From assembly GCA_012727535.1 (NCBI GenBank), contig JAAYGU010000147.1, positions 1 to 64,000 of the forward strand: a DNA stretch of 64,000 nucleotides. Direction: 5' to 3'. The translations under genes and the position numbers were made by a program. Positions 1 to 64,000 of the stretch are shown here, in pieces. This stretch comes from Bacillota bacterium. GTDB lineage: Bacteria > Bacillota > UBA4882 > UBA10575. The first letter of the stretch is position 1. Each line of letters begins with the position of its first letter. The notes under the pieces are model-generated. The model was not told the origin of the DNA and did no database searches. It saw nothing but the letters and a program-made list of their open reading frames with translations.

Positions 1-20
1 AGAATGTGTATAAGAGACAG
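1..20. other. Nextera transposon-end adapter remnant
   Basis: The first 20 bases end in TGTATAAGAGACAG and match the Tn5 mosaic end used in Nextera libraries (AGATGTGTATAAGAGACAG) apart from one extra A. The serA reading frame resumes exactly at base 21. This is almost certainly uncut library adapter at a contig end and not genomic sequence. Confidence 0.93.
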
Positions 21-327
21 GCTCGGCCGTGGAAATCGTATTCCCATCCGGAGCATTTAAGACGATAATCCCTTTGTTCGTGGCAGCGTCCAGATCGACA
101 TTGTCCACGCCGACCCCAGCCCGGCCAATCACTTTCAGCTTGGTCGCAGCGTTAATAACCTTAGCGTTTACTTTGGTCTGACTACGGATAATTACACCGT
201 CGTAACCGCCGATCTTCGCGATTAGCTCGTCCTCGGGCAAGGTAGCAGAAACCTCGGCTTCAATCCCATTCTCCCGTAAAATCGTCACGGCCTTTTCAGA
301 GACATTATCAAGCACTAAGACTTTCAT
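21..327 (-). CDS. serA: D-3-phosphoglycerate dehydrogenase, N-terminal part (cut by contig end)
   Basis: SerA oxidises 3-phosphoglycerate to 3-phosphohydroxypyruvate with NAD, the first step of serine synthesis. The 102 visible residues begin [17 protein letters not shown] and include the IRSQTKV and [11 protein letters not shown] segments typical of the substrate-binding half of 2-hydroxyacid dehydrogenases. The Rossmann domain, catalytic His and ACT domain lie beyond the contig end. The ATG at 325-327 follows a GGAGG ribosome site. A T-box leader with its own promoter sits directly upstream, so the gene can be expressed apart from the ilv genes that precede it on the same strand. The 5' edge of the contig is adapter, so truncation is technical. 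Confidence 0.95.
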
Positions 328-376
328 TCCGTCACACCTCCAATTTTTTTTGCCAACGTAAAGCTTAAAAGAGAAA

Positions 377-662
377 AGCCTCTCATCCCGATAGGGACGA
401 GAGGCTCGTGGTGCCACCCTACTTTTCTTTGCTGGCGCAAAGACTCACGATCCGAAGGAAACCTCCGAATCAAGGTTAACGGCCTTTTCCGGTCGGAATT
501 ACTTGTCGCCCTGCGCCCGCGGCGCTTGCGATTTCCTTCCGACAGCTCCGGACCGGGAAATCGATTCGCTCACCAGGACAGGCTTTCCACCGACCGCCTG
601 CTCTCTTGACCCTTCAGCGAACACAGTCCTTCATTGCTTTTATGTTACCAGTAATGTATAAA
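377..662 (-). promoter_or_regulatory. T-box leader of serA with terminator
   Basis: On the minus strand the leader ends with the T-box core AGGGTGGCACCACG (407-420), followed by a strong terminator: an AGCCTCTC / GAGAGGCT hairpin (377-406) and a T-rich run. Stem I features AAGAGAG, GGTGGAAAGCCTG and GGTGAGCG occur further upstream. The variable base of the TGGN bulge is C, which pairs with tRNAs whose discriminator base is G, as in tRNA-Ser. Possible Ser specifier triplets (TCG, TCC, AGC) occur on the 3' side of stem I; I cannot decide which one is used. T-box leaders read uncharged tRNA, so serine starvation is the expected signal. Confidence 0.9.
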
Positions 663-692
663 TATTACTTTTAAATGGATGATTTTTTAGTA

Positions 693-721
693 ATTATAGA
701 TGGTTATCTCCCAAAAGTCAA
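693..721 (-). promoter_or_regulatory. Sigma-A promoter for the T-box/serA transcript
   Basis: On the minus strand TTGACT (716-721) and TATAAT (693-698) are separated by 17 nt, close to the housekeeping consensus. The start site would fall near 686, just upstream of the T-box stem I, which separates serA from the ilv transcript. Confidence 0.8.
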
Positions 722-896
722 GCGCCGTTTCTTTAACAATTTATTACCAACCAGCGTAGTCCCTTGTCGCTCGGATTTCCAGAAAACCAAGCGGATGAAT
801 AAAACTCAATCAAGCATTTAAGCCAACCGATCGATCTTAAACAAACCCCAATCTTAAGCCCGGCGCTTTTTCCCCCAGCGCGCCAGGGAGCATCCT

Positions 897-1066
897 TGCC
901 GGCTTGTTGGCAGCTATGCTTCACTGAGTCCGCTCGCGGCGTCAGCAGCAAGCAGAGCAAGGCGAAGGAGGACGGCACGCATAATATTTGATGTATATCG
1001 AGTACCGCCCGGACTGAGCAACGCCGCTATGCGAAGCTGATCACGCCGCCTGCCAACAATCCGGCA
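897..1066. repeat. 170-nt palindromic intergenic element between ilvC and serA
   Basis: The ends form a near-perfect inverted repeat: 17-nt arms at 897-913 and 1050-1066 with one mismatch. Inside, GCTTC (919-923) can pair with GAAGC (1033-1037), CTGAGTCCG (925-933) with CGGACTGAG (1010-1018, one mismatch) and CGTC with GACG around a loop containing AAGGAG. It therefore nests like the 193-213 nt elements elsewhere in the window, but the core sequence is not clearly the same. No convincing gene lies in 722-1082; an 81-codon open frame there has no ribosome site or recognisable protein features. Confidence 0.55.
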
Positions 1067-1082
1067 GATAAATCATGCTGCC

Positions 1083-2093
<1,011 letters not shown>

Positions 2094-2152
2094 TTATCCT
2101 TCAGCCTTCGCGTTGGCCGCGCAACATTTATATGTTGTGAAGGGCGTGACGG

Positions 2153-2641
2153 CTAGCTTTGAACCGCCGAACGCACCATGGCGATCTTACCTGTCCTCAC
2201 CAGTTCCTTTAAACCGAACGGCTTAATGAGCGCGATCATGGCTTCGACTTTATCCTGCGTCCCGGTCACTTCAATGATGAGCGCATCAAGTGACACATCA
2301 ATAATCTTCGCCCGGAAGATTTCAACAATCTGCAAGATCTGCGCTCGGTTGGCACTCGTCGCGCTTACCTTAATCAGGGCCAATTCCCGTTCAACCGCAT
2401 CATCCTTGGTGATATCATTAATCTTAATGACATCGATCAGTTTGTACAGTTGTTTAGTAATCTGCTCAAGCTCGGCTTCATTCTCCGTCTCCACGACTAG
2501 GGTAATCCGTGAGATTTTCGGATCCTCCGTCTGTCCGACGGCAATACTCTCAATATTATAACCACGCCGGCTGTAGAGCCCGGCGATCCGCGTCATGACC
2601 CCTGGTTGGTTAACCACCAGCATAGCTAGAGTGTGTTTCAT
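2153..2641 (-). CDS. ilvN: Acetolactate synthase small (regulatory) subunit
   Basis: This is the regulatory subunit of acetohydroxyacid synthase; it binds valine and stimulates the catalytic IlvB subunit. The 162 residues begin [21 protein letters not shown], the start of an ACT domain, with a second ACT-like half from about residue 80. The start codon overlaps the ilvB stop (2638-2641, ATGA), so the two subunits are translationally coupled. Length and layout match the family. Confidence 0.96.
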
Positions 2642-4311
2642 GTTTCTCCCACCCCCAACATTTGATCGATGGGACCATTCGGAGGAACCATCGGCAGAAC
2701 ATTTACCTCCGGATGAACCAGGCAGTTCAGGAGCGCCGGGCCTTGATGCTCTAATACTGCTTGGAGGAGCTCTCTGAGTTCTTCTGGTTTTTCTGCCGTA
2801 TAGGCTTTGATCCCATAAGCTTCAGCCAGTTTGGTAAAGTCGGGGTTCGTTAAGGCTACCTGTGAATAGCGTTTTTCAAAGAATAGTTCCTGCCATTGAC
2901 GGACCATCCCGAGATATCCGTTGTTCAGAATGATGATTTTCACTGGTAGTTGGTAACTGGCAATGGTGGCCAATTCTTGAATGTTCATTTGAATACTACC
3001 ATCACCGGCCAGATCAATAACCAGGCGGTCCGGATTGCCCACCTGGGCACCGATCGCCGCCGGGAAACCAAACCCCATGGTCCCTAGTCCGCCGGAGGTG
3101 ATGAGCGAGCGGGGTCGAGTAAATTGGTAGTACTGGGCGGTCCACATCTGGTGCTGCCCCACCTCGGTACAGATGATCGCGTCCCCCTTCGTCAACGCGC
3201 ACAACTCCTCAATGACAGCCTGTGGCATGATCGTTCCTTCCTGAGGCTGATAGGCCAGAGGATACTGCTTTTTCCACCGCTCAACCGTCTCGAGCCATTC
3301 CTCGTAACGACCTGGCGACAACTGCGGCAGGAGGGCAGAGATAATATTTTTGATGTCGCCCACAATCGGGATGTCGACCCGGACGTTTTTACCGATCTCC
3401 GCCGGATCAATATCCAGGTGGATAATCTGGGCATGCGGAGCAAAGGCGTTAATATCCCCGGTCACCCGGTCATCAAAGCGGGCGCCAATCGCCAGTAAAA
3501 GATCACAATTGGTGACCGCGTAATTAGCAGCGGCGGTCCCGTGCATCCCCAACATACCTAAAAACAAGGGATGGTTGCTGGGAAAGGCGGTTAAACCCAT
3601 TAAAGTAGTGGTCACCGGGATCTGGGTTTTCTCCGCCAGACGGAGGAGTTCCTGTTCCGCCCCGGAGGAGATAACTCCGCCGCCGGCATAGATTAATGGT
3701 CTGTTTGCCGCGGCCAGGGCAGCACTCGCCGCTTTAATCTGCTTGGCATTCCCTTCATAGTTTGGTTTATAACCAGGTAGGTTAACAGTCTTTGGATAAG
3801 AATAATTAAGATGACCGACACTGACGTCCTTAGGAAGATCGATTAAAACTGGACCCGGTCGGCCAGTAGTCGCGATATGGAATGCCTCCTTGATAATCCG
3901 CGGCAAGTCGGAGACTTTTTTCACAAGATAATTATGCTTGGTAATCGGCATCGTAATGCCAGTAATATCAGCTTCCTGGAAAGAATCCCTTCCCAACATC
4001 GTGGTGGACACCTGCCCGGTAAAGGCAATCACGGGCACTGAATCCATATAGGCGGTCGCCAGCCCGGTAACTAGGTTAGTAGCGCCCGGCCCGGAAGTAG
4101 CAAGACAGACTCCGGGTTTCCCTGTTGATCGGGCATAACCGGCGGCGGCGTGTACAGCGCCCTGTTCGTGGCGGGTAAGAATATGAGGAAAATCCTTCTG
4201 GTAAATCATATCATAGACCGGAATCACCGCTCCCCCCGGATAACCGAAGATCACATCCACCCCTTCGCGGCGTAGACTTTCCAAGAGCGCTTCCGCACCG
4301 GTGATTTTCAT
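2638..4311 (-). CDS. ilvB: Acetolactate synthase large (catalytic) subunit
   Basis: IlvB is the thiamine-diphosphate and FAD-dependent subunit that condenses pyruvate with pyruvate or 2-oxobutyrate. The chain starts [19 protein letters not shown] and shows [12 protein letters not shown], the catalytic Glu region [15 protein letters not shown] and the C-terminal GDGS...NN thiamine-diphosphate motif near residue 430. The open frame extends 17 codons further up, but the ATG at 4309-4311 has the good ribosome site AAGGAGGG at 4318-4330 and matches family N-termini. It is the first gene of ilvBNC, behind a strong promoter and a leader of about 185 nt. Confidence 0.97.
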
Positions 4312-4376
4312 CGGTAGGTTCCCTCCTTCTACTCTGATCTTCTCCGTCAGTAAGTAAACCATGCTTAAAAAAGGTT

Positions 4377-4431
4377 AAAAAAAACGGGCGACCTTCAACC
4401 GTCAGCGGCGTCGATCTTCAACGTCATCGAC
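4377..4431 (-). promoter_or_regulatory. ilvB leader: hairpin, tandem imperfect repeat and U8 run
   Basis: The transcribed leader contains GTCGAT / ATCGAC closing a 10-nt loop (4410-4431). Two imperfect copies of TGACG(G)TTGAAGRTCG follow one another, then eight T residues (4377-4384). A ten-codon open frame starting ATGACGTTGAAG lies downstream of GGGAGG. It is not rich in Ile, Leu or Val codons, so a classical leader peptide is not supported. Attenuation is possible but unproven. Confidence 0.4.
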
Positions 4432-4502
4432 TTTTAAAAGCCTCCCTGTATATCCTCTCGACCTATCTCTGTAAATATAGGTGTTTAAGGAATATTTATA
4501 CC

Positions 4503-4531
4503 AATATATCCACTTTTTAATCTTTTGTCAA
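4503..4531 (-). promoter_or_regulatory. Sigma-A promoter of ilvBNC
   Basis: On the minus strand TTGACA (4526-4531) and TATATT (4503-4508) are spaced by 17 nt. The start site near 4496 leaves a leader of about 185 nt before the ilvB ATG. Confidence 0.8.
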
Positions 4532-4568
4532 GCGCAAATACAAAGTTTACAAGAAAATCACAATCCCT

Positions 4569-6605
4569 TTATTGGCACCTCACTTGATAAATATTCTCAA
4601 TGGTTTCCCCCTGGTCTTCCCAGGTGAGGGTCAGGGTGTACACCCCAGCCATCATTAATTCCACGGAAACCTCCTTGAGGATGATGCTTTCTTGATCAGA
4701 AGACGGCTTCACTGTCCATTGATCCTTCCACACCAAGTGGCCACGTGGATCAGTCAGGCGCGCTTTCACTGGAACCACCGGTAGATTAGTCCCCTGTTGA
4801 TCATTGCTAAAACAGATCGGACACTGCAGAATCGTTCTTACCCGGTAACGTTCTTGTGGGAGCAGAGCAAAGACATAGACCGGACGGTAACAGAGCGCCA
4901 CCAGATTGAAACTTGTCTTCGGCACCCCCTGCCAGTCGACAATCGACCAGGAAAGGCCCGGTTGCAAATCACGGAAGCTGTGGAGCAGCATCCCGCCGGT
5001 AGGATTATATTTATGAAAACGTAAGCGGTCAATGTAAAAGCGGAGCGTCTCCCCTTGTTCCCTTTCACTGAGTGCTTTTAACTCACCCACAGTTTTCGCT
5101 CGTTTCCACGAGGCCGGGATCTCTTCGGGACTGACCAGTGCCGGTTTGCTTTCATCTTGTTCTGCCGGTGAATAGCTTTTCCGCCCAAACCAGGAAACAA
5201 ACCGGAGTGATCGTTTCCGGCTTCCGACGCGGTAACGGTTAAACTTAAAGATTTCGGCCGGGAAGTCAAAATGAAAACCGGTATCGGCCGGTACCGTAAT
5301 ACCCCGCCCCCCGGAGAGAGGAAACACCGGGCGGCTTGGATCCAGTTCGCTTAAACGGGCGGCCAACTTTTTAACTTGTGCGCTAAACGGAGGTTTAACC
5401 GGCTCCTGCACCTCTTCATAGCCGCTTTTATTCGCGATCGTCCATAAAACAACCGAGGGATGGTTGCCTAAAAAACGATACATCTCTTCCAATTGTTGAA
5501 AAGCTCCAGTGAGATAAAGTAAGGGACGGCTGGTGTTGAGCGGGAAATCTTGCCAAACGAGAATCCCTGCGGCATCCATGGCCTGATAAAACTGTGGTTT
5601 TTGGATATGTTTATAGCAACGGACGATATTCTGGTAGCTCTGTTTTAAAAGTTTAATCTCGTTTTCATAGGTTTCGAGCCCGACCTTACTCAGATATAAA
5701 GCCGGTGGTAAGTAGTTTGAACCTTTCAGAAAAAGCCGCTCCCCGTTTAAGTATGGGATGAGGTTTTTTACGGTAAAGACCCGGAAGCCGACCACCGTTT
5801 CGACCTGGTCCCACTTGTCTGTCCGGTTAACTAGGGCAAGGGTAGCCCGGTAAAGGTAAGGTGTACCTAAATCCCAGGTTTGCCAGAGTTGGACTCCTTT
5901 AAGCTCAAACTGTTGTTGCACGGTATTAAGCCCAGGCTGCAAATCAAGTTGAAATTCACGCTCAAAACTTAGACTGGCAAAGTTTTCCGGGTCCAACTTT
6001 AAAGCGGCGGAGATTTTGGTCGCGGCGGTCGAATAAACCTCCATACTCAGGGTGACCAGCGCACCCTCCCCGGTCAGTTGGTCAGTACGTAGATTCCAGC
6101 TCTCCACATAAGCCGGGCCGCTACTTATAATCCGGATTGGTTGCCAGAGCCCCCCAGGATTATAATCCGGGGGAAAAACTTGGTCACTCGCGAAAACACC
6201 AGTCAAGAAGGTATCAGCCATTCCTTCCGGTTGCCGACCGGGTGATTCCACTTCCAGGAGTAATTGGTTCTCGGCTTTTAAATAGGGGGTAATATTAAAA
6301 CATGCCGGATAAAAATACCCTTCTCTCCCACCTAAGGCATAATTATTAAGATATGCCCGGTATTTGTAGAAAACCCCACCGATCTCCAGGCGATAAATCC
6401 GATCGGCCTGCGGGGAAAAAGTAAAATTCCGCCGGTAGACCATCTTCCCAGAATAATGAGTAAATGCCCCGTTTTCCTGCCAATGAGCAGGAATTTCTTG
6501 TTTCACCCAACCTTCTTCGGGTACCGCTTCACTCATCCACAAACCGCTAAACTCAGCCACGGGATGTAATTCCCAAGTGCCGTTTAGACTAAATGTTTCC
6601 AGCAA
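4569..6605 (-). CDS. GH2-like protein lacking both catalytic glutamates
   Basis: The 678 residues have the layout of glycoside hydrolase family 2 (beta-galactosidase/mannosidase type). There is a jelly-roll N-domain (LNGTWELHP, YRRNFTF, NPGGLWQPIRI), an Ig-like domain, a TIM barrel from about residue 285 (FLKGSNYLPP) and an Ig-like C-terminal part. In active GH2 enzymes the acid/base is the Glu of the NHPSV..W...NE motif; here the text is NHPSVVLWTIANKSG, with Lys (AAA) at that place. The nucleophile Glu of the (S/T)EFG strand is replaced by Trp in RFVSWFGRKSY. No signal peptide is visible, and no sugar genes are adjacent. It is probably a non-catalytic or altered GH2 homologue; the substrate is unknown. 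Confidence 0.8.
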   Translation of the reverse strand: MLETFSLNGTWELHPVAEFSGLWMSEAVPEEGWVKQEIPAHWQENGAFTHYSGKMVYRRNFTFSPQADRIYRLEIGGVFYKYRAYLNNYALGGREGYFYPACFNITPYLKAENQLLLEVESPGRQPEGMADTFLTGVFASDQVFPPDYNPGGLWQPIRIISSGPAYVESWNLRTDQLTGEGALVTLSMEVYSTAATKISAALKLDPENFASLSFEREFQLDLQPGLNTVQQQFELKGVQLWQTWDLGTPYLYRATLALVNRTDKWDQVETVVGFRVFTVKNLIPYLNGERLFLKGSNYLPPALYLSKVGLETYENEIKLLKQSYQNIVRCYKHIQKPQFYQAMDAAGILVWQDFPLNTSRPLLYLTGAFQQLEEMYRFLGNHPSVVLWTIANKSGYEEVQEPVKPPFSAQVKKLAARLSELDPSRPVFPLSGGRGITVPADTGFHFDFPAEIFKFNRYRVGSRKRSLRFVSWFGRKSYSPAEQDESKPALVSPEEIPASWKRAKTVGELKALSEREQGETLRFYIDRLRFHKYNPTGGMLLHSFRDLQPGLSWSIVDWQGVPKTSFNLVALCYRPVYVFALLPQERYRVRTILQCPICFSNDQQGTNLPVVPVKARLTDPRGHLVWKDQWTVKPSSDQESIILKEVSVELMMAGVYTLTLTWEDQGETIENIYQVRCQ

Positions 6606-6777
6606 AACGCTACCCCCTTCTTGTTGCCACCGTTTTCTAACCTCGATCCGCCCTTATTTTTTAGTTCATCCTCCAGTCAGCGGATATTCATCAATTTTTA
6701 ACCACTACTTAGTTATTTGGGCATCCGATGGGGATTTCCTTCATTGATTTGATAATTTTTCTCTACAGTGGTATATC

Positions 6778-7839
6778 CTATGTTGACACTTGGGCTTTTA
6801 TGGGGATTAATTTTGGCGCTCCGGAGCGAAAGGTCAGGGGCAGCCAGCGGCCCTTGACCAACTCCTGCTCTTCTTTGCCAGTCACCATTTTGAGGAGCAA
6901 CCCATTGGTGGTCTTCACTTCCAGATAGTAACCATGACCAAGGTACTCCAGGGTAACTAGCTCACCGGTGAACAGGGGGGTATGATCGGTGATCATTACA
7001 TCTTCGGGGCGGATCATTAACAGGTAAGAACCGGGTTTCTGCTTACTCCCCGGCATAGTAAAAACCGTGGCCTCGTCGAAAGTAATTGTTATCCCGGCGT
7101 CAGTTGACTGAACCTCACAAGGAATCAAGTTGGCATCGCCTAAAAACTCGGCAACAAAGGAATGGACGGGGTTACAATAGACCTCCGCCGCCGTTCCGAT
7201 CTGCATGATGCGCCCGTTTTTCATCACGGCTAAACGTGCGGAGAGCGAAAGCGCCTCTTCTTGCTGATGGGTAACAAAGATGGTGGTAAAACCCAGCCGT
7301 TCTTGTAGCTCGCGCAGTTCCCGCCGCAAGCGCCGCCTGATTCCGTAATCCAACGCGGCAAAGGGTTCATCCATCAATAGTAAGCAAGGCTGGGGTGCCA
7401 GCGCCCGGGCCAGCGCCACCCGTTGTCGTTCCCCCCCGGAAAGTTCCTGGATATTGCGGTTTTTTAATCCTTCGATTTCAAAAAGGGCTAATAACTCCTC
7501 CACCCTTGCTCTCCGCTGCTCTACCGGTAGGCGTCGGACTTTTAACCCATATTCAATATTACCGGCCACTGTTAGATGGGGAAAAAGGGCATAATCCTGA
7601 AAGACCAAACCAATCTTGCGGTCGGCCGGCGAAACCGCCGTCACATCCCACCCATCCAGAATAATCCGCCCCCGGTCGGGCTGTTCCAGCCCGGAGATGA
7701 GCCGGAGAAGCGTAGTTTTCCCGCATCCACTAGGGCCGACTAAAGAGAAAAACTCCCCTTCAGAAACGGTAAATTCCGCAACAAGCTGGAAACCCGGGTA
7801 GTTCTTCTCGACCTCGATCTGCAAGTAATCTTTGTTCAT
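6778..7839 (-). CDS. thiQ: Thiamine ABC transporter ATP-binding protein
   Basis: This is the ATPase of a thiamine or thiamine-precursor importer, at the inner face of the membrane. The Walker A motif GPSGCGKTTLLR is near residue 34, the Q-loop VFQDYALFPH near 79, the signature ELSGGERQRVALARAL near 128 and Walker B LLLMDEPFAALD near 150. From about residue 240 there is a TOBE-type domain. At 353 residues it is longer than E. coli ThiQ because of that domain. Assignment to thiamine comes from its position behind thiB and thiP in a TPP-riboswitch operon; by sequence alone it could be an iron or polyamine-type ATPase. Confidence 0.85.
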   Translation of the reverse strand: MNKDYLQIEVEKNYPGFQLVAEFTVSEGEFFSLVGPSGCGKTTLLRLISGLEQPDRGRIILDGWDVTAVSPADRKIGLVFQDYALFPHLTVAGNIEYGLKVRRLPVEQRRARVEELLALFEIEGLKNRNIQELSGGERQRVALARALAPQPCLLLMDEPFAALDYGIRRRLRRELRELQERLGFTTIFVTHQQEEALSLSARLAVMKNGRIMQIGTAAEVYCNPVHSFVAEFLGDANLIPCEVQSTDAGITITFDEATVFTMPGSKQKPGSYLLMIRPEDVMITDHTPLFTGELVTLEYLGHGYYLEVKTTNGLLLKMVTGKEEQELVKGRWLPLTFRSGAPKLIPIKAQVST

Positions 7840-7870
7840 TCTATTCTCACCTATACAGTCATTTCACCAC

Positions 7871-7950
7871 ATCTTACTTTAGCTTCTCAGTTACTTCTCA
7901 CTTCTCAGTTTCCACTTCCAACGTCTTACTACTCACTTCCTACTTCCCAG
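7871..7950 (-). repeat. Purine-rich heptamer-like repeat in the thiP-thiQ spacer
   Basis: Read on the minus strand, the 205-nt spacer between thiP and thiQ contains repeated GAAGTGA/GAGAAGT units with almost only purines and T. It has no open frame. Similar degenerate units occur in intergenic DNA of some Clostridia, which is recollection and not checked. The spacer interrupts an otherwise tightly packed operon. Confidence 0.5.
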
Positions 7951-8044
7951 CCAGGCAGGAATATAAGCTTTGCATAGACCCCAGTACTACTCATATCTTC
8001 ACTAAAATCTAACTTACAACCTCTCTTTCAAACCCCGCGAATCT

Positions 8045-9709
8045 TCATACGTGGTCCTCCAACTTCCCGGCATCGACTAGGCTAAAGAGTATGAGTGACA
8101 ATAAGATAAAGACCGTCCCCAAAGCAGTCGCCAGCGGAAAATGATAATGGCCGATTAAACGATAGACCGCCACCGAAAGGGTGACCAGCTTCCCTTGGCC
8201 TAAAACCAGGACGGCGGAGAGATCTCCCAACGACAAGGCTGCCCCGTAGGCCAGGGCACTGCCCAACGCACGTTTTAATAACGGAAACTCGGCCGTCCAA
8301 AAGAGTTCCCGGCCGGTTGCCCCCAGCAATTGAGCAGCCTCTAATAGCTCCTCCCCCAGTTCCCGCCGGGCAGTGCGGAGAATCGAATAAACAAGTGGAA
8401 AAGCCAAAAAGACCTGTGCCCAAATGAGCAAGACCCAGGTGGGGAGGGCTCGACCGGTAAGATTAATCAAACCAAAGGCAAAAGTGAGAAAGGAGACACC
8501 CGTTGGCAGTTGCAGCCAAAGGTCAGATCGATCCCAGCGGTACCGGCGGCGTTGTTTCGCTACTAGGTCGGCGAGGAGAACCGTGATTAAGGCAACCACG
8601 ACGGCCAACAGGAAACTGGTTACTACAACCGAAACCAGCCTTTGACCAACGGCAAAGCGGAATTCTTCCCTAAAAAGCAGCCGGTAGTTCTCCAGCGTCC
8701 AGGCCCCGGCCGCCTGGCCCCGTTGTTGGAAGGAACGAATTGAGACCAACAATAACGGCAATACAAAAAAGAGCAAGGTTGCGACCAGATAGACGAGGAA
8801 AAAGAGCGCGCGACACCTGTGCCGTTTCAGGCTAAGCGGGGGGAGATAACTAAGCTCCCCGCTGTACCGACGGGCGTTCCGCCCCGTCCAGTTCTGGACC
8901 GCTAAGACCCCCGCCAGAAAAAGGAGTTGCAACCCTGCCAACATACTAGCCCGGTCAAAATTGAGCTTATGATTGTACTCAATATAAATCAGGACTTCAA
9001 AGGTTTGATATAAATAGCCACCCAGAACCAGCACGACCGTAAAACCAAGAAATGAATAGAGAAAAACCAGGGTAAATAAATAACCGACCGTCGGTAGAAG
9101 CAAGGGCAGGATGATCCGGAACCAGGTTTCGAATTTCGAGGCGCCGAGCATCAAGGAGGCCTCTTCCAGCCGCGGGTTGAGCCGTTCCCAACGTTCTCCA
9201 AGCATCCGCAGGCAAAACGAGAAGTTGTAGAAGACATGGGCCAAGACGATCCCTTTAAACCCATATAACTCGGTGAATGTCACTGTTCTCCCGGGAAAGA
9301 GGTAGGCCAGTAGTTGATTGAAAAAGCCGTTCCGTCCGTAAAAGACCACCATCCCCAAGACCACTAGGATCCCCGGAAGCATGAACGGGATAATCATCAT
9401 ACTGCGCAAGAGCCTTTTACCCGGAAAATCGTATCGACCAAAGAAGTAAGCGCCGGGTAAAGCCAACAGTAGACTGAACAAAGCGCTCAGCAAGGCCTGT
9501 TTGGTCGTGAACGTGAGCACCTTCAGCGTCTGTTCTGAACTGAGCAAGCCGAGCAGCGCCGTCCAGGCGTTTCGGCCAAGGAACGCCCGGCTTAAGACAG
9601 ATAAAACCGGCAGGTAAAAAAGGCACAGTAAAACATAGTAAAGAACTGACCGGCCGCCTCTTTTCTCTCCTCTCTCCTTTTTCCGGGCAAGAGACGAGAA
9701 CCGCTTCAT
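8045..9709 (-). CDS. thiP: Thiamine ABC transporter permease, two fused membrane domains
   Basis: This integral membrane permease of 554 residues contains two binding-protein-dependent transport domains in one chain, as in ThiP and FbpB. Two EAA loops are visible, LEEASLMLGASKFETW near residue 195 and LLEAAQLLGATGRELFW near 460. About twelve hydrophobic segments are spread over the chain. Its start overlaps the thiB stop by four bases (9706-9709), so translation is coupled. The TPP riboswitch upstream of thiB points to thiamine or a related compound as cargo. Confidence 0.9.
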   Translation of the reverse strand: MKRFSSLARKKERGEKRGGRSVLYYVLLCLFYLPVLSVLSRAFLGRNAWTALLGLLSSEQTLKVLTFTTKQALLSALFSLLLALPGAYFFGRYDFPGKRLLRSMMIIPFMLPGILVVLGMVVFYGRNGFFNQLLAYLFPGRTVTFTELYGFKGIVLAHVFYNFSFCLRMLGERWERLNPRLEEASLMLGASKFETWFRIILPLLLPTVGYLFTLVFLYSFLGFTVVLVLGGYLYQTFEVLIYIEYNHKLNFDRASMLAGLQLLFLAGVLAVQNWTGRNARRYSGELSYLPPLSLKRHRCRALFFLVYLVATLLFFVLPLLLVSIRSFQQRGQAAGAWTLENYRLLFREEFRFAVGQRLVSVVVTSFLLAVVVALITVLLADLVAKQRRRYRWDRSDLWLQLPTGVSFLTFAFGLINLTGRALPTWVLLIWAQVFLAFPLVYSILRTARRELGEELLEAAQLLGATGRELFWTAEFPLLKRALGSALAYGAALSLGDLSAVLVLGQGKLVTLSVAVYRLIGHYHFPLATALGTVFILLSLILFSLVDAGKLEDHV

Positions 9710-10710
9710 TCGTTAATCACTTGTTCCCAGGCCGCCAGCCACCGCTCTAAATTGGCCGCCACGTCCTCTGGCGGAAGATTGAACAGCCGGTCGGCCTGAG
9801 CCGCGATCCGGAAACTGGCCGGTAGTTCCAGATCGGCCCGCACCGGATACATGAATTGGGTCTCCGGGATCAGCCGCTGAAAGTCGGGCGAGAGTATATA
9901 ATCAATTAACAGCCGGGCGCCCTCCGGGTGCGGTGCATGCTTAACAATCCCTGCTCCTTCAATTTGAGCGTAGGCACCGCCATCGAGAACTAACGCTTGA
10001 TAACGTTCTGTCTCTTCATAGAGCAAGTGATAGACCGGACTGGCTCCATAGGAAAGAACCAGTGGTACCTCGCCACTGGTAAAGATCCCATAGGCTTCAT
10101 CCCACCCAGGGGTAATGGTCAAAAGGTTTTTCTTAAGTTCCCGCCAGTAGTCAAGATATCCTTCTTCGCCAAAGAGGGCAATAGTCGTCAATAAAAAGGC
10201 CTGCCCCGGTGAGGAAGTCAAGGGATTCTCCACCACGATCTTCCCCCGATAATAAGGATCGAGCAAATCCTGGTGAGAAGTTGGTACCCGTTCTAAACGC
10301 TGACTATCGTAGTTAAAGACAATATAGCCGTAATCGAAGGGGGTAAGATAAAAATCCGGATCAAAGACCAATTCGGGTTTAATTGCTTCCGCTGCTTTCG
10401 GCTTATAGGGCTCCAGCACATCCAGGCTGACGGCTTTGGGTAGATAATTATTATCCAAACCAATCACCACATCAGCCTGGGGTTGCTCTTTCTCCTGCAC
10501 CAACTGGTTGAGGAGCGGACCGGTATCGGAGAAGGATCTGAATTCTACCTTTAACTGATGTTCCTGCTCAAAGTGGGAGACAATCTGCTCAACTAAGGCC
10601 GTGGGAAAACTGGAATAAGTGTAAACCGTCAACGGCTTCTCCGGTCTTCCCAAGCAGCCACTCAAAGTGAGCGCAATCCCGAGGATGACGAGGAATAACT
10701 TTTTTTTCAT
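9706..10710 (-). CDS. thiB: Thiamine-binding lipoprotein of an ABC importer
   Basis: This is the solute-binding protein that delivers thiamine to ThiPQ. The 334-residue chain starts with a lipoprotein signal MKKKLFLVILGIALTLSGC, with Cys 19 as the likely lipidated residue. Family landmarks follow: TVYTYSSFP near 30, VVIGLDNNYL near 82, TPFDYGYIVFNYDS near 123 and TSSPGQAFLLTT near 165. The gene follows a TPP riboswitch directly and overlaps thiP. ThiBPQ systems are best known from proteobacteria; many Firmicutes use ECF-type ThiT instead. Confidence 0.93.
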   Translation of the reverse strand: MKKKLFLVILGIALTLSGCLGRPEKPLTVYTYSSFPTALVEQIVSHFEQEHQLKVEFRSFSDTGPLLNQLVQEKEQPQADVVIGLDNNYLPKAVSLDVLEPYKPKAAEAIKPELVFDPDFYLTPFDYGYIVFNYDSQRLERVPTSHQDLLDPYYRGKIVVENPLTSSPGQAFLLTTIALFGEEGYLDYWRELKKNLLTITPGWDEAYGIFTSGEVPLVLSYGASPVYHLLYEETERYQALVLDGGAYAQIEGAGIVKHAPHPEGARLLIDYILSPDFQRLIPETQFMYPVRADLELPASFRIAAQADRLFNLPPEDVAANLERWLAAWEQVINE

Positions 10711-10755
10711 ACAAAAACGCCTCCTTATGACTGCCCGGACGGAAGCGAGATAAAG

Positions 10756-10858
10756 AAAAATCCCCGACCAGGGGATTAGAGGACTCTTTTCCCTACGCCG
10801 GCATTACCCGGATCAGGTTTAAGGGTATAATCTCAGCCCCGTCTGGAGCACCCCTTTT
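10756..10858 (-). promoter_or_regulatory. TPP riboswitch (thi-box) with intrinsic terminator
   Basis: The minus strand shows the thi-box landmarks in order: GGGGTGCTCC, GGGCTGAGAT, ACCC, AACCTGATCCGG, AATGCCGGCGTAGGGA. About 10 nt further an AATCCCC / GGGGATT hairpin (10759-10777) followed by a T-run forms the terminator. When thiamine pyrophosphate is bound, transcription of thiBPQ should stop here. Confidence 0.96.
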
Positions 10859-10882
10859 AATTTGCCCATATTATACCATATC

Positions 10883-12142
10883 TTATACCAAGGAACAAGC
10901 CGAGCAATGTTTGACCAAAGCAACCACTTGGGCGGCGATCCCCTCCTGGCGGCCGATAAAACCCAGCCTTTCCGTGGTGGTTGCTTTAATGTTAACCTCC
11001 GTTACTGATAAGCCGAGACGGGTAGCTAAATTCTCCCGGATCAAATGCCGGTAAGGGGCGAGCTTTGGGTATTGGGCGATCACCGTTACGTCAACATTGA
11101 CCGGACGGGCACCGCTTTGCGCTAATGCTGTCATCACATCCTCTAGTAAGCGGCCGCTGTCAATGTTGTGATAGGCCGGATCGTTATCGGGGAAATGCTC
11201 TCCAATGTCTCCCTGCCCGACAGCCCCTAAAAGGGCATCCATCAAGGCATGAATGAGGACATCAGCGTCGGAGTGCCCTTCCAGCCCCACCTCTGAAGGT
11301 ATTTCTACCCCGCCCAGTACCAAACGGCGGCCAGGGACCAAGCGGTGGACATCAAAGCCGTATCCCACCCGTAACCCGTCAGAAGCAGGGGAGGGTAACC
11401 CTCCCAAAAAAGCCTCGGCCACCCGCAAATCTGCCGGCGTGGTAATTTTTATATTCCGTTCGGAACCGGGGACTAACTGAACCGGATGACCCGTTTTCTC
11501 CACCAAAAAGGCATCGTCGGTCGCCCCGGTTAGCCTCTCCGTCCGCGCTTGGGTATAGGCCGCCCACAAAACTGGCCAGGTGAAAACCTGGGGTGTCTGC
11601 ACGGCCCGGAGCTTGCTCCGCTCCGGAGTAGAAAGAATAAAGCCCTCCGCTCCAACCTCTTTGATCGTATCTTTAACCGGAACCCCAGCCACCGCTGCTC
11701 CTGTTTGCCGGGCGGCCGCCACGACGCGCTCAAGCACATCCCGTTCCAATAAAGGCCGGGCGGCATCGTGGATCAGAAGCAACCGTCGCTCCTCTGGAAC
11801 CCGCCAACCCGTCCACTCCCGGACGGCTAATAAGGCTGAATAGATCGAGTCTTGTCTCTCCTTTCCTCCGGGGCAAAAATACACCTTCTTCTCCAGAAAC
11901 TCTCTCTTCAGTAACCGGGCATATGTCTCCTGCTCCGTCACAGAGACTGCAATAAAAAAAGCTTCAATCGCCGGGAGGTTGAGCGTTTTGAGCGTCCGCA
12001 GGAAAATCTCTTCTCCCGCCAAAGGGATAAGTAGTTTTGGTCTCTCCTCTCCTTGCGCCTTCATCCGGCGACCGGAACCGGCGGCCGGGATAATGGCGAT
12101 CATCTGCCAATCCTGTCTTCTTTCCATTTTCTTCACCGCCAT
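10883..12142 (-). CDS. ispDF: Bifunctional IspD-IspF enzyme of the MEP pathway
   Basis: The 419-residue chain carries two isoprenoid enzymes. The N-terminal half is 2-C-methyl-D-erythritol 4-phosphate cytidylyltransferase, with IIPAAGSGRRM near residue 17 and LLIHDAARPLL near 122. The C-terminal half, from about residue 258, is MECDP synthase IspF, with GYGFDVHRL, the zinc site GHSDADVLIHALMDALLGA and the metal-site GDIGEHFPD. Separate genes are the norm in Bacillus; fused IspDF is known mainly in some proteobacteria. Translation may start at the first ATG or at the internal ATG 14 (12103), which lies just before IIPAAGSG and follows a GA-rich stretch. It lies downstream of yacL but behind a terminator. 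Confidence 0.95.
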   Translation of the reverse strand: MAVKKMERRQDWQMIAIIPAAGSGRRMKAQGEERPKLLIPLAGEEIFLRTLKTLNLPAIEAFFIAVSVTEQETYARLLKREFLEKKVYFCPGGKERQDSIYSALLAVREWTGWRVPEERRLLLIHDAARPLLERDVLERVVAAARQTGAAVAGVPVKDTIKEVGAEGFILSTPERSKLRAVQTPQVFTWPVLWAAYTQARTERLTGATDDAFLVEKTGHPVQLVPGSERNIKITTPADLRVAEAFLGGLPSPASDGLRVGYGFDVHRLVPGRRLVLGGVEIPSEVGLEGHSDADVLIHALMDALLGAVGQGDIGEHFPDNDPAYHNIDSGRLLEDVMTALAQSGARPVNVDVTVIAQYPKLAPYRHLIRENLATRLGLSVTEVNIKATTTERLGFIGRQEGIAAQVVALVKHCSACSLV

Positions 12143-12216
12143 TTAGCTATTGATCGTCTTCGTTTACATGTTTCGACGATTTTTAAGCTCCCCTTTAGTC
12201 CACTTTTGACTTCAAT

Positions 12217-12242
12217 ATAAAAGGCGGGATTAACTCCCGCCT
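12217..12242 (-). terminator. Terminator after yacL
   Basis: AGGCGGGA (12222-12229) pairs with TCCCGCCT (12235-12242) around a 5-nt loop, followed on the minus strand by TTTTAT. It separates yacL from ispDF. Confidence 0.8.
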
Positions 12243-12278
12243 GACATTCAATATATGTACCCGGACGCTCATCTCTTC

Positions 12279-13361
12279 TTAGGATAAAGAAGAAGCTTTC
12301 GGGACGAGCGCCTCTTTTGGTTTGGCGAAGATCATGCGTCCCGCTGCGGTCTGCAACACGCTGGTCACAGTCACCACGATCTCTTCTCCAATATATTGTC
12401 GACCTCCGTCAACAACAATCATAGTCCCATCTTCCAAATAGGCAATTCCTTGTCCGAATTCCTTACCGTCTTTGATCACCTGAACGGTGACCTCCTCCCC
12501 GGGGAGGACAATCGGTTTAATCGCATTCGCGAGTTCGTTGATGTTTAAAACCGGAACACCATAAAGCTCTGCTACTTTATTCAAGTTGTAGTCATTGGTA
12601 ATGACTTTGGCATCTAATAATTTCGCCAAGCGGACGATCTTAATATCAACATCGGCTAGCTCATCAAAATCTTGATCATAGATGCGGATTGAAAGAGCAG
12701 GGTCTTTCTGCATTTTGTTAAGAATATCGAGTCCCCGGCGTCCCCGGTTGCGTTTCAGCGAATCAGAGGAATCGGCGATCCTTTGGAGCTCAGCAACGAC
12801 AAAACCTGGAACAACCAGGATTCCCTCTAAAAATTCCGTCTGGGAGATATCCATAATCCGGCCATCGATTATACTGCTCGTATCGAGTACTTTATAAGAC
12901 GACTTGCCGCCAGTACTTTTCCCTTTGGGCCAGCTTTTTTCCGGATTTTTGGGCAGCGTGCCTAAGTAATTCAGAATCTCTTCTTTTTTCCGGTGGCTAA
13001 CTTGCGTCGTGACCCCGCTGATCGTCAGGATAATCATCAGGGCAAACAGGTTTCCCAGGGGACCCGGTAGACTATTAACCGGCAGCGTAACAACAATTAG
13101 CCCGGAAAGAATTAGTCCAAACAGCATCCCCAGACCGACCACGATCAGCTCCGGAACAGTAATCTTTTGGAAACTATCCTCAATTTTCCTCCATAAAAAC
13201 TTTAAAAACCAATTCCCTACCAAATAACCGACCCCCGAACCCACTAAAGCACAGGCCGAAACGATCAGTAAATGGAGTTGTGGGAAAAAGGAAAACAGTA
13301 AATAATAACAGGTAAAACCAACTGATAATCCAAATAAAACGGTTAATATCTTCATCAACAT
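12279..13361 (-). CDS. yacL: PIN-TRAM domain membrane protein (YacL family)
   Basis: Four hydrophobic segments occupy about residues 1-125, followed by a PIN nuclease-like domain from about 155. Its acidic residues are VLDTSSIIDGRI near 157, VVAELQRIAD near 188 and ITNDYNLN near 255. A TRAM domain (VTVQVIKDGKEFGQGIAYL) closes the chain. The family is conserved next to disA/ispD in Firmicutes; its physiological role is unsettled. I chose the ATG at 13359-13361, which follows AAAGGAGG, over an in-frame GTG four codons upstream that overlaps this ribosome site. Confidence 0.9.
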   Translation of the reverse strand: MLMKILTVLFGLSVGFTCYYLLFSFFPQLHLLIVSACALVGSGVGYLVGNWFLKFLWRKIEDSFQKITVPELIVVGLGMLFGLILSGLIVVTLPVNSLPGPLGNLFALMIILTISGVTTQVSHRKKEEILNYLGTLPKNPEKSWPKGKSTGGKSSYKVLDTSSIIDGRIMDISQTEFLEGILVVPGFVVAELQRIADSSDSLKRNRGRRGLDILNKMQKDPALSIRIYDQDFDELADVDIKIVRLAKLLDAKVITNDYNLNKVAELYGVPVLNINELANAIKPIVLPGEEVTVQVIKDGKEFGQGIAYLEDGTMIVVDGGRQYIGEEIVVTVTSVLQTAAGRMIFAKPKEALVPKASSLS

Positions 13362-13477
13362 GTGCGAAGACACCTCCTTTCTCCATAAATTATCCAGAAT
13401 AATAAATAATATCCCTCGGATCGAAGATTAGTTGACTCCGATCTCTCCAGCGCCAGTTAAAGGATAAATTATTACTT

Positions 13478-13503
13478 GAAAAAAACGCCAGTAACCCTGG
13501 CGT
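13478..13503 (-). terminator. Terminator overlapping the carD stop codon
   Basis: ACGCCAG and CTGGCGT pair around GGTTA, followed on the minus strand by seven T residues. The hairpin begins at the last base of the carD stop codon. Confidence 0.85.
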
Positions 13504-13979
13504 TAATTGAGGCATCCCTCAATCATTATTTCGACCTGATCTTCATCCATATTCTGGGCGAGGGCTAATTCACTTAAGAGAATCTGTTTCGCATTTTCCA
13601 GCATTTTTCTTTCTCCAGTCGAAAGACCTTTCTCCTTATCCCTCATTGTCAGGCCACTTACGACCTCCGCCACATCGTAAATACTACCGGTTTTGATCTT
13701 TTCCAGGTTCGCCCGGTAGCGACGATTCCAGTTTGCCGACATATCCTGGTCTTTATTGCGTAAAACTTCAAGCACCTTGCCGACTTCTTCGCGGCTAATA
13801 ACCTCCCGCAACCCAACTAGATCCTTGTTGCAAACAGGAATCATCACTTTCATTTCCCCGCTGGTGAGCTTGATTATATAGTAATCTTCAGGAACTCCTG
13901 ACAGATTTTTCTGCTCAATCCCTTCAATCACCCCAGCCCCGTGCATCGGATATACGATCCTGTCTCCAACATTAAACAT
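13503..13979 (-). CDS. carD: CarD-family transcription regulator
   Basis: CarD/CdnL proteins bind the RNA polymerase beta subunit and stabilise open complexes, notably at rRNA promoters. The 158-residue chain begins MFNVGDRIVYPMHGAGVIEG, the Tudor-like polymerase-binding domain, followed by a helical DNA-binding part with NRRYRANLEKIKTG near residue 83. The ATG at 13977-13979 has GGAGG upstream; an open frame reaches 10 codons higher without a ribosome site. Neighbours disA and yacL are also on the minus strand, a common Firmicute arrangement. Confidence 0.93.
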   Translation of the reverse strand: MFNVGDRIVYPMHGAGVIEGIEQKNLSGVPEDYYIIKLTSGEMKVMIPVCNKDLVGLREVISREEVGKVLEVLRNKDQDMSANWNRRYRANLEKIKTGSIYDVAEVVSGLTMRDKEKGLSTGERKMLENAKQILLSELALAQNMDEDQVEIMIEGCLN

Positions 13980-14161
13980 TAGTTTACCTCCAAAGTATTG
14001 ATCTAACATTGATTATTATAACACGAGACCGGGGTTTATGTCAATTTGTATAAAGTATAAATTTTAGCAGATTGCAATACCAAAGTCAAGGTTTTTTTCC
14101 GATTAAGCTTAAGTCCTAAATGGCAAGTTTAATTACCCTACATTTTTAAAAATGATGACGA

Positions 14162-15226
14162 TTAAATGTGCCGATCCAATAAGACCTGTTCGCGGAGGCG
14201 GCGCAGGCCTTCTTTGATTGATTTGGCTCTAACCTCCCCAATGCCTTCAACCTCATCTAATTCTTCCAACGAGGCCCCCACGATATTCTGCAGGTCTTTA
14301 AAACGTCGTACTAAGTTTTCAATGACCGGTAAGGGAAGCTTTGGAATTTTTTTGAGAATACGAAAGCCCCGCGGCGTCACCGGCACATCCAGCGATTGAG
14401 TGGAATAGCCAAGTTCTTTCGCTACTGCTCCCAGGTCAAGCAATTCTTCATAAGTCCAGTCGGATAGGGTTGCACATACCTTATCCAATTGGTTGAAGTC
14501 TAACAGGTAGTCCTTCAACACAAGCAACCCTTCGGCTTCCAGATCAAACATCAACTCCTCCAGTTGCATGTTAACCAAACGGCCTTCCGTACCCAATTCG
14601 TAAACATAAAGTTCGATCTCCTTGGCGATCCGGGAGACCATGGCCGTTCGTTGAACAACTGTGCAGACATCGGTTAGGGTAACCAGATCCTCAAATTCCA
14701 ACGCGCTTAAGTTGACCAGTGCTTGGTCCAGGACGCTTTTGTATTTTTCCAGGGTCTGGAGTGCTTGGTTAGCTTTTGCTAAAATTGTGCCAACATCCCG
14801 CAAAACATGGCGTTCATTCCCCTTAAAGAGAGTGATTAGGTTGCGCCGTTGTGAGATGGCAATCACCAGTTCCCCCGTCTGCACCGCCACCCGTTCGGCC
14901 GTCCGGTGGCGGGAACCGGTTTCCCTGGTCGGTATGATGGAATCCGGCGTTAAATGGGTGTTGGCCAGTAATATTTTTTTAGCATCACTGCTTAAGATAA
15001 TCGCCCCGTCCATCTTGGCCAGTTCATAAAGGCTAGCCGGGTTTAGGTCCGCATTGATATGGTAACCACCATCCACGACCTTCATTACTTTTTCCGTGTC
15101 CCCAATCACAATCAATGCTCCTGTCCGGGCACGCAGGATATTTTCGAGTCCCTCGTAAAGTACGGTACCGGGCGCTACCATCTGTAAAACTTTGATGATT
15201 TCGGATTCATTCCCAGCCAAGCTCAC
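14162..15226 (-). CDS. disA: DNA-integrity scanning diadenylate cyclase
   Basis: DisA makes cyclic di-AMP from two ATP and stops when it meets branched DNA, linking genome integrity to sporulation. The DAC domain shows the catalytic motifs MDGAIILSSD near residue 72 and TGSRHRTAERVA near 102. A helical linker follows, then a C-terminal helix-hairpin-helix DNA-binding domain (EGIGEVRAKSIKEGL near 328). The length of 354 is typical. Its start overlaps the radA stop by four bases, so the pair is translationally coupled. Confidence 0.97.
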   Translation of the reverse strand: MSLAGNESEIIKVLQMVAPGTVLYEGLENILRARTGALIVIGDTEKVMKVVDGGYHINADLNPASLYELAKMDGAIILSSDAKKILLANTHLTPDSIIPTRETGSRHRTAERVAVQTGELVIAISQRRNLITLFKGNERHVLRDVGTILAKANQALQTLEKYKSVLDQALVNLSALEFEDLVTLTDVCTVVQRTAMVSRIAKEIELYVYELGTEGRLVNMQLEELMFDLEAEGLLVLKDYLLDFNQLDKVCATLSDWTYEELLDLGAVAKELGYSTQSLDVPVTPRGFRILKKIPKLPLPVIENLVRRFKDLQNIVGASLEELDEVEGIGEVRAKSIKEGLRRLREQVLLDRHI

Positions 15227-16593
15227 TCCCCCTCCTTTTTCTTAAGGGCGGCCAACAGTTCCTGGATATTACCAATTCCCTGAACCTTAATTGTTTTGTC
15301 CCCCCCGAGTTCACGGCTTAAACCTTGAGGGATCACGAGGTGTCGAAAACCGTGATTGCGCGCCTCTTCCAAACGCCTTTGCCCACCGCCGACTCTCCGT
15401 ACTTCGCCGGTAAGCCCGATTTCGCCAAAAGCTGCTAAATCTGGGGGCAACGGCCAATCGTAAAAGCTGGAAACGACCGCTAGGGCGACCGCCAAGTCGC
15501 AAGCCGGCTCATCGGTTCTGACCCCGCCAATCACCGAGACATAGACCTCGCGACTGGAAAGGGGCAATCCTCCCCGGCGTTCTAAAACAGCCAGCACCAT
15601 CGCCACCCTTTGCTGATCCAAGCCGGAAACAAGACGGCGCGGGTTGCCGGGATTGCCGATGGTTACTAAAGCTTGAATCTCAACCAACAAGGGTAAACTT
15701 CCTTCTATGATCGGAACTACCACTGTCCCGCTCTGACCAGGACGACGTTCAGAGAGGAGAAAAGCGGACGGATTCTGCACTGGCGTCAAGCCTTTTTCCC
15801 CCAGATTAAGCAGAACGATCTCCTGAGTTGAACCAAAACGGTTTTTAACGACCCGTAAGACCCGGTAAGCAAAGCGCCGGTCGCCCTCGAAAGAAAGGAC
15901 TACATCTACCATATGCTCAATCAGTTTCGGACCTGCCAGTAATCCGCTTTTGGTAATATGTCCCACCAAAAAGCAGATCATACCTTTTCTCTTAACGTAG
16001 CCCAGCAACGCTTGGACCACTTCACGCACCTGGGCCGGACTACCGGGAAAGCCGGGGCTCCCCGCACCCTTAACCGTTTGCACGGAGTCAATGATCAGTG
16101 CTACCGGATTGAGCCTTTCCGCTTCGACGATAATGTTTTCCACTTCCTCCTCCGCATAAAGGAAGAGTTGAGCGGCGCTTAACCCGAGTCGGCGGGCTCT
16201 CAATTTGACTTGGGTTAGTGATTCTTCGGCGCTCACATAGAGTACTTTTCCATACTGGACAGCCAATCGGTCAGCCACTTGCAGTAAAAATGTAGATTTA
16301 CCAGCCCCGGGTTCACCTCCTAAAAGAAGAAGGGAGCCGGGGACCAGACCCCCGCCGAATAAGCGATCCAGTTCGGGACAACCAATCTCTAAGCGCTGCT
16401 CTTCTACAGCCTCGTCACCTTCCAAGTTCAGCGGTACCGCCGTCCCGGCCGGTTCGACTCGTTCGGCTGCGGGGGATTGCTCTTTGGCGACCTGACGAAA
16501 GGTGTTCCACATTGAGCAAGAGGGACATCTTCCTAACCATTTAGGCGATTCGTAGGCACAATTGTCACAGACAAAAAAGGTTTTCTTGCTCAT
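15223..16593 (-). CDS. radA: DNA repair protein RadA
   Basis: RadA (Sms) is a RecA-like helicase that extends branch migration during recombination. The chain starts MSKKTFFVCDNCAYES with a four-Cys zinc finger (CDNC...CPSC). Walker A GGEPGAGKSTFLLQ follows near residue 78, then the RadA signature KNRFGS near 247 and a C-terminal Lon-like domain. An open frame extends 23 codons higher, but the ATG at 16591-16593 has the ribosome site AAGAGG and matches the zinc-finger start. It is separated from clpC by a terminator and overlaps disA. Confidence 0.96.
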   Translation of the reverse strand: MSKKTFFVCDNCAYESPKWLGRCPSCSMWNTFRQVAKEQSPAAERVEPAGTAVPLNLEGDEAVEEQRLEIGCPELDRLFGGGLVPGSLLLLGGEPGAGKSTFLLQVADRLAVQYGKVLYVSAEESLTQVKLRARRLGLSAAQLFLYAEEEVENIIVEAERLNPVALIIDSVQTVKGAGSPGFPGSPAQVREVVQALLGYVKRKGMICFLVGHITKSGLLAGPKLIEHMVDVVLSFEGDRRFAYRVLRVVKNRFGSTQEIVLLNLGEKGLTPVQNPSAFLLSERRPGQSGTVVVPIIEGSLPLLVEIQALVTIGNPGNPRRLVSGLDQQRVAMVLAVLERRGGLPLSSREVYVSVIGGVRTDEPACDLAVALAVVSSFYDWPLPPDLAAFGEIGLTGEVRRVGGGQRRLEEARNHGFRHLVIPQGLSRELGGDKTIKVQGIGNIQELLAALKKKEGE

Positions 16594-16660
16594 GATATAC
16601 CTCTTGTCAGAGATTTCGCCCGAAATTTCGGCGTTTATCTCAAATATTCTTAACTTTACC

Positions 16661-16691
16661 AAAAAATCCTTCCTCTCAGGAAGGATTTTTT
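16661..16691. terminator. Terminator between clpC and radA
   Basis: A perfect 13-nt inverted repeat AAAAAATCCTTCC / GGAAGGATTTTTT surrounds a 5-nt loop. It has a T-run in both directions, so it can act on either strand, chiefly for clpC. Confidence 0.85.
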
Positions 16692-16712
16692 GTCGCTTTA
16701 CGCTTAATTAAC

Positions 16713-18722
16713 CTAAGCCCGTGCGCCGGTTTTATCTTTTCCTTTGCTGAATTTGAGCTCATCATTTTCCAGATCGACGATTACTTGGTCCCCTTCTTGA
16801 AAATTGCCCCGGAGAATCTCTTCTGCCATCGGGTTTTCCACCAACCGCTGGATCGCCCGGCGCAGTGGTCGGGCGCCGAATAAGGGATCGTATCCTTCTT
16901 TGTAGATTTTTTCTTTGGCGGCCGAGGTAATCTCAAGCTGCAACCCTTGTTCCGCCAACTGACTGCGGAGATTCTTCAACATCAGTTCAATAATCTCTTG
17001 CAGGTCATTTTGGGATAAGGGGTGGAAGACGATGATCTCGTCGACTCGATTCAGGAATTCTGGGCGGAAGGTCCGCTTTAATTCATCCAACACCCGTTCC
17101 TTCATCTGTTCGTAGTTGACAACCTCATCCTCTTCTTCCTCCCTGACCTTAAAACCGATCGTGCCCGAACGTTCAATCAGGTTGGCTCCGACGTTCGAAG
17201 TCATAATAATTACAGTATTTTTAAAATCAACCGTCCGGCCCTGGGCGTCGGTTAACCGGCCGTCCTCCAAGATTTGCAGGAGGATGTTGAAGACTTCCGG
17301 ATGCGCCTTTTCCACCTCATCGAGCAGGATGACACTATAGGGCTTACGCCGGATTTTTTCGGTTAGTTGGCCCCCTTCCTCAAAACCGACGTAACCGGGA
17401 GGGGCGCCGACCAAGCGGGAGACTGTGTGCCGTTCCATGTACTCCGACATATCGACTCTAACCATCGCGTTCTCATCATCAAAGAGCGCTTCGGCTAAGG
17501 CGCGCGCCAGTTCCGTCTTCCCAACCCCGGTAGGGCCAAGGAAGATAAAGGAGCCCATCGGTCGTTTCGGATCTTTCAAGCCAGCCCGGGTCCGCCGCAC
17601 AGCTTGGGCAACAGCATCGATCGCCTCATTCTGCCCGATCACCCGCCGGTGCAGGATCTCTTCCAGATGTAAGAGGCGTTCACTCTCCCCTTCCTGCAGT
17701 TTGGTCACAGGAATCCCGGTCCAACTGGCTACCACTTCGGCCACATCTTCGGCGGTCACGGTTGGTTCCAAACGGCCTTGCTCTTTTCGCCAATTGTTTT
17801 TGTCAGCTTCTAATTGGGCGCGCAGCTTCTGTTCTTCATCACGAAGCCCGGCCGCTTTTTCAAACTCTTCGTTACCAATCGCTGCTTCTTTCTCTTTTTG
17901 TACCTGTAGGATCTTATCCTCAAGATCCTTAAGGTTGGGTGGCGTAATCGTAGTCTTCAGTCGTACTTTGGAGGATGCTTCGTCCATCAAATCAATCGCT
18001 TTATCCGGTAAATAGCGGTCGGAAATATAGCGGTCGGCAAGCTCAACCGAGGCTTGGATGGCCTCATCTGTAATTTTTACGCGGTGATGAGCCTCATAAC
18101 GATCCCTCAAGCCCAACAGAATCTGGACTGATTCTTCACGGGTTGGCTCGCCAACGATGATCGGTTGGAACCTCCGTTCTAAGGCCGCATCTTTTTCCAC
18201 ATGTTTTCGGTACTCATCAAGAGTGGTCGCGCCGACGCATTGCAGTTCACCCCGGGCTAAAGCCGGTTTCAGAATATTGGCGGCATCAATGGCGCCTTCT
18301 GCTGCTCCGGCTCCGATTAAAGTATGCAACTCATCAATAAAGAGAATTACATCGCCGGCCTGCCGGATCTCTTCCAGGACTTTCTTCATCCGTTCCTCAA
18401 ATTCACCCCGGTACTTAGAACCGGCCACCAACGAACCCATATCGAGAGTGATTACCCGTTTGTTTTTGAGAATTTCGGGGACGTCACCGGCGACAATCTG
18501 TTGGGCCAGCCCTTCAACAATCGCAGTTTTACCTACCCCCGGCTCTCCGATTAAGACTGGATTATTCTTAGTCCGGCGGGACAGTACCTGGATCACCCGT
18601 TCGATCTCCTTTTCCCGGCCGATCACCGGATCAAGCTTGCCAATCTTGGCGAATTCGTTCAATCCCGTCCAAACTGGTTTAAAGTTTGGGTTTTCACGGA
18701 ACCTCCTTTGGGTCCGCCCCAA
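16713..18722 (-). CDS. clpC: ClpC ATPase, main part downstream of a frameshift
   Basis: ClpC is the AAA+ unfoldase that feeds ClpP and degrades McsB-marked proteins. This frame carries the first AAA domain (Walker [14 protein letters not shown]), the coiled M-domain with a UVR-like [16 protein letters not shown] stretch, the second AAA domain ([13 protein letters not shown]) and the C-terminal D2-small domain. Real homology starts at [16 protein letters not shown]; the roughly 20 residues before it are an out-of-frame shadow. The N-domain is in the overlapping frame upstream. Restoring one base near 18660 joins the two into an 818-residue protein of normal ClpC length. Either the gene is freshly broken or the base call is wrong. 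Confidence 0.9.
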
Positions 18723-19168
18723 CCGACATTGACATTTCCACCGAGGAGTTTAAAGACTTGTTTACGGGCGCTCTCCAGGTCAACCCCCAGGTTTTTCAGA
18801 ACCTGGGCGGCCACCCCTTCTCCTTCCCGGATCAGGCCCAACAGAAGATGTTCTGTTCCCACATAGTTATGGCCTAATTGCCGGGCTTCATCAAGCGCCA
18901 GTTCAATGACGCGTTTGGCCCGGGGAGTGAAGGGAACCTCACCCAACACGATCTGCTCCCCGACGCCGATAATCTTCTCGACTTCCATCCGGACTTTTCC
19001 GAGGTCAACGTCTAATGATTCCAAAGCTTTAGCGGCCACGCCCTGGCCTTCCTTAATTAAACCCAGTAACAGGTGCTCGGTTCCTACCACATTATGACGT
19101 AACCGTGTTGCTTCTTTCTGCGCATGAAGCACCACCCGTCGTGCTCGCTCCGTAAACATTTCAAACAT
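18659..19168 (-). CDS. clpC: ClpC N-domain, cut off by a frameshift
   Basis: This frame holds the double Clp-N repeat ([16 protein letters not shown] and [16 protein letters not shown]) that receives adaptors such as MecA and McsB. It ends TLNQFGRD followed by TGA. Family members read [11 protein letters not shown] at this point, and the next residues are found in the -1 frame. The minus strand reads CGGGATTGAACG; CGGGATTTGAACG would restore the frame, so one T appears to be missing. The start ATG at 19166-19168 follows GAGGTG and lies shortly after mcsB. Confidence 0.92.
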
Positions 19169-19195
19169 CGTTATCACCTCTGCTTCTATATAATA

Positions 19196-20260
19196 TTATT
19201 TACTGCTGGTCGCTAAATGTTCCCTGATCACCGCTGCTCGGTAATGATCACGCTCTCCAGGTGAGAGCTCCCGACCGATTAACTTCTGCAGAATGGCCGG
19301 TCGGATCAAGAAGAATAACTCTTTCACTGTCTGCCCCTCTGCCTTAGGAATCAGGTTCATCACTGCTCCCATCAGTACATCACTGAGGAGTTTAATCGTC
19401 TCCTCCGAGGAGATTAAACGGGAGTGGGTTAAAAGTCCATACGCCCTGTTTACCCGGTTTTCTAGTTGAAGCCGGGATTCATTGGCCAGCAGAGCATCGC
19501 GGGCCGCGCGCTCCTGATCGATCACCTGTTTCGTCACCGAAACGATCTTGCCAATCACCTCTTCTTCGCTTAAACCGAGGGTCACTTGATTGGAGATTTG
19601 ATATAAATCACCTGCCGAATCAGTCCCCTCGCCATAGGCGCCCCGAACATTCAGTCCAACATTGGGAAGGACCGATAAGACTTTTTTTACCTGGCCCACC
19701 ATCTTCAGGGCCGGTAGATGAACCAGGACTGAAGCACGGAGACCGGTCCCCACATTAGTGGGGCAAGTCGTAAGGTAGCCTTTTTCTTCATCAAAGGCAA
19801 AATCGAGTTTTACTTCCAGTAGCTGATCGATCTGCTCCGCACTCTCCCAAGCTTTTTTTAGTTGTAAACCCGGTAAAATACTCTGAATTCGTAAATGATC
19901 CTCCTCATTCAGCATGATGGCCACGGTTTCATCCTGATTCAATACAACCCCGCGATGGGCCGGATTTTTAAGCAAATCCAGGCTCACTAAATATTTTTCA
20001 ACTAGCACAACCCGGTCATGTTGGTCCATGTCATCCAGGCGTTGAAGCACAAAATTTTCAAATTGGCTGGAGGATTTTAAGGCTGCACCAATCTGGTCAA
20101 TGACCTCTTCTAACTGTACCTCTCCTGCATGATAGGGAAAGGAAATTTGATTTATGTTCCGGGCCAGTCTCACCCTACTACTAAAGACGATATCACCATC
20201 GGGTGCCGGCTCTTTTAACCATCCTGGCAGTAGTCGTTTAATCTGAGCTTCGAGGCTCAT
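19196..20260 (-). CDS. mcsB: Protein-arginine kinase McsB
   Basis: McsB phosphorylates arginines on CtsR and misfolded proteins, marking them for ClpCP. The 354 residues resemble guanido kinases: FSSRVRLARNINQISFP near 26, TCPTNVGTGLRASVLVHLP near 168 and RGAYGEGTDSAGDLYQISNQ near 207. The last of these includes the phospho-arginine binding region. It has a good ribosome site (AGGAGGTGAG) and lies 13 nt after mcsA, as expected in the ctsR operon. Confidence 0.97.
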   Translation of the reverse strand: MSLEAQIKRLLPGWLKEPAPDGDIVFSSRVRLARNINQISFPYHAGEVQLEEVIDQIGAALKSSSQFENFVLQRLDDMDQHDRVVLVEKYLVSLDLLKNPAHRGVVLNQDETVAIMLNEEDHLRIQSILPGLQLKKAWESAEQIDQLLEVKLDFAFDEEKGYLTTCPTNVGTGLRASVLVHLPALKMVGQVKKVLSVLPNVGLNVRGAYGEGTDSAGDLYQISNQVTLGLSEEEVIGKIVSVTKQVIDQERAARDALLANESRLQLENRVNRAYGLLTHSRLISSEETIKLLSDVLMGAVMNLIPKAEGQTVKELFFLIRPAILQKLIGRELSPGERDHYRAAVIREHLATSSK

Positions 20261-20273
20261 CCGTACTCACCTC

Positions 20274-20798
20274 CTATTTCAACTCCGCTTCTTTGGCTTT
20301 AATTTCATCGCGAAGTTGAGCGGCTTCTTCGTAGGCTTCCCGTTTAATGGCTTCCTTCAGTCGGCGGCGCAGTACCTCCAGTTCTTTGCGCGTCCGAATC
20401 CGACCGCCGATGTTGTGGGGCACTTTGCCCGTATGACTAATACTCCCATGAATTCTACGAAGTAAAGGATTTAGGTATTCGGCAAAAGTATGATAGCAAT
20501 CAGCACAGCCCATCAGTCCAATTTTTCTAAAGTCAGTAAAAGTCAGTCCACAAGTAGGACATTTTTCGATACCTAGCGCTTGCCGCTCAGTGAGCGTTTC
20601 ACTTTTGACCCCGAATTCGTTTTCCAGCAGCCCTGCTAAGAGATGATGGAAAGAAAAATTCGGTTCAAAAAGAAACCCCAGCTCCTGCCCTGTTTCGTTG
20701 GCGCATACCTCGCATAGGTGCGATTCAGTTTTATGGTTATTCACAATCTTAGTGACATGCACCGTCGCTTGGCGCTTCTTACACCGTTCACACCACAT
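20274..20798 (-). CDS. mcsA: McsA, activator of McsB
   Basis: McsA binds zinc and activates McsB kinase. The 174 residues contain four CxxC pairs (CERC, CEVC, CPTC, CADC) in two zinc-finger modules and a C-terminal UVR motif (LKEAIKREAYEEAAQLRDEI). It is the second gene of the ctsR operon, with a clear ribosome site AAAGGAG. Confidence 0.96.
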   Translation of the reverse strand: MWCERCKKRQATVHVTKIVNNHKTESHLCEVCANETGQELGFLFEPNFSFHHLLAGLLENEFGVKSETLTERQALGIEKCPTCGLTFTDFRKIGLMGCADCYHTFAEYLNPLLRRIHGSISHTGKVPHNIGGRIRTRKELEVLRRRLKEAIKREAYEEAAQLRDEIKAKEAELK

Positions 20799-20852
20799 TC
20801 GTCCTCACTCCTTTGACCAATAAGATAGGATATAAAAGATCGTTTCCGGCCA

Positions 20853-21320
20853 TTAATCCCCACGGCCACATAAGAAGATTAATACTGTCCGGAGATAAGA
20901 GGCTCGTAGCCGCCCTTTTACTTCTTCTGTCACCGAAAAGTTTTCAAGCTCCCGTTGAATAACTTGTTTTAACAAGAGTGCCTCTTTCATCTCGAAAATC
21001 GACTCTTGCACCAACCGCTCCAGCAAGATCGACATTCCTTCACTACTGATCGATCTCCCGATTAACTCGAGCAGAGCCTCTAGTTTGTTGGGAGCCGGAA
21101 CCCAATTAACCCTGGTGATTCTGATAAAACCACCACCACCACGACGACTATCTATTAAGTAGCCATGCTCCATCGTAAAACGGGTTTCGAGGACATAATT
21201 GATCTGCGACGGAGCACACCGGAACATCTGGGCGAGTTGTCGCCGCTGCACCTCAATTGATTCGGCTTTTGCTAATAAATCCCTTAAATATTGTTCAATC
21301 AGGTCAGAAAGTGAACTCAT
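20853..21320 (-). CDS. ctsR: Class III stress repressor CtsR
   Basis: CtsR represses the clp and its own operon until McsB phosphorylates or displaces it under stress. The N-terminal winged helix shows SDLIEQYLRDLL, SQINYVLETRFT and the beta-wing DSRRGGGGFIRI, whose Gly-rich tip acts as the thermosensor in characterised homologues. I chose the ATG at 21318-21320 (ribosome site GAGGTGG) over an upstream TTG. The operon promoter carries two GGTCAGG heptads that likely form the autoregulatory operator. Confidence 0.96.
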   Translation of the reverse strand: MSSLSDLIEQYLRDLLAKAESIEVQRRQLAQMFRCAPSQINYVLETRFTMEHGYLIDSRRGGGGFIRITRVNWVPAPNKLEALLELIGRSISSEGMSILLERLVQESIFEMKEALLLKQVIQRELENFSVTEEVKGRLRASYLRTVLIFLCGRGD

Positions 21321-21336
21321 CAGCAACCACCTCTTC

Positions 21337-21353
21337 CCTGACCTTTCCTGACC
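21337..21353 (-). promoter_or_regulatory. Probable CtsR operator (variant tandem heptads)
   Basis: On the minus strand GGTCAGG-AAA-GGTCAGG lies between the promoter and the ctsR start. The known CtsR box is a direct heptad repeat GGTCAAA with a 3-nt spacer; spacing and GGTCA core are the same, but the last two bases differ in both halves. Confidence 0.7.
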
Positions 21354-21362
21354 TTCGACTTT

Positions 21363-21391
21363 ATTTTAAACGATTTTTCCAATTCAAGCAA
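21363..21391 (-). promoter_or_regulatory. Promoter of the ctsR-mcsA-mcsB-clpC operon
   Basis: TTGCTT (21386-21391) and TAAAAT (21363-21368) are 17 nt apart on the minus strand, with the tandem heptads just downstream, where a repressor would block the start site. Confidence 0.55.
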
Positions 21392-21468
21392 GACCATTTT
21401 TCTCCAATTTATGGTCAAATTCGGCTAAAAAAAAAGAAGAGCGGGTAGTTTCGCGCAATTCTTTCTCC

Positions 21469-22299
21469 TTACTTCAAATAAGGCAAGGGGTTAACCGTCC
21501 GGCCTCCGATTACCAGTTCAAAATGGAGATGGTTCCCGGTAGCATTTCCGGTTCGGCCGATTTTGGCAATCGGTGTTCCCGTTTTCACTAGATCTCCAGC
21601 CCGGACCAGATTTTCGGAATTATGGGCATATTTTGTTTGAAAATCACCATGGTCGAGGACGACAATCAGGCCTTAGCCCGATTTCCATCCGGCAAAGACT
21701 ACTATCCCAGCAGCGGCGGCTCGAATGGGTGTTCCCGCCACGGCCGCCAAGTCAATCCCCCGGTGCATCCTACCCCCGCGCATTCCATAACCGGAGGTCA
21801 GGCGGGCACCACTCACCGGTACCGAGAGTGCGATCTCGCTGAGGCCGGGAGCGGAAACCAACTGGGAACTACTCCTCCCTCGGCTAGAGGTGGCTGTCTT
21901 GCGCACCTGTATGTATTCACCGGATTTTATTGTTTCTGGATTTAATCCGGGATTAAGGCGGACAAGTTCGGCCACGCTTAGCCCGTAACGCCGGGCAATT
22001 GACCAACATGTATCCCCCCACTTGACTTTATATCTTCCCTCCATCAGGTGCCCGTCATTAACTGAGCTTGCAGTCCCTTGGAGCGCTGCCGCACCCGTTA
22101 CCGCCGGCTTGGTCACAAGATCGACTTCCAACATGACGGTTTTTAGCACCGGTACCGGTTGACGAAGAACAGCCGGGGAGATTGGCCCCGTAGCGCTCGT
22201 TGGTATGCCAACGGCTTTTCCGGAACTCAAAAAAACAGAGAGAAGGAAAAGAGAACCGATCATTTTACGTTCCCAACATAGTGATTGGTCACTGTCCAT
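21469..22299 (-). pseudogene. LysM-M23 cell-wall peptidase with one in-frame stop
   Basis: The gene would encode a secreted murein endopeptidase. From ATG 22299 (ribosome site GGAGGTAAG) there is a signal peptide, a LysM peptidoglycan-binding domain (YKVKWGDTCWSIARRYGLS) and a zinc peptidase M23 domain with HRGIDLA. At 21673-21675 a TAA interrupts the M23 domain after FAGWKSG. The same frame then continues without other stops through GLIVVLDHGDFQTKYAHNS and the zinc motif NHLHFEL to a TAA at 21469-21471. The stop replaces the Tyr normally found there (TAC or TAT to TAA). Without readthrough the HxH zinc ligands are lost. It follows rho on the same strand. Confidence 0.88.
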
Positions 22300-22643
22300 C
22301 GATCGTCTTACCTCCACAAACAAACAGGCTATGAGATGTAAATGACCATCTTGATTCTGTAATAGATGGCTTCCGGTATCTTTTCCGAAAATAACATTTT
22401 TAATTCATAACCTGCCGCAAATTTAGGGTTTACATAATTTATGCAGCCGGTCGTCTAAACATGTAATAAAACACTTTTACACAACTACTCTGCCGATAGC
22501 ACTTTTTTACAATCAGCAATGAAAAGCTACGGTGCGCCCCAGATTTTTAGTACCCGTCTTTGATCCTCTTTTCACAATATATTATATTGAAAACTTTGCA
22601 GCTTGCTATTCTTTTAGCCTAAATGATTAATTGCGCTGGAAAC

Positions 22644-22673
22644 GAAAAAGCGACCGACTGTTCGTCAATCGCT
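22644..22673 (-). terminator. Terminator downstream of rho
   Basis: Minus-strand AGCGA(T)TGAC / GTCG(G)TCGCT closes a 5-nt loop and is followed by TTTTT. A second inverted repeat, CCAACCTT / AAGGTTGG (about 22695-22727), lies between it and the rho stop. The rest of 22300-22754 is AT-rich with no gene seen; it presumably holds the promoter of the M23 gene. Confidence 0.7.
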
Positions 22674-22754
22674 AATTACACAACTTTCTACCCAACCTTT
22701 CACCCTAATCATTCAGCAGAAGGTTGGGGGTAGAAGAGATCTTCTGGGTTCTAG

Positions 22755-24050
22755 TTAGGATTCTTTCAACCTTTTACTGAGCACATTCTCGGCAAAAGAG
22801 GAGTTTAAGATGAGCCCTTGTAGTTCTTTATTGGTTTTGGTATGACTTAAACGGTCAAGGAGCAGTTCCATGGTCTCGACGGGGCCTAACGAACTGAGGA
22901 GTTTGCGTAGTACCCAGGTGGTCTCCAGTTCTTTCTCATCAAGTAGGAGCTCCTCTTTGCGCGTACCGGACCGGACAATGTCGATCGCCGGGAAGATGCG
23001 ACGGTCCGCCAGTTTCCGATCGAGATGAAGTTCCATGTTGCCGGTCCCTTTAAATTCTTCAAAAATTACTTCATCCATCCGACTCCCAGTTTCGACCAGG
23101 GCGGTGGCCATAATCGTTAAACTACCACCTTCTTCGATTTTGCGGGCGGCACCAAAAAAGCGTTTTGGCTTATGCAAAGCACCCGGATCAACCCCGCCTG
23201 ATAAGGTCCGTCCGCTGGGTGGTTCCACTAGGTTATAAGCTCTGGCTAAACGGGTAATGGAATCGAGCAGAATGACCACATCTTTTTTTAATTCTACCAT
23301 CCTTTTCGCCCGTTCAAGAACAAGTTCCGCTACCCGCACGTGATTTTCAGCCGGTTGATCAAAAGTAGAACTGACCACCTCACCCTGGACAGAACGTTCC
23401 ATATCGGTCACTTCTTCCGGGCGTTCGTCAATCAAGAGCACAATCAGGTGAATATCCGGATGATTAGTACTTAAACTATTGGCGATGTTTTTTAGTAGGG
23501 TGGTTTTACCAGCTTTCGGGGGAGCAACAATCATACCCCGCTGTCCTTTGCCGATCGGGGCTAGAATATCAACCAAGCGCATGGCCAGTTCTTTGGATGT
23601 GGTTTCCAAATGAAGTCGTTCCTGGGGATAGATTGGTGTTAGATCCTCAAAATAGACCCGTTCCTGAAATGATTCCGGATCAAGGTGGTTTACCGCTTGT
23701 ATTTTCAGGAGGGAGAAATACCTTTCATTCTCTTTCGGCGGTCGCGCCTGACCAGCGACCAGGTCTCCGGTTTGGAGATGAAAACGGCGGATCTGTGAAT
23801 TAGAGACGTAGATATCTTCTGGACCGGGAACATAATTTCCAACACGTAAAAATCCAAACCCTTCGGGGAGAAGTTCAAAAACCCCTTGGGAAAAGAGACG
23901 CCCTTCCTGTGTGGCTAACTTTTTTAGAAGTTCATAAATGATCTCCCGTTTACTGTATCTCGTATAATTGTCGATGCCTAAATCCCGGGCTATTCCTTGC
24001 AGTTCGGCCAGGGTTTTAGCCTCCAATTCGACTAACTGCAATATGCTCAC
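22755..24050 (-). CDS. rho: Transcription termination factor Rho
   Basis: Rho is the hexameric RNA helicase that ends unstructured transcripts. The 431 residues show the Rho N-domain ([20 protein letters not shown]), the RNA-binding cold-shock-like domain ([14 protein letters not shown]) and the ATPase with [20 protein letters not shown] near 173. The Walker B strand [16 protein letters not shown] and the Q/R loops follow. No Rho insertion domain is seen. It heads the region containing the M23 gene and is followed by an intrinsic terminator. Confidence 0.98.
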
Positions 24051-24098
24051 CCCAATTATGATTATTTATAGTAATTTAACAAATTGCCTAATGCATTC

Positions 24099-24959
24099 TT
24101 AATCCTTCGCCGTAACCAAGTTGATAAATGCTTCGGCCTTTGTCATCTTTTCTCTTAGTTGATGCAAAAGAACCTCTTTATCCGGTGGCTGGAGCGCCAG
24201 CCATTCCCAGACGGTGTTTTGAAATTCCAGACTGGTGTGATAACCTTCTAGAAAACCAATCCCCGCTTCCTGGCATAGATGGTCGGCAACAAAGACCAAG
24301 GAGGTCATTGCCCAGTGATTGCGCCTTTGGGAAGGCCGATGATGATAACGGAGAACTTCAACGAATAGAGGTGGAAAATTCCACTTTTCAGCGAGCATCT
24401 TTCCGACCGCCGTATGGTTAAAACCGAGCACTTGTTCTTCCGCTTGGATTAGAGGGAGCCCACCTTTGGTAAGGTTGACTATCTCATCAAATTCAGTGGT
24501 TAAGCACTGGTCGAGGATGACGATTCCGATATCATGGAGCAGACCAGCGATAAAAGCCTCTTCTTCCAGCGGCAGAGCCGCACGGCGAGCGAGCAGCTGA
24601 GCGCCCACTGCCACGCCAACTGAGTGTTCCCAAAGGGCGGCTCGGTCAAAAATTTTACTTTTTCCTCTCATCCGGAAGAGTTCGGCAATAGAGACACTAA
24701 GCACCAGGTCCCTGATTGTTTGATAGCCTAAAATCACAATCCCTTGACCAACAGTGGTAATCCGGCGGTGAAAACCGTAATAGGCAGAGTTGACCAGCTT
24801 TAAAACACGCGCAGCTAAAGCTTGGTCATGTTTGATCACTCTCTCGAGATCAGAGGCTGAGGATTTGGGGTTATTAAGGAGGACCAAGACCCGATGGGCA
24901 ATCATCGGTAAGGTGGGGATTTCTCGAATCCTACTTTCCACTAAATCAATAAGCCTCAT
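24099..24959 (-). CDS. HDOD-domain signalling protein
   Basis: The 286 residues form an HDOD domain, a degenerate relative of HD phosphohydrolases used as an adaptor in signalling. Landmarks are IPTLPMIAHRVLVLLN near the start, VIKHDQALAARVLKLVNSAYYGF near 42 and GLLHDIGIVILDQ near 140. The ATG at 24957-24959 has AAAGG upstream; a TTG three codons higher is less likely. It ends the stretch after cheB on the same strand, so the pair may be co-transcribed in motility or surface signalling. Whether any nuclease or phosphodiesterase activity remains cannot be judged. Confidence 0.85.
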   Translation of the reverse strand: MRLIDLVESRIREIPTLPMIAHRVLVLLNNPKSSASDLERVIKHDQALAARVLKLVNSAYYGFHRRITTVGQGIVILGYQTIRDLVLSVSIAELFRMRGKSKIFDRAALWEHSVGVAVGAQLLARRAALPLEEEAFIAGLLHDIGIVILDQCLTTEFDEIVNLTKGGLPLIQAEEQVLGFNHTAVGKMLAEKWNFPPLFVEVLRYHHRPSQRRNHWAMTSLVFVADHLCQEAGIGFLEGYHTSLEFQNTVWEWLALQPPDKEVLLHQLREKMTKAEAFINLVTAKD

Positions 24960-24983
24960 TGCTTTCAACCTTTATTTAAATAT

Positions 24984-26024
24984 TCAACCCCGATGCTCTT
25001 GCAGCAACGAACTAAGGCGTTGAGGAATTGAAGTTAGCGGCAACTGAAGAGTAGCAGCCCCGATTTCAACCGCTGCGCGGGGCATCCCATAAATGACACA
25101 GGTCTCCGGAGACTCGGCAATCGTGGTGCTTCCCGCCCTTCTCATCATTTTCAAACCGTAAGCACCATCGGTACCCATCCCGGTAAGAAGCACCCCGATA
25201 CTTTGTGCTCCGAAAGTCTCGGCCACTGAGTTAAAGAGATAGTCGACGGAAGGGCGATATAAAGCCGTGCTTTCAGCTAATCTAATCAGTTGTTTTCCTC
25301 CCTCCCGGATAACACCGGTTTGCAGACCGGACGGAGCGATCAAGACCTTACCAGGGAGCACTTCCTCCCCATCTTCCGCCACCTTTACTGTGAGGGGACT
25401 GATCGAATCAAGTCGCAAGGCAAAACTGTGAATAAACTCTTTGGGCAAATGCTGTGCGATGAGGATTCCCCACGGGAAATCTTTAGGGAGATTAGCTAAA
25501 AGGAAACTTAAAGCCCGTGGCCCGCCGGTTGAAGCACCGACGGCGACAACTCCGTTTTTTATCTCAAAACGAAAGGGAGAAATCTCCACTGAGGCAGAGG
25601 AAGGAAGTCTCTTGATCTGTTCCGGACGGACCGAAGCAGCTGCTTTGACTTTAAGGATCAATTCTTCTTGAATCGTCCATATTTCTTGGGAGGGTTTGGA
25701 GTCCGGTTTGGTAACAAAGTCAACTGCCCCTAATTGCAGGGCATTAAACGTCTGTTCTCCACCTTTAACCGCCAGGGAACTAACCACCACCACGGGCAAA
25801 GGATTGGCCTTCATTAACTCCGCCAGAAATTGAAGCCCGTCCATCTGTGGCATTTCTAGATCTAGCGTAATTACTTGCGGGTTATATATTTGTACTTTCT
25901 TTAAAGCATCAAGTCCATTGACGGCTACCCCAACCACCTCTATGTCCGGGTCTGCGGTTAGCATTTGCTTGATCACTTGGCGCATAAATGCGGAATCATC
26001 GACAATAAGAACTGTTATGGGCAA
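24984..26024 (-). CDS. cheB: Chemotaxis methylesterase CheB
   Basis: CheB removes methyl groups from chemoreceptor glutamates and is activated by phosphorylation. The receiver domain shows VDDSAFMRQ and phospho-acceptor Asp in ITLDLEMPQMDGLQFL. The C-terminal esterase has the catalytic triad regions VAVGASTGGPRAL (Ser), IAQHLPKEF (His) and LLTGMGTDGAYGL (Asp). Translation begins at a TTG (26022-26024) behind AAGGACGG. No cheA, cheR or receptor gene is nearby, so it stands apart from a chemotaxis cluster. Confidence 0.96.
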   Translation of the reverse strand: MPITVLIVDDSAFMRQVIKQMLTADPDIEVVGVAVNGLDALKKVQIYNPQVITLDLEMPQMDGLQFLAELMKANPLPVVVVSSLAVKGGEQTFNALQLGAVDFVTKPDSKPSQEIWTIQEELILKVKAAASVRPEQIKRLPSSASVEISPFRFEIKNGVVAVGASTGGPRALSFLLANLPKDFPWGILIAQHLPKEFIHSFALRLDSISPLTVKVAEDGEEVLPGKVLIAPSGLQTGVIREGGKQLIRLAESTALYRPSVDYLFNSVAETFGAQSIGVLLTGMGTDGAYGLKMMRRAGSTTIAESPETCVIYGMPRAAVEIGAATLQLPLTSIPQRLSSLLQEHRG

Positions 26025-26114
26025 GCTTGTTCCGTCCTTTCTTTCTGCAACGCCTACTTCTTATGTTAGTTTATCCTTTTTATTCGCGATCTTCCTTCTT
26101 AATCCTGCCTCTCC

Positions 26115-26696
26115 TTATCGATCGTAGTATATTTTCCTCACCTGCGCCTCCCACCCCAGAAGGAGGAAACAGACCTTCCCCCGGGTCATCCGGGAGATCT
26201 CTTCCCGTAACTCCGGGACAACCGCCAAATGAAAGACCTCGTTACTCTCAATCGCTTGCACACACAAAGTATGAGCCCGGGAATCAACGGCCATAATGGT
26301 GGCCAGTCCGCCGACATACCAGCCGTCGATCAGCCGTGGCGTTTGCTCTTGATCTAAATATAACCGGACCGCAAAGAAGGAACCGCTCGCCACCGGACGC
26401 AAGGCTGACAGAGAACCTAGCCGCCCGTTGATATAAACAGCGCAGGAGGTCGGGATCTGATAAGTCACCCCTAAACCGGAACCGGTTACCAACTGCAAAC
26501 AATCATCATCAACAGCGATAACCTCTCCTTCAGCTAGCGTAAGTGGGCCAAACATGGCTTCCTGGTCGGCAATAGCATTCTGCACAACCTGCCGATCGGG
26601 TAGGTAAAGACCACTGCTAGTAGCCAGAGCAGTCCTTCCCCCAGCTAGTAGCATTATTATGATTATGCTCAATACAAAACAGGCTGGTTTCTTCAT
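26115..26696 (-). CDS. Secreted protein of unknown function
   Basis: The 193-residue product has a clear signal peptide (hydrophobic core LSIIIIMLLAGG, cleavage near ALAT-SSG). The mature part is beta-rich (GEVIAVDDDCLQLV, GSFFAVRLYLDQ, ATIMAVDSRAHTLCV), reminiscent of repeated small beta domains of OB or SH3 type. No known motif is recognised. It has a stop of its own and is about 90 nt downstream of cheB. Function is unknown. Confidence 0.65.
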   Translation of the reverse strand: MKKPACFVLSIIIIMLLAGGRTALATSSGLYLPDRQVVQNAIADQEAMFGPLTLAEGEVIAVDDDCLQLVTGSGLGVTYQIPTSCAVYINGRLGSLSALRPVASGSFFAVRLYLDQEQTPRLIDGWYVGGLATIMAVDSRAHTLCVQAIESNEVFHLAVVPELREEISRMTRGKVCFLLLGWEAQVRKIYYDR

Positions 26697-26854
26697 CCGG
26701 TATCACCCCTTACTCCCATTCTCGGCCGGAAGTAAGGTAGTTATACCTGCCGCGCCTTGAAAACGATCTTTTTTGCGTTACCCAATATAAAAAATAAGAC
26801 TCGTCGCTCGCAATAAAGATAGCCCTCGTAAACATTTGGCTAGTTCGGGGCAGA

Positions 26855-27047
26855 AATGGTGTTCTCCAGTGGCTTGAATCTCCTCTTAGCCAAGTATTCT
26901 TAGCGAAGCGGAACTGAAAGCGGGTCGAGCGAGAGGGAAGCCGCGAGCCGCTTTTGGTTAGGAGGAACCATAAAGCGGTTGCCCGCTTTCAAGCGGAGTG
27001 AGCTTTAGAATACTCCAAGAAATTCCACGAAACAAGGGAACACCATT
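26855..27047 (+). ncRNA. Structured repeat element, copy A
   Basis: This is one of three related 193-213 nt elements. Helices visible on the plus strand: P1 AATGGTGTTC / GAACACCATT (26855-26864, 27038-27047), P2 GAAT..TCTT / AAGA.ATTC, P3 GTATTCT / AGAATAC plus AGC / GCT, and P4 GAAAGCGGG / CCCGCTTTC (26916-26924, 26982-26990). A short P5 hairpin and P6 follow; P6 pairs CCGCTTT.TGGTT with AACCA.AAAGCGG around an AGGAGG loop. No open frame is present. Both flanking genes are on the minus strand. Strand choice rests on G-U pairs in sister copies and is tentative. Confidence 0.7.
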
Positions 27048-27118
27048 GAGCAGACGGAAATTCAATTTTGGATTGATTTTCATCCTTGCGCTTGTCCCAC
27101 TTCGCCAACTGGCGACTA

Positions 27119-28228
27119 CTAAAAAACTTCACCAATACTAAAATGCCATTTAGGATGCTCCCCTGGGGTATTCAACGGAACGGCATAGTCTAGACCAAGG
27201 TTAAGACCGTAGAGGAATAATTTGAAGCCAACCCCAACGCCAACCGAAGGTGAAGCAGTGAGCCGGTTCTGGTCATTCCAGACCAAGGCCGCATCAGTAA
27301 AAGCCAGCAAAGAAAAGGCGGTCCCCCTGATCTCCCGGTAACTTGAGGGCCAGGCTAATAACCTTAATTCTAAATTGCCAAGGATAAAACCATCGCCACA
27401 AAAGCGGTGTTCGTGATACCCCCGCAGCACAGTATCGGCCAACGTTCCCAAAAGGCCGACGTTGGTAAGGCTACCCAGACTACTCATACTAACCTGTTGA
27501 ATGCCTCCCAGTGCGAATCCCCGATGCACTGGATAATCCCCCCAAATCTTCCCGGCACGCGTCGCCAGGATCAAAGAGAATCGTCCCAGAGGCAAGTAGC
27601 GCCGCTGGTCTAATTCAGCTTTGATATACTGATAATCGGCGCCCAAGAGGGGATAAGCTGCGCCAAGACTGAGGTATTCACGCCGCCCGGATTGGGCAAA
27701 AAAATAAAAATTATCCCGGGTTACTGTAGCCTCAAACCCAAACAACGCAGCATTGTCTACTGGATATGAAGGCTGGGAGAGCGGGGTGAAATTTTCATAC
27801 TGGAGGCGCAGATCCAGTCGTTGTTCATTGGTAAAATGCCTACTGGCCAAGAGACTGACTCCCCGCTGTAACTCCCAAAACCCGGCGCTCCAGAGCGGAC
27901 CAGTATAAATCGGCATATGGTAGAGGTTAAGCCCGTAAGACCAATAGGGAGCATGTAGGGTATAACCGAGACAGAAATTAAAGAAGTCTTTTTCTGTGGC
28001 CAGCAAGACAAACTTAAGTTCTTGGTCACGCAGGATACTGCTCATCTTCGCATAAGTCGCGACGTAAAAAGAACCATCATAGGTAATGACCGGGACAAAG
28101 TACTCCAGCTCCAGCTGTGACTGGTAATCTTCATAGGAAGAGTGGGTATTAGCCAGTACGAGGCCGGCCGTCATGAAGTGGAGAAGCAAAAGACAGGCGA
28201 CCAGGCGTAAAATTTTAGCCGGCATCAT
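27119..28228 (-). CDS. Omp85/BamA-like outer-membrane beta-barrel protein
   Basis: The 369-residue product has a signal peptide (LVACLLLLHFMTAGLVLA) and no long hydrophobic helix afterwards. It is dominated by alternating amphipathic strands rich in Tyr, Phe and Leu. The C-terminal part resembles the surface-antigen (D15) barrel: RGYHEHRFCGDGFILGNLEL, AFTDAALVW, GVGVGFKLFLYGLNLGLDYA, and it ends in Phe as barrel substrates of BamA do. Its start overlaps the upstream metallopeptidase gene by 14 nt, so the two are coupled. No POTRA domain is seen. It is evidence for an outer membrane. Confidence 0.75.
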   Translation of the reverse strand: MMPAKILRLVACLLLLHFMTAGLVLANTHSSYEDYQSQLELEYFVPVITYDGSFYVATYAKMSSILRDQELKFVLLATEKDFFNFCLGYTLHAPYWSYGLNLYHMPIYTGPLWSAGFWELQRGVSLLASRHFTNEQRLDLRLQYENFTPLSQPSYPVDNAALFGFEATVTRDNFYFFAQSGRREYLSLGAAYPLLGADYQYIKAELDQRRYLPLGRFSLILATRAGKIWGDYPVHRGFALGGIQQVSMSSLGSLTNVGLLGTLADTVLRGYHEHRFCGDGFILGNLELRLLAWPSSYREIRGTAFSLLAFTDAALVWNDQNRLTASPSVGVGVGFKLFLYGLNLGLDYAVPLNTPGEHPKWHFSIGEVF

Positions 28229-29903
28229 CGTTCCTCCTTTCGAGTGGGGCGTCAGTATAATGATAGATCTCCGTACGGCCTTTATTATAAAGCACTACTA
28301 AATATTCATCCTCGGTTTGAGGGAGTACTTCTAAGACCGTCTCCCGGAAATGCCAGATTGGAGTGGCCCACCCCGTGGTTAAATCAACCTCTGCTGGCCG
28401 GTAATAGCCCCGGTCTCCGCTCAGACAATAGAGCTTACCTTCCTTACTCCAGATTGGTTTCCGGTGATGAAAACTCTGACGGGTCAGGAGCCGGACGCTC
28501 CCCCCCTCCCACAGATAAAGCTGATCATAACCGTGCAGCGGCGAAATAAAAACCAGCCCCCGGCCGTCCGGAGTCCAGGCCGGAGAAGTCTCATCCTCCA
28601 GGGAGTCAGCAATCCGTTTACGGATCTGACCGTCCAAGCCAATTAAGTAGAGATCGGCATCTCCTTTTTCATTGGCGACCACGGCCAGTTCGTCCCCCTG
28701 GGGAGACCAGGCGATCTCTATCGGGTTCTTAACTTCAGTGACAAACGGGGTTATCTCCCCAGTGATTAAAGATAACAGATAGAGTTTCCGCTCGCCCTCC
28801 TGGTCGGAGAGGAAAATTAGGCGCTGTCCGTCCGGCGAAAGATCAAAAGCCATCACCGTCTGGTCGGTTAAAGGACGGACTTTATCCCCCTCGGCCAAGC
28901 AGAGATCATAATAGCGGCCATAATAGTTAGAAAGAAAGAAGATCCGTCCGTCGGCAGTGGTTTTGACCATTTCCTGATCCCGGTATTCCGCGAGGATTGG
29001 AGTTGAACCTTCACTGTAAACAGGAAAGTCTGCCCCCTCTTGGTAGATGGTATCTAACTTCTCCCGCCAGTCCTTCCAGATTTCATTAAGATCGCGCCCG
29101 TAAAGCCGGGTGAAGGTCCGATGGGTATACCCTTCCTGTACGACCGCCTTCAGCATACGGGCCAGCTTCTCCCGGCCGTACTGGTCGGCCAGGTATTCAA
29201 CGAGCGACCAGGCTTCCGCATAATGAAGATTCCCTCTCACCTGGGAGATCTGTTCCAGAGAATCGACTTCATCACGGAGGACCACATCCCTCAGCGCTAC
29301 TTCCCGCCGGGGAAATCTGGTCTCAGGCGGCATGTAATATTCCGCTATCCCCTCGGCAATCCAGCCCGGTACACCTTGGGTGAGACTGGAAAGCAGGTTA
29401 TCCTTAAACGGTCCAATCGTCAGCAGGTGGGTAACTTCATGGGTTAATACCCCTCGTAAATCACGGAGGGTAGGTTGTCCGATGATCACGAGGCGATTAA
29501 CTAAAATATGTGCGACCCCTTCAGACGTGTCATGCAAACTGAGGCCGCTCGCTTGTGAGTTTTGGTACTCTTTGCGGGAGGCAAACAGGATCACCCGGAT
29601 TTTGCGGTAAGGCGTCAGTGTGTAAAAATCTTTAAAATCCGGAAATACACGGGCAAAGGCCTCTTCCTCTAGAATGATCCGGCATCGTTCCGCCAGTTCT
29701 TCCAACCCCTGATAAAAAAAGATCTGAAAATGCGGAGTATTTAAGACTTTCCACTGCAGGGGCCGGGGAGGCGCTTTCACTTGCCCAAACCGGTATTCAG
29801 CCCCAGTATTACTTAGTTCTACCGCCGACTGGGAAGGTAGAGACAACGCCAAAAGTAAGAGGCCCCAGATTAATCCGTAAAGAAAAAGGCGGGTTTTGTG
29901 CAC
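28215..29903 (-). CDS. Secreted gluzincin metallopeptidase with C-terminal beta-propeller
   Basis: The 562-residue chain starts with a signal peptide ending near residue 27. A peptidase MA-like gluzincin domain shows the zinc motif LTHEVTHLLT near 155 and a downstream GWIAEGIAEYY that supplies the third ligand. From about residue 300 come TolB/WD40-like PD40 repeats (FDLSPDGQRLIFLSD, IAWSPQGDELAVVAN, PAWTPDGRGLVFIS). It is coupled by a 14-nt overlap to the barrel gene downstream. In some diderm bacteria peptidase, propeller and surface-antigen barrel occur in a single chain; here the barrel is separate. Envelope protein turnover is likely; the substrate is unknown. Confidence 0.85.
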   Translation of the reverse strand: MHKTRLFLYGLIWGLLLLALSLPSQSAVELSNTGAEYRFGQVKAPPRPLQWKVLNTPHFQIFFYQGLEELAERCRIILEEEAFARVFPDFKDFYTLTPYRKIRVILFASRKEYQNSQASGLSLHDTSEGVAHILVNRLVIIGQPTLRDLRGVLTHEVTHLLTIGPFKDNLLSSLTQGVPGWIAEGIAEYYMPPETRFPRREVALRDVVLRDEVDSLEQISQVRGNLHYAEAWSLVEYLADQYGREKLARMLKAVVQEGYTHRTFTRLYGRDLNEIWKDWREKLDTIYQEGADFPVYSEGSTPILAEYRDQEMVKTTADGRIFFLSNYYGRYYDLCLAEGDKVRPLTDQTVMAFDLSPDGQRLIFLSDQEGERKLYLLSLITGEITPFVTEVKNPIEIAWSPQGDELAVVANEKGDADLYLIGLDGQIRKRIADSLEDETSPAWTPDGRGLVFISPLHGYDQLYLWEGGSVRLLTRQSFHHRKPIWSKEGKLYCLSGDRGYYRPAEVDLTTGWATPIWHFRETVLEVLPQTEDEYLVVLYNKGRTEIYHYTDAPLERRNDDAG

Positions 29904-30004
29904 AACAATCCCTCGTTTTGCTTTACTAAAGCAACTTCCGTACTTTAGCTGATCTTTATAAATCTTTCCATAAGTAAACAGTGTTTCCTGCCGGAATTTT
30001 GAGT

Positions 30005-30028
30005 AAAAAAAAAGAGGTTGTTACCCCT
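30005..30028 (-). terminator. Terminator at the yabP stop
   Basis: Minus-strand AGGGGT / ACCTCT with one G-U pair closes a 4-nt loop and is followed by nine T residues. The hairpin overlaps the yabP stop codon. Confidence 0.75.
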
Positions 30029-30311
30029 ATTTAAAGAGCTTGCCAAGAATTCCTTTATTCTTCTGGGCTAGAGTTTCCCCGCTGTAAATCAGGGAGTCGA
30101 TCCAACCGGTCAAGGATATTTTTCCTTGTTCCAGATTCAACTGGGTGAGGTGAAGATCATCACCCTTGATCACCAGCACTCCCTGGCTAGTTTCCAGAAC
30201 AAGCTCCTCTTGATCATAGCTGCCGACATTTGTAACACCATCGAGCGATAACCGCTCCCTGCTGACCAGAGTTAGCTGATGGTTACCCTTAGTGGTTTTT
30301 TTCTCATCCAT
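30027..30311 (-). CDS. yabP: Sporulation protein YabP
   Basis: This 94-residue YabP/YqfC-family protein is expected in the mother cell during sporulation. Family features are LVSRERLSLDGVTNVGSYDQEELVLET, split here as ERLSLDGVTNV and YDQEELVLETSQG, then LVIKGDDLHLTQLNLEQG. I start it at the ATG 30309-30311, eight nt after GAGGGG, instead of a GTG three codons upstream that overlaps the ribosome site. In Bacillus it lies in mazG-yabO-yabP-yabQ; here spoIID sits between mazG and yabP. Confidence 0.9.
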   Translation of the reverse strand: MDEKKTTKGNHQLTLVSRERLSLDGVTNVGSYDQEELVLETSQGVLVIKGDDLHLTQLNLEQGKISLTGWIDSLIYSGETLAQKNKGILGKLFK

Positions 30312-30381
30312 CCACGCCACCCCTCATTGTTATTCACAAAATATCATATGTCGTAAGAGGGGCGATGGGACCAGTTTTTAC

Positions 30382-31356
30382 TTACCATAAATCCATGATG
30401 GTAACCTTCGGGTAGTAGTGTTTAATAATCTCCTCCGGACTTTTTCCTTCTTTCGCTAAGGCGTGGGCTCCCCATTGACAAAGACCGACCCCGTGACCGA
30501 AACCCCGTCCCTTCATTTCGATCACACCGGAAGAATGGTTGAGATCAGTGCGCCAGATTGACCGCATCTTTTGCGGGTCAACCGCAATGCGAAAATCAGC
30601 CCCCGCCACACTCGCCTGGCCGTTAGTGCCGGTAAATCTCAAAGTAGTAGCGCGGTAAGAAGTTTTACTCCGGGCGGCTACTTCCATCCGGTTAACTGTA
30701 CCAACATCCTTCCCCAACTCGCCCAGCGCTCTCTTGATCTCCTCCCCGGTAAACTTTTCGGACCAGAATAATTCCTCCTTGGGGATAACTTTCTCCTCCG
30801 GACAGGAAACGGAGCGCATATAAGGCGGTTCCGGATCTTTATAAGCTAGTCCTTCTTTCGCCAGTGCCGTCTTACCGCCGCAACTAGCGGAGAACCAGCC
30901 TTTTACATACTTTCCCCGATAGGTCATCACTTTCCCTTTAGTCATTTCCACGGCACGACGAATCTCGGGTGTAATCGCTTCCGCATTGTAAGCCTGCGCC
31001 TCGACCTCATCCGTTGAAATATCAGTGCCATGCTCTTCCTGAGTTCCGCCGGAGGCAATAAAATCCATGGTAAAGGTCCGGGCAACAATCGCTTGGGCAG
31101 CATAGGCTTCCACGGGCCAATCCGGTTTCATTTCCCCGGCGACTACACCAAGAAGATATTCTTCGATCGGCATGGTTTCGGTCGTTTTGGTCTTATGCAT
31201 GTAGACTGTGATTTCCGGCTCTTTGGAAAACTTTTTCGCCACATTACTGAAGGTTTCTCCTTGCTTGGAGTCTGGGCAGCCCATGAAGACTAGAGCAGCC
31301 AACAAGATGACCACTGCACAGCTCCCCGTTAACAAGCGCCGGTTTTTACTCATCAT
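30382..31356 (-). CDS. spoIID: SpoIID-like peptidoglycan lytic protein
   Basis: SpoIID/LytB-family proteins cleave peptidoglycan glycan strands and drive engulfment together with SpoIIP and SpoIIM. From the ATG at 31354-31356 there is an N-terminal hydrophobic segment ending at a Cys (ALVFMGC), which may be a signal anchor or a lipobox. The SpoIID domain follows: MPIEEYLLGVVAGEM near 60, the YAAQAIVARTFT region, FSASCGGKT near 155 and GRGFGHGVGLCQWGAHALA near the end. An open frame continues 39 codons upstream into mazG, but it is unlike the family. Confidence 0.92.
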   Translation of the reverse strand: MMSKNRRLLTGSCAVVILLAALVFMGCPDSKQGETFSNVAKKFSKEPEITVYMHKTKTTETMPIEEYLLGVVAGEMKPDWPVEAYAAQAIVARTFTMDFIASGGTQEEHGTDISTDEVEAQAYNAEAITPEIRRAVEMTKGKVMTYRGKYVKGWFSASCGGKTALAKEGLAYKDPEPPYMRSVSCPEEKVIPKEELFWSEKFTGEEIKRALGELGKDVGTVNRMEVAARSKTSYRATTLRFTGTNGQASVAGADFRIAVDPQKMRSIWRTDLNHSSGVIEMKGRGFGHGVGLCQWGAHALAKEGKSPEEIIKHYYPKVTIMDLW

Positions 31357-31426
31357 AACCCCCCCACTTCTCTTCATTTTAGATTTAACTAACCGGAGGG
31401 GTTTTATGCAATATGCAAAAGAGAAG

Positions 31427-32230
31427 TTAGGACTGTTGCTTACTCTCTTCCCATAACGCATCAAGCTGGGCAAGGGTCAACCCGGCTAAGGACTCACCGT
31501 GGGCTGCCGCCAATTCCTCCATCCGACAAAAGCGGTTATAAAACTTGTCACAGGTACGTTTAAGCGCTAGTTCTGGATTGAGCTTTAAGAAACGGGCCAA
31601 ATTCACCAAGGAAAAAAGGAGATCCCCAAATTCCTCCTCCAACTGCCGTGCGGTTTGCGCACTCGGGCCTTCCTGTTCTTGCTGGTGCCAGACCTTGACC
31701 AGTTCTTCCGTCTCTTCTTTCACTTTGGCTAAAGGTCCGGCGATCTCTGGCCAATCAAACCCCACCCCCGCCGCTTTCCTTTGGAGCTTTTCGGCCCGCA
31801 TCAATGCCGGAAAAGTATTAGGGATACCATCCAGCAGGCTAGCCGGTTTTTCTTCTTTTTCCGCCGTTTTAATCTGTTCCCAGTTGGCCAAGGCTCCTTT
31901 TACCCCGGCCACTTCTTGCCCGCCAAAAACATGCGGATGACGCCGGATTAATTTCGCATTAAGCTCGCTAAGCACATCAGCTAGGGTAAACTCGCCCTGC
32001 TCTTCGGCAATTTGGGCATGAAAAACAACTTGCAATAAAAGGTCCCCTAGTTCTTCCCGGAGATGAGCGGGAGAATTCTCCTCGATCGCTTCCAAGACTT
32101 CATACGCTTCTTCCAACAAATAAGGGCGCAAACTGAGATGGGTTTGTTCCCGGTCCCAGGGACAACCATTTTCTCCTCGTAATCTCTGCATAATCTCTAC
32201 TAACCTTTGTAACTCCGAACTACTGCTCAT
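31427..32230 (-). CDS. mazG: Nucleoside triphosphate pyrophosphohydrolase MazG
   Basis: MazG hydrolyses NTPs and dNTPs to monophosphates and clears aberrant nucleotides. The 267 residues contain two MazG folds; the first shows CPWDREQTHLSL, LLEEAYEVLEAIEE and LREELGDLLLQVVFHA, whose acidic residues bind Mg. The second half has a related EELVKVW...EEFGDLLFSLVN segment. It heads a minus-strand group with spoIID and yabP. In Bacillus, mazG belongs to yabN in the comparable sporulation neighbourhood. Confidence 0.95.
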   Translation of the reverse strand: MSSSSELQRLVEIMQRLRGENGCPWDREQTHLSLRPYLLEEAYEVLEAIEENSPAHLREELGDLLLQVVFHAQIAEEQGEFTLADVLSELNAKLIRRHPHVFGGQEVAGVKGALANWEQIKTAEKEEKPASLLDGIPNTFPALMRAEKLQRKAAGVGFDWPEIAGPLAKVKEETEELVKVWHQQEQEGPSAQTARQLEEEFGDLLFSLVNLARFLKLNPELALKRTCDKFYNRFCRMEELAAAHGESLAGLTLAQLDALWEESKQQS

Positions 32231-32265
32231 CCTCTACCTCCTCTTTGTCGCACTCAAATTACCCA

Positions 32266-32490
32266 TTAAACTAAGAAACTACTGATTACTCCTACCCCGG
32301 TAAGAAAACAGCCGAGCCACAAAAATCCGTTCTCCCTCGCGTCCAGGTATTCAACGATTGATAGTATCCCCGCGGCCAGCGGAAATAACGGCCAATAAAT
32401 TAACCAGCCCCGGCGGAGCAAATCCTGGTGTTTAAAGAAGACCGCAAAGCTAAGGAGGAGAAGAATGAGACCAAAATTTCGGGTGCGCAC
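32266..32490 (-). CDS. Small membrane protein of unknown function
   Basis: The product has two to three hydrophobic segments (GLILLLLSFAVFF, IYWPLFPLAAGILSIV, FLWLGCFLTGVGVISSF) in about 74 residues. The ribosome site AAGGGAG favours the GTG at 32488-32490 over an ATG eight codons earlier that lacks one. It resembles short LiaI/LiaF-type membrane segments only in general form. Function is unknown. Confidence 0.55.
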   Translation of the reverse strand: MRTRNFGLILLLLSFAVFFKHQDLLRRGWLIYWPLFPLAAGILSIVEYLDARENGFLWLGCFLTGVGVISSFLV

Positions 32491-32663
32491 TTTGTTTTCT
32501 CCCTTCTTTCTCATTTTGTAACAGATGCATCAGCTTCTTTACTCGTTAAGATTAGACCACAAAATTAAATGAGAAGTAAATGCTTTAGGCAGGTCCTGGA
32601 AAGATTCATGTATACCCGCCCCCGAAAGTACATAAGATACAATATGTTAAATTTGCTGGAAAG

Positions 32664-33347
32664 GTGGAAGACGATTTGTGGTTCCCTTTTTCTCGAAAAT
32701 CTCCCGGGCTTCAATCTTTAAAGCCTTATCGGATTCACGCCCACAGTCATGATGCCTGCCGGCAGTTCAGTGAAGGCCTGCAGACCTATCTCTCAAGTCT
32801 CTATGAGGATAATTCTTCTTTAGTGATACTATGTATTGGCACAGATCGTTCGACCGGTGACAGTCTTGGACCGCTCGTCGGGAGTAAAATACAGGATAAG
32901 CTTCCGGCTGGGGTAACTGTTTATGGTACGCTAGAAAAACCCATTCATGCCGTTAATCTAGAAGAGACAATTAAAGCCATTTATCAACGCTTCAAAAACC
33001 CATTCATTATCGCGGTCGACGCCTGCCTGGGCCGGAGCGAAAATATCGGTTTTATCAGTATTAAGCCAGGGGCTTTACGGCCGGGAACCGGTGTCAATAA
33101 ACAACTCCCCGAAGTAGGCAAAATGCACATTATTGGGGTGGTAAATGTCGGCGGCTTTATGGAATACCTAGTTTTACAGAACACCCGTTTAAGTTTGGTG
33201 ATGCGGATGGCGGAAGTGATCAGCGAAAGCCTCATCCATAGCTGCCGTAATTTCTTTGGTGAAACAGCGTTCGAAAGCGAGCTGGTTTTAGGTAATTCTC
33301 CCCTGGTTGCCGGTCAACCACCGCTGGAACTAGAGGATAGTCTTTAG
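32664..33347 (+). CDS. yyaC: YyaC-family sporulation protein
   Basis: This DUF1256/YyaC protein is related to the germination protease GPR fold. It is conserved in spore formers, with unknown detailed function. Landmarks are CIGTDRSTGDSLGPLVGSK near 52, IIAVDACLGR near 112 and PGTGVNKQLPEVGKMHIIG near 137. Start choice is weak: GTG 32664 has little ribosome site, while a TTG at 32676 follows AGGTGG. A TGTATA...CATAAGA stretch (about 32611-32639) loosely recalls a forespore sigma-G promoter. It is transcribed away from its minus-strand neighbours. Confidence 0.88.
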   Translation: MEDDLWFPFSRKSPGLQSLKPYRIHAHSHDACRQFSEGLQTYLSSLYEDNSSLVILCIGTDRSTGDSLGPLVGSKIQDKLPAGVTVYGTLEKPIHAVNLEETIKAIYQRFKNPFIIAVDACLGRSENIGFISIKPGALRPGTGVNKQLPEVGKMHIIGVVNVGGFMEYLVLQNTRLSLVMRMAEVISESLIHSCRNFFGETAFESELVLGNSPLVAGQPPLELEDSL

Positions 33348-33381
33348 ATAACAGACCCTAATCCAATGTCAGCCCGTGCCG

Positions 33382-34344
33382 CTATTCTGTTGTAAACCCA
33401 AGGAGCGCCGCGCCGACAATCCCGGCATCATTACCAAGCACTGCTTCTTTTAATTGGGTCGCTGGCATAGCTTCGCTGTCTTTGGTGTAGATCTCTCGCG
33501 CAACCCTTTTTTGCAAAGCAGACAAAAGAGACTCCCCCTGTTGGGCGATTCCCCCGCCGAGCACAATAACTTCCGGTTGAAAAATATTGATGATATTACT
33601 CACCCCAACTGCCAGATAATCAAAGTATTGCTCCACCACGCTAGCGGCAAACGGATCTCCTTGACGGGCCGCATCAAAAGGGGTTTTCGCCGTAATATTA
33701 GCCGGATCGCCCTCCGCCAAAGTAAGCAATAAAGACTCAGGATGAGCAGCGGCCGCCGCCCGTGCCTGTCGGATTAGAGCGGTCGCCGAAGCATAAGCTT
33801 CCCAACAACCCCTTCGTCCGCAGGTACAAACCTGGCCATCAAATTTAATAACCATATGTCCTAATTCCGCCGCTGCATAATTGAAACCGCTGTAAACTTG
33901 GTGGTTTATAATAACTCCACTGCCAATCCCGGTTCCCAGAGTAATGGTGACAGAGGAACTGGCTCCTTTGGCTGCTCCAACCAAGCCTTCAGCTAAAGCT
34001 GCACAGTTTGCATCATTATCCAAATGGACCGGTAAAGGAAGGTGCTTTTGGATCTCTGTTCGGACCGGCACATTTTTAAATCCTAAATTGTTGTTGTATA
34101 TCAGAACTCCGTTCTTGACATCAGGAGTTCCCGGTGCCCCGACCCCAATGCTCTGGATCGCCGCTAAGCTTAGGCCAGCCTCTTCAACCAAACCCCGGGC
34201 TAGCAAAGCCATATCCGTTAAAATCTCCCGATAGTGCCGCTCCTTTTGCGTTGGGATACTGCTTTTTCTGAGTAACCGACCGCAGCTGTCAACAAGTCCG
34301 GCGGCAATGTTGGTTCCTCCTAAATCGATCCCTATATAATACAT
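33382..34344 (-). CDS. ROK-family glucokinase
   Basis: The enzyme phosphorylates glucose with ATP at entry to glycolysis. The 320 residues start YYIGIDLGGTNIAAGLVD (ATP-binding phosphate loop). They carry the catalytic Asp in LPVHLDNDANCAALAEG, the ROK signature around ELGHMVIKFDGQ and a zinc motif CTCGRRGCWEAYASA. C-terminal EVIVLGGGIAQQG closes the fold. It could accept other hexoses; glucokinase is the usual role in Firmicutes. Confidence 0.9.
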   Translation of the reverse strand: MYYIGIDLGGTNIAAGLVDSCGRLLRKSSIPTQKERHYREILTDMALLARGLVEEAGLSLAAIQSIGVGAPGTPDVKNGVLIYNNNLGFKNVPVRTEIQKHLPLPVHLDNDANCAALAEGLVGAAKGASSSVTITLGTGIGSGVIINHQVYSGFNYAAAELGHMVIKFDGQVCTCGRRGCWEAYASATALIRQARAAAAAHPESLLLTLAEGDPANITAKTPFDAARQGDPFAASVVEQYFDYLAVGVSNIINIFQPEVIVLGGGIAQQGESLLSALQKRVAREIYTKDSEAMPATQLKEAVLGNDAGIVGAALLGFTTE

Positions 34345-34521
34345 GCCTTTCCTCCCCCATTGGAGTTTTTGGCGACGCCTTTATCCTTAAAGTCTCCCAA
34401 TCCAAGATCTTTTTTAATCTGATCTTCTATCATCCGGCTCTTGTGACCTACACCCCGCTTCCCCCACACCCCTAAACCTCAACATGTTAACCAAAGGCAA
34501 TGGGATAAATAACCTGTTAAA

Positions 34522-34554
34522 AATAATCCCCCACCGCAAGGATGGGGGATTATT
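34522..34554. terminator. Terminator after the sugar-ABC ATPase gene
   Basis: Twelve-base-pair inverted repeat AATAATCCCCCA / TGGGGGATTATT with a 9-nt loop; on the minus strand it is followed by TTTTTAAC. Confidence 0.88.
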
Positions 34555-34572
34555 GAGTTTAATCTAATTAAC

Positions 34573-35676
34573 TTACTGAATTGCCTTTTCGGTTTCCTTA
34601 TCAAAGAGATGGATTTTTTGGGTGTTAAAGACCAGTTTGTGCTCAGCCCCATCTACGGCTTTCGTATGGGCATTAACGCGCGCTGTGAAGCTATGCGGCC
34701 CATTCGACACCCAGAGGTTAGTCTCGGAACCGATCAACTCAGTCACATCAACCACTGCCGTAACGATGTCTTCTGGCGAAGCATTCGGGGTTTCATCCAG
34801 TTCAGAGATGTTCTCCGGCCGGATCCCGAAGATGATTTCCTTATCAACATACATTTCGGCTGTTTTGAATTTTCCTTCCGGTACATAGATTTTGAAGGTT
34901 TCCAGATCAACATAGAGCCGACCGTCCTCTTGCTTCAGGACTCCTTCCAAGAAGTTCATCGGCGGAGTTCCGATAAAACCAGCAACAAACACGTTATTGG
35001 GGTTATCATAAATGTCGAGCGGCCGACCAACCTGCTGAATAACACCGTCTTTCATGACCACAATCCGGTCACCCATGGTCATCGCTTCGATCTGGTCGTG
35101 TGTAACATAAATAATCGTTGTCTTCAAACGGTTATGAAGTTTCTGTAACTCGGCTCTCATCTGCACCCGCAGTTTAGCGTCCAAGTTAGAAAGCGGCTCA
35201 TCCATCAGGAAAACTTTCGGTTCACGAACAATCGCCCGTCCTAAAGCCACCCTCTGCCGTTGACCACCGGAAAGAGCTTTTGGACGCCGGTCGAGCAGGT
35301 TTTCGATCCCAAGAATCTTCGCGGCTTCTTTAACCCTCCGATCAATCTCGGCTTTCGGGAATTTTCTCAGTTTCAAACCAAACGCCATGTTGTTATAGAC
35401 ATCCATATGCGGATAGAGGGCGTAGTTCTGGAAAACCATCGCGATGTCACGATCTTTGGGCGCTACGTCGTTCACAAGGGTATCTCCGATGTAAATATTT
35501 CCGGAACTAACTTCCTCGAGACCGGCCACACAGCGTAAAGAAGTGGTTTTCCCACAACCGGAGGGCCCAACCAAAACAACAAACTCTTTATCTCTGATCT
35601 CGAGGTTGAAATCGTTTACGGCTACTACTCCATTGGGGAATTTCTTGTAGACATGTTCAAATATTACCTTTGCCAC
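34573..35676 (-). CDS. Multi-sugar ABC transporter ATPase (UgpC/MsmX type)
   Basis: This CUT1-type ATPase energises sugar importers. Walker A GPSGCGKTTSLR is near residue 38, the Q-loop VFQNYALYPHMDVY near 81, the signature ALSGGQRQRVALGRAIV near 134 and Walker B VFLMDEPLSNLDAKLR near 156. A TOBE domain follows from about 240 (FGIRPENISEL). Such ATPases are often shared among several permeases; no permease or binding protein is adjacent here, which fits an MsmX-like shared role. Translation begins at GTG behind GGGAGGT. A very AT-rich leader precedes it, and no other gene is seen in 35677-36018. Confidence 0.92.
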   Translation of the reverse strand: MAKVIFEHVYKKFPNGVVAVNDFNLEIRDKEFVVLVGPSGCGKTTSLRCVAGLEEVSSGNIYIGDTLVNDVAPKDRDIAMVFQNYALYPHMDVYNNMAFGLKLRKFPKAEIDRRVKEAAKILGIENLLDRRPKALSGGQRQRVALGRAIVREPKVFLMDEPLSNLDAKLRVQMRAELQKLHNRLKTTIIYVTHDQIEAMTMGDRIVVMKDGVIQQVGRPLDIYDNPNNVFVAGFIGTPPMNFLEGVLKQEDGRLYVDLETFKIYVPEGKFKTAEMYVDKEIIFGIRPENISELDETPNASPEDIVTAVVDVTELIGSETNLWVSNGPHSFTARVNAHTKAVDGAEHKLVFNTQKIHLFDKETEKAIQ

Positions 35677-36018
35677 TGTTGTTACCTCCCAATTGTTTTT
35701 ATTTGTTTTATTTATTTTTATTTATCCTTAAAAATTAATAACGAATTATTAGATTTTAGGAATAACCCAACCTATGTCTAACCCTTCACCTCACTTTAGT
35801 GACCAGAAACTGTTGTTCTACCGAAAAAAATATGTCCTCAACGAAAAGACTGGTCATTCTCTTTTATCTTCTGCAACAGGATCCAGCTTGCTTTATGAAT
35901 TTATATTCGACATAAGACTAATTTTTCCTGCTGTAAATTTTCGCGTTTTACCGCCATAAAAATCCACTAAATTTTATGGTTGTTGCTGCTAAATTATGTG
36001 AGCTGAAACGGAAATAAG

Positions 36019-36047
36019 ACAAAACCCGGGTAAAACCCGGGTTTTGT
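36019..36047. terminator. Terminator after the porin-like gene
   Basis: ACAAAACCCGGG / CCCGGGTTTTGT form a perfect 12-bp stem with a 5-nt loop. T-runs flank it on either strand. Confidence 0.85.
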
Positions 36048-36078
36048 CCCCATAGATAACCTTCGCTAATTACTGATC

Positions 36079-37095
36079 TTAAAATTGAAGGTTCATGCCC
36101 GCGGAAACACTCGGTTGGTTGTTAATCAAATCGTAACCAACAGCAAGCTCCAGTCCGTTCGGAGCATTATAAGCCACACTGGCTTCCAACTCACCAACGT
36201 CAGTGGTCTCTACGTTAAAGTCCCCTTCAAGCTTGGTGTCGAAGTCCAGACCGGCTAAAGTCAGTGTCCGGCCAATCGAATAATCGATGGTTTTGTTGTA
36301 ATCAGCATAGTCGCCTTTAACCTCAAATCCGAAACGGTTAACCGTTGCACCAGTCGTAAAACCGGTACCTTTCGCGATCACATCGGTATCAGTGTTAATG
36401 TGCGCCGGAGCAAACCCCGTTGGGATATCCTGGTAACCAGCACGTACTTGGACTCCCTCGAGCAGTTCATAGGAACCGTTCACCCGGTAAGCTTGTGCAC
36501 CCTGGTCAACCGCAGCAAAAGCACCGGTAATTTCAGCCTGCTCAAGCGGGCGAACAGTTGCTTCGACCGCATAAGAAAGCTCTTCGTTAGCTTTAACGAT
36601 GGTCCCTTGTGCTTCAATCCCATCGACCGGAGTAACTTTCAAGTAAGCACCGCGGTCCAGATGGCTGTCGCTGTTTAGGGAGTAATAACCACCAAGCGTT
36701 ACTGGGCCCATGCTGAACTGGTCAACGCTGATTCCCGTTGTCTTAATACTCTTGGCAATAAAATCGGAGTAGTTGGCGTTCAGAGTACCAATTCTGGTCA
36801 CAAACTCCGGAGTGCCCGGAATTAAGGCGCCATTAGACTCCAACCACAAGCCCTTGATCCCAACATTGTATTCGTTCCAAGGGAAGGGAACGTCTTCCTC
36901 ACTCCCGAAGCTCATTCCAGCTTTGAGGTTCTGCCCCAAACTGGCGGAGAGATTAAAATCATAGAGACCAGAGAATTCTTCACCGTAAGCGACTTCAGTC
37001 TCAACTTTTCCACTAAAGTCCATATTTGCGGCTACCACCGGGGTGGCAATGGTCAGCATCAATAGTACTGCCAATGATGCAATAATGCGTTTCAT
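36079..37095 (-). CDS. Porin-like outer-membrane beta-barrel protein
   Basis: From ATG 37095 (ribosome site AAGGAGG) a signal peptide MKRIIASLAVLLMLTIATPVVAA leads into a 315-residue mature part. It is built of short alternating amphipathic strands (MDFSGKVETEVAYG, LYDFNLSASLGQNLKAGMSFG, VAYNAPNGLELAVGYDLI) and ends in QF, a C-terminal aromatic as in many barrels. No POTRA or SLH domain is visible. An open frame runs 35 codons further upstream, but the signal peptide fixes the start. It resembles porins of diderm Firmicutes in style; function and substrate are unknown. A long leader region (37096-37648) precedes it. Confidence 0.75.
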   Translation of the reverse strand: MKRIIASLAVLLMLTIATPVVAANMDFSGKVETEVAYGEEFSGLYDFNLSASLGQNLKAGMSFGSEEDVPFPWNEYNVGIKGLWLESNGALIPGTPEFVTRIGTLNANYSDFIAKSIKTTGISVDQFSMGPVTLGGYYSLNSDSHLDRGAYLKVTPVDGIEAQGTIVKANEELSYAVEATVRPLEQAEITGAFAAVDQGAQAYRVNGSYELLEGVQVRAGYQDIPTGFAPAHINTDTDVIAKGTGFTTGATVNRFGFEVKGDYADYNKTIDYSIGRTLTLAGLDFDTKLEGDFNVETTDVGELEASVAYNAPNGLELAVGYDLINNQPSVSAGMNLQF

Positions 37096-37545
37096 CAATT
37101 CGTCCTCCTTAGGTTTCTGCGATTTTTGTTTGATTGATTTACTGAAGCAATTTATCAGGGCTAGTGCTGCGATTAGAAAAGAGTCGAATTGAGTGGTCAT
37201 GTTTCCTCATTCCTTCTCTTTTCCGGCTGTGTCTAGTAGTGGGTTGAATTACTACCCCCGTTCGCCGTCCAATGCCTAAGTCGTTTTCACCTCCTTCTCA
37301 CCGGGCGGCTGAGTATGGGTGTAGTAAACTTAAAACTGTTTCTTTAAAATTACAGCAAGTTTTTGGTCAGCCTAAGCATTGATCTTCTTCCTCGACATAT
37401 GCCATGACTATTAAATTTTCAATGTCCCCGTGTCATGCCTAATAATTCTCTTTTTTAAGCATATCTCCTGCTAAACCGCCTAATGTATATCTTGCCACCC
37501 CTGGCAAGATTGCTTATAACTAGAGAATATATCCAGCAATAGAGA

Positions 37546-37580
37546 GCGAGCCTTTGCTGGAAGAGCTTCTTGGAGCCGGA
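37546..37580 (+). repeat. Partial copy of the 3' part of element B
   Basis: GCGAGCCTT and AAGAGCTTCTTGGAGCCGGA occur here and again, in the same order, at 37801-37839 inside element B. The fragment overlaps a local hairpin, CCAGCAA / TTGCTGG (37533-37560). A further small hairpin ATCTTGCC / GGCAAGAT lies at about 37490-37509. No gene is seen in 37096-37885. Confidence 0.65.
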
Positions 37581-37648
37581 AAATGCACCCAAAGCAAGCA
37601 CAAATACAGCTAATTTTACTGCTTACAATCTCTTAAATTTCTACCCAG

Positions 37649-37856
37649 CCCGGCCGGCTGTTGGCGGAAAGCATACTTGAAGCTCTTCTCTCTGCATTCT
37701 TGGCGAGCAAAGGCAGAAATCGGGCCGAGCGACAGGAGGTCGCGAGCCGCTTGCGAGAATTAGGAGGTTCTCTCAAGCGGGGGCCCAGTTTCTGCTGGTA
37801 GCGAGCCTTAGAATGCCAGAAGAGCTTCTTGGAGCCGGAGACAACAGCGGGCCGGG
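37649..37856 (+). ncRNA. Structured repeat element, copy B
   Basis: The same nested fold as copies A and C is present with different paired bases. P1 is CCCGGCC.GCTGTTG / CAACAGC.GGCCGGG (37649-37663, 37842-37856). P2 is GAAGCTCTTCT / AGAAGAGCTTC, 11 bp perfect. P3 is GCATTCT / AGAATGC plus GGC / GCC. P4 is GCAGAAA..GGGCC / GGCCC..TTTCTGC. P5 is GCGAC(AGGAG)GTCGC. P6 is CCGCTTG.GAGAA / TTCTC.CAAGCGG with a loop containing AGGAGG. Porin and uvrC on either side are on the minus strand. One U-G pair in P4 favours the plus strand. Confidence 0.75.
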
Positions 37857-37885
37857 CGGGGTTCTGTCTAAAATTTAAGCTCTTA

Positions 37886-39718
37886 TCATGAGTCCTCCAA
37901 CCCCTCCAACACCGCCCGCGCTGCCGCCGCATTCATCCCTTCCACCGCCATTAATTCTTGGAATGTCGCTTTCTTGATGTTCTGCACTGAACCAAACTTG
38001 TTAAGCAAGGCTTTTTTCCGTTTCGGGCCGATCCCCTTGATCTGATCCAGGGACGAAAAGGTAATCTTTTTTTTCCGTCGGGCACGATGGTGGGTTAAAG
38101 CAAAACGGTGCGCTTCGTCTCTTAAGTGTTGCAAGAGATGCAGGGCTTGATCTTCACAATCTAAGCGTAAGGGTTCCTCTTTCCCTGCCAAGAAGATCTC
38201 TTCTTCCCTCTCTGCTAAACTAATTACCGGTTGCTCGGTAAAACCCAATTCCGTTAAGACGTCCAGAACGGCATTGAGCTGGCCCTTTCCGCCGTCAATC
38301 AGCAATAAATCGGGGAAGGGAAGAAAACTGGGATACGGTTCCTTTGTCTCTAGCTCTTTACGACCACGTAAAAAGCGGCGTTTAACCGCTTCTTGCAGAG
38401 AAGCATAATCATCTCTCCCCGTAACTCCATGGAGCTTAAATCGGCGATAGGCTTCGGGCGATGGTTGTCCAGCGGTGAAGACCACCATCGCGGCGACCGG
38501 CTCTTCTCCTTGGAAATGGGAAATATCAAATGCCTCGATGCGCTGAGGGAGTTGCGGCAGGGAGAGGTGTTCTTGTAAGCGTTCAAGGATTGCTTGATTC
38601 TTTCCTTGGACCAGTCTCCGCCGGTTAATTTCCCTTTTTAAAATGATAGCGGCGTTATCCTGGGCTAAACGCAGCAAACGGAATTTCTCCCCCCGTTGTG
38701 GTGTGAAAAGGCGGACGCGCTGTCGACTACGGGAAGTCAACCATTCCTCAACCGCTGTTTGATCCGGCAAGGAGAAAGGAAGAAGAATCTCTTTCGGGAT
38801 GTAATCCCGATCATCATAATATTGGAGAAGAAAACTACGGAGGAATTCTTCCTCTTCCCCTAAGATGTCAGCGTAGAAAAAGCTTTCCCGGCCGATCAGT
38901 TTTCCCCGGCGGATCTGAAGCAGTTGAATCATCCCGCCGTCCTCGTCGGCGGCAACGCCAAAGACATCGCGGTCTTTGGGCACAGGAGAAACAACCGTCT
39001 GGCGGGCAATCACTTTTTCTAAAGCCCGCAGCTTATCCCGGATTAAAGCCGCCTTCTCATACTCTAGTCGTTCCGCAGCAGCCTTCATCTCAACATTTAA
39101 TTTGGACTGCAAGCCCTCCACATGCCCTTCCAACAAATGACAGAATTCCTCGATTAGTTGACGGTACTCTTCCGCTTCAACTTCTCCGGAACAAGGCCCG
39201 AGACACCTGCCGATCTGGAAGTTTAGACAAGGGCGCTGCCATTTTCCGTCCGTTAATGTTTTTTTACAGGTTCTAATGGGGAAGATTCTCCGTAATAATC
39301 GAAGGATTTCCCGTAAAGCTCCGGCATCTGTAAACGGTCCATAATAGCGGGCACCGTCTTTTTGCGGACGGCGGACAATAAAAACACGGGGAAAAGTCTC
39401 CTGCCAGGTCACTTTCAACCAGGGGTATTGTTTGTCGTCACGTAACCGGACGTTATATTTTGGTTGATGTTCCTTGATCAAATTACATTCGAGCGCCAAA
39501 GCCTCCACCTCGGAACTGGTCGTGATAAAATCTACCCGGGCCACCTGCTCAACCATCCGGGCGATCCGCGGGGAATGGTTAGAAGAAGGTTGAAAATATG
39601 AACGCACCCGGTTCCGCAAAGATACGGCTTTTCCAACATAGATCACCTGATCCTCTTTGTTCTTCATTAAATACACCCCAGGCGCAGTGGGGAGCATCCG
39701 CAGTTCTTCCTTATTCAT
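37886..39718 (-). CDS. uvrC: Excinuclease ABC subunit C
   Basis: UvrC makes both incisions in nucleotide-excision repair. The 610 residues contain the GIY-YIG nuclease (GVYLMKNKEDQVIYVGKA), a Cys-containing segment (RTCKKTL...RPCLNFQIGRCLGPC) and a UVR motif near 205 (AAAERLEYEKAALIRDKL). The RNase H-like 3' incision domain follows (IEAFDISHFQGEEPVAAMVVF), then C-terminal helix-hairpin-helix repeats (IKGIGPKRKKALLNKFGS). Length and domain order are normal. Confidence 0.98.
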   Translation of the reverse strand: MNKEELRMLPTAPGVYLMKNKEDQVIYVGKAVSLRNRVRSYFQPSSNHSPRIARMVEQVARVDFITTSSEVEALALECNLIKEHQPKYNVRLRDDKQYPWLKVTWQETFPRVFIVRRPQKDGARYYGPFTDAGALREILRLLRRIFPIRTCKKTLTDGKWQRPCLNFQIGRCLGPCSGEVEAEEYRQLIEEFCHLLEGHVEGLQSKLNVEMKAAAERLEYEKAALIRDKLRALEKVIARQTVVSPVPKDRDVFGVAADEDGGMIQLLQIRRGKLIGRESFFYADILGEEEEFLRSFLLQYYDDRDYIPKEILLPFSLPDQTAVEEWLTSRSRQRVRLFTPQRGEKFRLLRLAQDNAAIILKREINRRRLVQGKNQAILERLQEHLSLPQLPQRIEAFDISHFQGEEPVAAMVVFTAGQPSPEAYRRFKLHGVTGRDDYASLQEAVKRRFLRGRKELETKEPYPSFLPFPDLLLIDGGKGQLNAVLDVLTELGFTEQPVISLAEREEEIFLAGKEEPLRLDCEDQALHLLQHLRDEAHRFALTHHRARRKKKITFSSLDQIKGIGPKRKKALLNKFGSVQNIKKATFQELMAVEGMNAAAARAVLEGLEDS

Positions 39719-39865
39719 TTTAATCCCCCCTGAAAATACTTTTTTCGAAATAGCTTTGAATAATCCGTGAACAGTGCAGGAAATTACCGTTTTTACGGGA
39801 ATAATACATTAGATTGCCGTACAAAGATTCTGCACAAAATTTAACACAAGATAAGGAGCGAGATC

Positions 39866-40819
39866 GTGAACTACATTAAGAAACTGAACAACTTTTTAAA
39901 CAAACGGATGTATATTATCGTCTTCGTCGGTATCGCAATGGGACTGCTCTTCTCGGCAGAACTTTTAGCTGGGAAGCCCGCCGTCCCTTACATCTTTGCT
40001 TACATTACTTTTACTTTGGCCTTGGGAACCGGATGGAAGGACCTAAAAGGAGTCATTAAATACCCTTTTCCCTTGCTCCTTACCCTGATCTGCCTCCATC
40101 TCATCTCTCCCCTTTTTGCCTATCTCTTGGGGAATATCTTTTATGGCAAAACCTCTTTGCTTACTACCGGGTTGATCCTGACGACCGCGATCCCGGTTGG
40201 CGTCAGTTCTATTATCTGGGTTGGTTTGGCCCGCGGGCACGTACCACTGGCCCTGACTACTGTAGCCGTAGATTCGCTGGCAAGTCCGTTGTCCGTGCCC
40301 CTAGTGATCATGGCGTTTTTGGGCAAATCAGTCGTTTTTGACGCTTCAGGGATGGTAAAGAGCCTGTTTTTGATGATCTTCCTCCCAACAGTTTTCGGTG
40401 TCTTGATTCATGATTTGGGCGGTGAGAAAGTGGCGAAGATGGATCGTTCGGCCCTAGCCCTACTCTCTAAGATGGGACTCTCCTTTGTGGTCGGAGTGAA
40501 TGTCGCCGCCTCCCGGGAGTATCTTTATACCGCGGGTTCCCGCGTGATATTACTCTTTTTCGTGCTGATAATCTTGGTTTCCTCTAATTATCTCCTGGGT
40601 TTCTTTGCCGCTAAACTAGCTAAATTTCCCCGCGAGGTTGCGATGTCTATGCTTTTCCAGGCGGGGATCAGAAATATCAGCGCCGGAGTGGTCGTTGCCT
40701 TGAATTATTTCCCTCCAGCCGCTGCTCTTCCTTGTATTATCGGTTTATTAATCCAGCAGCCTTCGGCCAGCATTATTCTGCATTTTATGGAAAAGAACAA
40801 CCCCCAAATGATTGAATGA
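39866..40819 (+). CDS. BASS-family (bile acid:sodium symporter-like) transporter
   Basis: The 317-residue protein has nine to ten hydrophobic segments and the style of the bile acid/sodium symporter superfamily (ITFTLALGTGWKDLKGVIKYP, TTAIPVGVSSIIWVGLARGH, SMLFQAGIRNISAGVVVAL). Start is GTG 39866 behind AAGGAG. Substrates in this superfamily include bile acids, pantoate, 2-keto acids and pyruvate; none can be assigned. It precedes nrdJ on the same strand with about 37 nt between. Confidence 0.8.
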   Translation: MNYIKKLNNFLNKRMYIIVFVGIAMGLLFSAELLAGKPAVPYIFAYITFTLALGTGWKDLKGVIKYPFPLLLTLICLHLISPLFAYLLGNIFYGKTSLLTTGLILTTAIPVGVSSIIWVGLARGHVPLALTTVAVDSLASPLSVPLVIMAFLGKSVVFDASGMVKSLFLMIFLPTVFGVLIHDLGGEKVAKMDRSALALLSKMGLSFVVGVNVAASREYLYTAGSRVILLFFVLIILVSSNYLLGFFAAKLAKFPREVAMSMLFQAGIRNISAGVVVALNYFPPAAALPCIIGLLIQQPSASIILHFMEKNNPQMIE

Positions 40820-40856
40820 TCATTATCCCAACTTTAAAAAAGGAGGTCCTTCCTCG

Positions 40857-43166
40857 ATGAAGCTCTCTGCGAACGCCCGAACGGTTTTAGAACGCCGTTA
40901 TTTAAAACAAAGGGACGGTCGGCTAGAAACGCCGGAAGAGATGTTGACCCGGGTGGCGAAAAATATCGCCCAGGTTGAAAAGGAATTCTACGGTCAATCC
41001 GAGGCTGAGACCAAAAAGTGGGAGAGTGCTTTTTTTCAACTCATGGATGAACAGAAGTTTCTGCCCAATTCCCCGACTTTAATGAATGCCGGGCATAAAC
41101 TGCAGCAACTAGCCGCTTGTTTTGTTCTACCCATTGAGGATTCGATGGAATCCATCTTTGAAACATTAAAAATCGCCGCTTTAATCCATAAAAGCGGCGG
41201 TGGGACCGGTTTTTCTTTTTCTCGTCTGCGTCCAAAGAATGATCTGGTTGGCTCAACCGGGGGTGTCGCCAGTGGACCGCTCTCCTTTTTAAAAGTCTAC
41301 AACGCCAGTACGGAAGCGGTAAAACAAGGAGGGGCCAGCCGGGGCGCGAATATGGGGATCCTGCGGGTTGATCATCCAGATATTGAAAGTTTTATTGTCG
41401 CCAAAAAAGGAACCGGTGAGTATACAAATTTTAATCTCTCCGTAGCCATCACGGATCGATTTATGGAAGCGCTGGCCAAAAAGGAGAAGTTTCCTTTGGT
41501 TAACCCCCGCACCGGGGCTCCGGTCGCCCATGTTGACCCTCAAGCACTTTTCCGCTCCATCGCTGAAGCCGCCTGGTCTTCAGGTGAACCCGGGGTCATC
41601 TTTATCGACCGGATTAATCAGTTTAACCCTACGCCGCAGTTGGGTCCGATCGAAAGTACCAACCCCTGCGGCGAACAGCCCCTTCTCCCCTACGAGGCTT
41701 GTAACCTTGGTTCGATTAATCTGTCCTTGTTCTGTCGGGAGCAGGCCGGAAGAACCGAGGTGGACTGGGAGGAGTTAAAAGAAACAATTCATACGGCAAT
41801 CCGTTTCCTTGATAATACCATCGATGCCACCGTCTACCCCCACCCGAAGATTGAGTCCCTCTGCAAAGCCAACCGGAAAATTGGTTTAGGGGTTATGGGT
41901 TGGGCGGAGATGCTGATCAAAATGGGGTTGCCGTACAATTCTGAACAAGCCCTGGCTTTAGCCGAAGAGGTAATGAGTTTTATCGACCGTGAATCAAAAG
42001 CGGCCTCCGCCGCATTAGCAGAGGAAAGGGGCGCTTTCCCCAATTTTAAAGGGAGCATGCACGACCGACCGGGACTCCCTCCGTTACGTAATGCCACCAC
42101 CACGACAATCGCTCCCACCGGTTCCCTCAGCATTATTGCCGGAACCACCGGTGGGATTGAACCGCTCTTCAGCATTGTTTTTACCCGACAGATCTTAGAT
42201 AATGACCATTTACTCGAGGCCAACCCGCTTTTTCTCCAGGCGGCCAAAGAGAGAGGGTTCTACAGTGATGAACTGATGCAGCGGATCGCCGAAGAGGGGA
42301 GCCTGGAAAATATCCCTGAGGTCCCAGCCGATCTCAAAGCGATCTTTCTGACGGCACACCAGATCGCTCCGGAATGGCACATTCGCATGCAAGCGGCTTT
42401 TCAGAAGTTTACCGATAACGCCGTCTCCAAGACATTAAACTTCCCCCGCTCAGCTACGAAGGAACAAGTTGCAGACGCCTATCTTTTAGCTTACCAATTA
42501 GGCTGTAAAGGGGTTACTATCTATCGCGACGGCAGTATTGAAAACCAGCCCATGCAACGGGGTTTATCATCAAAATCCGAAACTCCCGCCGAAACCCCAC
42601 CCTCTGCCTCCTTACCGATCGGGGAGTGGGGGAAGATCCACCCGCTGAAACGTCCGGTCCGGTTAGACGGGATTACGGATCGTAAAATCACTCCTGAAGG
42701 GACTTTGTACTTAACTTTAAATTACTACCAGAACCGGCCTTTTGAACTGTTTACCCAGATTGGTAAGGCAGGAACCGATATCATGGCTTTTACAGAAGCG
42801 ATTGCCCGTCTGATCTCCCTGGCTTTTCGCTGTGGAATCGATCCGGAAGCAGTCGCTGAACAGCTCATCGGGATCGGGGGCAGCCGGTCCGTCGGATTTG
42901 GCCACAACCGGGTGCGTTCGGTTCCCGATGCGATTGGACAATTTCTTTACGACTTCCTCCACTCGGTCTCCCCAGGACAGGTCGTTCAGGAACAGTTGGC
43001 CCTCTCTCCGGCCGAAAACCCCGCCTCTACCTCCGGCAATCGACCAAATTTAGCAAAAAATAATCCACAGACGCTTTTTAACCTTTGTCCCGTCTGTGGG
43101 ATGTATACCTTTGCTTATCTCGAGGGCTGTGCCAAGTGTTTAGCCTGCGGACACTCCGAGTGTTAA
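40857..43166 (+). CDS. nrdJ: Adenosylcobalamin-dependent (class II) ribonucleotide reductase
   Basis: This enzyme reduces ribonucleotides to deoxyribonucleotides without oxygen, using a B12-derived thiyl radical. From ATG 40857 (ribosome site AAAGGAGGT) the 769 residues show the ten-stranded barrel with FLPNSPTLMNAG near 65. The radical-site motif STNPCGEQPLLPYEACNLGS is near 268. A C-terminal zinc-ribbon (CPVCGMYTF...CAKCLACGHSEC) completes the chain. An open frame extends 15 codons upstream into the BASS gene, but the strong ribosome site rules it out. No other RNR class is in the window. Confidence 0.96.
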   Translation: MKLSANARTVLERRYLKQRDGRLETPEEMLTRVAKNIAQVEKEFYGQSEAETKKWESAFFQLMDEQKFLPNSPTLMNAGHKLQQLAACFVLPIEDSMESIFETLKIAALIHKSGGGTGFSFSRLRPKNDLVGSTGGVASGPLSFLKVYNASTEAVKQGGASRGANMGILRVDHPDIESFIVAKKGTGEYTNFNLSVAITDRFMEALAKKEKFPLVNPRTGAPVAHVDPQALFRSIAEAAWSSGEPGVIFIDRINQFNPTPQLGPIESTNPCGEQPLLPYEACNLGSINLSLFCREQAGRTEVDWEELKETIHTAIRFLDNTIDATVYPHPKIESLCKANRKIGLGVMGWAEMLIKMGLPYNSEQALALAEEVMSFIDRESKAASAALAEERGAFPNFKGSMHDRPGLPPLRNATTTTIAPTGSLSIIAGTTGGIEPLFSIVFTRQILDNDHLLEANPLFLQAAKERGFYSDELMQRIAEEGSLENIPEVPADLKAIFLTAHQIAPEWHIRMQAAFQKFTDNAVSKTLNFPRSATKEQVADAYLLAYQLGCKGVTIYRDGSIENQPMQRGLSSKSETPAETPPSASLPIGEWGKIHPLKRPVRLDGITDRKITPEGTLYLTLNYYQNRPFELFTQIGKAGTDIMAFTEAIARLISLAFRCGIDPEAVAEQLIGIGGSRSVGFGHNRVRSVPDAIGQFLYDFLHSVSPGQVVQEQLALSPAENPASTSGNRPNLAKNNPQTLFNLCPVCGMYTFAYLEGCAKCLACGHSEC

Positions 43167-43176
43167 GTCAACCGGC

Positions 43177-43374
43177 TTATGGCAATACTTCAATACCGCC
43201 GTTGAGGTCTAAACGAATTTTCATCCGCAACCCGGTGTGAGAAATGAACTGATAGATCCGTTGATCTTTCCCTGCTTCCAGTAAGCGAATCTGGCCTTTT
43301 TTCTTTAAATGGTTTAAAAATTCTTGCCTGTCGTTAACCTTGCTGTTCTGCAAAATAGTAATGAAATTTTCCAG
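43177..43374 (-). CDS. Small protein, probable CTG start
   Basis: A 65-codon open frame reads ENFITILQNSKVNDRQEF after a CTG at 43372-43374 and ends IRLDLNGGIEVLP at TAA 43177-43179. An ideal ribosome site AGGAGGA (43382-43387) lies seven nt before the CTG, with no ATG, GTG or TTG at a usable distance. The middle is Lys/Gln-rich (LNHLKKKGQIRLLEAGKDQR). No family is recognised. The clear ribosome site and sensible composition make it a plausible real gene in the nrdJ/HD-GYP interval. Confidence 0.5.
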   Translation of the reverse strand: MENFITILQNSKVNDRQEFLNHLKKKGQIRLLEAGKDQRIYQFISHTGLRMKIRLDLNGGIEVLP

Positions 43375-43543
43375 AGTGCTTCCTCCTAATCGTTGCTCTG
43401 TTTTCTGCCGTTTTTGCCTATATTTTACTAAATAATGACATAATCGTTTGTATTATATAGTGGACCATCCTACTTGTCAAGACTAATTTTTTAAAATTTA
43501 TCCTTTCGCGGAAGCGGTCACTGCCCCAAAGTTAGTTTCTGTT

Positions 43544-44575
43544 TTACGATAAGCGGCGTTCAATTTTCAATCTGGAATTCCGGGATAATTCTAACTTCTG
43601 CCCTTTGTTTTTACCGGTTAATAGTTTCAACTTGATCTTTTTTAAAGTAACATCACAGACGGTAGCCACTTCCATATTATTTAACAACACTACACTGCCC
43701 ACCGGGTAAAGGGCAACAACCTGAGAGAGGACAGAAACGACCTTAGGATCATATTTTTCCGGGGCTGCGGCCTGTAGTTCCGCCAGCGCGCTATGACTCC
43801 ACATGGCTTCCCGGTAATGGCGGCCGGAGGTCATGGCATCGTAGGAATCAGCCACCATCACTATTTTCGCATAATAATGAATCTGCTCTGCCGTGAGGCC
43901 ACGAGGATAACCAGAACCATCCGCTCGTTCATGATGTTGATAAGCTACGTGCGCGGAGAGGAGACTCAACTCCGGATGCCCTCTCAATAGATCAAAACCG
44001 TATTGGGGATGGCGTTTTACCTTTTCATATTCCGGTGCGGAGAGCCGGCCTACTTTTTCTAAAATCGGATTTTCGATGTAAACTTTCCCAATATCATGAA
44101 GCAGTGCGCCGGTTACCATTTCTTTGAGTTGGCGCCGGTTCAGTTTTAAAGCCTTGCCGAGGAGCACAGAGAGCACGCCTACATTGACCGAATGGAGATA
44201 TGTGTAGTTACTATGGTTCTTGAGTTCAATAATATTATAGACTACACCCTCCTCCATAACTTCGTCCAGCATGAAATCGGCCACCTCAATTACTGCCGGT
44301 AAGTCGAGACTTTGATATTTAGCCGCCCTGATCATACTGTCACGAACAGTGCAAATAGCTTTAGTATAAGTTTCGTCACTGACTGGTCCCCTGAACTCAA
44401 AATCTTCCGGAGTCTCTCCGATATAAAGGAATCTATAATTTAACTCCTTTAATTTCTGCAGATAACTTTTGGTTAATTTCGTTCCTTTAACCAGCAAGAT
44501 TCGTCCGTCATTTCCTAGTACGTTTCTGGCTAAATACATCCCTTCCTGAATCTGATCAATCGGTAGAAATCTCAT
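43544..44575 (-). CDS. HD-GYP domain c-di-GMP phosphodiesterase
   Basis: HD-GYP proteins hydrolyse cyclic di-GMP. From ATG 44575 the 343 residues start MRFLPIDQIQEGMYLARNV, a small N-terminal beta domain, then show the metal site LLHDIGKVYIENPIL near 160. The diagnostic HHERADGSGYPRGLT is near 215 and VADSYDAMTS near 240. No receiver or membrane segment is visible. It is a close paralogue of the gene at 57261-58289, with the same N-domain and motifs. A weak ribosome site (AAAGGA) supports the chosen start over an open frame 27 codons longer. Confidence 0.92.
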   Translation of the reverse strand: MRFLPIDQIQEGMYLARNVLGNDGRILLVKGTKLTKSYLQKLKELNYRFLYIGETPEDFEFRGPVSDETYTKAICTVRDSMIRAAKYQSLDLPAVIEVADFMLDEVMEEGVVYNIIELKNHSNYTYLHSVNVGVLSVLLGKALKLNRRQLKEMVTGALLHDIGKVYIENPILEKVGRLSAPEYEKVKRHPQYGFDLLRGHPELSLLSAHVAYQHHERADGSGYPRGLTAEQIHYYAKIVMVADSYDAMTSGRHYREAMWSHSALAELQAAAPEKYDPKVVSVLSQVVALYPVGSVVLLNNMEVATVCDVTLKKIKLKLLTGKNKGQKLELSRNSRLKIERRLS

Positions 44576-44923
44576 TATGTGTCCCCATTCCTTTATTTTT
44601 TTTGGCGCATAAACATTTAAGGCTAATTCGAGATCTTTTCTTTCTCGACGGAGCATAATAAAATATCATACTGCTTTATATTCCAAATGAGAAATAAATC
44701 CTGTTAAGAAAGAATTATTCTCCCAGATTTACACTCTCTTTTTTAAAAAATTTAATCCCAATTTATTAATCGGCTGAGGTAGTTGATCTTTATTGATTTT
44801 AATTAAAAAGAAAAGCGGTGGATATAAAAGCAGTTTTCTACTATAATTTCCCTAAGGATTGGAAAGCGGACTACTGTCCAACATTCCGTAACTAACGGTT
44901 TAAAGAGGGATGGAGGGTTTGAC
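44576..44923. other. Divergent intergenic region between HD-GYP and tldD
   Basis: An AT-rich 348-nt region with no gene seen. A TATAAT at about 44841-44846 on the plus strand may be the -10 of tldD, but no good -35 is spaced correctly. The minus-strand promoter of the HD-GYP gene should also lie here. Confidence 0.35.
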
Positions 44924-46300
44924 ATGCTTACTGACTTGTCTCAATATACGGATCTGTTTTCCGGTTACACTGAACTACGGTACCAAGAAAATTCCGGCTT
45001 ATCGATCGGCTTTTTGCAGGGAGACAATACGACTAATGCCAAGGGTTCCTCCGGTGGAGTCTGCGCCCGTGTCTATCAGAACGGCTCCTGGGGGTTTGCT
45101 TCCTCTCCCGATTTGACGGCGGAAGGGATTCGTTTTGTCATCACTACCGCTACCAAGAACGCCGCCTTTTTAGATCAAAAAGAACATAAAGCCGGAGCGC
45201 CCCTGCCCAGCAGCGTTTATAATGCCAAGCAGGATTATTCCACCACGAAACCGCGGCTTACCCAGAACCAGTTGGTAGAGTTTATGAAGGAACTTGACCA
45301 GTATATCGCCGCTCGTTATCCTCAAGTAACTAGTAGGTGGGTAAGCTTAAACTGTTCCGAGCAGAAAAAAAGCTTAATCACTTCCGATGGTTCCTCCGCT
45401 TACTCTTTGCTTCCCCAGAGTTTTATCATGGTTAACTTAACCGTCGAAAAGGATGGGGAACCGATTAGCCTTAGCGAAATCTACGGCGGACGCGGACATT
45501 TTGAGGATCTCTTCTCGCATCCAGAAGACCTTTCCCCCGAGATTGACCAGCTCGTTGAGCACTTGATGCAAAAACGGGATGGAATCCATGCCGCCGCAGG
45601 CTTGAAAACATGTATCCTCGCACCGGAAATGGCCGGAATTTTAGCCCATGAGGCTATCGGTCATACAACCGAAGCCGATCTGGTAATCGGTGGATCAATC
45701 GCCGGATCATACCTTAATAAGGAAGTAGCCAGTCCCTTGGTGACCATGGTTGATTTTGCCCATACCGCCTTTGGTGAAACCTGTCCGGTTCCGGTGCAGG
45801 TTGATGACGAAGGAACCAAAGCCGAAGATTGCGTCTTGATCGAAGGGGGGATCTTAAAAGGTTTTATGCATAATAAAGAAAGTGCTGATCGTTTCGGGGT
45901 TTCACCGACCGGTAATGCCCGGGCAAACAGCTATGTGGATGAACCATTAATCAGAATGCGCAATACAGCTATTCTCCCCGGAAATGACGACCTGGCTGAG
46001 ATGATCGCCTCGGTTGATGATGGGTATTACCTCATCCGCACCAACAACGGACAGGCCGACGCAACCAGCGAGTTTATGTTCGGCGTCACCCTCGGTTATG
46101 AAATCAAAAAAGGAAAACTGGGTCGCGCGATTAAAGATACAACTGTTTCCGGAGTAGCGTTTGCCATGCTGAAAACAGTCAGTATGATATCGAAGGAGTT
46201 TAAGTGGTTATCAGGTGGTATGTGCGGGAAAAAACAGTCCATATCCGTTGGTTTAGGCGGACCCGCCCTCAAGTGCGAACTCAAAATCGGAGGTCGATAA
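44924..46300 (+). CDS. tldD: TldD-type metallopeptidase subunit
   Basis: TldD and TldE form a heterodimeric zinc protease that matures or degrades unfolded peptides. The 458 residues carry the zinc motif LAHEAIGHTTEADL near 242 (HExxxH) and the third ligand Cys region SGGMCGKKQ near the C-terminus. The N-terminal ferredoxin-like part is typical (YTELRYQENSGLSIGF). The start follows GAGGGATGGAGGG. tldE follows one base after the stop, so the two are coupled. The true substrate here is unknown; some Tld pairs process microcins or RiPPs, but no precursor is nearby. Confidence 0.93.
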   Translation: MLTDLSQYTDLFSGYTELRYQENSGLSIGFLQGDNTTNAKGSSGGVCARVYQNGSWGFASSPDLTAEGIRFVITTATKNAAFLDQKEHKAGAPLPSSVYNAKQDYSTTKPRLTQNQLVEFMKELDQYIAARYPQVTSRWVSLNCSEQKKSLITSDGSSAYSLLPQSFIMVNLTVEKDGEPISLSEIYGGRGHFEDLFSHPEDLSPEIDQLVEHLMQKRDGIHAAAGLKTCILAPEMAGILAHEAIGHTTEADLVIGGSIAGSYLNKEVASPLVTMVDFAHTAFGETCPVPVQVDDEGTKAEDCVLIEGGILKGFMHNKESADRFGVSPTGNARANSYVDEPLIRMRNTAILPGNDDLAEMIASVDDGYYLIRTNNGQADATSEFMFGVTLGYEIKKGKLGRAIKDTTVSGVAFAMLKTVSMISKEFKWLSGGMCGKKQSISVGLGGPALKCELKIGGR

Positions 46301-46301
46301 G

Positions 46302-47597
46302 ATGGAGAAGCGAGAAACTACCGCTTACTGTTTGAATGCTCTGTTAAAAGCCGGCGCCGAGCAAGCGGAGACCGTATTGTATAACACGGAGCGGACAGAG
46401 TTGAATTACGAAAACGGTGAAATAAACTTGATCCGCACCACTGTTGATACTAAACTCCAACTCTCCGTCATCAAGCAACAGAAACTAGGAAAAATCATAT
46501 TAAATCAGGTTAGCCCCCAAGCCATTACCCAAGCTATCGAGGAAGTAATGACCATTACCGAAGGGGCTAAGCCCGATCCGGCGCATGCGTTTGCCGAGGC
46601 TCAACCGGCGCAGAACTTCACCAAAGGAGCAACGACCCCTGACTTAGACCTAATGTACCAACGATTAAAGACCTTTACGCAAACGGTGGCCGCGCAGTTT
46701 CCCCAGACCTTCCTGCGCAACATCTACCTAAATTTCACCAGGTCTAATAGTTCTTTCCGGAATTCCAATGGGGTAGATTTTACGACACAAAAGGGAATCT
46801 ATCATGTTTCCGCCACCTTTTCCGCCCAGGATGGTGAAGCCTCGTCCTCTTTTAATTATACCGGTTATTCTACTCTTGATCTCAACCAGGAGTTACTGGA
46901 GGGTGGTTCGCTGCGCCTACTTTTGCAGAATTCAAGCCGTGAACTTCATCCTATACCGTTAAGCGGCAAATTTACCGGAGAAATCATTCTCACCCCGGAT
47001 TGTCTGGAAGGTTTCATCAGTTCTTTACTGGGAATCAGTATCACGGACGCTCCTTTAATCACCGGCACCAGTATTTTTAAGGACCAACTTAACCAGTTGG
47101 TGACCAGCCCACTGTTCACACTCTATTCCCGACCGGTTTCCCCGGAAATTGCCAGTGGTTATTTTTTCACCAGTGATGGTTATGCAGCCCAAAACTCCAC
47201 TATTATTGAGCAAGGGGTCTTAAGAACCTATTTATTGAGTCTCTACGGTTCGCGCAAAACCGGCTTGCCGAAGGCGGTTAATGACGGAGGCGCCTATGTG
47301 GTGGCGCCGGGTGAAGAATCGCTCAATACCATGATTAAAGGGGTGAAGAGAGGGATTCTGCTGACCCGCTTCTCCGGGGGACGTCCCAACCGCAATGGGG
47401 ATTTCTCCGGGGTGGCGAAGAACAGTTTTTATCTTGAAGATGGTGAAATCAAACATCCGCTAACGGAGACGATGATTGCCGGTAATTTAGCAGCGCTTTT
47501 CCGGAATATTACCGCGGTCTCCCAAGAACGGGTCAATTTTGGCCATGGGATTTACCCCTGGATTGCTTCTACTGGGGTGACGATTTCCGGCCAATAA
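46302..47597 (+). CDS. tldE: TldE/PmbA-type subunit
   Basis: This is the partner of TldD in the heterodimer; it lacks the metal site but helps form the catalytic chamber. The 431 residues match the PmbA layout: RTELNYENGEINLIRTT at the N-terminus, FRNSNGVDFTTQKGIYHVSA in the middle, and GDFSGVAKNSFYLEDGEI...ITAVSQE near the end. No HExxxH is present, as expected. The ATG lies just behind the tldD stop with GGAGG before it. Confidence 0.93.
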   Translation: MEKRETTAYCLNALLKAGAEQAETVLYNTERTELNYENGEINLIRTTVDTKLQLSVIKQQKLGKIILNQVSPQAITQAIEEVMTITEGAKPDPAHAFAEAQPAQNFTKGATTPDLDLMYQRLKTFTQTVAAQFPQTFLRNIYLNFTRSNSSFRNSNGVDFTTQKGIYHVSATFSAQDGEASSSFNYTGYSTLDLNQELLEGGSLRLLLQNSSRELHPIPLSGKFTGEIILTPDCLEGFISSLLGISITDAPLITGTSIFKDQLNQLVTSPLFTLYSRPVSPEIASGYFFTSDGYAAQNSTIIEQGVLRTYLLSLYGSRKTGLPKAVNDGGAYVVAPGEESLNTMIKGVKRGILLTRFSGGRPNRNGDFSGVAKNSFYLEDGEIKHPLTETMIAGNLAALFRNITAVSQERVNFGHGIYPWIASTGVTISGQ

Positions 47598-47711
47598 AGG
47601 GAGAGCGGAGCGAGTAAGGCCGGAAAAATCGGCCAGCGCTTCATAGAAGTCGCCCATGCCAGCAAGCCAGGGCAAGCAAAAGGATGAAAACTAGTCAAAG
47701 TTACTATCTCC

Positions 47712-47924
47712 GCCGGAGCCGAATGGTGCTTCCTTGTTCCGGTGAATTTCTTGGAGTATTCTAAAGCTCAGATTCGCTTGAAAGCGGGCATCCGCTCTAT
47801 GATTTCTCCTGAACCAAAAGCGGCTCGCGACTTCCCTGTCGCTCAGCCCGCTTTCAATCTTCGTGTTGCTAAGAATTCTTTACCTCGAAATTCAATCCAC
47901 TGAAAACCACCATTCGGCTCCGGC
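47712..47924 (-). ncRNA. Structured repeat element, copy C
   Basis: Minus-strand copy, most like A. P1 is a perfect 17-bp helix GCCGGAGCCGAATGGTG / CACCATTCGGCTCCGGC (47712-47728, 47908-47924). P2 is TGAATTTC / GAAATTCA. P3 is ATTCT..AGC / GCT..AGAAT. P4 is GAAAGCGGGC / GCCCGCTTTC. P5 is GCGAC(AGGGAA)GTCGC. P6 is CCGCT..TGGTT / AATCA..AGCGG with loop CAGGAGA and one G-U pair. tldE and ogt on both sides are on the plus strand. The remaining parts of 47598-48023 hold no gene. Confidence 0.75.
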
Positions 47925-48023
47925 TAGCAATTACTCGTAACTATAGTAGAACAAGACCAGGGAAAAGACTGGAGTTGAAGACGGATCGAAACGGTAAAGA
48001 TTTATTACCAATCCCCCTTTGGG

Positions 48024-48497
48024 TTGATTGCCATCACCGGAAATTACGCCGGATTATTAACTGTCGGGTTTGTGGATGAGCCGGGAGAGCCTCCGCTTTC
48101 CCCATTCCTAACTGGACCAAAGCGTCGCGTCTCCCGTACAACCCAAGCTCACCTTAACGAGTGCTGCCGCCAGCTGGATGAGTATTTTCAAGGAAAGCGG
48201 CGACAGTTTACTTTACCGCTGGTCATCACTGGTACCGTGTTTCAAAAAAAAGTCTGGCGTCAATTACTCACCATCCCTTATGGGAAAACCGTTTCGTACC
48301 GCGAAGTAGCCACCGCGATAAATCATCCCCGGGCCAGCCGCGCTGTCGGTGCCGCCTGCCACCGAAACAAACTGGGGATTATTATCCCTTGCCACCGGGT
48401 GATTGGCAGCAACGGCCAGCTGACCGGGTATGCCGGCGGCTTAGAACGAAAACAGTTGCTGTTAGCTTTTGAAGAAAAACATCAGTCCACCGTCTAA
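48024..48497 (+). CDS. ogt: Methylated-DNA-protein cysteine methyltransferase, start unclear
   Basis: The enzyme repairs O6-methylguanine by transferring the methyl group to its own Cys. The active site IIPCHRVIGSNG is near residue 120, with the helix-turn-helix TVSYREVATAINHPRASRAVG before it and Asn-hinge residues in place. The first conventional start is TTG 48024. However, the frame is open upstream to 47979 and reads ETVKIYYQSPFGLIAITG, which matches the usual N-terminal strand of the family. No ATG, GTG or TTG precedes it. Translation may begin at ATC 47985 (GGAG lies about 10 nt upstream) or ATT 48000, or the 5' end is altered. Confidence 0.88.
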   Translation: MIAITGNYAGLLTVGFVDEPGEPPLSPFLTGPKRRVSRTTQAHLNECCRQLDEYFQGKRRQFTLPLVITGTVFQKKVWRQLLTIPYGKTVSYREVATAINHPRASRAVGAACHRNKLGIIIPCHRVIGSNGQLTGYAGGLERKQLLLAFEEKHQSTV

Positions 48498-48525
48498 ACC
48501 GGAACGCCTGTTTATAAATTTCTGC

Positions 48526-48555
48526 TTGACAGTTCTTTAGGGGCGATTATATAAT
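48526..48555 (+). promoter_or_regulatory. Strong promoter of the leader peptide/ABC exporter operon
   Basis: TTGACA (48526-48531) and TATAAT (48550-48555), both perfect consensus, with an 18-nt spacer. The start site is near 48562. Confidence 0.88.
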
Positions 48556-48581
48556 TTTAACAGCATTTTCGCCAAGGGAAA

Positions 48582-48751
48582 GGAGGTGGGGATGATGAAA
48601 CACTTCTTGATTACAGAAAAACTTAATATATATATGCTCCTTAAGAAAGTGCTATCCCCACCTCCCAACCGAGTCATCTGATTTATTGACTACTTGTCTG
48701 TCAAACTACTAGCTCAATTTGAGTCGTGGAGATATCCGCCACGGCTTTTTT
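48582..48751 (+). promoter_or_regulatory. Translation-coupled attenuator of the ABC exporter operon
   Basis: GGAGGTGGGGAT (48582-48593, the leader ribosome site and start) is perfectly complementary to ATCCCCACCTCC (48654-48665), which encodes the Ser-Pro-Pro-Pro codons. Downstream GTCGTGG / CCACGGC (48723-48729, 48739-48745) followed by six T residues forms an intrinsic terminator before the exporter genes. A further CATGG/CCGTGG pairing lies beyond it. A ribosome stalled or slowed in the leader would alter this folding; the exact switch is inferred. Confidence 0.7.
48592..48681 (+). CDS. 29-residue leader peptide with a Pro-Pro-Pro motif
   Basis: Behind a very strong ribosome site (AAAGGAGGT) an ATGATG start opens a 29-codon frame. 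It contains KHFLITEKLNIYMLLKKV and ends LSPPPNRVI before TGA 48679-48681. Three consecutive prolines near the end are a classical ribosome-slowing sequence. It precedes a terminator-like hairpin and a pair of drug-exporter genes, the same layout as Bacillus bmrB-bmrC-bmrD. Its likely role is regulatory, in cis, not as a stable protein. Confidence 0.75.
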   Translation: MMKHFLITEKLNIYMLLKKVLSPPPNRVI

Positions 48752-48892
48752 AGTATAAGTAAAGGTCATGGGGAAAGCCGTGGCCTTTGTCTGTTCTTAG
48801 CTAAGAACGAGGGAAAATTGCTTGCTCAGATCATTCATCAGCTATGGCACAGCGCTATAAACATAAGGGTAAGCACTAGAGGATGTGAAACC

Positions 48893-50635
48893 GTGAAACG
48901 GATCCTTTCCTATGTTGAGAAAGAAAAACGCTATTTTATTCCGGCCATTGGCGCCTTATTGCTCGGAATTGCTTTGGATATGTTTAATCCATACTTATTA
49001 AAATTAATCATTGACCGGGTGATTATTGGGGGAGAATCCGCGCTGCTCCCCAAGGCACTCTCTGGATTTCTGGCCGTTGCTTTCGGACGGGTAGTATTTG
49101 GCTACATTAAAGAATATGCCTTTGATTATGGCGGGCAAAAAGTTGCCGTGGGCTTGCAAGCAGACCTCTTCTCCCACCTGCAGGCGCTCTCTTTTGATTT
49201 TTTTGACCGGACCAATACGGGAGAATTAATGTCGCGTCTGAAAGATGATGTTGATCATATCAGAGCGGCCCTCACCTATGTCATTATGCTTTCGGTGGAA
49301 AACATCATTTATTTTGTGAGCGCCACCGTGATCCTGTTTACCCTCAATTGGAAACTATCACTGGTCGCCCTGGTCTTGATGCCGCTCATCGCCCAGATTG
49401 CTCTTCGGCTGGAAAAAAAGATCGGTGAAATCTATGAGCACATCAGTGACCAGGACGCTAAGATTAACACGACTGCTCAGGAAAACATTACCGGGGTAAG
49501 GGTGGTAAAAGCTTTTGGGCGCGAAGAATACGAATGCCGCAAGTTTCTACAGCAAAACCAGGAAAACTACGGTTATAAGTTAAAACGCGCGCGGATATGG
49601 GGTAGGTATTTTCCCCAGATCGAATTTCTAACCAACCTCTCCATTGTACTCGTGACGGTCGTCGGTGGAGCGTTGGTCATCGGCGATGAGCTCTCGGTCG
49701 GAACATTGGTCGCCTTCAGCGACTATGTGACGATGTTAATCTGGCCAATGCGGATGAGTGGCTGGTTAATGAATGATCTGGCTGAAGGACTAGCGTCGGT
49801 AAAAAAAATCAACCAATTATTTGCCGCCGTTCCATCCGTTAAAGAGCCGGCAGTGCCAACCATTCTTCCAAGTTTCAGGGGACATTTGCTCTTTGACCAT
49901 GTTTCCTTTATCCGGGATGGACGGGTGATCCTGGAGGATATTAATTTTGAAGCTCCACCAGGAGCAACGATTGCCATCATGGGCGCTACTGGTGCCGGAA
50001 AAACTTCCTTAGTTAATCTGATCGGCCGTTATTATGATTGTACTTCCGGGGCGATCCACCTTGATGGTGTAGAAATCAGACAACTCCCGCTGCAGCTACT
50101 CCGGCGTCAAGTCGCAATGGTCATGCAGGACACCTTTCTTTTTTCGGCGACGATTGAAGAGAATATCCGGTTCGGAGGGGGCGAAAGTATCTCCCCAACG
50201 GAAATAGAAGAAGCCTTAAGACAAGCCGCGCTGGCCGATTTTGTCGCTGAGCTTCCACAGGGGTTGGCCACCGTCATCGGAGAGCGAGGAATTGGCCTGT
50301 CCGGAGGGCAAAAACAGCGCCTGGCACTGGCCCGTGCCCTGGTGAAAAAAAGCCCCATCTTGATCCTCGACGATGCCACTTCCAATCTGGATATGGAGAC
50401 AGAGTACCAAATCCAACAGGCCTTGGAGGCGCTAAGCGGGAGAACCAAAATAATTATTGCCCACCGGATCTCCGCAGTGAAAAATGCCGATGAGATTCTC
50501 ATCCTGGAGCAGGGAAGAATTGTGGAACGCGGTACCCACCAACAACTATTAGCCTTAGGAAAACGGTACTACGCTACTTACCACGACCAGTTTCACGGAA
50601 TTAAGACGCCGGAGGTGAAACCTTTTGCCCATTAA
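48893..50635 (+). CDS. ABC exporter half-transporter (BmrC/LmrC-like)
   Basis: This is a multidrug-type exporter subunit with six membrane helices (residues about 15-300) and a nucleotide-binding domain. Walker A MGATGAGKTSLVNLIG, signature GLSGGQKQRLALARAL and Walker B ILILDDATSNLD are visible. The catalytic Glu after Walker B is Asp, marking the degenerate site expected in one half of heterodimeric exporters such as BmrCD and TM287/288. I place the start at GTG 48893 behind AGAGGATGTG; the open frame runs higher through the attenuator and is not coding there. Its stop overlaps the next gene by 11 nt. Confidence 0.9.
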   Translation: MKRILSYVEKEKRYFIPAIGALLLGIALDMFNPYLLKLIIDRVIIGGESALLPKALSGFLAVAFGRVVFGYIKEYAFDYGGQKVAVGLQADLFSHLQALSFDFFDRTNTGELMSRLKDDVDHIRAALTYVIMLSVENIIYFVSATVILFTLNWKLSLVALVLMPLIAQIALRLEKKIGEIYEHISDQDAKINTTAQENITGVRVVKAFGREEYECRKFLQQNQENYGYKLKRARIWGRYFPQIEFLTNLSIVLVTVVGGALVIGDELSVGTLVAFSDYVTMLIWPMRMSGWLMNDLAEGLASVKKINQLFAAVPSVKEPAVPTILPSFRGHLLFDHVSFIRDGRVILEDINFEAPPGATIAIMGATGAGKTSLVNLIGRYYDCTSGAIHLDGVEIRQLPLQLLRRQVAMVMQDTFLFSATIEENIRFGGGESISPTEIEEALRQAALADFVAELPQGLATVIGERGIGLSGGQKQRLALARALVKKSPILILDDATSNLDMETEYQIQQALEALSGRTKIIIAHRISAVKNADEILILEQGRIVERGTHQQLLALGKRYYATYHDQFHGIKTPEVKPFAH

Positions 50636-52433
50636 TCGGATTGATGAAGATGAAGCCCTCCGCCCCACTTTTAAAATTAAACTTCTGATTAGACTCTTTT
50701 CCTATCTTAAACCCTATAAGTTTCAGGTTGCCTTAACTTTGTTGTTAATGGGCATAGTTTCTGGAGTGGAGTTGCTCAACCCTTATCTCTTAAAAGTGGC
50801 GATTGACCGGTATATCGCCACCAAAAACCTTAACGGCCTACTCTTCTTGGGCCTAGTCATGAGTATCACCATCCTGGTGTCAATGTTTTGCACCAGGAAA
50901 CGGATCAGTCTGATGGCCAAGATTACCAATCAGATTCATCTCACGATCCGACAGGAACTCTATGCTCATCTGCAGAAACTTTCCCTCTCCTTTTTTGACC
51001 ATCGTCCGGCCGGTAAGATCTTAGCTAGGGTGATCGGTGATGTGAATTCGTTGAATAACCTCTTTAATACTAGTGTCACGGGTCTGATCCCGGACCTGGC
51101 GACCATCATTGCTGTCATCATCATTATGCTTGCGATGAATTACCGTCTGGCCTTAGCCTCTTTCCTCATGCTCCCGGTACTAATCATCTTTCTAGGCGCG
51201 GTCGAAATCGTTTCCCACCGGCGCTGGCAGATTTTTCGCCAAAAAAGTTCAAACTTAAACGCTTTTACCCATGAACATTTTTCTGGAATTAAAGTGGTGC
51301 AGAGTTTCACCGCTGAAGAGCAGACCAAGAAAGACTTTCACTTCCTTCTCCGGGAAAACTTTGAGGCTTTTATCCGTGCCGTCCGCTTAAATGACCTTTT
51401 CTGGCCGTCCGTAGAACTTTCTTGGGGCATCGGTACAATCATTGTGTTCTGGTATGGGACCCGGCTCTTAAATACCGGAACAGTCACCATCGGCCTACTG
51501 GTTGCCTTCTCCGGTTATGTTTCGATGTTTTGGCGTCCGGTGATGAATATAAGTAATTTCTATAATACACTGGTCTCAAATCTTTCCGGCGCGGAACGCA
51601 TCTATGAGTTAATGGATATTGAACCGTCGATTCAAGAAGCCGAAGATGCGGTAACCCTACCGACCCTCCGGGGTGAGGTTGAGTTTAAAGATGTCACCTT
51701 CGGCTATCAAGACGGTCAAATCGTTCTTGACCAAGTCAGTTTTCGGGTGGCTCCAGGGGAGACAGTTGCTCTGGTCGGTCCAACTGGAGCTGGTAAAACT
51801 AGTATTATTAACTTGATTGGCCGTTTCTTTCAGCCCCAAAGTGGGCTGATCTTAATTGATGGTTTCGACCTGCAGAAAGTTACCTTAGAAAGCCTCCGTG
51901 GCCAGATGGGATGGGTCCTGCAGGATACTTTTCTTTTCTCCGGCCGGATCATCGACAATATCAGATACGGACGGTTAACAGCCACCGATGAAGAGTGTAT
52001 CGCGGCGGCGAAGGCGGTTCACGCCCACGAATTCATTACCAAACTGGAGAATGGTTATGACACGGAAGTTCAGGAACGCGGGGCGCGGCTTTCCTTCGGC
52101 CAACGGCAACAGATCGCCTTTGCCCGTGCCCTTGTGGCTAATCCCCGTATTCTGATTCTTGATGAAGCAACCGCCGGGATTGATACCCATACGGAACGTC
52201 TGTTGCAACAGGGCATTGCGCGGTTATTAGCCGGTCGGACCTCCTTTATCATTGCCCATCGTTTATCCACGATTGTTAATGCCGACCGGATTATGCTGAT
52301 TGACCAGGGACGCATCATTGAGATGGGCAATCATCAAGAATTACTCCACAAGAAAGGCTACTACTATCAGTTATTTATGGCCCAGTTTCGCTTTCTGGCC
52401 GCGAAAGAAGAACCGGTTACCCGCTTAGGTTAA
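50625..52433 (+). CDS. ABC exporter half-transporter (BmrD/LmrD-like)
   Basis: This is the partner half-transporter: six membrane helices, then an ATPase with GPTGAGKTSIINLIG, Walker B ILILDEATAGID with the proper catalytic Glu, and the altered signature LSFGQRQQIAFARAL. Together with the upstream subunit this gives one canonical and one degenerate ATP site, typical of heterodimeric drug or lipid exporters. An 11-nt overlap with the first gene ensures coupled synthesis. The upstream attenuator suggests induction by ribosome-targeting compounds, which is inference from the Bacillus system. Confidence 0.92.
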   Translation: MPINRIDEDEALRPTFKIKLLIRLFSYLKPYKFQVALTLLLMGIVSGVELLNPYLLKVAIDRYIATKNLNGLLFLGLVMSITILVSMFCTRKRISLMAKITNQIHLTIRQELYAHLQKLSLSFFDHRPAGKILARVIGDVNSLNNLFNTSVTGLIPDLATIIAVIIIMLAMNYRLALASFLMLPVLIIFLGAVEIVSHRRWQIFRQKSSNLNAFTHEHFSGIKVVQSFTAEEQTKKDFHFLLRENFEAFIRAVRLNDLFWPSVELSWGIGTIIVFWYGTRLLNTGTVTIGLLVAFSGYVSMFWRPVMNISNFYNTLVSNLSGAERIYELMDIEPSIQEAEDAVTLPTLRGEVEFKDVTFGYQDGQIVLDQVSFRVAPGETVALVGPTGAGKTSIINLIGRFFQPQSGLILIDGFDLQKVTLESLRGQMGWVLQDTFLFSGRIIDNIRYGRLTATDEECIAAAKAVHAHEFITKLENGYDTEVQERGARLSFGQRQQIAFARALVANPRILILDEATAGIDTHTERLLQQGIARLLAGRTSFIIAHRLSTIVNADRIMLIDQGRIIEMGNHQELLHKKGYYYQLFMAQFRFLAAKEEPVTRLG

Positions 52434-52446
52434 CCGGCTCTTCTTT
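52406..52446 (+). terminator. Terminator overlapping the end of the exporter operon
   Basis: AGAAGA.CCGGTTA (52406-52419) pairs with TAACCGG.TCTTCT (52431-52444) with one internal mismatch, followed by TTTAT. It overlaps the last codons of the second exporter gene. The rest of 52447-52689 shows no gene. Confidence 0.7.
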
Positions 52447-52689
52447 ATCCTCATAAAAACGCCAGGTGAATGAATCCTCCCTTTCTTGGATTCATCATTC
52501 CCCTCTCCACTAACAAAGTCCAGATAGCAATATTTTTTACCTTTCTTTATTTAAAATTATTACAAAACTTACCTCATCATCGCAAAGAAAAACAACAAGA
52601 AGAGACGATTATCCCCGTAACCGGTCACCAATCTCCTCTCACTTTTCATAGTATGAATTTAGATTTGGTTACGGAAGAGAGGGATCATC

Positions 52690-53616
52690 ATGAAACGGGC
52701 CTTGGTCTTATCGGGAGGGGGTAGTAAAGGGGCTTTCGAAGTGGGGGCAATCGAATACCTAGTAAAAAAGGAAAAGTTAAATTTCCACGTTTTCACGGGG
52801 ACCAGTGTCGGAGCATTAAACGCCGCTTTCCTTGGCCAGGCGCGTAACCGGCAGGAGCTTAGCGCATTGGTTGAGGAGTTAAAGACTTTATGGTTGGAAT
52901 TAAAGGGGAAGCGTTCGATCTATCGTTCCGGATTCCTCCGCGGATTGTTCCGTCTGCTCTTCCGCGATTCTTTATACAACCCAGCCGGACTACGCTCTTT
53001 GCTCGCCGACAAACTAAATCTAGAGCGGATCTTTCATCCGGCAACAGTCGTTAAAGTCACGGCGGTTGCTTTGGAAAGTGGTGAATTGTTCTGTGCCGAT
53101 AGCCGCCACCGGGAACTGGGTGAAGATTTCCGCCGATATGTGCTGGCCAGCGCCAGTATGCCCTTGTTCTTTCCGGCCGTGCGGATCGCCGGTAAGCATT
53201 GGTATGATGGCGGGCTAAGAGATCTAACCCCTTTGGCGGCAGCAATGGAAGAGAATCCCGACGAAATTGTGGTCATTACCACCTTCCCGCTTGGTCCCAA
53301 CCTACAGGCGATTATACCCCCTGCTAAAACAGGAGGCGCGCTCAATGCTATTTTACGGACGGTTGAAATCCTACTAAGCGAGATCGCCGTCAATGACTTA
53401 CAGATCGCTCAGACCATCAATCGAACCTGTTGGCGCTTTCCAAAGAAAAAACCGGTTCCAATCCGGATTATTGTCCCGCAAACCCAGTTACTCGGTGATG
53501 CCCTAGCTTTTAATCCTTGCTGGATCCGGGAGAATATTCGTGCTGGTTATGAAGCGGCCCGGCATCCCCGTCTCTTAGCGGTAAGAAACCGCCTGACCAA
53601 CTCCCTAAACGGTTAA
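52690..53616 (+). CDS. Patatin-like phospholipase
   Basis: This serine lipid hydrolase has the patatin Ser-Asp dyad. The glycine-rich oxyanion loop LSGGGSKGAFEVGAIEYL is near residue 6, the nucleophile elbow GTSVGALNA near 37 and the Asp in WYDGGLRDLTPL near 176. The length of 308 is usual for RssA/YchK-type proteins. It has no signal peptide, so it acts in the cytoplasm or at the inner membrane. It is convergent with the SMP-30 gene. Confidence 0.9.
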   Translation: MKRALVLSGGGSKGAFEVGAIEYLVKKEKLNFHVFTGTSVGALNAAFLGQARNRQELSALVEELKTLWLELKGKRSIYRSGFLRGLFRLLFRDSLYNPAGLRSLLADKLNLERIFHPATVVKVTAVALESGELFCADSRHRELGEDFRRYVLASASMPLFFPAVRIAGKHWYDGGLRDLTPLAAAMEENPDEIVVITTFPLGPNLQAIIPPAKTGGALNAILRTVEILLSEIAVNDLQIAQTINRTCWRFPKKKPVPIRIIVPQTQLLGDALAFNPCWIRENIRAGYEAARHPRLLAVRNRLTNSLNG

Positions 53617-53627
53617 ATAGTAATCCT

Positions 53628-54506
53628 TCAACCGGCAAATTTGTAGGCCGGCAAACCTTTAATTCCCGGCTTTAATTTAAAGACGCCACCGGCTTGCGGT
53701 TGTCGGGTAAGCTCCTTTTCATTGAGCTGATAACGCCCGGTCGTAATGTATAACTCATCAAGCTGCACCCCGCCAAAAAAGCAGGCCGTGACTTGGGTCA
53801 CCGGAAGATTAACCGTTGCTTAGAGACGCCCGGTCTCCGGGTCCCATCGGGAAACTCGGGCCCCTCCCCAATGGGCAACCCAAAGTTTCCCTTCTTCATC
53901 AACTGTCATCCCCGCCGGCCAACCGGTTCCTTCCGGAAATTCCACCACTGCCCGCTTGTTATCTAATGAACCGGTCTCCAAACAAAAATCGAAAGCCACA
54001 ATCTCCCGGGTCGGCGAGTCAATAAAATACATCAAGCGGCCATCCGGACTCCAATCTATTCCCCAAGGGAGTGTCGCATTGACCAGTACTGGACGGAGGG
54101 TATGATCGCGGTTCATACAATAAAGGGTGCCCCAAGGTTTATTCCCCTCCAAATCGGAAGTCCCTGCCCAAAAACGTCCAGATGGATCACACTTTCCACT
54201 AATAAACCGGTTTTCAGGGAGGTTTGTTTCAGAAGAAAAAACCGGAATAACTTCGTTAGTATGGGGTTGCAACAGATAAACCCCAGTTTGAAGGGCAATA
54301 ACCGCGCCTCCGTTCTGCCGTGGGAGGTAGGCCCCGACGTATTGGTTAACTTCAAGCCAACGGTTGGTATGAGTCTCCGGGGAGTAAGTATAGACTTTAC
54401 TATCCATGAGATCCACCCAGCACAAAGTCTGGGTTTGATCATCCCAATATGGGTTTCCCCCCAGTATGGACTTGGCATCAATCACTAGCTCCGCCTGGAT
54501 TTTCAT
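53628..54506 (-). pseudogene. SMP-30/gluconolactonase family protein with one in-frame stop
   Basis: The product would be a six-bladed beta-propeller lactonase. From ATG 54506 (ribosome site GGGAGGGAG) the frame shows GNPYWDDQTQTLCWVDL, the metal Asn/Asp blades (FISGKCDPSGRFWAGT, LPWGIDWSPDGRLMYFIDS) and PAGMTVDEEGKLWVAHWGGA. At 53820-53822 TAA follows ETGRL. In the same frame the expected C-terminal blade continues (ATVNLPVTQVTACFFGG, LYITTGRYQLNEKEL) to TGA 53628-53630. Family members have a hydrophobic residue at the stop, so a single base change such as TTA to TAA explains it. Confidence 0.88.
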
Positions 54507-54593
54507 CGGTCTCCCTCCCTTTTCTCCTGTATTATTTAGTTTCGGCATTTGTAACAAAAAATATTCCTTTTCTTGAAGACATAAACATAAATT

Positions 54594-54629
54594 ACCCCCC
54601 TCTCCCGCACTAACCAAGGAAAGGGGGGG
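54594..54629 (-). terminator. Possible terminator after asnS
   Basis: Minus-strand CCCCCCC...GGGGGG arms enclose about 22 nt (54594-54629), with only a short T-rich tail. A weak prediction. Confidence 0.4.
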
Positions 54630-54641
54630 ATTTGTCTTTAG

Positions 54642-56036
54642 CTAAAACTCCGCAGATTTCACCGTACGGGGGAAGGGTATGACATCTCTGATATTGTTGA
54701 CTCCGGTGAGATACATAATTAGTCGCTCAAAACCGAGACCAAATCCGGCGTGTTTGACCCCACCATATTTACGTAAATCAAGGTACCACCAATAATCATC
54801 ATAATCCAACCCAAAATCACGCAGACGTTGCTCTAAAACCTCCAACCGCTCTTCCCGTTGGCTCCCACCGATGATCTCCCCTACTCCGGGTACTAATAGA
54901 TCCATAGCAGCGACGGTACGCTGGTCATCATTGACCCTCATATAAAAAGCTTTTATATCTTTTGGGTAATCGGTTACAAATACTGGTTTTTTAAAGACCT
55001 GTTCAGTCAGGAACCTTTCATGTTCAGTCTGTAGGTCAACCCCCCACTTAACCGGATAGGTGAAAGTTTGGCCTGAATTTTGTAAGAGCCCGATCGCTTC
55101 AGTATAAGAAAGACGTACAAAATCAGAATTAATAATATGTTCGAGCCGCTTAATCAAGCCTTGATCAATAAACCGATTGAAAAACTCCATCTCTTCGGGG
55201 GCATTCTCCAGACAGTAACTTAAAATATATTTAAGCATCTCTTCCGCCAAAACCATGTCATCCTCCAGGTCTGCAAAAGCAATCTCCGGTTCTACCATCC
55301 AAAATTCGGCGGCATGCCGGGGAGTATTGGAGTTCTCCGCCCGGAAGGTGGGGCCAAAAGTATAAACATTTCGGAACGCCAAACAAAAAGTTTCAGCTTC
55401 CAATTGCCCACTCACCGTTAAATTCGCTTCCTTACCAAAGAAATCCTGAGAATAATCGATATTCCCAGCCTGATCGAGGGGAAGATTGTTAAAATCCAAA
55501 GTCGTGACCCGGAACATCTCTCCGGCTCCTTCGCAATCACTCCCCGTGATGATTGGTGTATGGACGTAAACAAAGTCCCGTTCCTGGAAAAAACGGTGGA
55601 TCGCATTAGCAGCTAGCGAACGAACCCGGAAAACCGCAGAAAAAGTATTGGAACGCGGACGGAGATGGGCAATCGTCCGTAAGAATTCCAAGGAATGTCT
55701 TTTCTTCTGCAACGGATATTCAGGAGTGGATAATCCTTCTATCACAATACGGTGCGCTTTCAGTTCAAAAGGTTGTTTGGCACCAGGACTCTCTACCAGT
55801 TCTCCTTCGACCGTAAGCGCCGTGCTCACGGACAATTTAGCTATTTCTGCAAAATTTTCGAGAGTCTGATCAAAAACGATCTGAAGGTTTTTAAAAAAAG
55901 AACCATCATTTAGTTCAATAAAACCGAACGCTTTAGAAACCCTGACCGTTCGTACCCAACCGCTCACTTTCACCGGTTGCTGAAGAAAAGAATCGGGATT
56001 ACGATAAATCTGTTTAATCATTACTCCATCCATCAT
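54642..56036 (-). CDS. asnS: Asparaginyl-tRNA synthetase
   Basis: AsnS charges tRNA-Asn. A tRNA anticodon-binding OB domain comes first ([21 protein letters not shown]), then the class II catalytic core with motif 2 [24 protein letters not shown], written here as [16 protein letters not shown], and motif 3 [15 protein letters not shown] near the end. The start may be the ATG at 56034-56036 or 56031-56033 (behind GGGGGAG), or ATG 56021 just before [10 protein letters not shown]. It follows asnA by about 55 nt, giving an asparagine synthesis and charging operon. Confidence 0.96.
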
Positions 56037-56090
56037 TAACTCCCCCAATATGAGATTAAAATCTTGAGTTGAACCTTTTGGGCAATATAA

Positions 56091-57113
56091 TCATAAGAGC
56101 TTTATTCCGGCCTGCTGGCATTCCTTAATCATTTCCTCCGGCCAAACAGAAGCCTGCACCTCTCCAATATGCACTTTTTTGAGGAAATACATACAAAGAC
56201 GAGACTGCCCGATTCCTCCCCCAATGGTCGGGGGAAGCTCCCCTCTCAGTAGCGCACGGTGGTAATCGAGGGTCAGGCGTCCTTCACATCCCAATTCCCT
56301 GATCTGCTTGAGTAGACTTTCCTCATTGACCCGGATCCCCATGGAGGAGATCTCCATCGCTTTTTGTAGAGGGGAGTACCAGAGGATGAGATCGCCGTTT
56401 AACTCCCAGTCATCGTAATCAGGAGCCCGTCCGTCATGGCGCATCCCTGAGTTCATAATTCCCCCAATCTTCATAATAAATACCGCGCCCCACTCCTGCG
56501 CGATCACTTCTTCCCGTTCTTTCGGTGTCAAGTGCGGAAAACGCTCCTCCAACTCCTGCGCGGTAATGAACTTGATCTCCGGGGGTAGTTCCTGAGGTAG
56601 GTTTGGAAAATAACCCCTAATATACTCCTCGGTTGCGAGCAGCACCTGATAAATTTGTTTGACGGTTTGCTGTAAAGTAGCTATCGTCCGGTCCTCCGGG
56701 CGGAGAACTTTCTCCCAATCCCATTGGTCGACATAGATGGAATGCAGGTTATCTAATTCTTCATCTCGGCGAATGGCGTTCATATCTGTATACAAACCCT
56801 CGCCGTGGGTAAAACCATATTTTTTTAAGGCCATCCGTTTCCACTTAGCTAGGGATTGGACGATCTCGCACTGCTCCCCATTAATCCCTTTGACATCAAA
56901 ACTAACCGGTCGTTCCGTACCGGTCAGGTTATCGTTTAAGCCGGACTGCGGCCTGACAAACAAAGGGGCTGATACTCTAATTAAGCCCAACTCTTTAGCC
57001 AGGGTTTTCTCAAAATAGTCTTTAACCTTTTTAATGGCAATTTGCGTTTCTTTAAGCCCTAGGTACGACTGGTATCCTTCCGTTAAGATTAAAGAGTAGG
57101 GCGCTACTGTCAT
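56091..57113 (-). CDS. asnA: Aspartate-ammonia ligase (asparagine synthetase A)
   Basis: AsnA makes asparagine from aspartate, ammonia and ATP; the fold is that of class II aminoacyl-tRNA synthetases. The 340 residues show VRPQSGLNDNLTGTERPVSFD near 50, the WKRMALKKYGF segment and the C-terminal PPTIGGGIGQSRLCMYFL near 300. I chose ATG 57113 (ribosome site AGGAGGACA) over a start seven codons higher. No T-box or other leader is evident upstream. Confidence 0.97.
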   Translation of the reverse strand: MTVAPYSLILTEGYQSYLGLKETQIAIKKVKDYFEKTLAKELGLIRVSAPLFVRPQSGLNDNLTGTERPVSFDVKGINGEQCEIVQSLAKWKRMALKKYGFTHGEGLYTDMNAIRRDEELDNLHSIYVDQWDWEKVLRPEDRTIATLQQTVKQIYQVLLATEEYIRGYFPNLPQELPPEIKFITAQELEERFPHLTPKEREEVIAQEWGAVFIMKIGGIMNSGMRHDGRAPDYDDWELNGDLILWYSPLQKAMEISSMGIRVNEESLLKQIRELGCEGRLTLDYHRALLRGELPPTIGGGIGQSRLCMYFLKKVHIGEVQASVWPEEMIKECQQAGIKLL

Positions 57114-57260
57114 GAAATGTCCTCCTATCATCATGTAAGCAATAGAAAAAAAAAGAGCCTAGATAGTAAATCATTCTTTACTAACGTAAAAATTCCTTTT
57201 CTCAAGCCAAGAATTAGCTTTTACAATTATAAAGATTTTAAGACAAACGACGATTGGGAT

Positions 57261-58289
57261 TTATGCTAAACGCTTTTCAATTTTCAGGGGGGAATCAGCG
57301 TCTATTTCCTGAAAACTGCCTCTGGACTCTAAATACTCAACAATCGTTTTGGCCTTAGTAGCTTCCACCACCACTGCCGACTGCTGATCACTGAGTTGGA
57401 CAATACTCCCCACGGGATACAACGCCACCGATCGCCGGAGCGCCTTCACCACCTCCCGGTCGTATTGAGCAGGGCTCTCCGCCTCCAACTCACGTAACGC
57501 TTGTTCCGTCCAGACGGGCTCACGGTAGATCCGCTCTGAGATCATCGCATCAAAAGAGTCAGCAACCGCCACAATTTTAGAAAGAGGTATGATATCCCGA
57601 CTAATCAAGCCCAGCGGGTATCCGGAACCGTTCTCCCGTTCATGGTGCTGGTAAGCAATATTCGCGATTTTGATGGTAAAACCGGGCACGGCGCGCAGAA
57701 TTTCAAAGCCCTTCTTCGGGTGTTGTTTGACCTGGGCCGTATCACTGGTGGAAAACGTCTGAATTTTTTTCAGTGACGATTTCATATAAACCTTACCCAA
57801 ATCATGAAGGAAGGCACCGATCGCTAGTTCCTTAAGATCTTCCCACTCGAGTTTTAGCTCTTTTCCGATCAGGATGGAGAGGATGCAAACATTAAGAGAG
57901 TGATTGTACAGGTAATTATCGGGTGTTTTCAGATCAATCAGCGCAAACAAGCCGTCTTCTTTTTGGTGAACCTCGCGGATAATATCTTCAACCACAAAAC
58001 TGATCTGTTGGGCATTAAGAGTTTTGCGCTCGATTACCCGGATCAAGCAATCCCAGAGAATCTGCATCGCTTGAGAGCGCACCTTATCACTGACCAAACC
58101 GGTACAATCCCATTGTTCCTCATCCGATTCGTACACGTAAAGATGAGTGTATTTTAGATGCTGCAATCTTTTTATATAGGACGGAGTTAATCTGGTTCTT
58201 TTTTTTAAAAGAATTTTACCATTATTGCTAAAAATCGAGTGGGCAAGCAACATCTGTTCTGTGATCTCTTCTAGTGGTAAAAACCTCAT
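57261..58289 (-). CDS. HD-GYP domain c-di-GMP phosphodiesterase, second paralogue
   Basis: The same architecture as the gene at 43544-44575: an N-terminal MRFLPLEEITEQMLLAHSI domain, metal site FLHDLGKVYMKSSL near 157 and YQHHERENGSGYPLGL near 213. DGSGYP reads NGSGYP, a change at the Asp next to the GYP motif. The start ATG 58289 has GGTGAGG upstream; the open frame extends 16 codons higher. No sensor domain is seen. The pair suggests duplication within this genome region. Confidence 0.9.
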   Translation of the reverse strand: MRFLPLEEITEQMLLAHSIFSNNGKILLKKRTRLTPSYIKRLQHLKYTHLYVYESDEEQWDCTGLVSDKVRSQAMQILWDCLIRVIERKTLNAQQISFVVEDIIREVHQKEDGLFALIDLKTPDNYLYNHSLNVCILSILIGKELKLEWEDLKELAIGAFLHDLGKVYMKSSLKKIQTFSTSDTAQVKQHPKKGFEILRAVPGFTIKIANIAYQHHERENGSGYPLGLISRDIIPLSKIVAVADSFDAMISERIYREPVWTEQALRELEAESPAQYDREVVKALRRSVALYPVGSIVQLSDQQSAVVVEATKAKTIVEYLESRGSFQEIDADSPLKIEKRLA

Positions 58290-58438
58290 TTGCCTCACCC
58301 CACCCTTTACCTTATCCTCACTCTTTATGCTGTTCATAAAGAGTTATTCCAGAATTATATTTTCTTGTCCATTCAACTTTTTTCCTGCTAAAAATCTACT
58401 ATTTCCTGAATATAACAAAATGTTCATAATCCCCCGCT

Positions 58439-59728
58439 TTACCCCCGGATTAACTGAAAGAGATCATTGAACAAAACGAAAAAGCCCAACGACATCAGGA
58501 GGACAAAACCTAGCATGGAAATGGCTGCTTCTTTTTCGGGAGGAAGTGGTTTACCCCGCAGTGCTTCCAGACCAAATAGCAATAACCGTCCTCCGTCCAG
58601 CGCCGGTAAAGGTAGAAGATTGGTCGCTCCGATCGCCATACTGATCAAAGCGGAAATATTCAAGAGATTAAGCAGAATCAGGGCAGCGGTCGGACTATAA
58701 CTGACGGCCTCGCTCATGATACTGACAATCCGTACCGGTCCGGCCAGTTGGGTGATTGAGACCTTGCCTGTCACTAACCACCCAAGAGTAAAAATAACAC
58801 TACGGAGGGTAGAGTACATATAAACAGGTGGTTGCAGTATTGTCGCCCAGAAGCTCCCGCGCACAACCTGGAAAGAAAGTCCGGTATCATAGTAAGCCGT
58901 TCCTTTTTCCATCCGGGGTTGGATGGTCAGTTGCCGCTCCTCTCCTGCTCGGCGGAGCGTAACCGTCACCGGTTCGCCGTTTTTCCGGTGAAGGTAAGCA
59001 CTGAGCGCTTGCTTGTTGCTGATTGGTTCCTGATCTAAGGCAATGATCTGGTCACCCGGAAGCAGACCGGCTTGCTCAGCGGGCGAATCCGGCAAAATAT
59101 ATTCAATAATCGTTGAGCCTTCACCATAAGGTTCTCTGGCGCCAAAGCCTAAAATATAACGGTCCTCAGGAATAAGATGCGGGGTAAGGAGGGCCTGCCT
59201 TTTTTCTTTTCCCCGTTGATACTCGACAATACTTGGTTTTCCCTTGTTAATCGTCATAAACGTATAAAAATCCGCAGGCTGATAAACCTTTTTACCATCA
59301 TAACTAATCAGCCGGTCACCTCTTTGCAAACCGGCTTGGGCGGCGGGTGACCCTGGAGGGACGGTGTCCAGGAGATTAGAACTATAACCGCCCATAAAAA
59401 AGGCCAGAGTCAGAAAAAGCAACGCCGTCAGAAAGTTCATCAGCGGACCGGCAGCGACCACCGCCGCCCTGGCGGCGAGCGGCTTATTACTAAAGGACCG
59501 CTCGCTGTCGGAAGCCTCTTCTTCCCCCTCTAATTGCACAAAAGCCCCCACCGGAAAAAGCCGAAGTGAATAAATGGTTTCCCCTTTTTTTACTGAAAAT
59601 AACTTGGGCCCAAAAAACAATGAAAACTCTAAGACTTTAATATTAAAGCTTTTAGCCACTAAATAATGGCCTAATTCGTGTACGATCACAATTAAGTTTA
59701 AGGCTAAAATCGCGATCAGAATATTCAT
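58439..59728 (-). CDS. rseP: Site-2 membrane metalloprotease RseP/RasP
   Basis: RseP cleaves transmembrane segments of anti-sigma factors and leftover signal peptides. The zinc motif VIVHELGHYLVA is in the first helix, and NLLPLPALDGGRLLLF near 375 supplies the third ligand. Two PDZ domains lie between (PGSPAAQAGLQRGDRLISYDG and PDSPAEQAGLLPGDQIIALD). Length is about 429. The ATG at 59726-59728 is better spaced from AAAGGGGG than the ATG two codons earlier. Usual neighbours (dxr, cdsA) are not in the window. Confidence 0.95.
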   Translation of the reverse strand: MNILIAILALNLIVIVHELGHYLVAKSFNIKVLEFSLFFGPKLFSVKKGETIYSLRLFPVGAFVQLEGEEEASDSERSFSNKPLAARAAVVAAGPLMNFLTALLFLTLAFFMGGYSSNLLDTVPPGSPAAQAGLQRGDRLISYDGKKVYQPADFYTFMTINKGKPSIVEYQRGKEKRQALLTPHLIPEDRYILGFGAREPYGEGSTIIEYILPDSPAEQAGLLPGDQIIALDQEPISNKQALSAYLHRKNGEPVTVTLRRAGEERQLTIQPRMEKGTAYYDTGLSFQVVRGSFWATILQPPVYMYSTLRSVIFTLGWLVTGKVSITQLAGPVRIVSIMSEAVSYSPTAALILLNLLNISALISMAIGATNLLPLPALDGGRLLLFGLEALRGKPLPPEKEAAISMLGFVLLMSLGFFVLFNDLFQLIRG

Positions 59729-59914
59729 CCCCATCCCCCTTTAACGAGATTAGCAATCTTTGAGGGAATTACCTAATTACCTCAGTCGGGCTTAAACCTC
59801 ACAATTGCCGTCTTTATTTTTTAAAAACGCCCACCAGGCCTATTGGTTCCTACCAGTAATTAATTATTCTGTTAACTCAGTTCCCAGTCTACCAATTTAG
59901 AAGATAATTCATAC

Positions 59915-59948
59915 CAAAAAGAGAAGCGCCCCCAACCCGGGGACTCTG
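59915..59948 (-). terminator. Terminator after the small barrel gene
   Basis: Minus-strand AGAG.CCCC...GGGG....CTCT hairpin followed by TTTTTGG. The stem is interrupted, so strength is moderate. Confidence 0.6.
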
Positions 59949-59994
59949 AGCCTTCATCGGACTGAACTCTCTTCTATTACCGGAAACCAGATGA

Positions 59995-60489
59995 TTAATA
60001 GTGTATCCCAATCCCCATTTGGAAATTGAAGTTTTTTCCGGTATTATCGGCGACGGCCACTAACCCGCCGCGTAGATCCATGTTGTCCGCGAACTTAAAT
60101 CCGATCCCCATTTCCAGTAAAGCGCTCAAGTGATTATTGGCTAAGGAAATGTGGATATCACCCATTAAATTAATATTTTCGTCTAAGGGTAAGGAAGTGT
60201 TTACTCCGATAAATGGAGCTTCATTCACTACCCCCAACATAATCCCAAGATTAGAGTCATATTCGTATTTGGCGCTAACCAGCGTTGCCTCGTTATGAAT
60301 TTGTACATAAGCTGCAATCTCCGGAGTCAAGCCGTATTCGACCCCCAATTGCAACCCTTGATCTCCGATGAACAGGAGAGTAATCTCCCCACCTTTTTCC
60401 TGCACTTCAGCGGTGTTTAACCCTAAGGCGGCTCCAGGGATCAGAAGTAGACAGAGTGTTAGTAAAGAAATGAGCATTATTCTTTTCAT
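59995..60489 (-). CDS. Small secreted beta-barrel-like protein
   Basis: The 164-residue product has a signal peptide (MKRIMLISLLTLCLLLIPGAALG) and a mature part of about 140 residues. The mature part is composed of amphipathic strands (LQLGVEYGLTPEIAAYVQIH, LGIMLGVVNEAPFIGVNTSL, SALLEMGIGFKFADNMDLRG) and ends in the aromatic GIGIHY. It resembles small eight-stranded outer-membrane barrels of diderm Firmicutes in pattern, not in a recognised family. It has its own ribosome site (AAGGAGG) and a downstream terminator. Confidence 0.65.
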   Translation of the reverse strand: MKRIMLISLLTLCLLLIPGAALGLNTAEVQEKGGEITLLFIGDQGLQLGVEYGLTPEIAAYVQIHNEATLVSAKYEYDSNLGIMLGVVNEAPFIGVNTSLPLDENINLMGDIHISLANNHLSALLEMGIGFKFADNMDLRGGLVAVADNTGKNFNFQMGIGIHY

Positions 60490-60818
60490 TAATACGCCTC
60501 CTTAAGCTCCCATCCATCCTTCGCTCTCAATCAAAGTCATCTAGAAGGCAACCTCCGCCTATTTCCGCCTGTATTAAACGGAACTCTTATTTTAAGTATG
60601 ATCCTCAGGTCTTTTGATCCTTCTAGAAGGGAGCTGAAATTGAAAATATGTCCGTTGTTAACTGGATAAAGTTACTAATAATGGTAAGGTTTTTTCGCAA
60701 ACCAAGATGTCCTTCCTGTTGTAAAATCACATGCTGCTCACCCTTTTCCTCTGTTGTGTAGTTTAAAATAAAGATTCGCGTTCCGCATGGCCGTTACCTC
60801 TCTCCTCCAGCTAGGTAA
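60490..60818. other. Intergenic region without a gene
   Basis: A 329-nt stretch between the small barrel and the BNR-DUF4015 gene. It contains an inverted repeat CTAGAAGG / CCTTCTAG (about 60541-60548 and 60621-60629). No open frame with a ribosome site is seen; the barrel gene's promoter should lie here. Confidence 0.4.
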
Positions 60819-62816
60819 TTATTCCCTGCTCCCTTTGGCCGCGGTGTGCTCCGCCAGCAATTCTTTCAGCGACTTGTTCACCATATAGTAATGGTTGGAA
60901 TTATTCCAAAGAGTAAATCCGGGGGCAGTCGAGGAGAGCACCCCCCTGACTTGCCTTAACAAATAATCGGTATAAACCGGAGGGGTCATTCTTAACTCCC
61001 GTCCTGACAGGCGAAAGGCCTGGACATAAGGGCGAATGAGGCAGCCCTCCGTAACCAGCGTCTCGGCCCGGAAAGTCCCTTCCTGATAAATCAGCTCCGC
61101 CCTTTCCAGATAATCTTCACAAAGAAAATCAGATGGAAAATGAGAAGGATAATACATTGGACAGATCACATCAACATATTTAGAGAATAAACTAATATTC
61201 TGTCCCGTCCGGCCTTCCATCAGGTACCAACAGTTAAAACCATAAAGGTCCGTACTGATCGGGATCGAAAGGCGTTCCCGCGCCATGGCCAGAAAAGACT
61301 CCAATGCGTCAATCTTCTCGGCGCCTGGGGGTTGGTATCGATAGGAGCAGCGCGCCAAATCACCGTCGGTCGGAAACCTGATATAGTCGAATTGGATCTC
61401 ATCGATGCCCAGGGCTTGTAATTCTTCGGCTAACGCCAAATTATACTCCCAAACATCCCTGGAAAAAGGATCTACCCAGTGTTCTCTCTGGACGTAAGTC
61501 ACTTCCCCGGCGGCGTTTCGTTCCCTGACCAAATACCGCCAGGGTTGATTCTGCTCCTTTTCCCAGGCTGCATACTGATAATTATTATAACGGTAAAGAC
61601 AACTGTCTTTAAAGACTACCAGCCGCCCAATTATGTATAGATTTTCCGTTTTTGCTTTTTTAATGAGTTCCTGGATCTTGATTCTTGGTCGCACCGCGCC
61701 GATGGTGTGTGCCAGAGGCACTTTGGTATCATAGGTAACATAACCGGAGTCATCTTTGAAGTCAACGACCAACGAATTTAAACCGTTTTGTTTCAGGAAT
61801 TTGAGATGTTCATCTAGTCTTCTTCCCGCAGCAAAATCCGACCTTACATAAATGCCGAATTTACCCTCGGCCTTCGCCCTTCTTTCTGATGGTACTGCCC
61901 GCTCTTTCAGCCCCGATCGCGGATCTTCAACCGCTACTAACTTAAACTGCGGCCAGGAATAGAGCTCTACCCCCTCTGGTTGGGTAATCTGTAATAGCCA
62001 GTCAGTACGTTCTTGAGTAGCGCTTGCTAATCGGAAATAAAGGTTTTCGATCAGGGGCCGCTCCCTACTGAGGCTTAACGCCTCCCAGATCTTTAATGCT
62101 TTGTGGTATAAGTATAGACCATTTCCGAACCCGCAGGCAAAAAGGATCTTATCAGGGTTTTCCGGATGGTAAACAAGGGCAGAGATCGTTTCGTAATTTG
62201 TACTACTCAGGTTGAGAAAGGTCAAATCCCTCGATATCCTTGACCAGTTCTCCCCCAAATCTTTCGTTTCATATATACCATAAAAAGAGGTGCCCACCAA
62301 AATTTCTTCCGGATGATGTGGGGATAAGGCGACCGCCGTGACCGGACCGGCGTGAAAAGGAATTAGGCGCCAAGTTTCCCCCCGGTTTTCAGAGAGATAA
62401 AGACGGTCCATGGTGGAAAGAATCACCCGGTCCGGGTCAGCCGGATCAACCCCAAGCGCGGTTATGGAACGGACTTGTTCCCGCCGGAAAGGATAGACCA
62501 ATTTCCGTGGTAATCCGTTGTTATGCTGCACCCAACTCTTTCCGGCATCATTAGAGACAAAAAAACCCTCTTCTTCTGCGTAACCATACCAAAGTTCCGA
62601 GCCGGTTGGCAAAACAAAGGTTGGACCCTCCCCCAACTGCCCGAGTAATGGCCGCACGGCTGTAGAGACTTCTACCTCAGCCGTAGTCTCGATCTTTGCC
62701 GCCACTTTATCGACCATAACTGAATGCTTGTGGCCGATCGGAGCCCCCGCCGACCTGAATGGGGCAACCAGCAGAACCGCCAGACCAATCAATAAAAACC
62801 GCCTTCGTCGATTCAT
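60819..62816 (-). CDS. Secreted BNR-propeller and DUF4015 (putative glycosidase) fusion
   Basis: After a signal peptide (RRFLLIGLAVLLVAPFRSAGA) residues of about 60-260 form BNR/sialidase-type repeats (FFVSNDAGKSWVQ, LYLSENRGETWRL, IYETKDLGENWSR). From about 315 the chain matches DUF4015-type putative glycoside hydrolases (GIYVRSDFAAGRRLDEHL, LVVDFKDDSGYVTYDT, IDEIQFDYIRFPTDG, ICPMYYPSHF). The Asp residues in VVDFKDD and the FDYIRFP segment are family hallmarks. The substrate is unknown; family members are extracellular and may act on cell-wall or capsule sugars. The fusion to a BNR propeller is unusual to my knowledge. Confidence 0.85.
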   Translation of the reverse strand: MNRRRRFLLIGLAVLLVAPFRSAGAPIGHKHSVMVDKVAAKIETTAEVEVSTAVRPLLGQLGEGPTFVLPTGSELWYGYAEEEGFFVSNDAGKSWVQHNNGLPRKLVYPFRREQVRSITALGVDPADPDRVILSTMDRLYLSENRGETWRLIPFHAGPVTAVALSPHHPEEILVGTSFYGIYETKDLGENWSRISRDLTFLNLSSTNYETISALVYHPENPDKILFACGFGNGLYLYHKALKIWEALSLSRERPLIENLYFRLASATQERTDWLLQITQPEGVELYSWPQFKLVAVEDPRSGLKERAVPSERRAKAEGKFGIYVRSDFAAGRRLDEHLKFLKQNGLNSLVVDFKDDSGYVTYDTKVPLAHTIGAVRPRIKIQELIKKAKTENLYIIGRLVVFKDSCLYRYNNYQYAAWEKEQNQPWRYLVRERNAAGEVTYVQREHWVDPFSRDVWEYNLALAEELQALGIDEIQFDYIRFPTDGDLARCSYRYQPPGAEKIDALESFLAMARERLSIPISTDLYGFNCWYLMEGRTGQNISLFSKYVDVICPMYYPSHFPSDFLCEDYLERAELIYQEGTFRAETLVTEGCLIRPYVQAFRLSGRELRMTPPVYTDYLLRQVRGVLSSTAPGFTLWNNSNHYYMVNKSLKELLAEHTAAKGSRE

Positions 62817-62959
62817 TGCTACTCCGACTCCTTCAGTAAACCATTTTACCTACATTTTCTATAACTATATTAACTTCGGTGGTAATGGCCAAACTCCTCT
62901 TAATTGTCGGCCGTCCTCTACCTAGAAAATAGGGCGACTACTACTTAGTTAATGCCTAG

Positions 62960-64000
62960 TTATTTGAGATTCTCCGGATTTAAACAGGCCAGTTCCGGGA
63001 GGGTAAAAAGGCCGTCCTTCCGGATCAACCGGTCATCAAAATATATTTCACCCCCGCCGTATTCAGGACGTTGGATCAAGACTAAATCCCAATGGATCGC
63101 AGATTTATTCCCATTACTACATTCATCATAGCAAGAACCCGGTGTTAAATGGAGGCTACCGGTAATCTTCTCATCAAATAAAGTGTCTTTCATCGGAGTA
63201 AGAATATAGGGGTTGACTCCTAAAGCAAATTCCCCGATATACCTGGCCCCCTGGTCAGTATTGAGGAGTTCCTCAATTCGCTGCGGATCATTGGCGGTAG
63301 CATTAATAATCTTACCGTCTTTAAACTCCAGTACCACTCCTTCAAAGGTAAACCCATCATAAATTGAAGGAGTATTAAAGCTGATCTTACCGTTGAGCGA
63401 CTCTTTAACGGGCGCGGTAAAGATTTCGCCATCGGGTATATTGCGATGGCCGTCGCATTTGACCGCCGGAATTCCTTTGATCGAGAAAGCAAGGTCGGTC
63501 CCCGGCCCGGTAATCCGGACCCGCTCCGTCCGGTTCATCAGTTCTACCAACGGGTCCATCGCCTGTGACATTTTGGCATAATCTAGATTACAGACATTAA
63601 AATAAAAATCCTCAAACTGTTCGATGCTGGTGTTAGCCAATTGCGCCATCGCAGCATTAGGGTAACGTAATACACACCACTTGGTATGAGCAACTCGTTC
63701 TTCAAGATGGACGGGTTTTAGATAATAGTTCTGGTAGATCTGCAGTTTTTCCGCCGGCAAATCTGCCCACTCATTAACATTAGCGGGAGCTCTTACGCCA
63801 ATATAGGCATCCATCTCCTGCATACGTCTGCGGTCCCAGTCCGCTTGGGCTTTAACCTGGTTGACCTCAGCCTTTTTTAGCCATTCCCGCAGGAGCGAAT
63901 GGTTCTGCAGTGCTAAGTAGGGTACGCCCCCACTCAGGTATGTTGCGCGCACCAAAGCTTGAGCCAGCTCATCTGCCTTTCCTGTTACCTCAATTAAAAT
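62960..64000 (-). CDS. M29-family aminopeptidase, N-terminus cut by window end
   Basis: This is a metal-dependent aminopeptidase of the AmpS/PepS/AmpII group. The 347 visible residues run from ILIEVTGKADELAQALVRAT, at the window edge, to the stop at 62960. The catalytic region shows GPGTDLAFSIKG, RNIPDGEIFTAPVKESLNG, VLEFKDGKIINATA, IGEFALGVNPY, SCYDECSNGNKSAIHWDLVL and a final GEIYFDDRLIRKDGLF; these supply the Glu, His and Asp metal ligands. About 50-60 N-terminal residues are missing, beyond base 64000. No signal peptide is visible in what remains. Confidence 0.93.
   Translation of the reverse strand: MLIEVTGKADELAQALVRATYLSGGVPYLALQNHSLLREWLKKAEVNQVKAQADWDRRRMQEMDAYIGVRAPANVNEWADLPAEKLQIYQNYYLKPVHLEERVAHTKWCVLRYPNAAMAQLANTSIEQFEDFYFNVCNLDYAKMSQAMDPLVELMNRTERVRITGPGTDLAFSIKGIPAVKCDGHRNIPDGEIFTAPVKESLNGKISFNTPSIYDGFTFEGVVLEFKDGKIINATANDPQRIEELLNTDQGARYIGEFALGVNPYILTPMKDTLFDEKITGSLHLTPGSCYDECSNGNKSAIHWDLVLIQRPEYGGGEIYFDDRLIRKDGLFTLPELACLNPENLK

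Follow-up and report, generated by a model that had tools for sequence, protein, structure and literature searches.

The window, a 64,000-nt stretch of DNA from a Bacillota bacterium, carries three dispersed copies (A, B and C) of a structured, non-coding element (Table 1). Their positions and strands, as assigned by an earlier sequence-only reading, all proved correct when checked in the sequence, and the shared core and nested helices described there were found in each of the three copies. Folded together with 20 nt of flanking sequence, copies A, B and C have MFE values of -78.5, -129.4 and -107.6 kcal/mol, respectively. Copy A shares 82% identity with copy C and can be aligned with copy B over the core only (72% identity). 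Directly upstream of copy B lies a relic that matches copy B positions 152-191 at 85%; the sister species has a longer relic at the equivalent position. In line with the absence of an open frame or transposase reported previously, the ORF list contained none of the copies' own at the copies; a 99-aa reverse-strand frame overlapping copy B looks spurious. By eye, the flanks of many copies in the host's family are also repeated (e.g., window positions 26800-26850 and 27060-27125), with CTCGTCGCTCGC-like stretches on the left and TTTTCATCCTTGCGCTTGCCC...GGGCGACTACT on the right. The repeat thus extends beyond the structured core. Elsewhere in the window, a T-box leader and a TPP riboswitch score over their Rfam thresholds.

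Table 1. Features of the window. R1 denotes a covariance model built from 32 copies of the element.
Feature	Position	Strand	Details	Basis
T-box leader	390-643	-	98.1 bits, over Rfam threshold	
TPP riboswitch	10773-10865	-	66 bits, over Rfam threshold	
Copy A	26855-27047	+	P1 26855-26864 with 27038-27047	
Copy A, R1 match	26875-27026		132 bits; copy in R1 training set	
Copy A apical hairpin 1	26929-26944	+	GGA in loop at 26936-26938	sequence, alignment
Copy A apical hairpin 2	26948-26978	+	AGGAGG in loop at 26960-26965	sequence, fold, alignment
Relic	37545-37580	+	3' half of another B-type copy	
Copy B	37649-37856	+	second subfamily	
Copy B, R1 match	37678-37829		129 bits; copy in R1 training set	
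Copy B apical hairpin 1	37729-37743	+	GGA in loop at 37735-37737	sequence, fold, alignment
Copy B apical hairpin 2	37747-37780	+	GGA in loop at 37763-37765	sequence, fold, alignment
Copy C	47712-47924	-	best preserved of the copies by R1 score	
Copy C, R1 match	47743-47894		166 bits; copy in R1 training set	
Copy C apical hairpin 1	47827-47842	-	loop CAGGGAAG	sequence, fold, alignment
Copy C apical hairpin 2	47792-47823	-	loop CAGGAG	sequence, fold, alignment

The proposal that the copies share a selected, covarying structure was borne out in two alignments, in which both-sided pair changes were compared with shuffles. In a MAFFT alignment of 27 full-length copies, the 81 pairs of a structure derived from these same sequences were standard pairs in 88.8% of cells, and 50 of them had changed on both sides, as compared to a mean of 26.7 upon shuffling (0 of 500 as high) and to 19-30 pairs in controls with slid partners. 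Across 45 copies from many Firmicutes families, in an alignment fitted to R1 and leaning towards that model's structure, 33 of 37 pairs showed both-sided change and again none of 500 shuffles was as high, counts that are no probability because the sequences in these tests are related. An earlier pair list on a wider alignment gave a mixed outcome. When copy B and its ortholog in the sister species (G001) were folded jointly, a procedure that favours pair-keeping, 74 of 74 pairs were kept with three both-sided changes; with copy B folded alone, eight pairs break in the ortholog, three change on both sides and two on one side.

The three copies of the window are real, but they are not the whole set: in the host genome, copy A has 26 DNA matches and copy B has seven, many of them half copies, several consisting of a left half joined to a right end. 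Within the host's GTDB family, 14 of the 16 genomes gave R1 matches, and in a phylum-wide sample 22 of 200 did so (some of the 22 weakly, with E near 1e-4), confirming the earlier suggestion of a multi-copy family across related genomes. At the site of copy B, the element is also present in the sister species and missing from four genomes of another genus, while the site of copy C is occupied in the sister species by a rearranged remnant rather than being cleanly empty.

For copies A, B and C, no Rfam family reaches its threshold, nor is there any noteworthy match up to E=10. They fall below the gathering threshold (43 bits) of TwoAYGGAY (RF01731, clan CL00106), with no match to this model up to E=10. 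The earlier suggestion that the family is apparently undescribed was therefore examined with covariance models and was not supported. RF01731 matches member loci in three genomes (G039, G138 and G003) that R1 matches as well, and it spans an element copy found within the GTDB family of the host (L154) over its full length, with both loops in register, at a sub-threshold 28 bits. In the reverse direction, R1 matches eight of eight fetched RF01731 loci (23.7-86.8 bits), including three over threshold. Since the two models match each other's loci, we take the window copies, judging by these model matches, to be most plausibly an unrecognised and divergent TwoAYGGAY branch that escapes the Rfam model.

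TwoAYGGAY (Weinberg et al. 2010, PMC2864571) shares with the element an outer imperfect stem, a junction and two apical hairpins with GGA loops, and two such hairpins above a long stem were found in the present family. The tandem GA of RF01731 (passages of PMC4333381) is likewise common to both, with GA opposite GA in 36 of 45 element copies. In contrast to the strict AYGGAY loop of TwoAYGGAY, the loops of the family read CA(N)GGANG, with a variable N and often one base shorter, and the window copies sit in a multi-copy element that is mobile in one genome (G107, see below), whereas the passages of the cited literature contain no report of TwoAYGGAY mobility. Bacillaceae-1 (RF01690) has a sub-threshold match of 24.1 bits at L224:2477-2538 (-), on the strand opposite the two GGA hairpins; as passages of Gardner and Eldai (PMC4333381) locate CsrA motifs in Bacillaceae-1 on its reverse complement, the two families may be related. 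The same locus harbours, beside an element copy, a purine riboswitch (2676-2854, reverse strand, 89 bits) adjoining a sub-threshold guanidine-I match (57.1 bits).

In the 45-copy alignment, the bases of the apical loops, with the consensus given above, were among the most invariant columns, with stems covarying freely. GGA was present in both apical loops of 42 of the 45 copies, as compared to 17% of 8-mers picked at random within these elements; within loop 2, it was shifted in one or two copies. The loop motif fits both the CsrB repeat CAGGA(U/A/C)G and the RsmE hexaloop ANGGAN (as given in passages of PMC7652899), and CsrA binding by TwoAYGGAY has been proposed, without test, in passages of Gardner and Eldai 2015 (PMC4333381). 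With the CsrA-sequestering sRNAs (CsrB/CsrC, RsmX/Y/Z), a class that according to passages of the latter paper had up to then been identified only in Gammaproteobacteria, the element shares CAGGA(U/A/C)G-type loops on hairpins; those sRNAs carry many loops, whereas the element has two, occurs in dispersed copies and is predicted to bind CsrA. The host's csrA, by reading, encodes an intact 77-aa protein and adjoins fliW. Over the phylum sample, csrA was found in 19 of 22 element-bearing and in 117 of 178 other genomes, a weak association (one-sided p=0.037 without correction for relatedness). In genus g3, all three genomes lack csrA by PF02599, yet their element copies have kept GGA loops.

Mobility of the element was evident in a related genome, G107. 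In this genome, where the element has the end CTGGACTTTCCCCA, there were 60 forward and 58 reverse TIR matches, as compared to none for a reversed control pattern; among the matches listed, most form pairs spaced by 238 bp, suggesting roughly 55 elements. All ten tested insertions were flanked by exact target duplications of 7-10 bp (scores of 7-10 versus a mean of 2.4 for mismatched flanks). Short, non-coding and bounded by TIRs and target-site duplications, the G107 element is clearly a small, MITE-like transposon. Two 112-bp derivatives without the core, which share one common deletion, lie at different sites, each with a duplication of its own by eye, which argues that movement probably does not require the core; judging from these two derivatives and their common deletion, for which the same deletion arising twice is an alternative, the RNA core seems to be cargo of the element. 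There is also a 190-bp derivative without the two hairpins. In the search for an autonomous partner in G107, two odd TIR-like sites were inspected, one of which is a small palindrome; by eye, the ORF lists showed no recognisable transposase. At the G107 loci inspected (L210-L219, L270-L274), TTGACA occurs in the first 35 bases next to the element in 7 of 16 right flanks and in none of the left flanks, against a background of 0.9% per 35-mer; insertion apparently takes place immediately upstream of -35 boxes.

Copies in the host's family have ends that differ from those in G107, with no target-site duplication or clean end recognised by eye. We infer that these copies, too, were dispersed by transposition of the G107 type. 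According to passages of PMC5896051, Coxiella QMITE1 and QMITE2 are likewise MITE families, each present in about 50 copies, from which sRNAs originated; these sRNAs arose at a few insertions, and the text of PMC5896051 makes no mention of CsrA. HEARO (RF02033) had no match in the host, but it had none in the control genomes either, an uninformative control. A REP/RAYT system was rejected: the flanking palindromes are REP-like by eye, but the Y1 transposase (PF01797) is nearly absent: of the 16 genomes in the host's family, 2 have it, one of them with internal stops.

Together, the data support a repeated, TwoAYGGAY-type element with covarying helices that is mobile in at least one lineage; the sequence-only reading had not recognised the copies as part of a mobile-element family. 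Our preferred explanation, which we regard as about as likely as not, is that the copies represent a MITE-like Firmicutes element with a divergent TwoAYGGAY-type RNA, predicted to bind CsrA. The body of the element is a long imperfect hairpin that leads into a junction bearing two apical hairpins. The loop of each presents CA(N)GGA(N)G, the site type recognised by CsrA/RsmE, and the pair of loops would suit one CsrA homodimer. A transcript of the GGA strand would bind CsrA and then titrate or tether it. Transcription, CsrA binding, titration and an effect on the host are each predicted. In favour of this explanation are the reciprocal model matches, the covariation, the conserved GGA loops, the greater stability of the GGA strand, the intact host csrA and the G107 insertions. 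Against it stand the csrA-less carriers of genus g3, the weak csrA association over the phylum, the usual antisense position of the GGA strand, and the failure to find a transposase or, for copies in the host's family, target duplications and clean ends. A simple consensus scan of the window copies, moreover, revealed no promoter for the GGA strand.

The strongest competitor, possible although we lean against it, is a MITE whose palindromic body acts as DNA or has no role, its likeness to CsrA sites being incidental or a relic; the hairpins would then serve a mobilising enzyme or be kept by templated palindrome repair. While the mobility in G107, the many decayed half copies and the loops retained in the csrA-less genus g3 agree with this, the apparent dispensability of the core for movement and the conservation of loop bases amid changing stems speak against it, as does an asymmetry in folding energy, the GGA strand being the more stable one in 41 of 45 copies. 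A strand test comparing wobble pairs with A-C mismatches in core pairs was weak, and its not very unequal counts (76 versus 59; 32 copies) are in keeping with a DNA-level role. Loop 2 is frequently AGGAGG and carriers without csrA exist, as might be expected of a trans-acting or structural RNA whose GGA loops bind a partner other than CsrA, such as the anti-Shine-Dalgarno end of 16S rRNA; this is improbable, as GGA alone and not GGAGG is kept, and loops such as CAGGACG, CATGGACG and CACGGACG occur. Least probable is a cis-regulatory RNA of neighbouring genes: RF01731 is typed Cis-reg in Rfam and the copies are intergenic, but in 31 of 50 cases both neighbours are antisense to the GGA strand, as opposed to 10 same-sense cases (related copies, some of them orthologs, with genes called by ORF length), and TwoAYGGAY was scored 'cis-reg: n' in passages of Weinberg et al. 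2010 (PMC2864571). Given this prevailing antisense orientation, read-through would rarely make the GGA strand.

Returning to the reading as a MITE-like element with a predicted CsrA-binding RNA, the TwoAYGGAY motif and the CsrA-binding hypothesis (Gardner and Eldai 2015) were already known; new are the occurrence of a TwoAYGGAY-type RNA inside a MITE-like mobile element, the loop conservation and the stability asymmetry favouring the GGA strand. TwoAYGGAY has so far been an uncharacterised motif with a proposed, hypothetical role in CsrA binding (PMC4333381). A divergent branch of it in 22 of 200 sampled Firmicutes genomes, in one of which it lies inside an element that moved recently, would explain the dispersed copies. 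More tentatively still, and in our judgement doubtful, the family might constitute a phylum-wide transposable element with a conserved CsrA-dimer-binding cargo, whose copy number and insertion context tune the host's global regulator. The family offers many natural variants for binding tests, and through it a transposon would be connected with a global regulator.

Follow-up and report, generated by a model that had tools for sequence, protein, structure and literature searches.

The leader in front of a pair of ABC exporter genes in a Bacillota bacterium is probably a ribosome-mediated transcription attenuator, which would sense a stalled ribosome and in which the Shine-Dalgarno (SD) sequence of a short leader ORF would be part of the switch. 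Its segments form three mutually exclusive helices: (i) an anti-antiterminator (1:2), (ii) an antiterminator (2:3), and (iii) a terminator (3:4). The window, i.e., the whole stretch of DNA analyzed, comprises 64,000 nt, and the features of the locus are listed in Table 1. Elsewhere in the window, on the minus strand, a T-box leader (Rfam RF00230; 390-643, 98 bits) and a TPP riboswitch (Rfam RF00059; 10773-10865, 66 bits) were identified.

Table 1. Features of the attenuator leader and of the exporter genes (window positions).
Feature	Position	Strand	Remarks
Promoter TTGACA-18-TATAAT	48526..48555	+	12/12 consensus matches
Segment 1, SD GGAGGTGGGGAT of the leader ORF	48582..48593	+	1:2 covariation, 38 leaders
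Leader ORF, 29 codons	48592..48681	+	start ATG 48592 or 48595
Segment 2, GCTATCCCCACCTC	48651..48664	+	read as Leu-Ser-Pro-Pro-Pro; partner is segment 1 or 3
Segment 3, T1 5' arm and loop GTGGAGATATC	48726..48736	+	partner is segment 2 or 4
Intrinsic terminator T1, helix 3:4 and U tract	48722..48751	+	folding, covariation
Second terminator-like hairpin T2	about 48761..48788	+	folding; presumed role
Exporter subunit 1, 580 aa, BmrC/TmrAB-like	48893..50635	+	Walker B followed by D, LILDDATS
Exporter subunit 2, 602 aa	50625..52433	+	canonical Walker B glutamate, LILDEATA

Both exporter subunits are ABC_membrane and ABC_tran domain proteins, and the gene of subunit 2 overlaps that of subunit 1. 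With aspartate after Walker B in subunit 1 and glutamate in subunit 2, the pair would contain one degenerate ATP site, as in exporters of the heterodimeric type. Among solved structures, subunit 1 matched TmrAB, TM287/288 and B. subtilis YheI (BmrC; E 5.7e-93), and sequence comparison places the pair with the BmrC/BmrD-type heterodimers. The SD of the exporter itself (GAGGAU; window 48880-48907) is able to pair with codons early in the gene (AUCCUU); visual inspection showed this pairing in the same-genus relative L021 as well, but not in L022.

The first-pass annotation had described a perfect-consensus promoter, a 29-codon ORF with a strong ribosome-binding site, three Pro codons within a 12-bp complementarity to this site, and a terminator ahead of the exporter genes, and all of these elements were found at the locus. 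The promoter boxes TTGACA (48526-48531) and TATAAT (48550-48555) are separated by an 18-nt spacer, and promoters were seen by eye at the equivalent place in relatives. The leader ORF, read from the ATG at 48592, encodes MMKHFLITEKLNIYMLLKKVLSPPPNRVI and ends with TGA (48679-48681) ahead of T1, so that the terminator lies outside the ORF. The sequence ATCCCCACCTCC (48654-48665), encoding Ser-Pro-Pro-Pro, is complementary to the SD over 12 bp without a mismatch; the duplex was calculated at -27.2 kcal/mol for the window, and in 1000 dinucleotide shuffles of the window ORF the real match was never equalled. This pairing of segments 1 and 2 constitutes the anti-antiterminator.

What the first-pass annotation had overlooked is that the segment 2 codons also pair with the 5' arm and loop of T1. 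Segment 3 thus forms the antiterminator with segment 2 and the terminator with segment 4. In the window, TATCCCCAC stands opposite GTGGAGATA in the antiterminator with one mismatch, and in the Clostridium relatives GATAGCCC stands opposite GGGCTATC with none. T1 has the sequence GTCGTGG-AGATATCCG-CCACGGC-TTTTTT (48723-48751), with a stem formed by 48723-48729 and 48739-48745 and followed by six T (48746-48751); it was missed by an automatic terminator scan because of its 9-nt loop. The leader folded more stably than dinucleotide shuffles, with z-scores of -2.5 (199 nt) and -3.7 (349 nt).

A hairpin resembling T2 is also found after T1 in many relatives. The 5' arm of T2 can pair with the freed 3' arm of T1 or with segment 2 (-10.0 and -12.8 kcal/mol, values calculated for the window that make such pairing energetically possible). 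This pairing might switch both terminators jointly, and T2 would also need to be avoided for exporter expression.

To identify relatives of the leader, searches at the DNA, protein and RNA level were combined. Leaders similar at the DNA level were found in the same genus and in two further genera of the family (L002-L004). A search with the exporter protein yielded 65 loci in named genomes and, within the phylum of the window, 23 places in 22 of 399 genomes; at E<=1e-120, 295 genomes of another phylum, searched for comparison with B. subtilis bmrB and Listeria rli59-lmo1652, gave no match, but YheI itself (~1e-93) would have been missed at this threshold, so that the result carries no weight. 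A leader of the same layout was present in 38 of the 62 upstream regions inspected, originating from Clostridium, Hathewaya, Kineothrix, several Lachnospiraceae, Bacillota and, in one case, a contig classified as spirochaetal, while some homologues of the first subunit among these 62 regions lacked the element (e.g., L025, L029, L062 and L105). The comparison of leaders across related genomes, which had been suggested at first pass, located the layout in front of exporter homologues from Clostridium, Lachnospiraceae and other lineages.

A covariance model designated R1, comprised of segment 2 to the terminator only (without the SD, the ORF or the 2:3 helix), was then used in a whole-genome search of one clostridial order, in which 49 of 227 genomes carried one match each at E<=0.001. 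Twenty-three new loci were obtained (L140-L162, where L159 is the same locus as the earlier L034), and in 22 of them a BmrC-like gene follows. Every one of the 23 contains an SD, an ORF that is uninterrupted through segment 2 (the other two frames being closed) and stops 13-25 nt past this segment, and an SD:segment-2 match of 5-11 contiguous bp. Two further copies precede other genes: L126 (1501-1597), with the pairing CAAAACC:GGTTTTG and a second copy in genome G256, lies before a GNAT acetyltransferase gene, and L119 (1501-1599) before small-protein genes. The model matches L120-L125 were rejected as plain terminators after genes, without an SD or leader ORF. In one Clostridium group (L147, L152, L153, L156 and L160, the last by spacing only), two tandem small ORFs of ~50-60 aa, similar to each other (SLGGI...KPL...YYFLILNKHI), are located between the attenuator and the exporter, about 120-590 nt past the terminator.

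The helices were examined for covariation. For 2:3 in 22 leaders, 87.5% of the cells were paired, compared to 18-42% in slid controls; six of the eight pairs changed on both sides, with 22 double changes (6.0+-2.0 in shuffles) and a covariation of 0.390 (0.152+-0.025). An independent set, comprised of the 23 new loci together with L119 and L126 (22 distinct rows), gave 93.8% paired cells, 14 double changes (4.5+-1.7) and a covariation of 0.380 (0.210+-0.025; 0/500 shuffles). The 1:2 helix was paired in 94.9% of the cells in 22 leaders and in 85.5% in 38 leaders, the latter with 32 double-change cells compared to 12.4+-2.8. Since some rows had first been picked by eye for SD complementarity, each ORF was additionally tested against its own SD by shuffling: the match inside the ORF was significant (p<0.05) in 27 of 38 cases (combined p 4e-31), and it falls within the 3' portion, 20-47 nt from the end of the ORF. 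For 3:4, 96% of the cells in 45 leaders were paired, with 36 double changes compared to 8.2+-5.1. The shuffle control ignores kinship; the slid controls do not, and they score far lower. Judged by these comparisons, all three helices are conserved and covary. Deviations were found in L022 and L023 of the window clade, where 1:2 is weakened by a mismatch, and in some Lachnospiraceae leaders, where 1:2 is seen and 2:3 is in another register or indistinct. The terminator loops of L039 and L107 copy the SD (GGGTAAA and AGGTAAA), and in Lachnospiraceae-type leaders of this kind segment 2 pairs with the SD or the loop in the same register.

The frame leading from the start codon to segment 2 was free of stop codons in all 38 leaders, compared to 0 and 2 leaders for the other two frames, and in 25 of 25 further leaders. 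In total, 63/63 leader ORFs are open through segment 2, with 2/126 control frames open. The ORFs are 20-54 codons long, and their stop codon lies 14-37 nt beyond segment 2 in the 38 leaders and 13-37 nt beyond it over all leaders. The 63 encoded peptides are mutually unrelated, with no shared run of codons for a regulatory amino acid. In a small sample of six related Clostridium leaders, pS was 0.164 and pN 0.171 (dN/dS ~1). Because the frames are open, the peptides unrelated and pN close to pS, what evolution keeps is most plausibly an uninterrupted track for the ribosome, and not the peptide.

These observations are combined in the following mechanism. On a ribosome-free leader, the SD would pair with the 3' codons of the ORF (1:2), 3:4 would form and the exporter would be off. 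A free-running ribosome would cross segment 2 and stop 13-37 nt past it, keeping segment 2 from segment 3, and the exporter would again be off. A ribosome that is loaded but stalled at any point between the start codon and segment 2 would separate segments 1 and 2; the freed segment 2 would pair with segment 3, T1 would be blocked and the exporter transcribed. The position of the ribosome alone would count, and the peptide would be irrelevant. We infer leader translation in vivo, the folding order and ribosome-targeting drugs as the natural signal, as well as induction of the exporter by drugs.

In a folding model that treated the ribosome as a physical obstacle and ended the transcript after segment 3, the probability of 1:2 in the empty window leader was 1.00, while that of 2:3 was 0.80 with the ribosome stalled at the start and 0.97 with the ribosome stalled in mid-ORF. 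The 2:3 helix dominated in all 21 modelled leaders once a stalled ribosome parted segment 1 from segment 2. With no ribosome, 2:3 beat 1:2 at equilibrium in 12 of the 21; the off state in these leaders would therefore require 1:2 to fold first as the RNA is transcribed, or translation through segment 2.

The same RNA switch could have general slow or starved translation as its natural signal, with the exporter serving as a stress exporter. The unconstrained peptide is consistent with this, as no drug-specific stall site would be required and any slow ribosome would suffice, and so is the presence of the element before the GNAT acetyltransferase and small-protein genes. However, nearly all copies precede a multidrug-type exporter, and the homologous system of Bacillus answers 50S drugs, not aminoglycosides (PMC4191407), which makes this signal unlikely.

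The leader might instead be an arrest-peptide attenuator, the sensor being Pro-Pro-Pro, or some specific nascent peptide, that stalls the ribosome. Ser-Pro-Pro-Pro is indeed shared by the window and its same-genus relative, Ser-Pro-Pro occurs in two more leaders, and many Clostridium leaders have a Pro codon within segment 2. However, Pro-Pro-Pro was found only in the window and this relative, and the leader peptides contain no conserved amino-acid motif at the stall site. The near-identical segments 2 of L022 and L024 (ATATCCCC A/G CCTC) are read in different frames, as I-S-P-P-L in the former and I-P-A-S in the latter, and the peptide evolves neutrally where this could be tested. Moreover, a stall at Pro-Pro-Pro would mask segment 2 and favour termination. 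Given the unrelated peptides and pN close to pS, Pro-Pro-Pro was rejected as an arrest motif, and we regard a peptide sensor as very improbable. It is the complementarity to the SD, required of this RNA segment, that accounts for the Pro codons, and in the window it yields Pro-Pro-Pro as a by-product; translation would thus matter, and the Pro-Pro-Pro peptide would not. Of the first-pass proposal, attenuation of a BmrC/BmrD-like exporter by a leader ORF finds strong comparative support in the open ORFs and the three covarying helices, whereas its emphasis on Pro-Pro-Pro finds none.

Equally improbable is a ligand-binding riboswitch or a protein-bound attenuator with an incidental ORF. Segments 2 and 3 are conserved in sequence, and a terminator with an antiterminator is riboswitch-like, but the consistently open ORFs with closed control frames argue against an incidental reading frame. 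Beyond the three helices there is no conserved aptamer-like domain, and in Rfam 15 no family scored above its gathering threshold for the leader; weak matches (snoRNAs, rydB, BjrC68) were rejected, as all were far below the gathering scores. Least plausible of all is that the ORF encodes a small functional peptide and has a terminator to itself, with the exporter expressed by leaky read-through or exporting the peptide: the very strong SD, the promoter and the adjoining exporter would fit, but the peptide is not conserved, pN is close to pS, and a plain peptide gene leaves unexplained why segment 2 covaries with both the SD and the terminator.

By sequence, the leader carries the elements of the proposed attenuator class: a short upstream ORF (uORF), an intrinsic terminator, an exclusive antiterminator, and an anti-antiterminator overlapping both the antiterminator and the ORF. 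The attenuation logic is already known from vmlR, lmo0919, cplR and bmrB, and the placing of the SD in a hairpin from the three-codon uORFs of vmlR, cplR and lmo0919. The leader of vmlR of B. subtilis, an ABC-F gene, likewise contains an anti-antiterminator, antiterminator and terminator, with the uORF and its SD inside the anti-antiterminator hairpin; stalling on the uORF prevents this hairpin and leads to read-through (PMC9226507). Its uORF (MIN) consists of three codons whose identity matters (PMC9226507), compared to the 20-54 codons of free sequence here, and in the present family the SD finds its partner among the 3' codons of the ORF itself. In cplR of Clostridioides difficile and lmo0919/vgaL of Listeria, a 5' hairpin likewise sequesters the uORF, an anti-SD element is labelled in a figure legend, a terminator lies 5' of the resistance gene, and the uORF start codon is required for induction (PMC10201436, PMC8079631), its loss making cplR uninducible (PMC10201436). 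These systems differ in controlling ABC-F genes, in their three-codon uORF, in a terminator that also hides the SD of the main gene, and in lacking the long ORF that crosses the anti-SD here (PMC10201436, PMC8079631).

The bmrB-bmrC-bmrD operon of B. subtilis shares the homologous heterodimeric exporter, the intrinsic terminator and the antiterminator, a promoter indifferent to drugs and the need for leader ORF translation, and loss of the bmrB start codon makes the gene uninducible (PMC4191407). However, the terminator lies inside the 162-bp bmrB ORF and not past its stop, and the anti-antiterminator predicted in nt 60-162 was described without SD involvement, its role being left open (PMC4191407). 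In both bmrBCD and vmlR, leader ORF loss or stalling acts in the direction predicted by the mechanism proposed here (PMC4191407, PMC9226507). In hflXr/rli80 of Listeria, a short ORF over the anti-antiterminator also gives ribosome-dependent read-through, but it encodes a 14-aa peptide with an RLR arrest motif and precedes a different gene (PMC6310831). The competition of 1:2, 2:3 and 3:4 set by ribosome position is that of trp/ilv type attenuators, with the differences that there is no run of regulatory codons here and that segment 1 is the SD itself.

The leader family was not found described in Rfam 15 or in the open-access literature. Its architecture therefore appears undescribed: an ORF of 20-54 codons, free in sequence, in which the 3' codons serve as both anti-SD and antiterminator, located before BmrC-type exporters across clostridia. 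Kinship of the family with the bmrB and rli59 leaders is possible. We see even chances for a broader reading, namely that this is a peptide-independent sensor, in an undescribed RNA family that is widespread in clostridia and also recruited before non-exporter genes, in which any stall on the track, from any cause, turns the gene on, and the gene stays off when the track is empty or freely read. The leader SD and the last codons would then be two halves of a lock, with the ORF kept open purely as a track.

To our knowledge, the known drug-sensing leaders use arrest peptides or minimal three-codon ORFs, and therefore see only some drugs. A free peptide combined with strictly kept translation would report ribosome stalling itself, regardless of the inhibitor. 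The family occurs in dozens of clostridial species, with three helices fixed by covariation, and lends itself to reporter tests with compensatory mutations. It would also point to a function for the anti-antiterminator of bmrB-type leaders, so far unexplained, and would offer a way to annotate inducible exporters.
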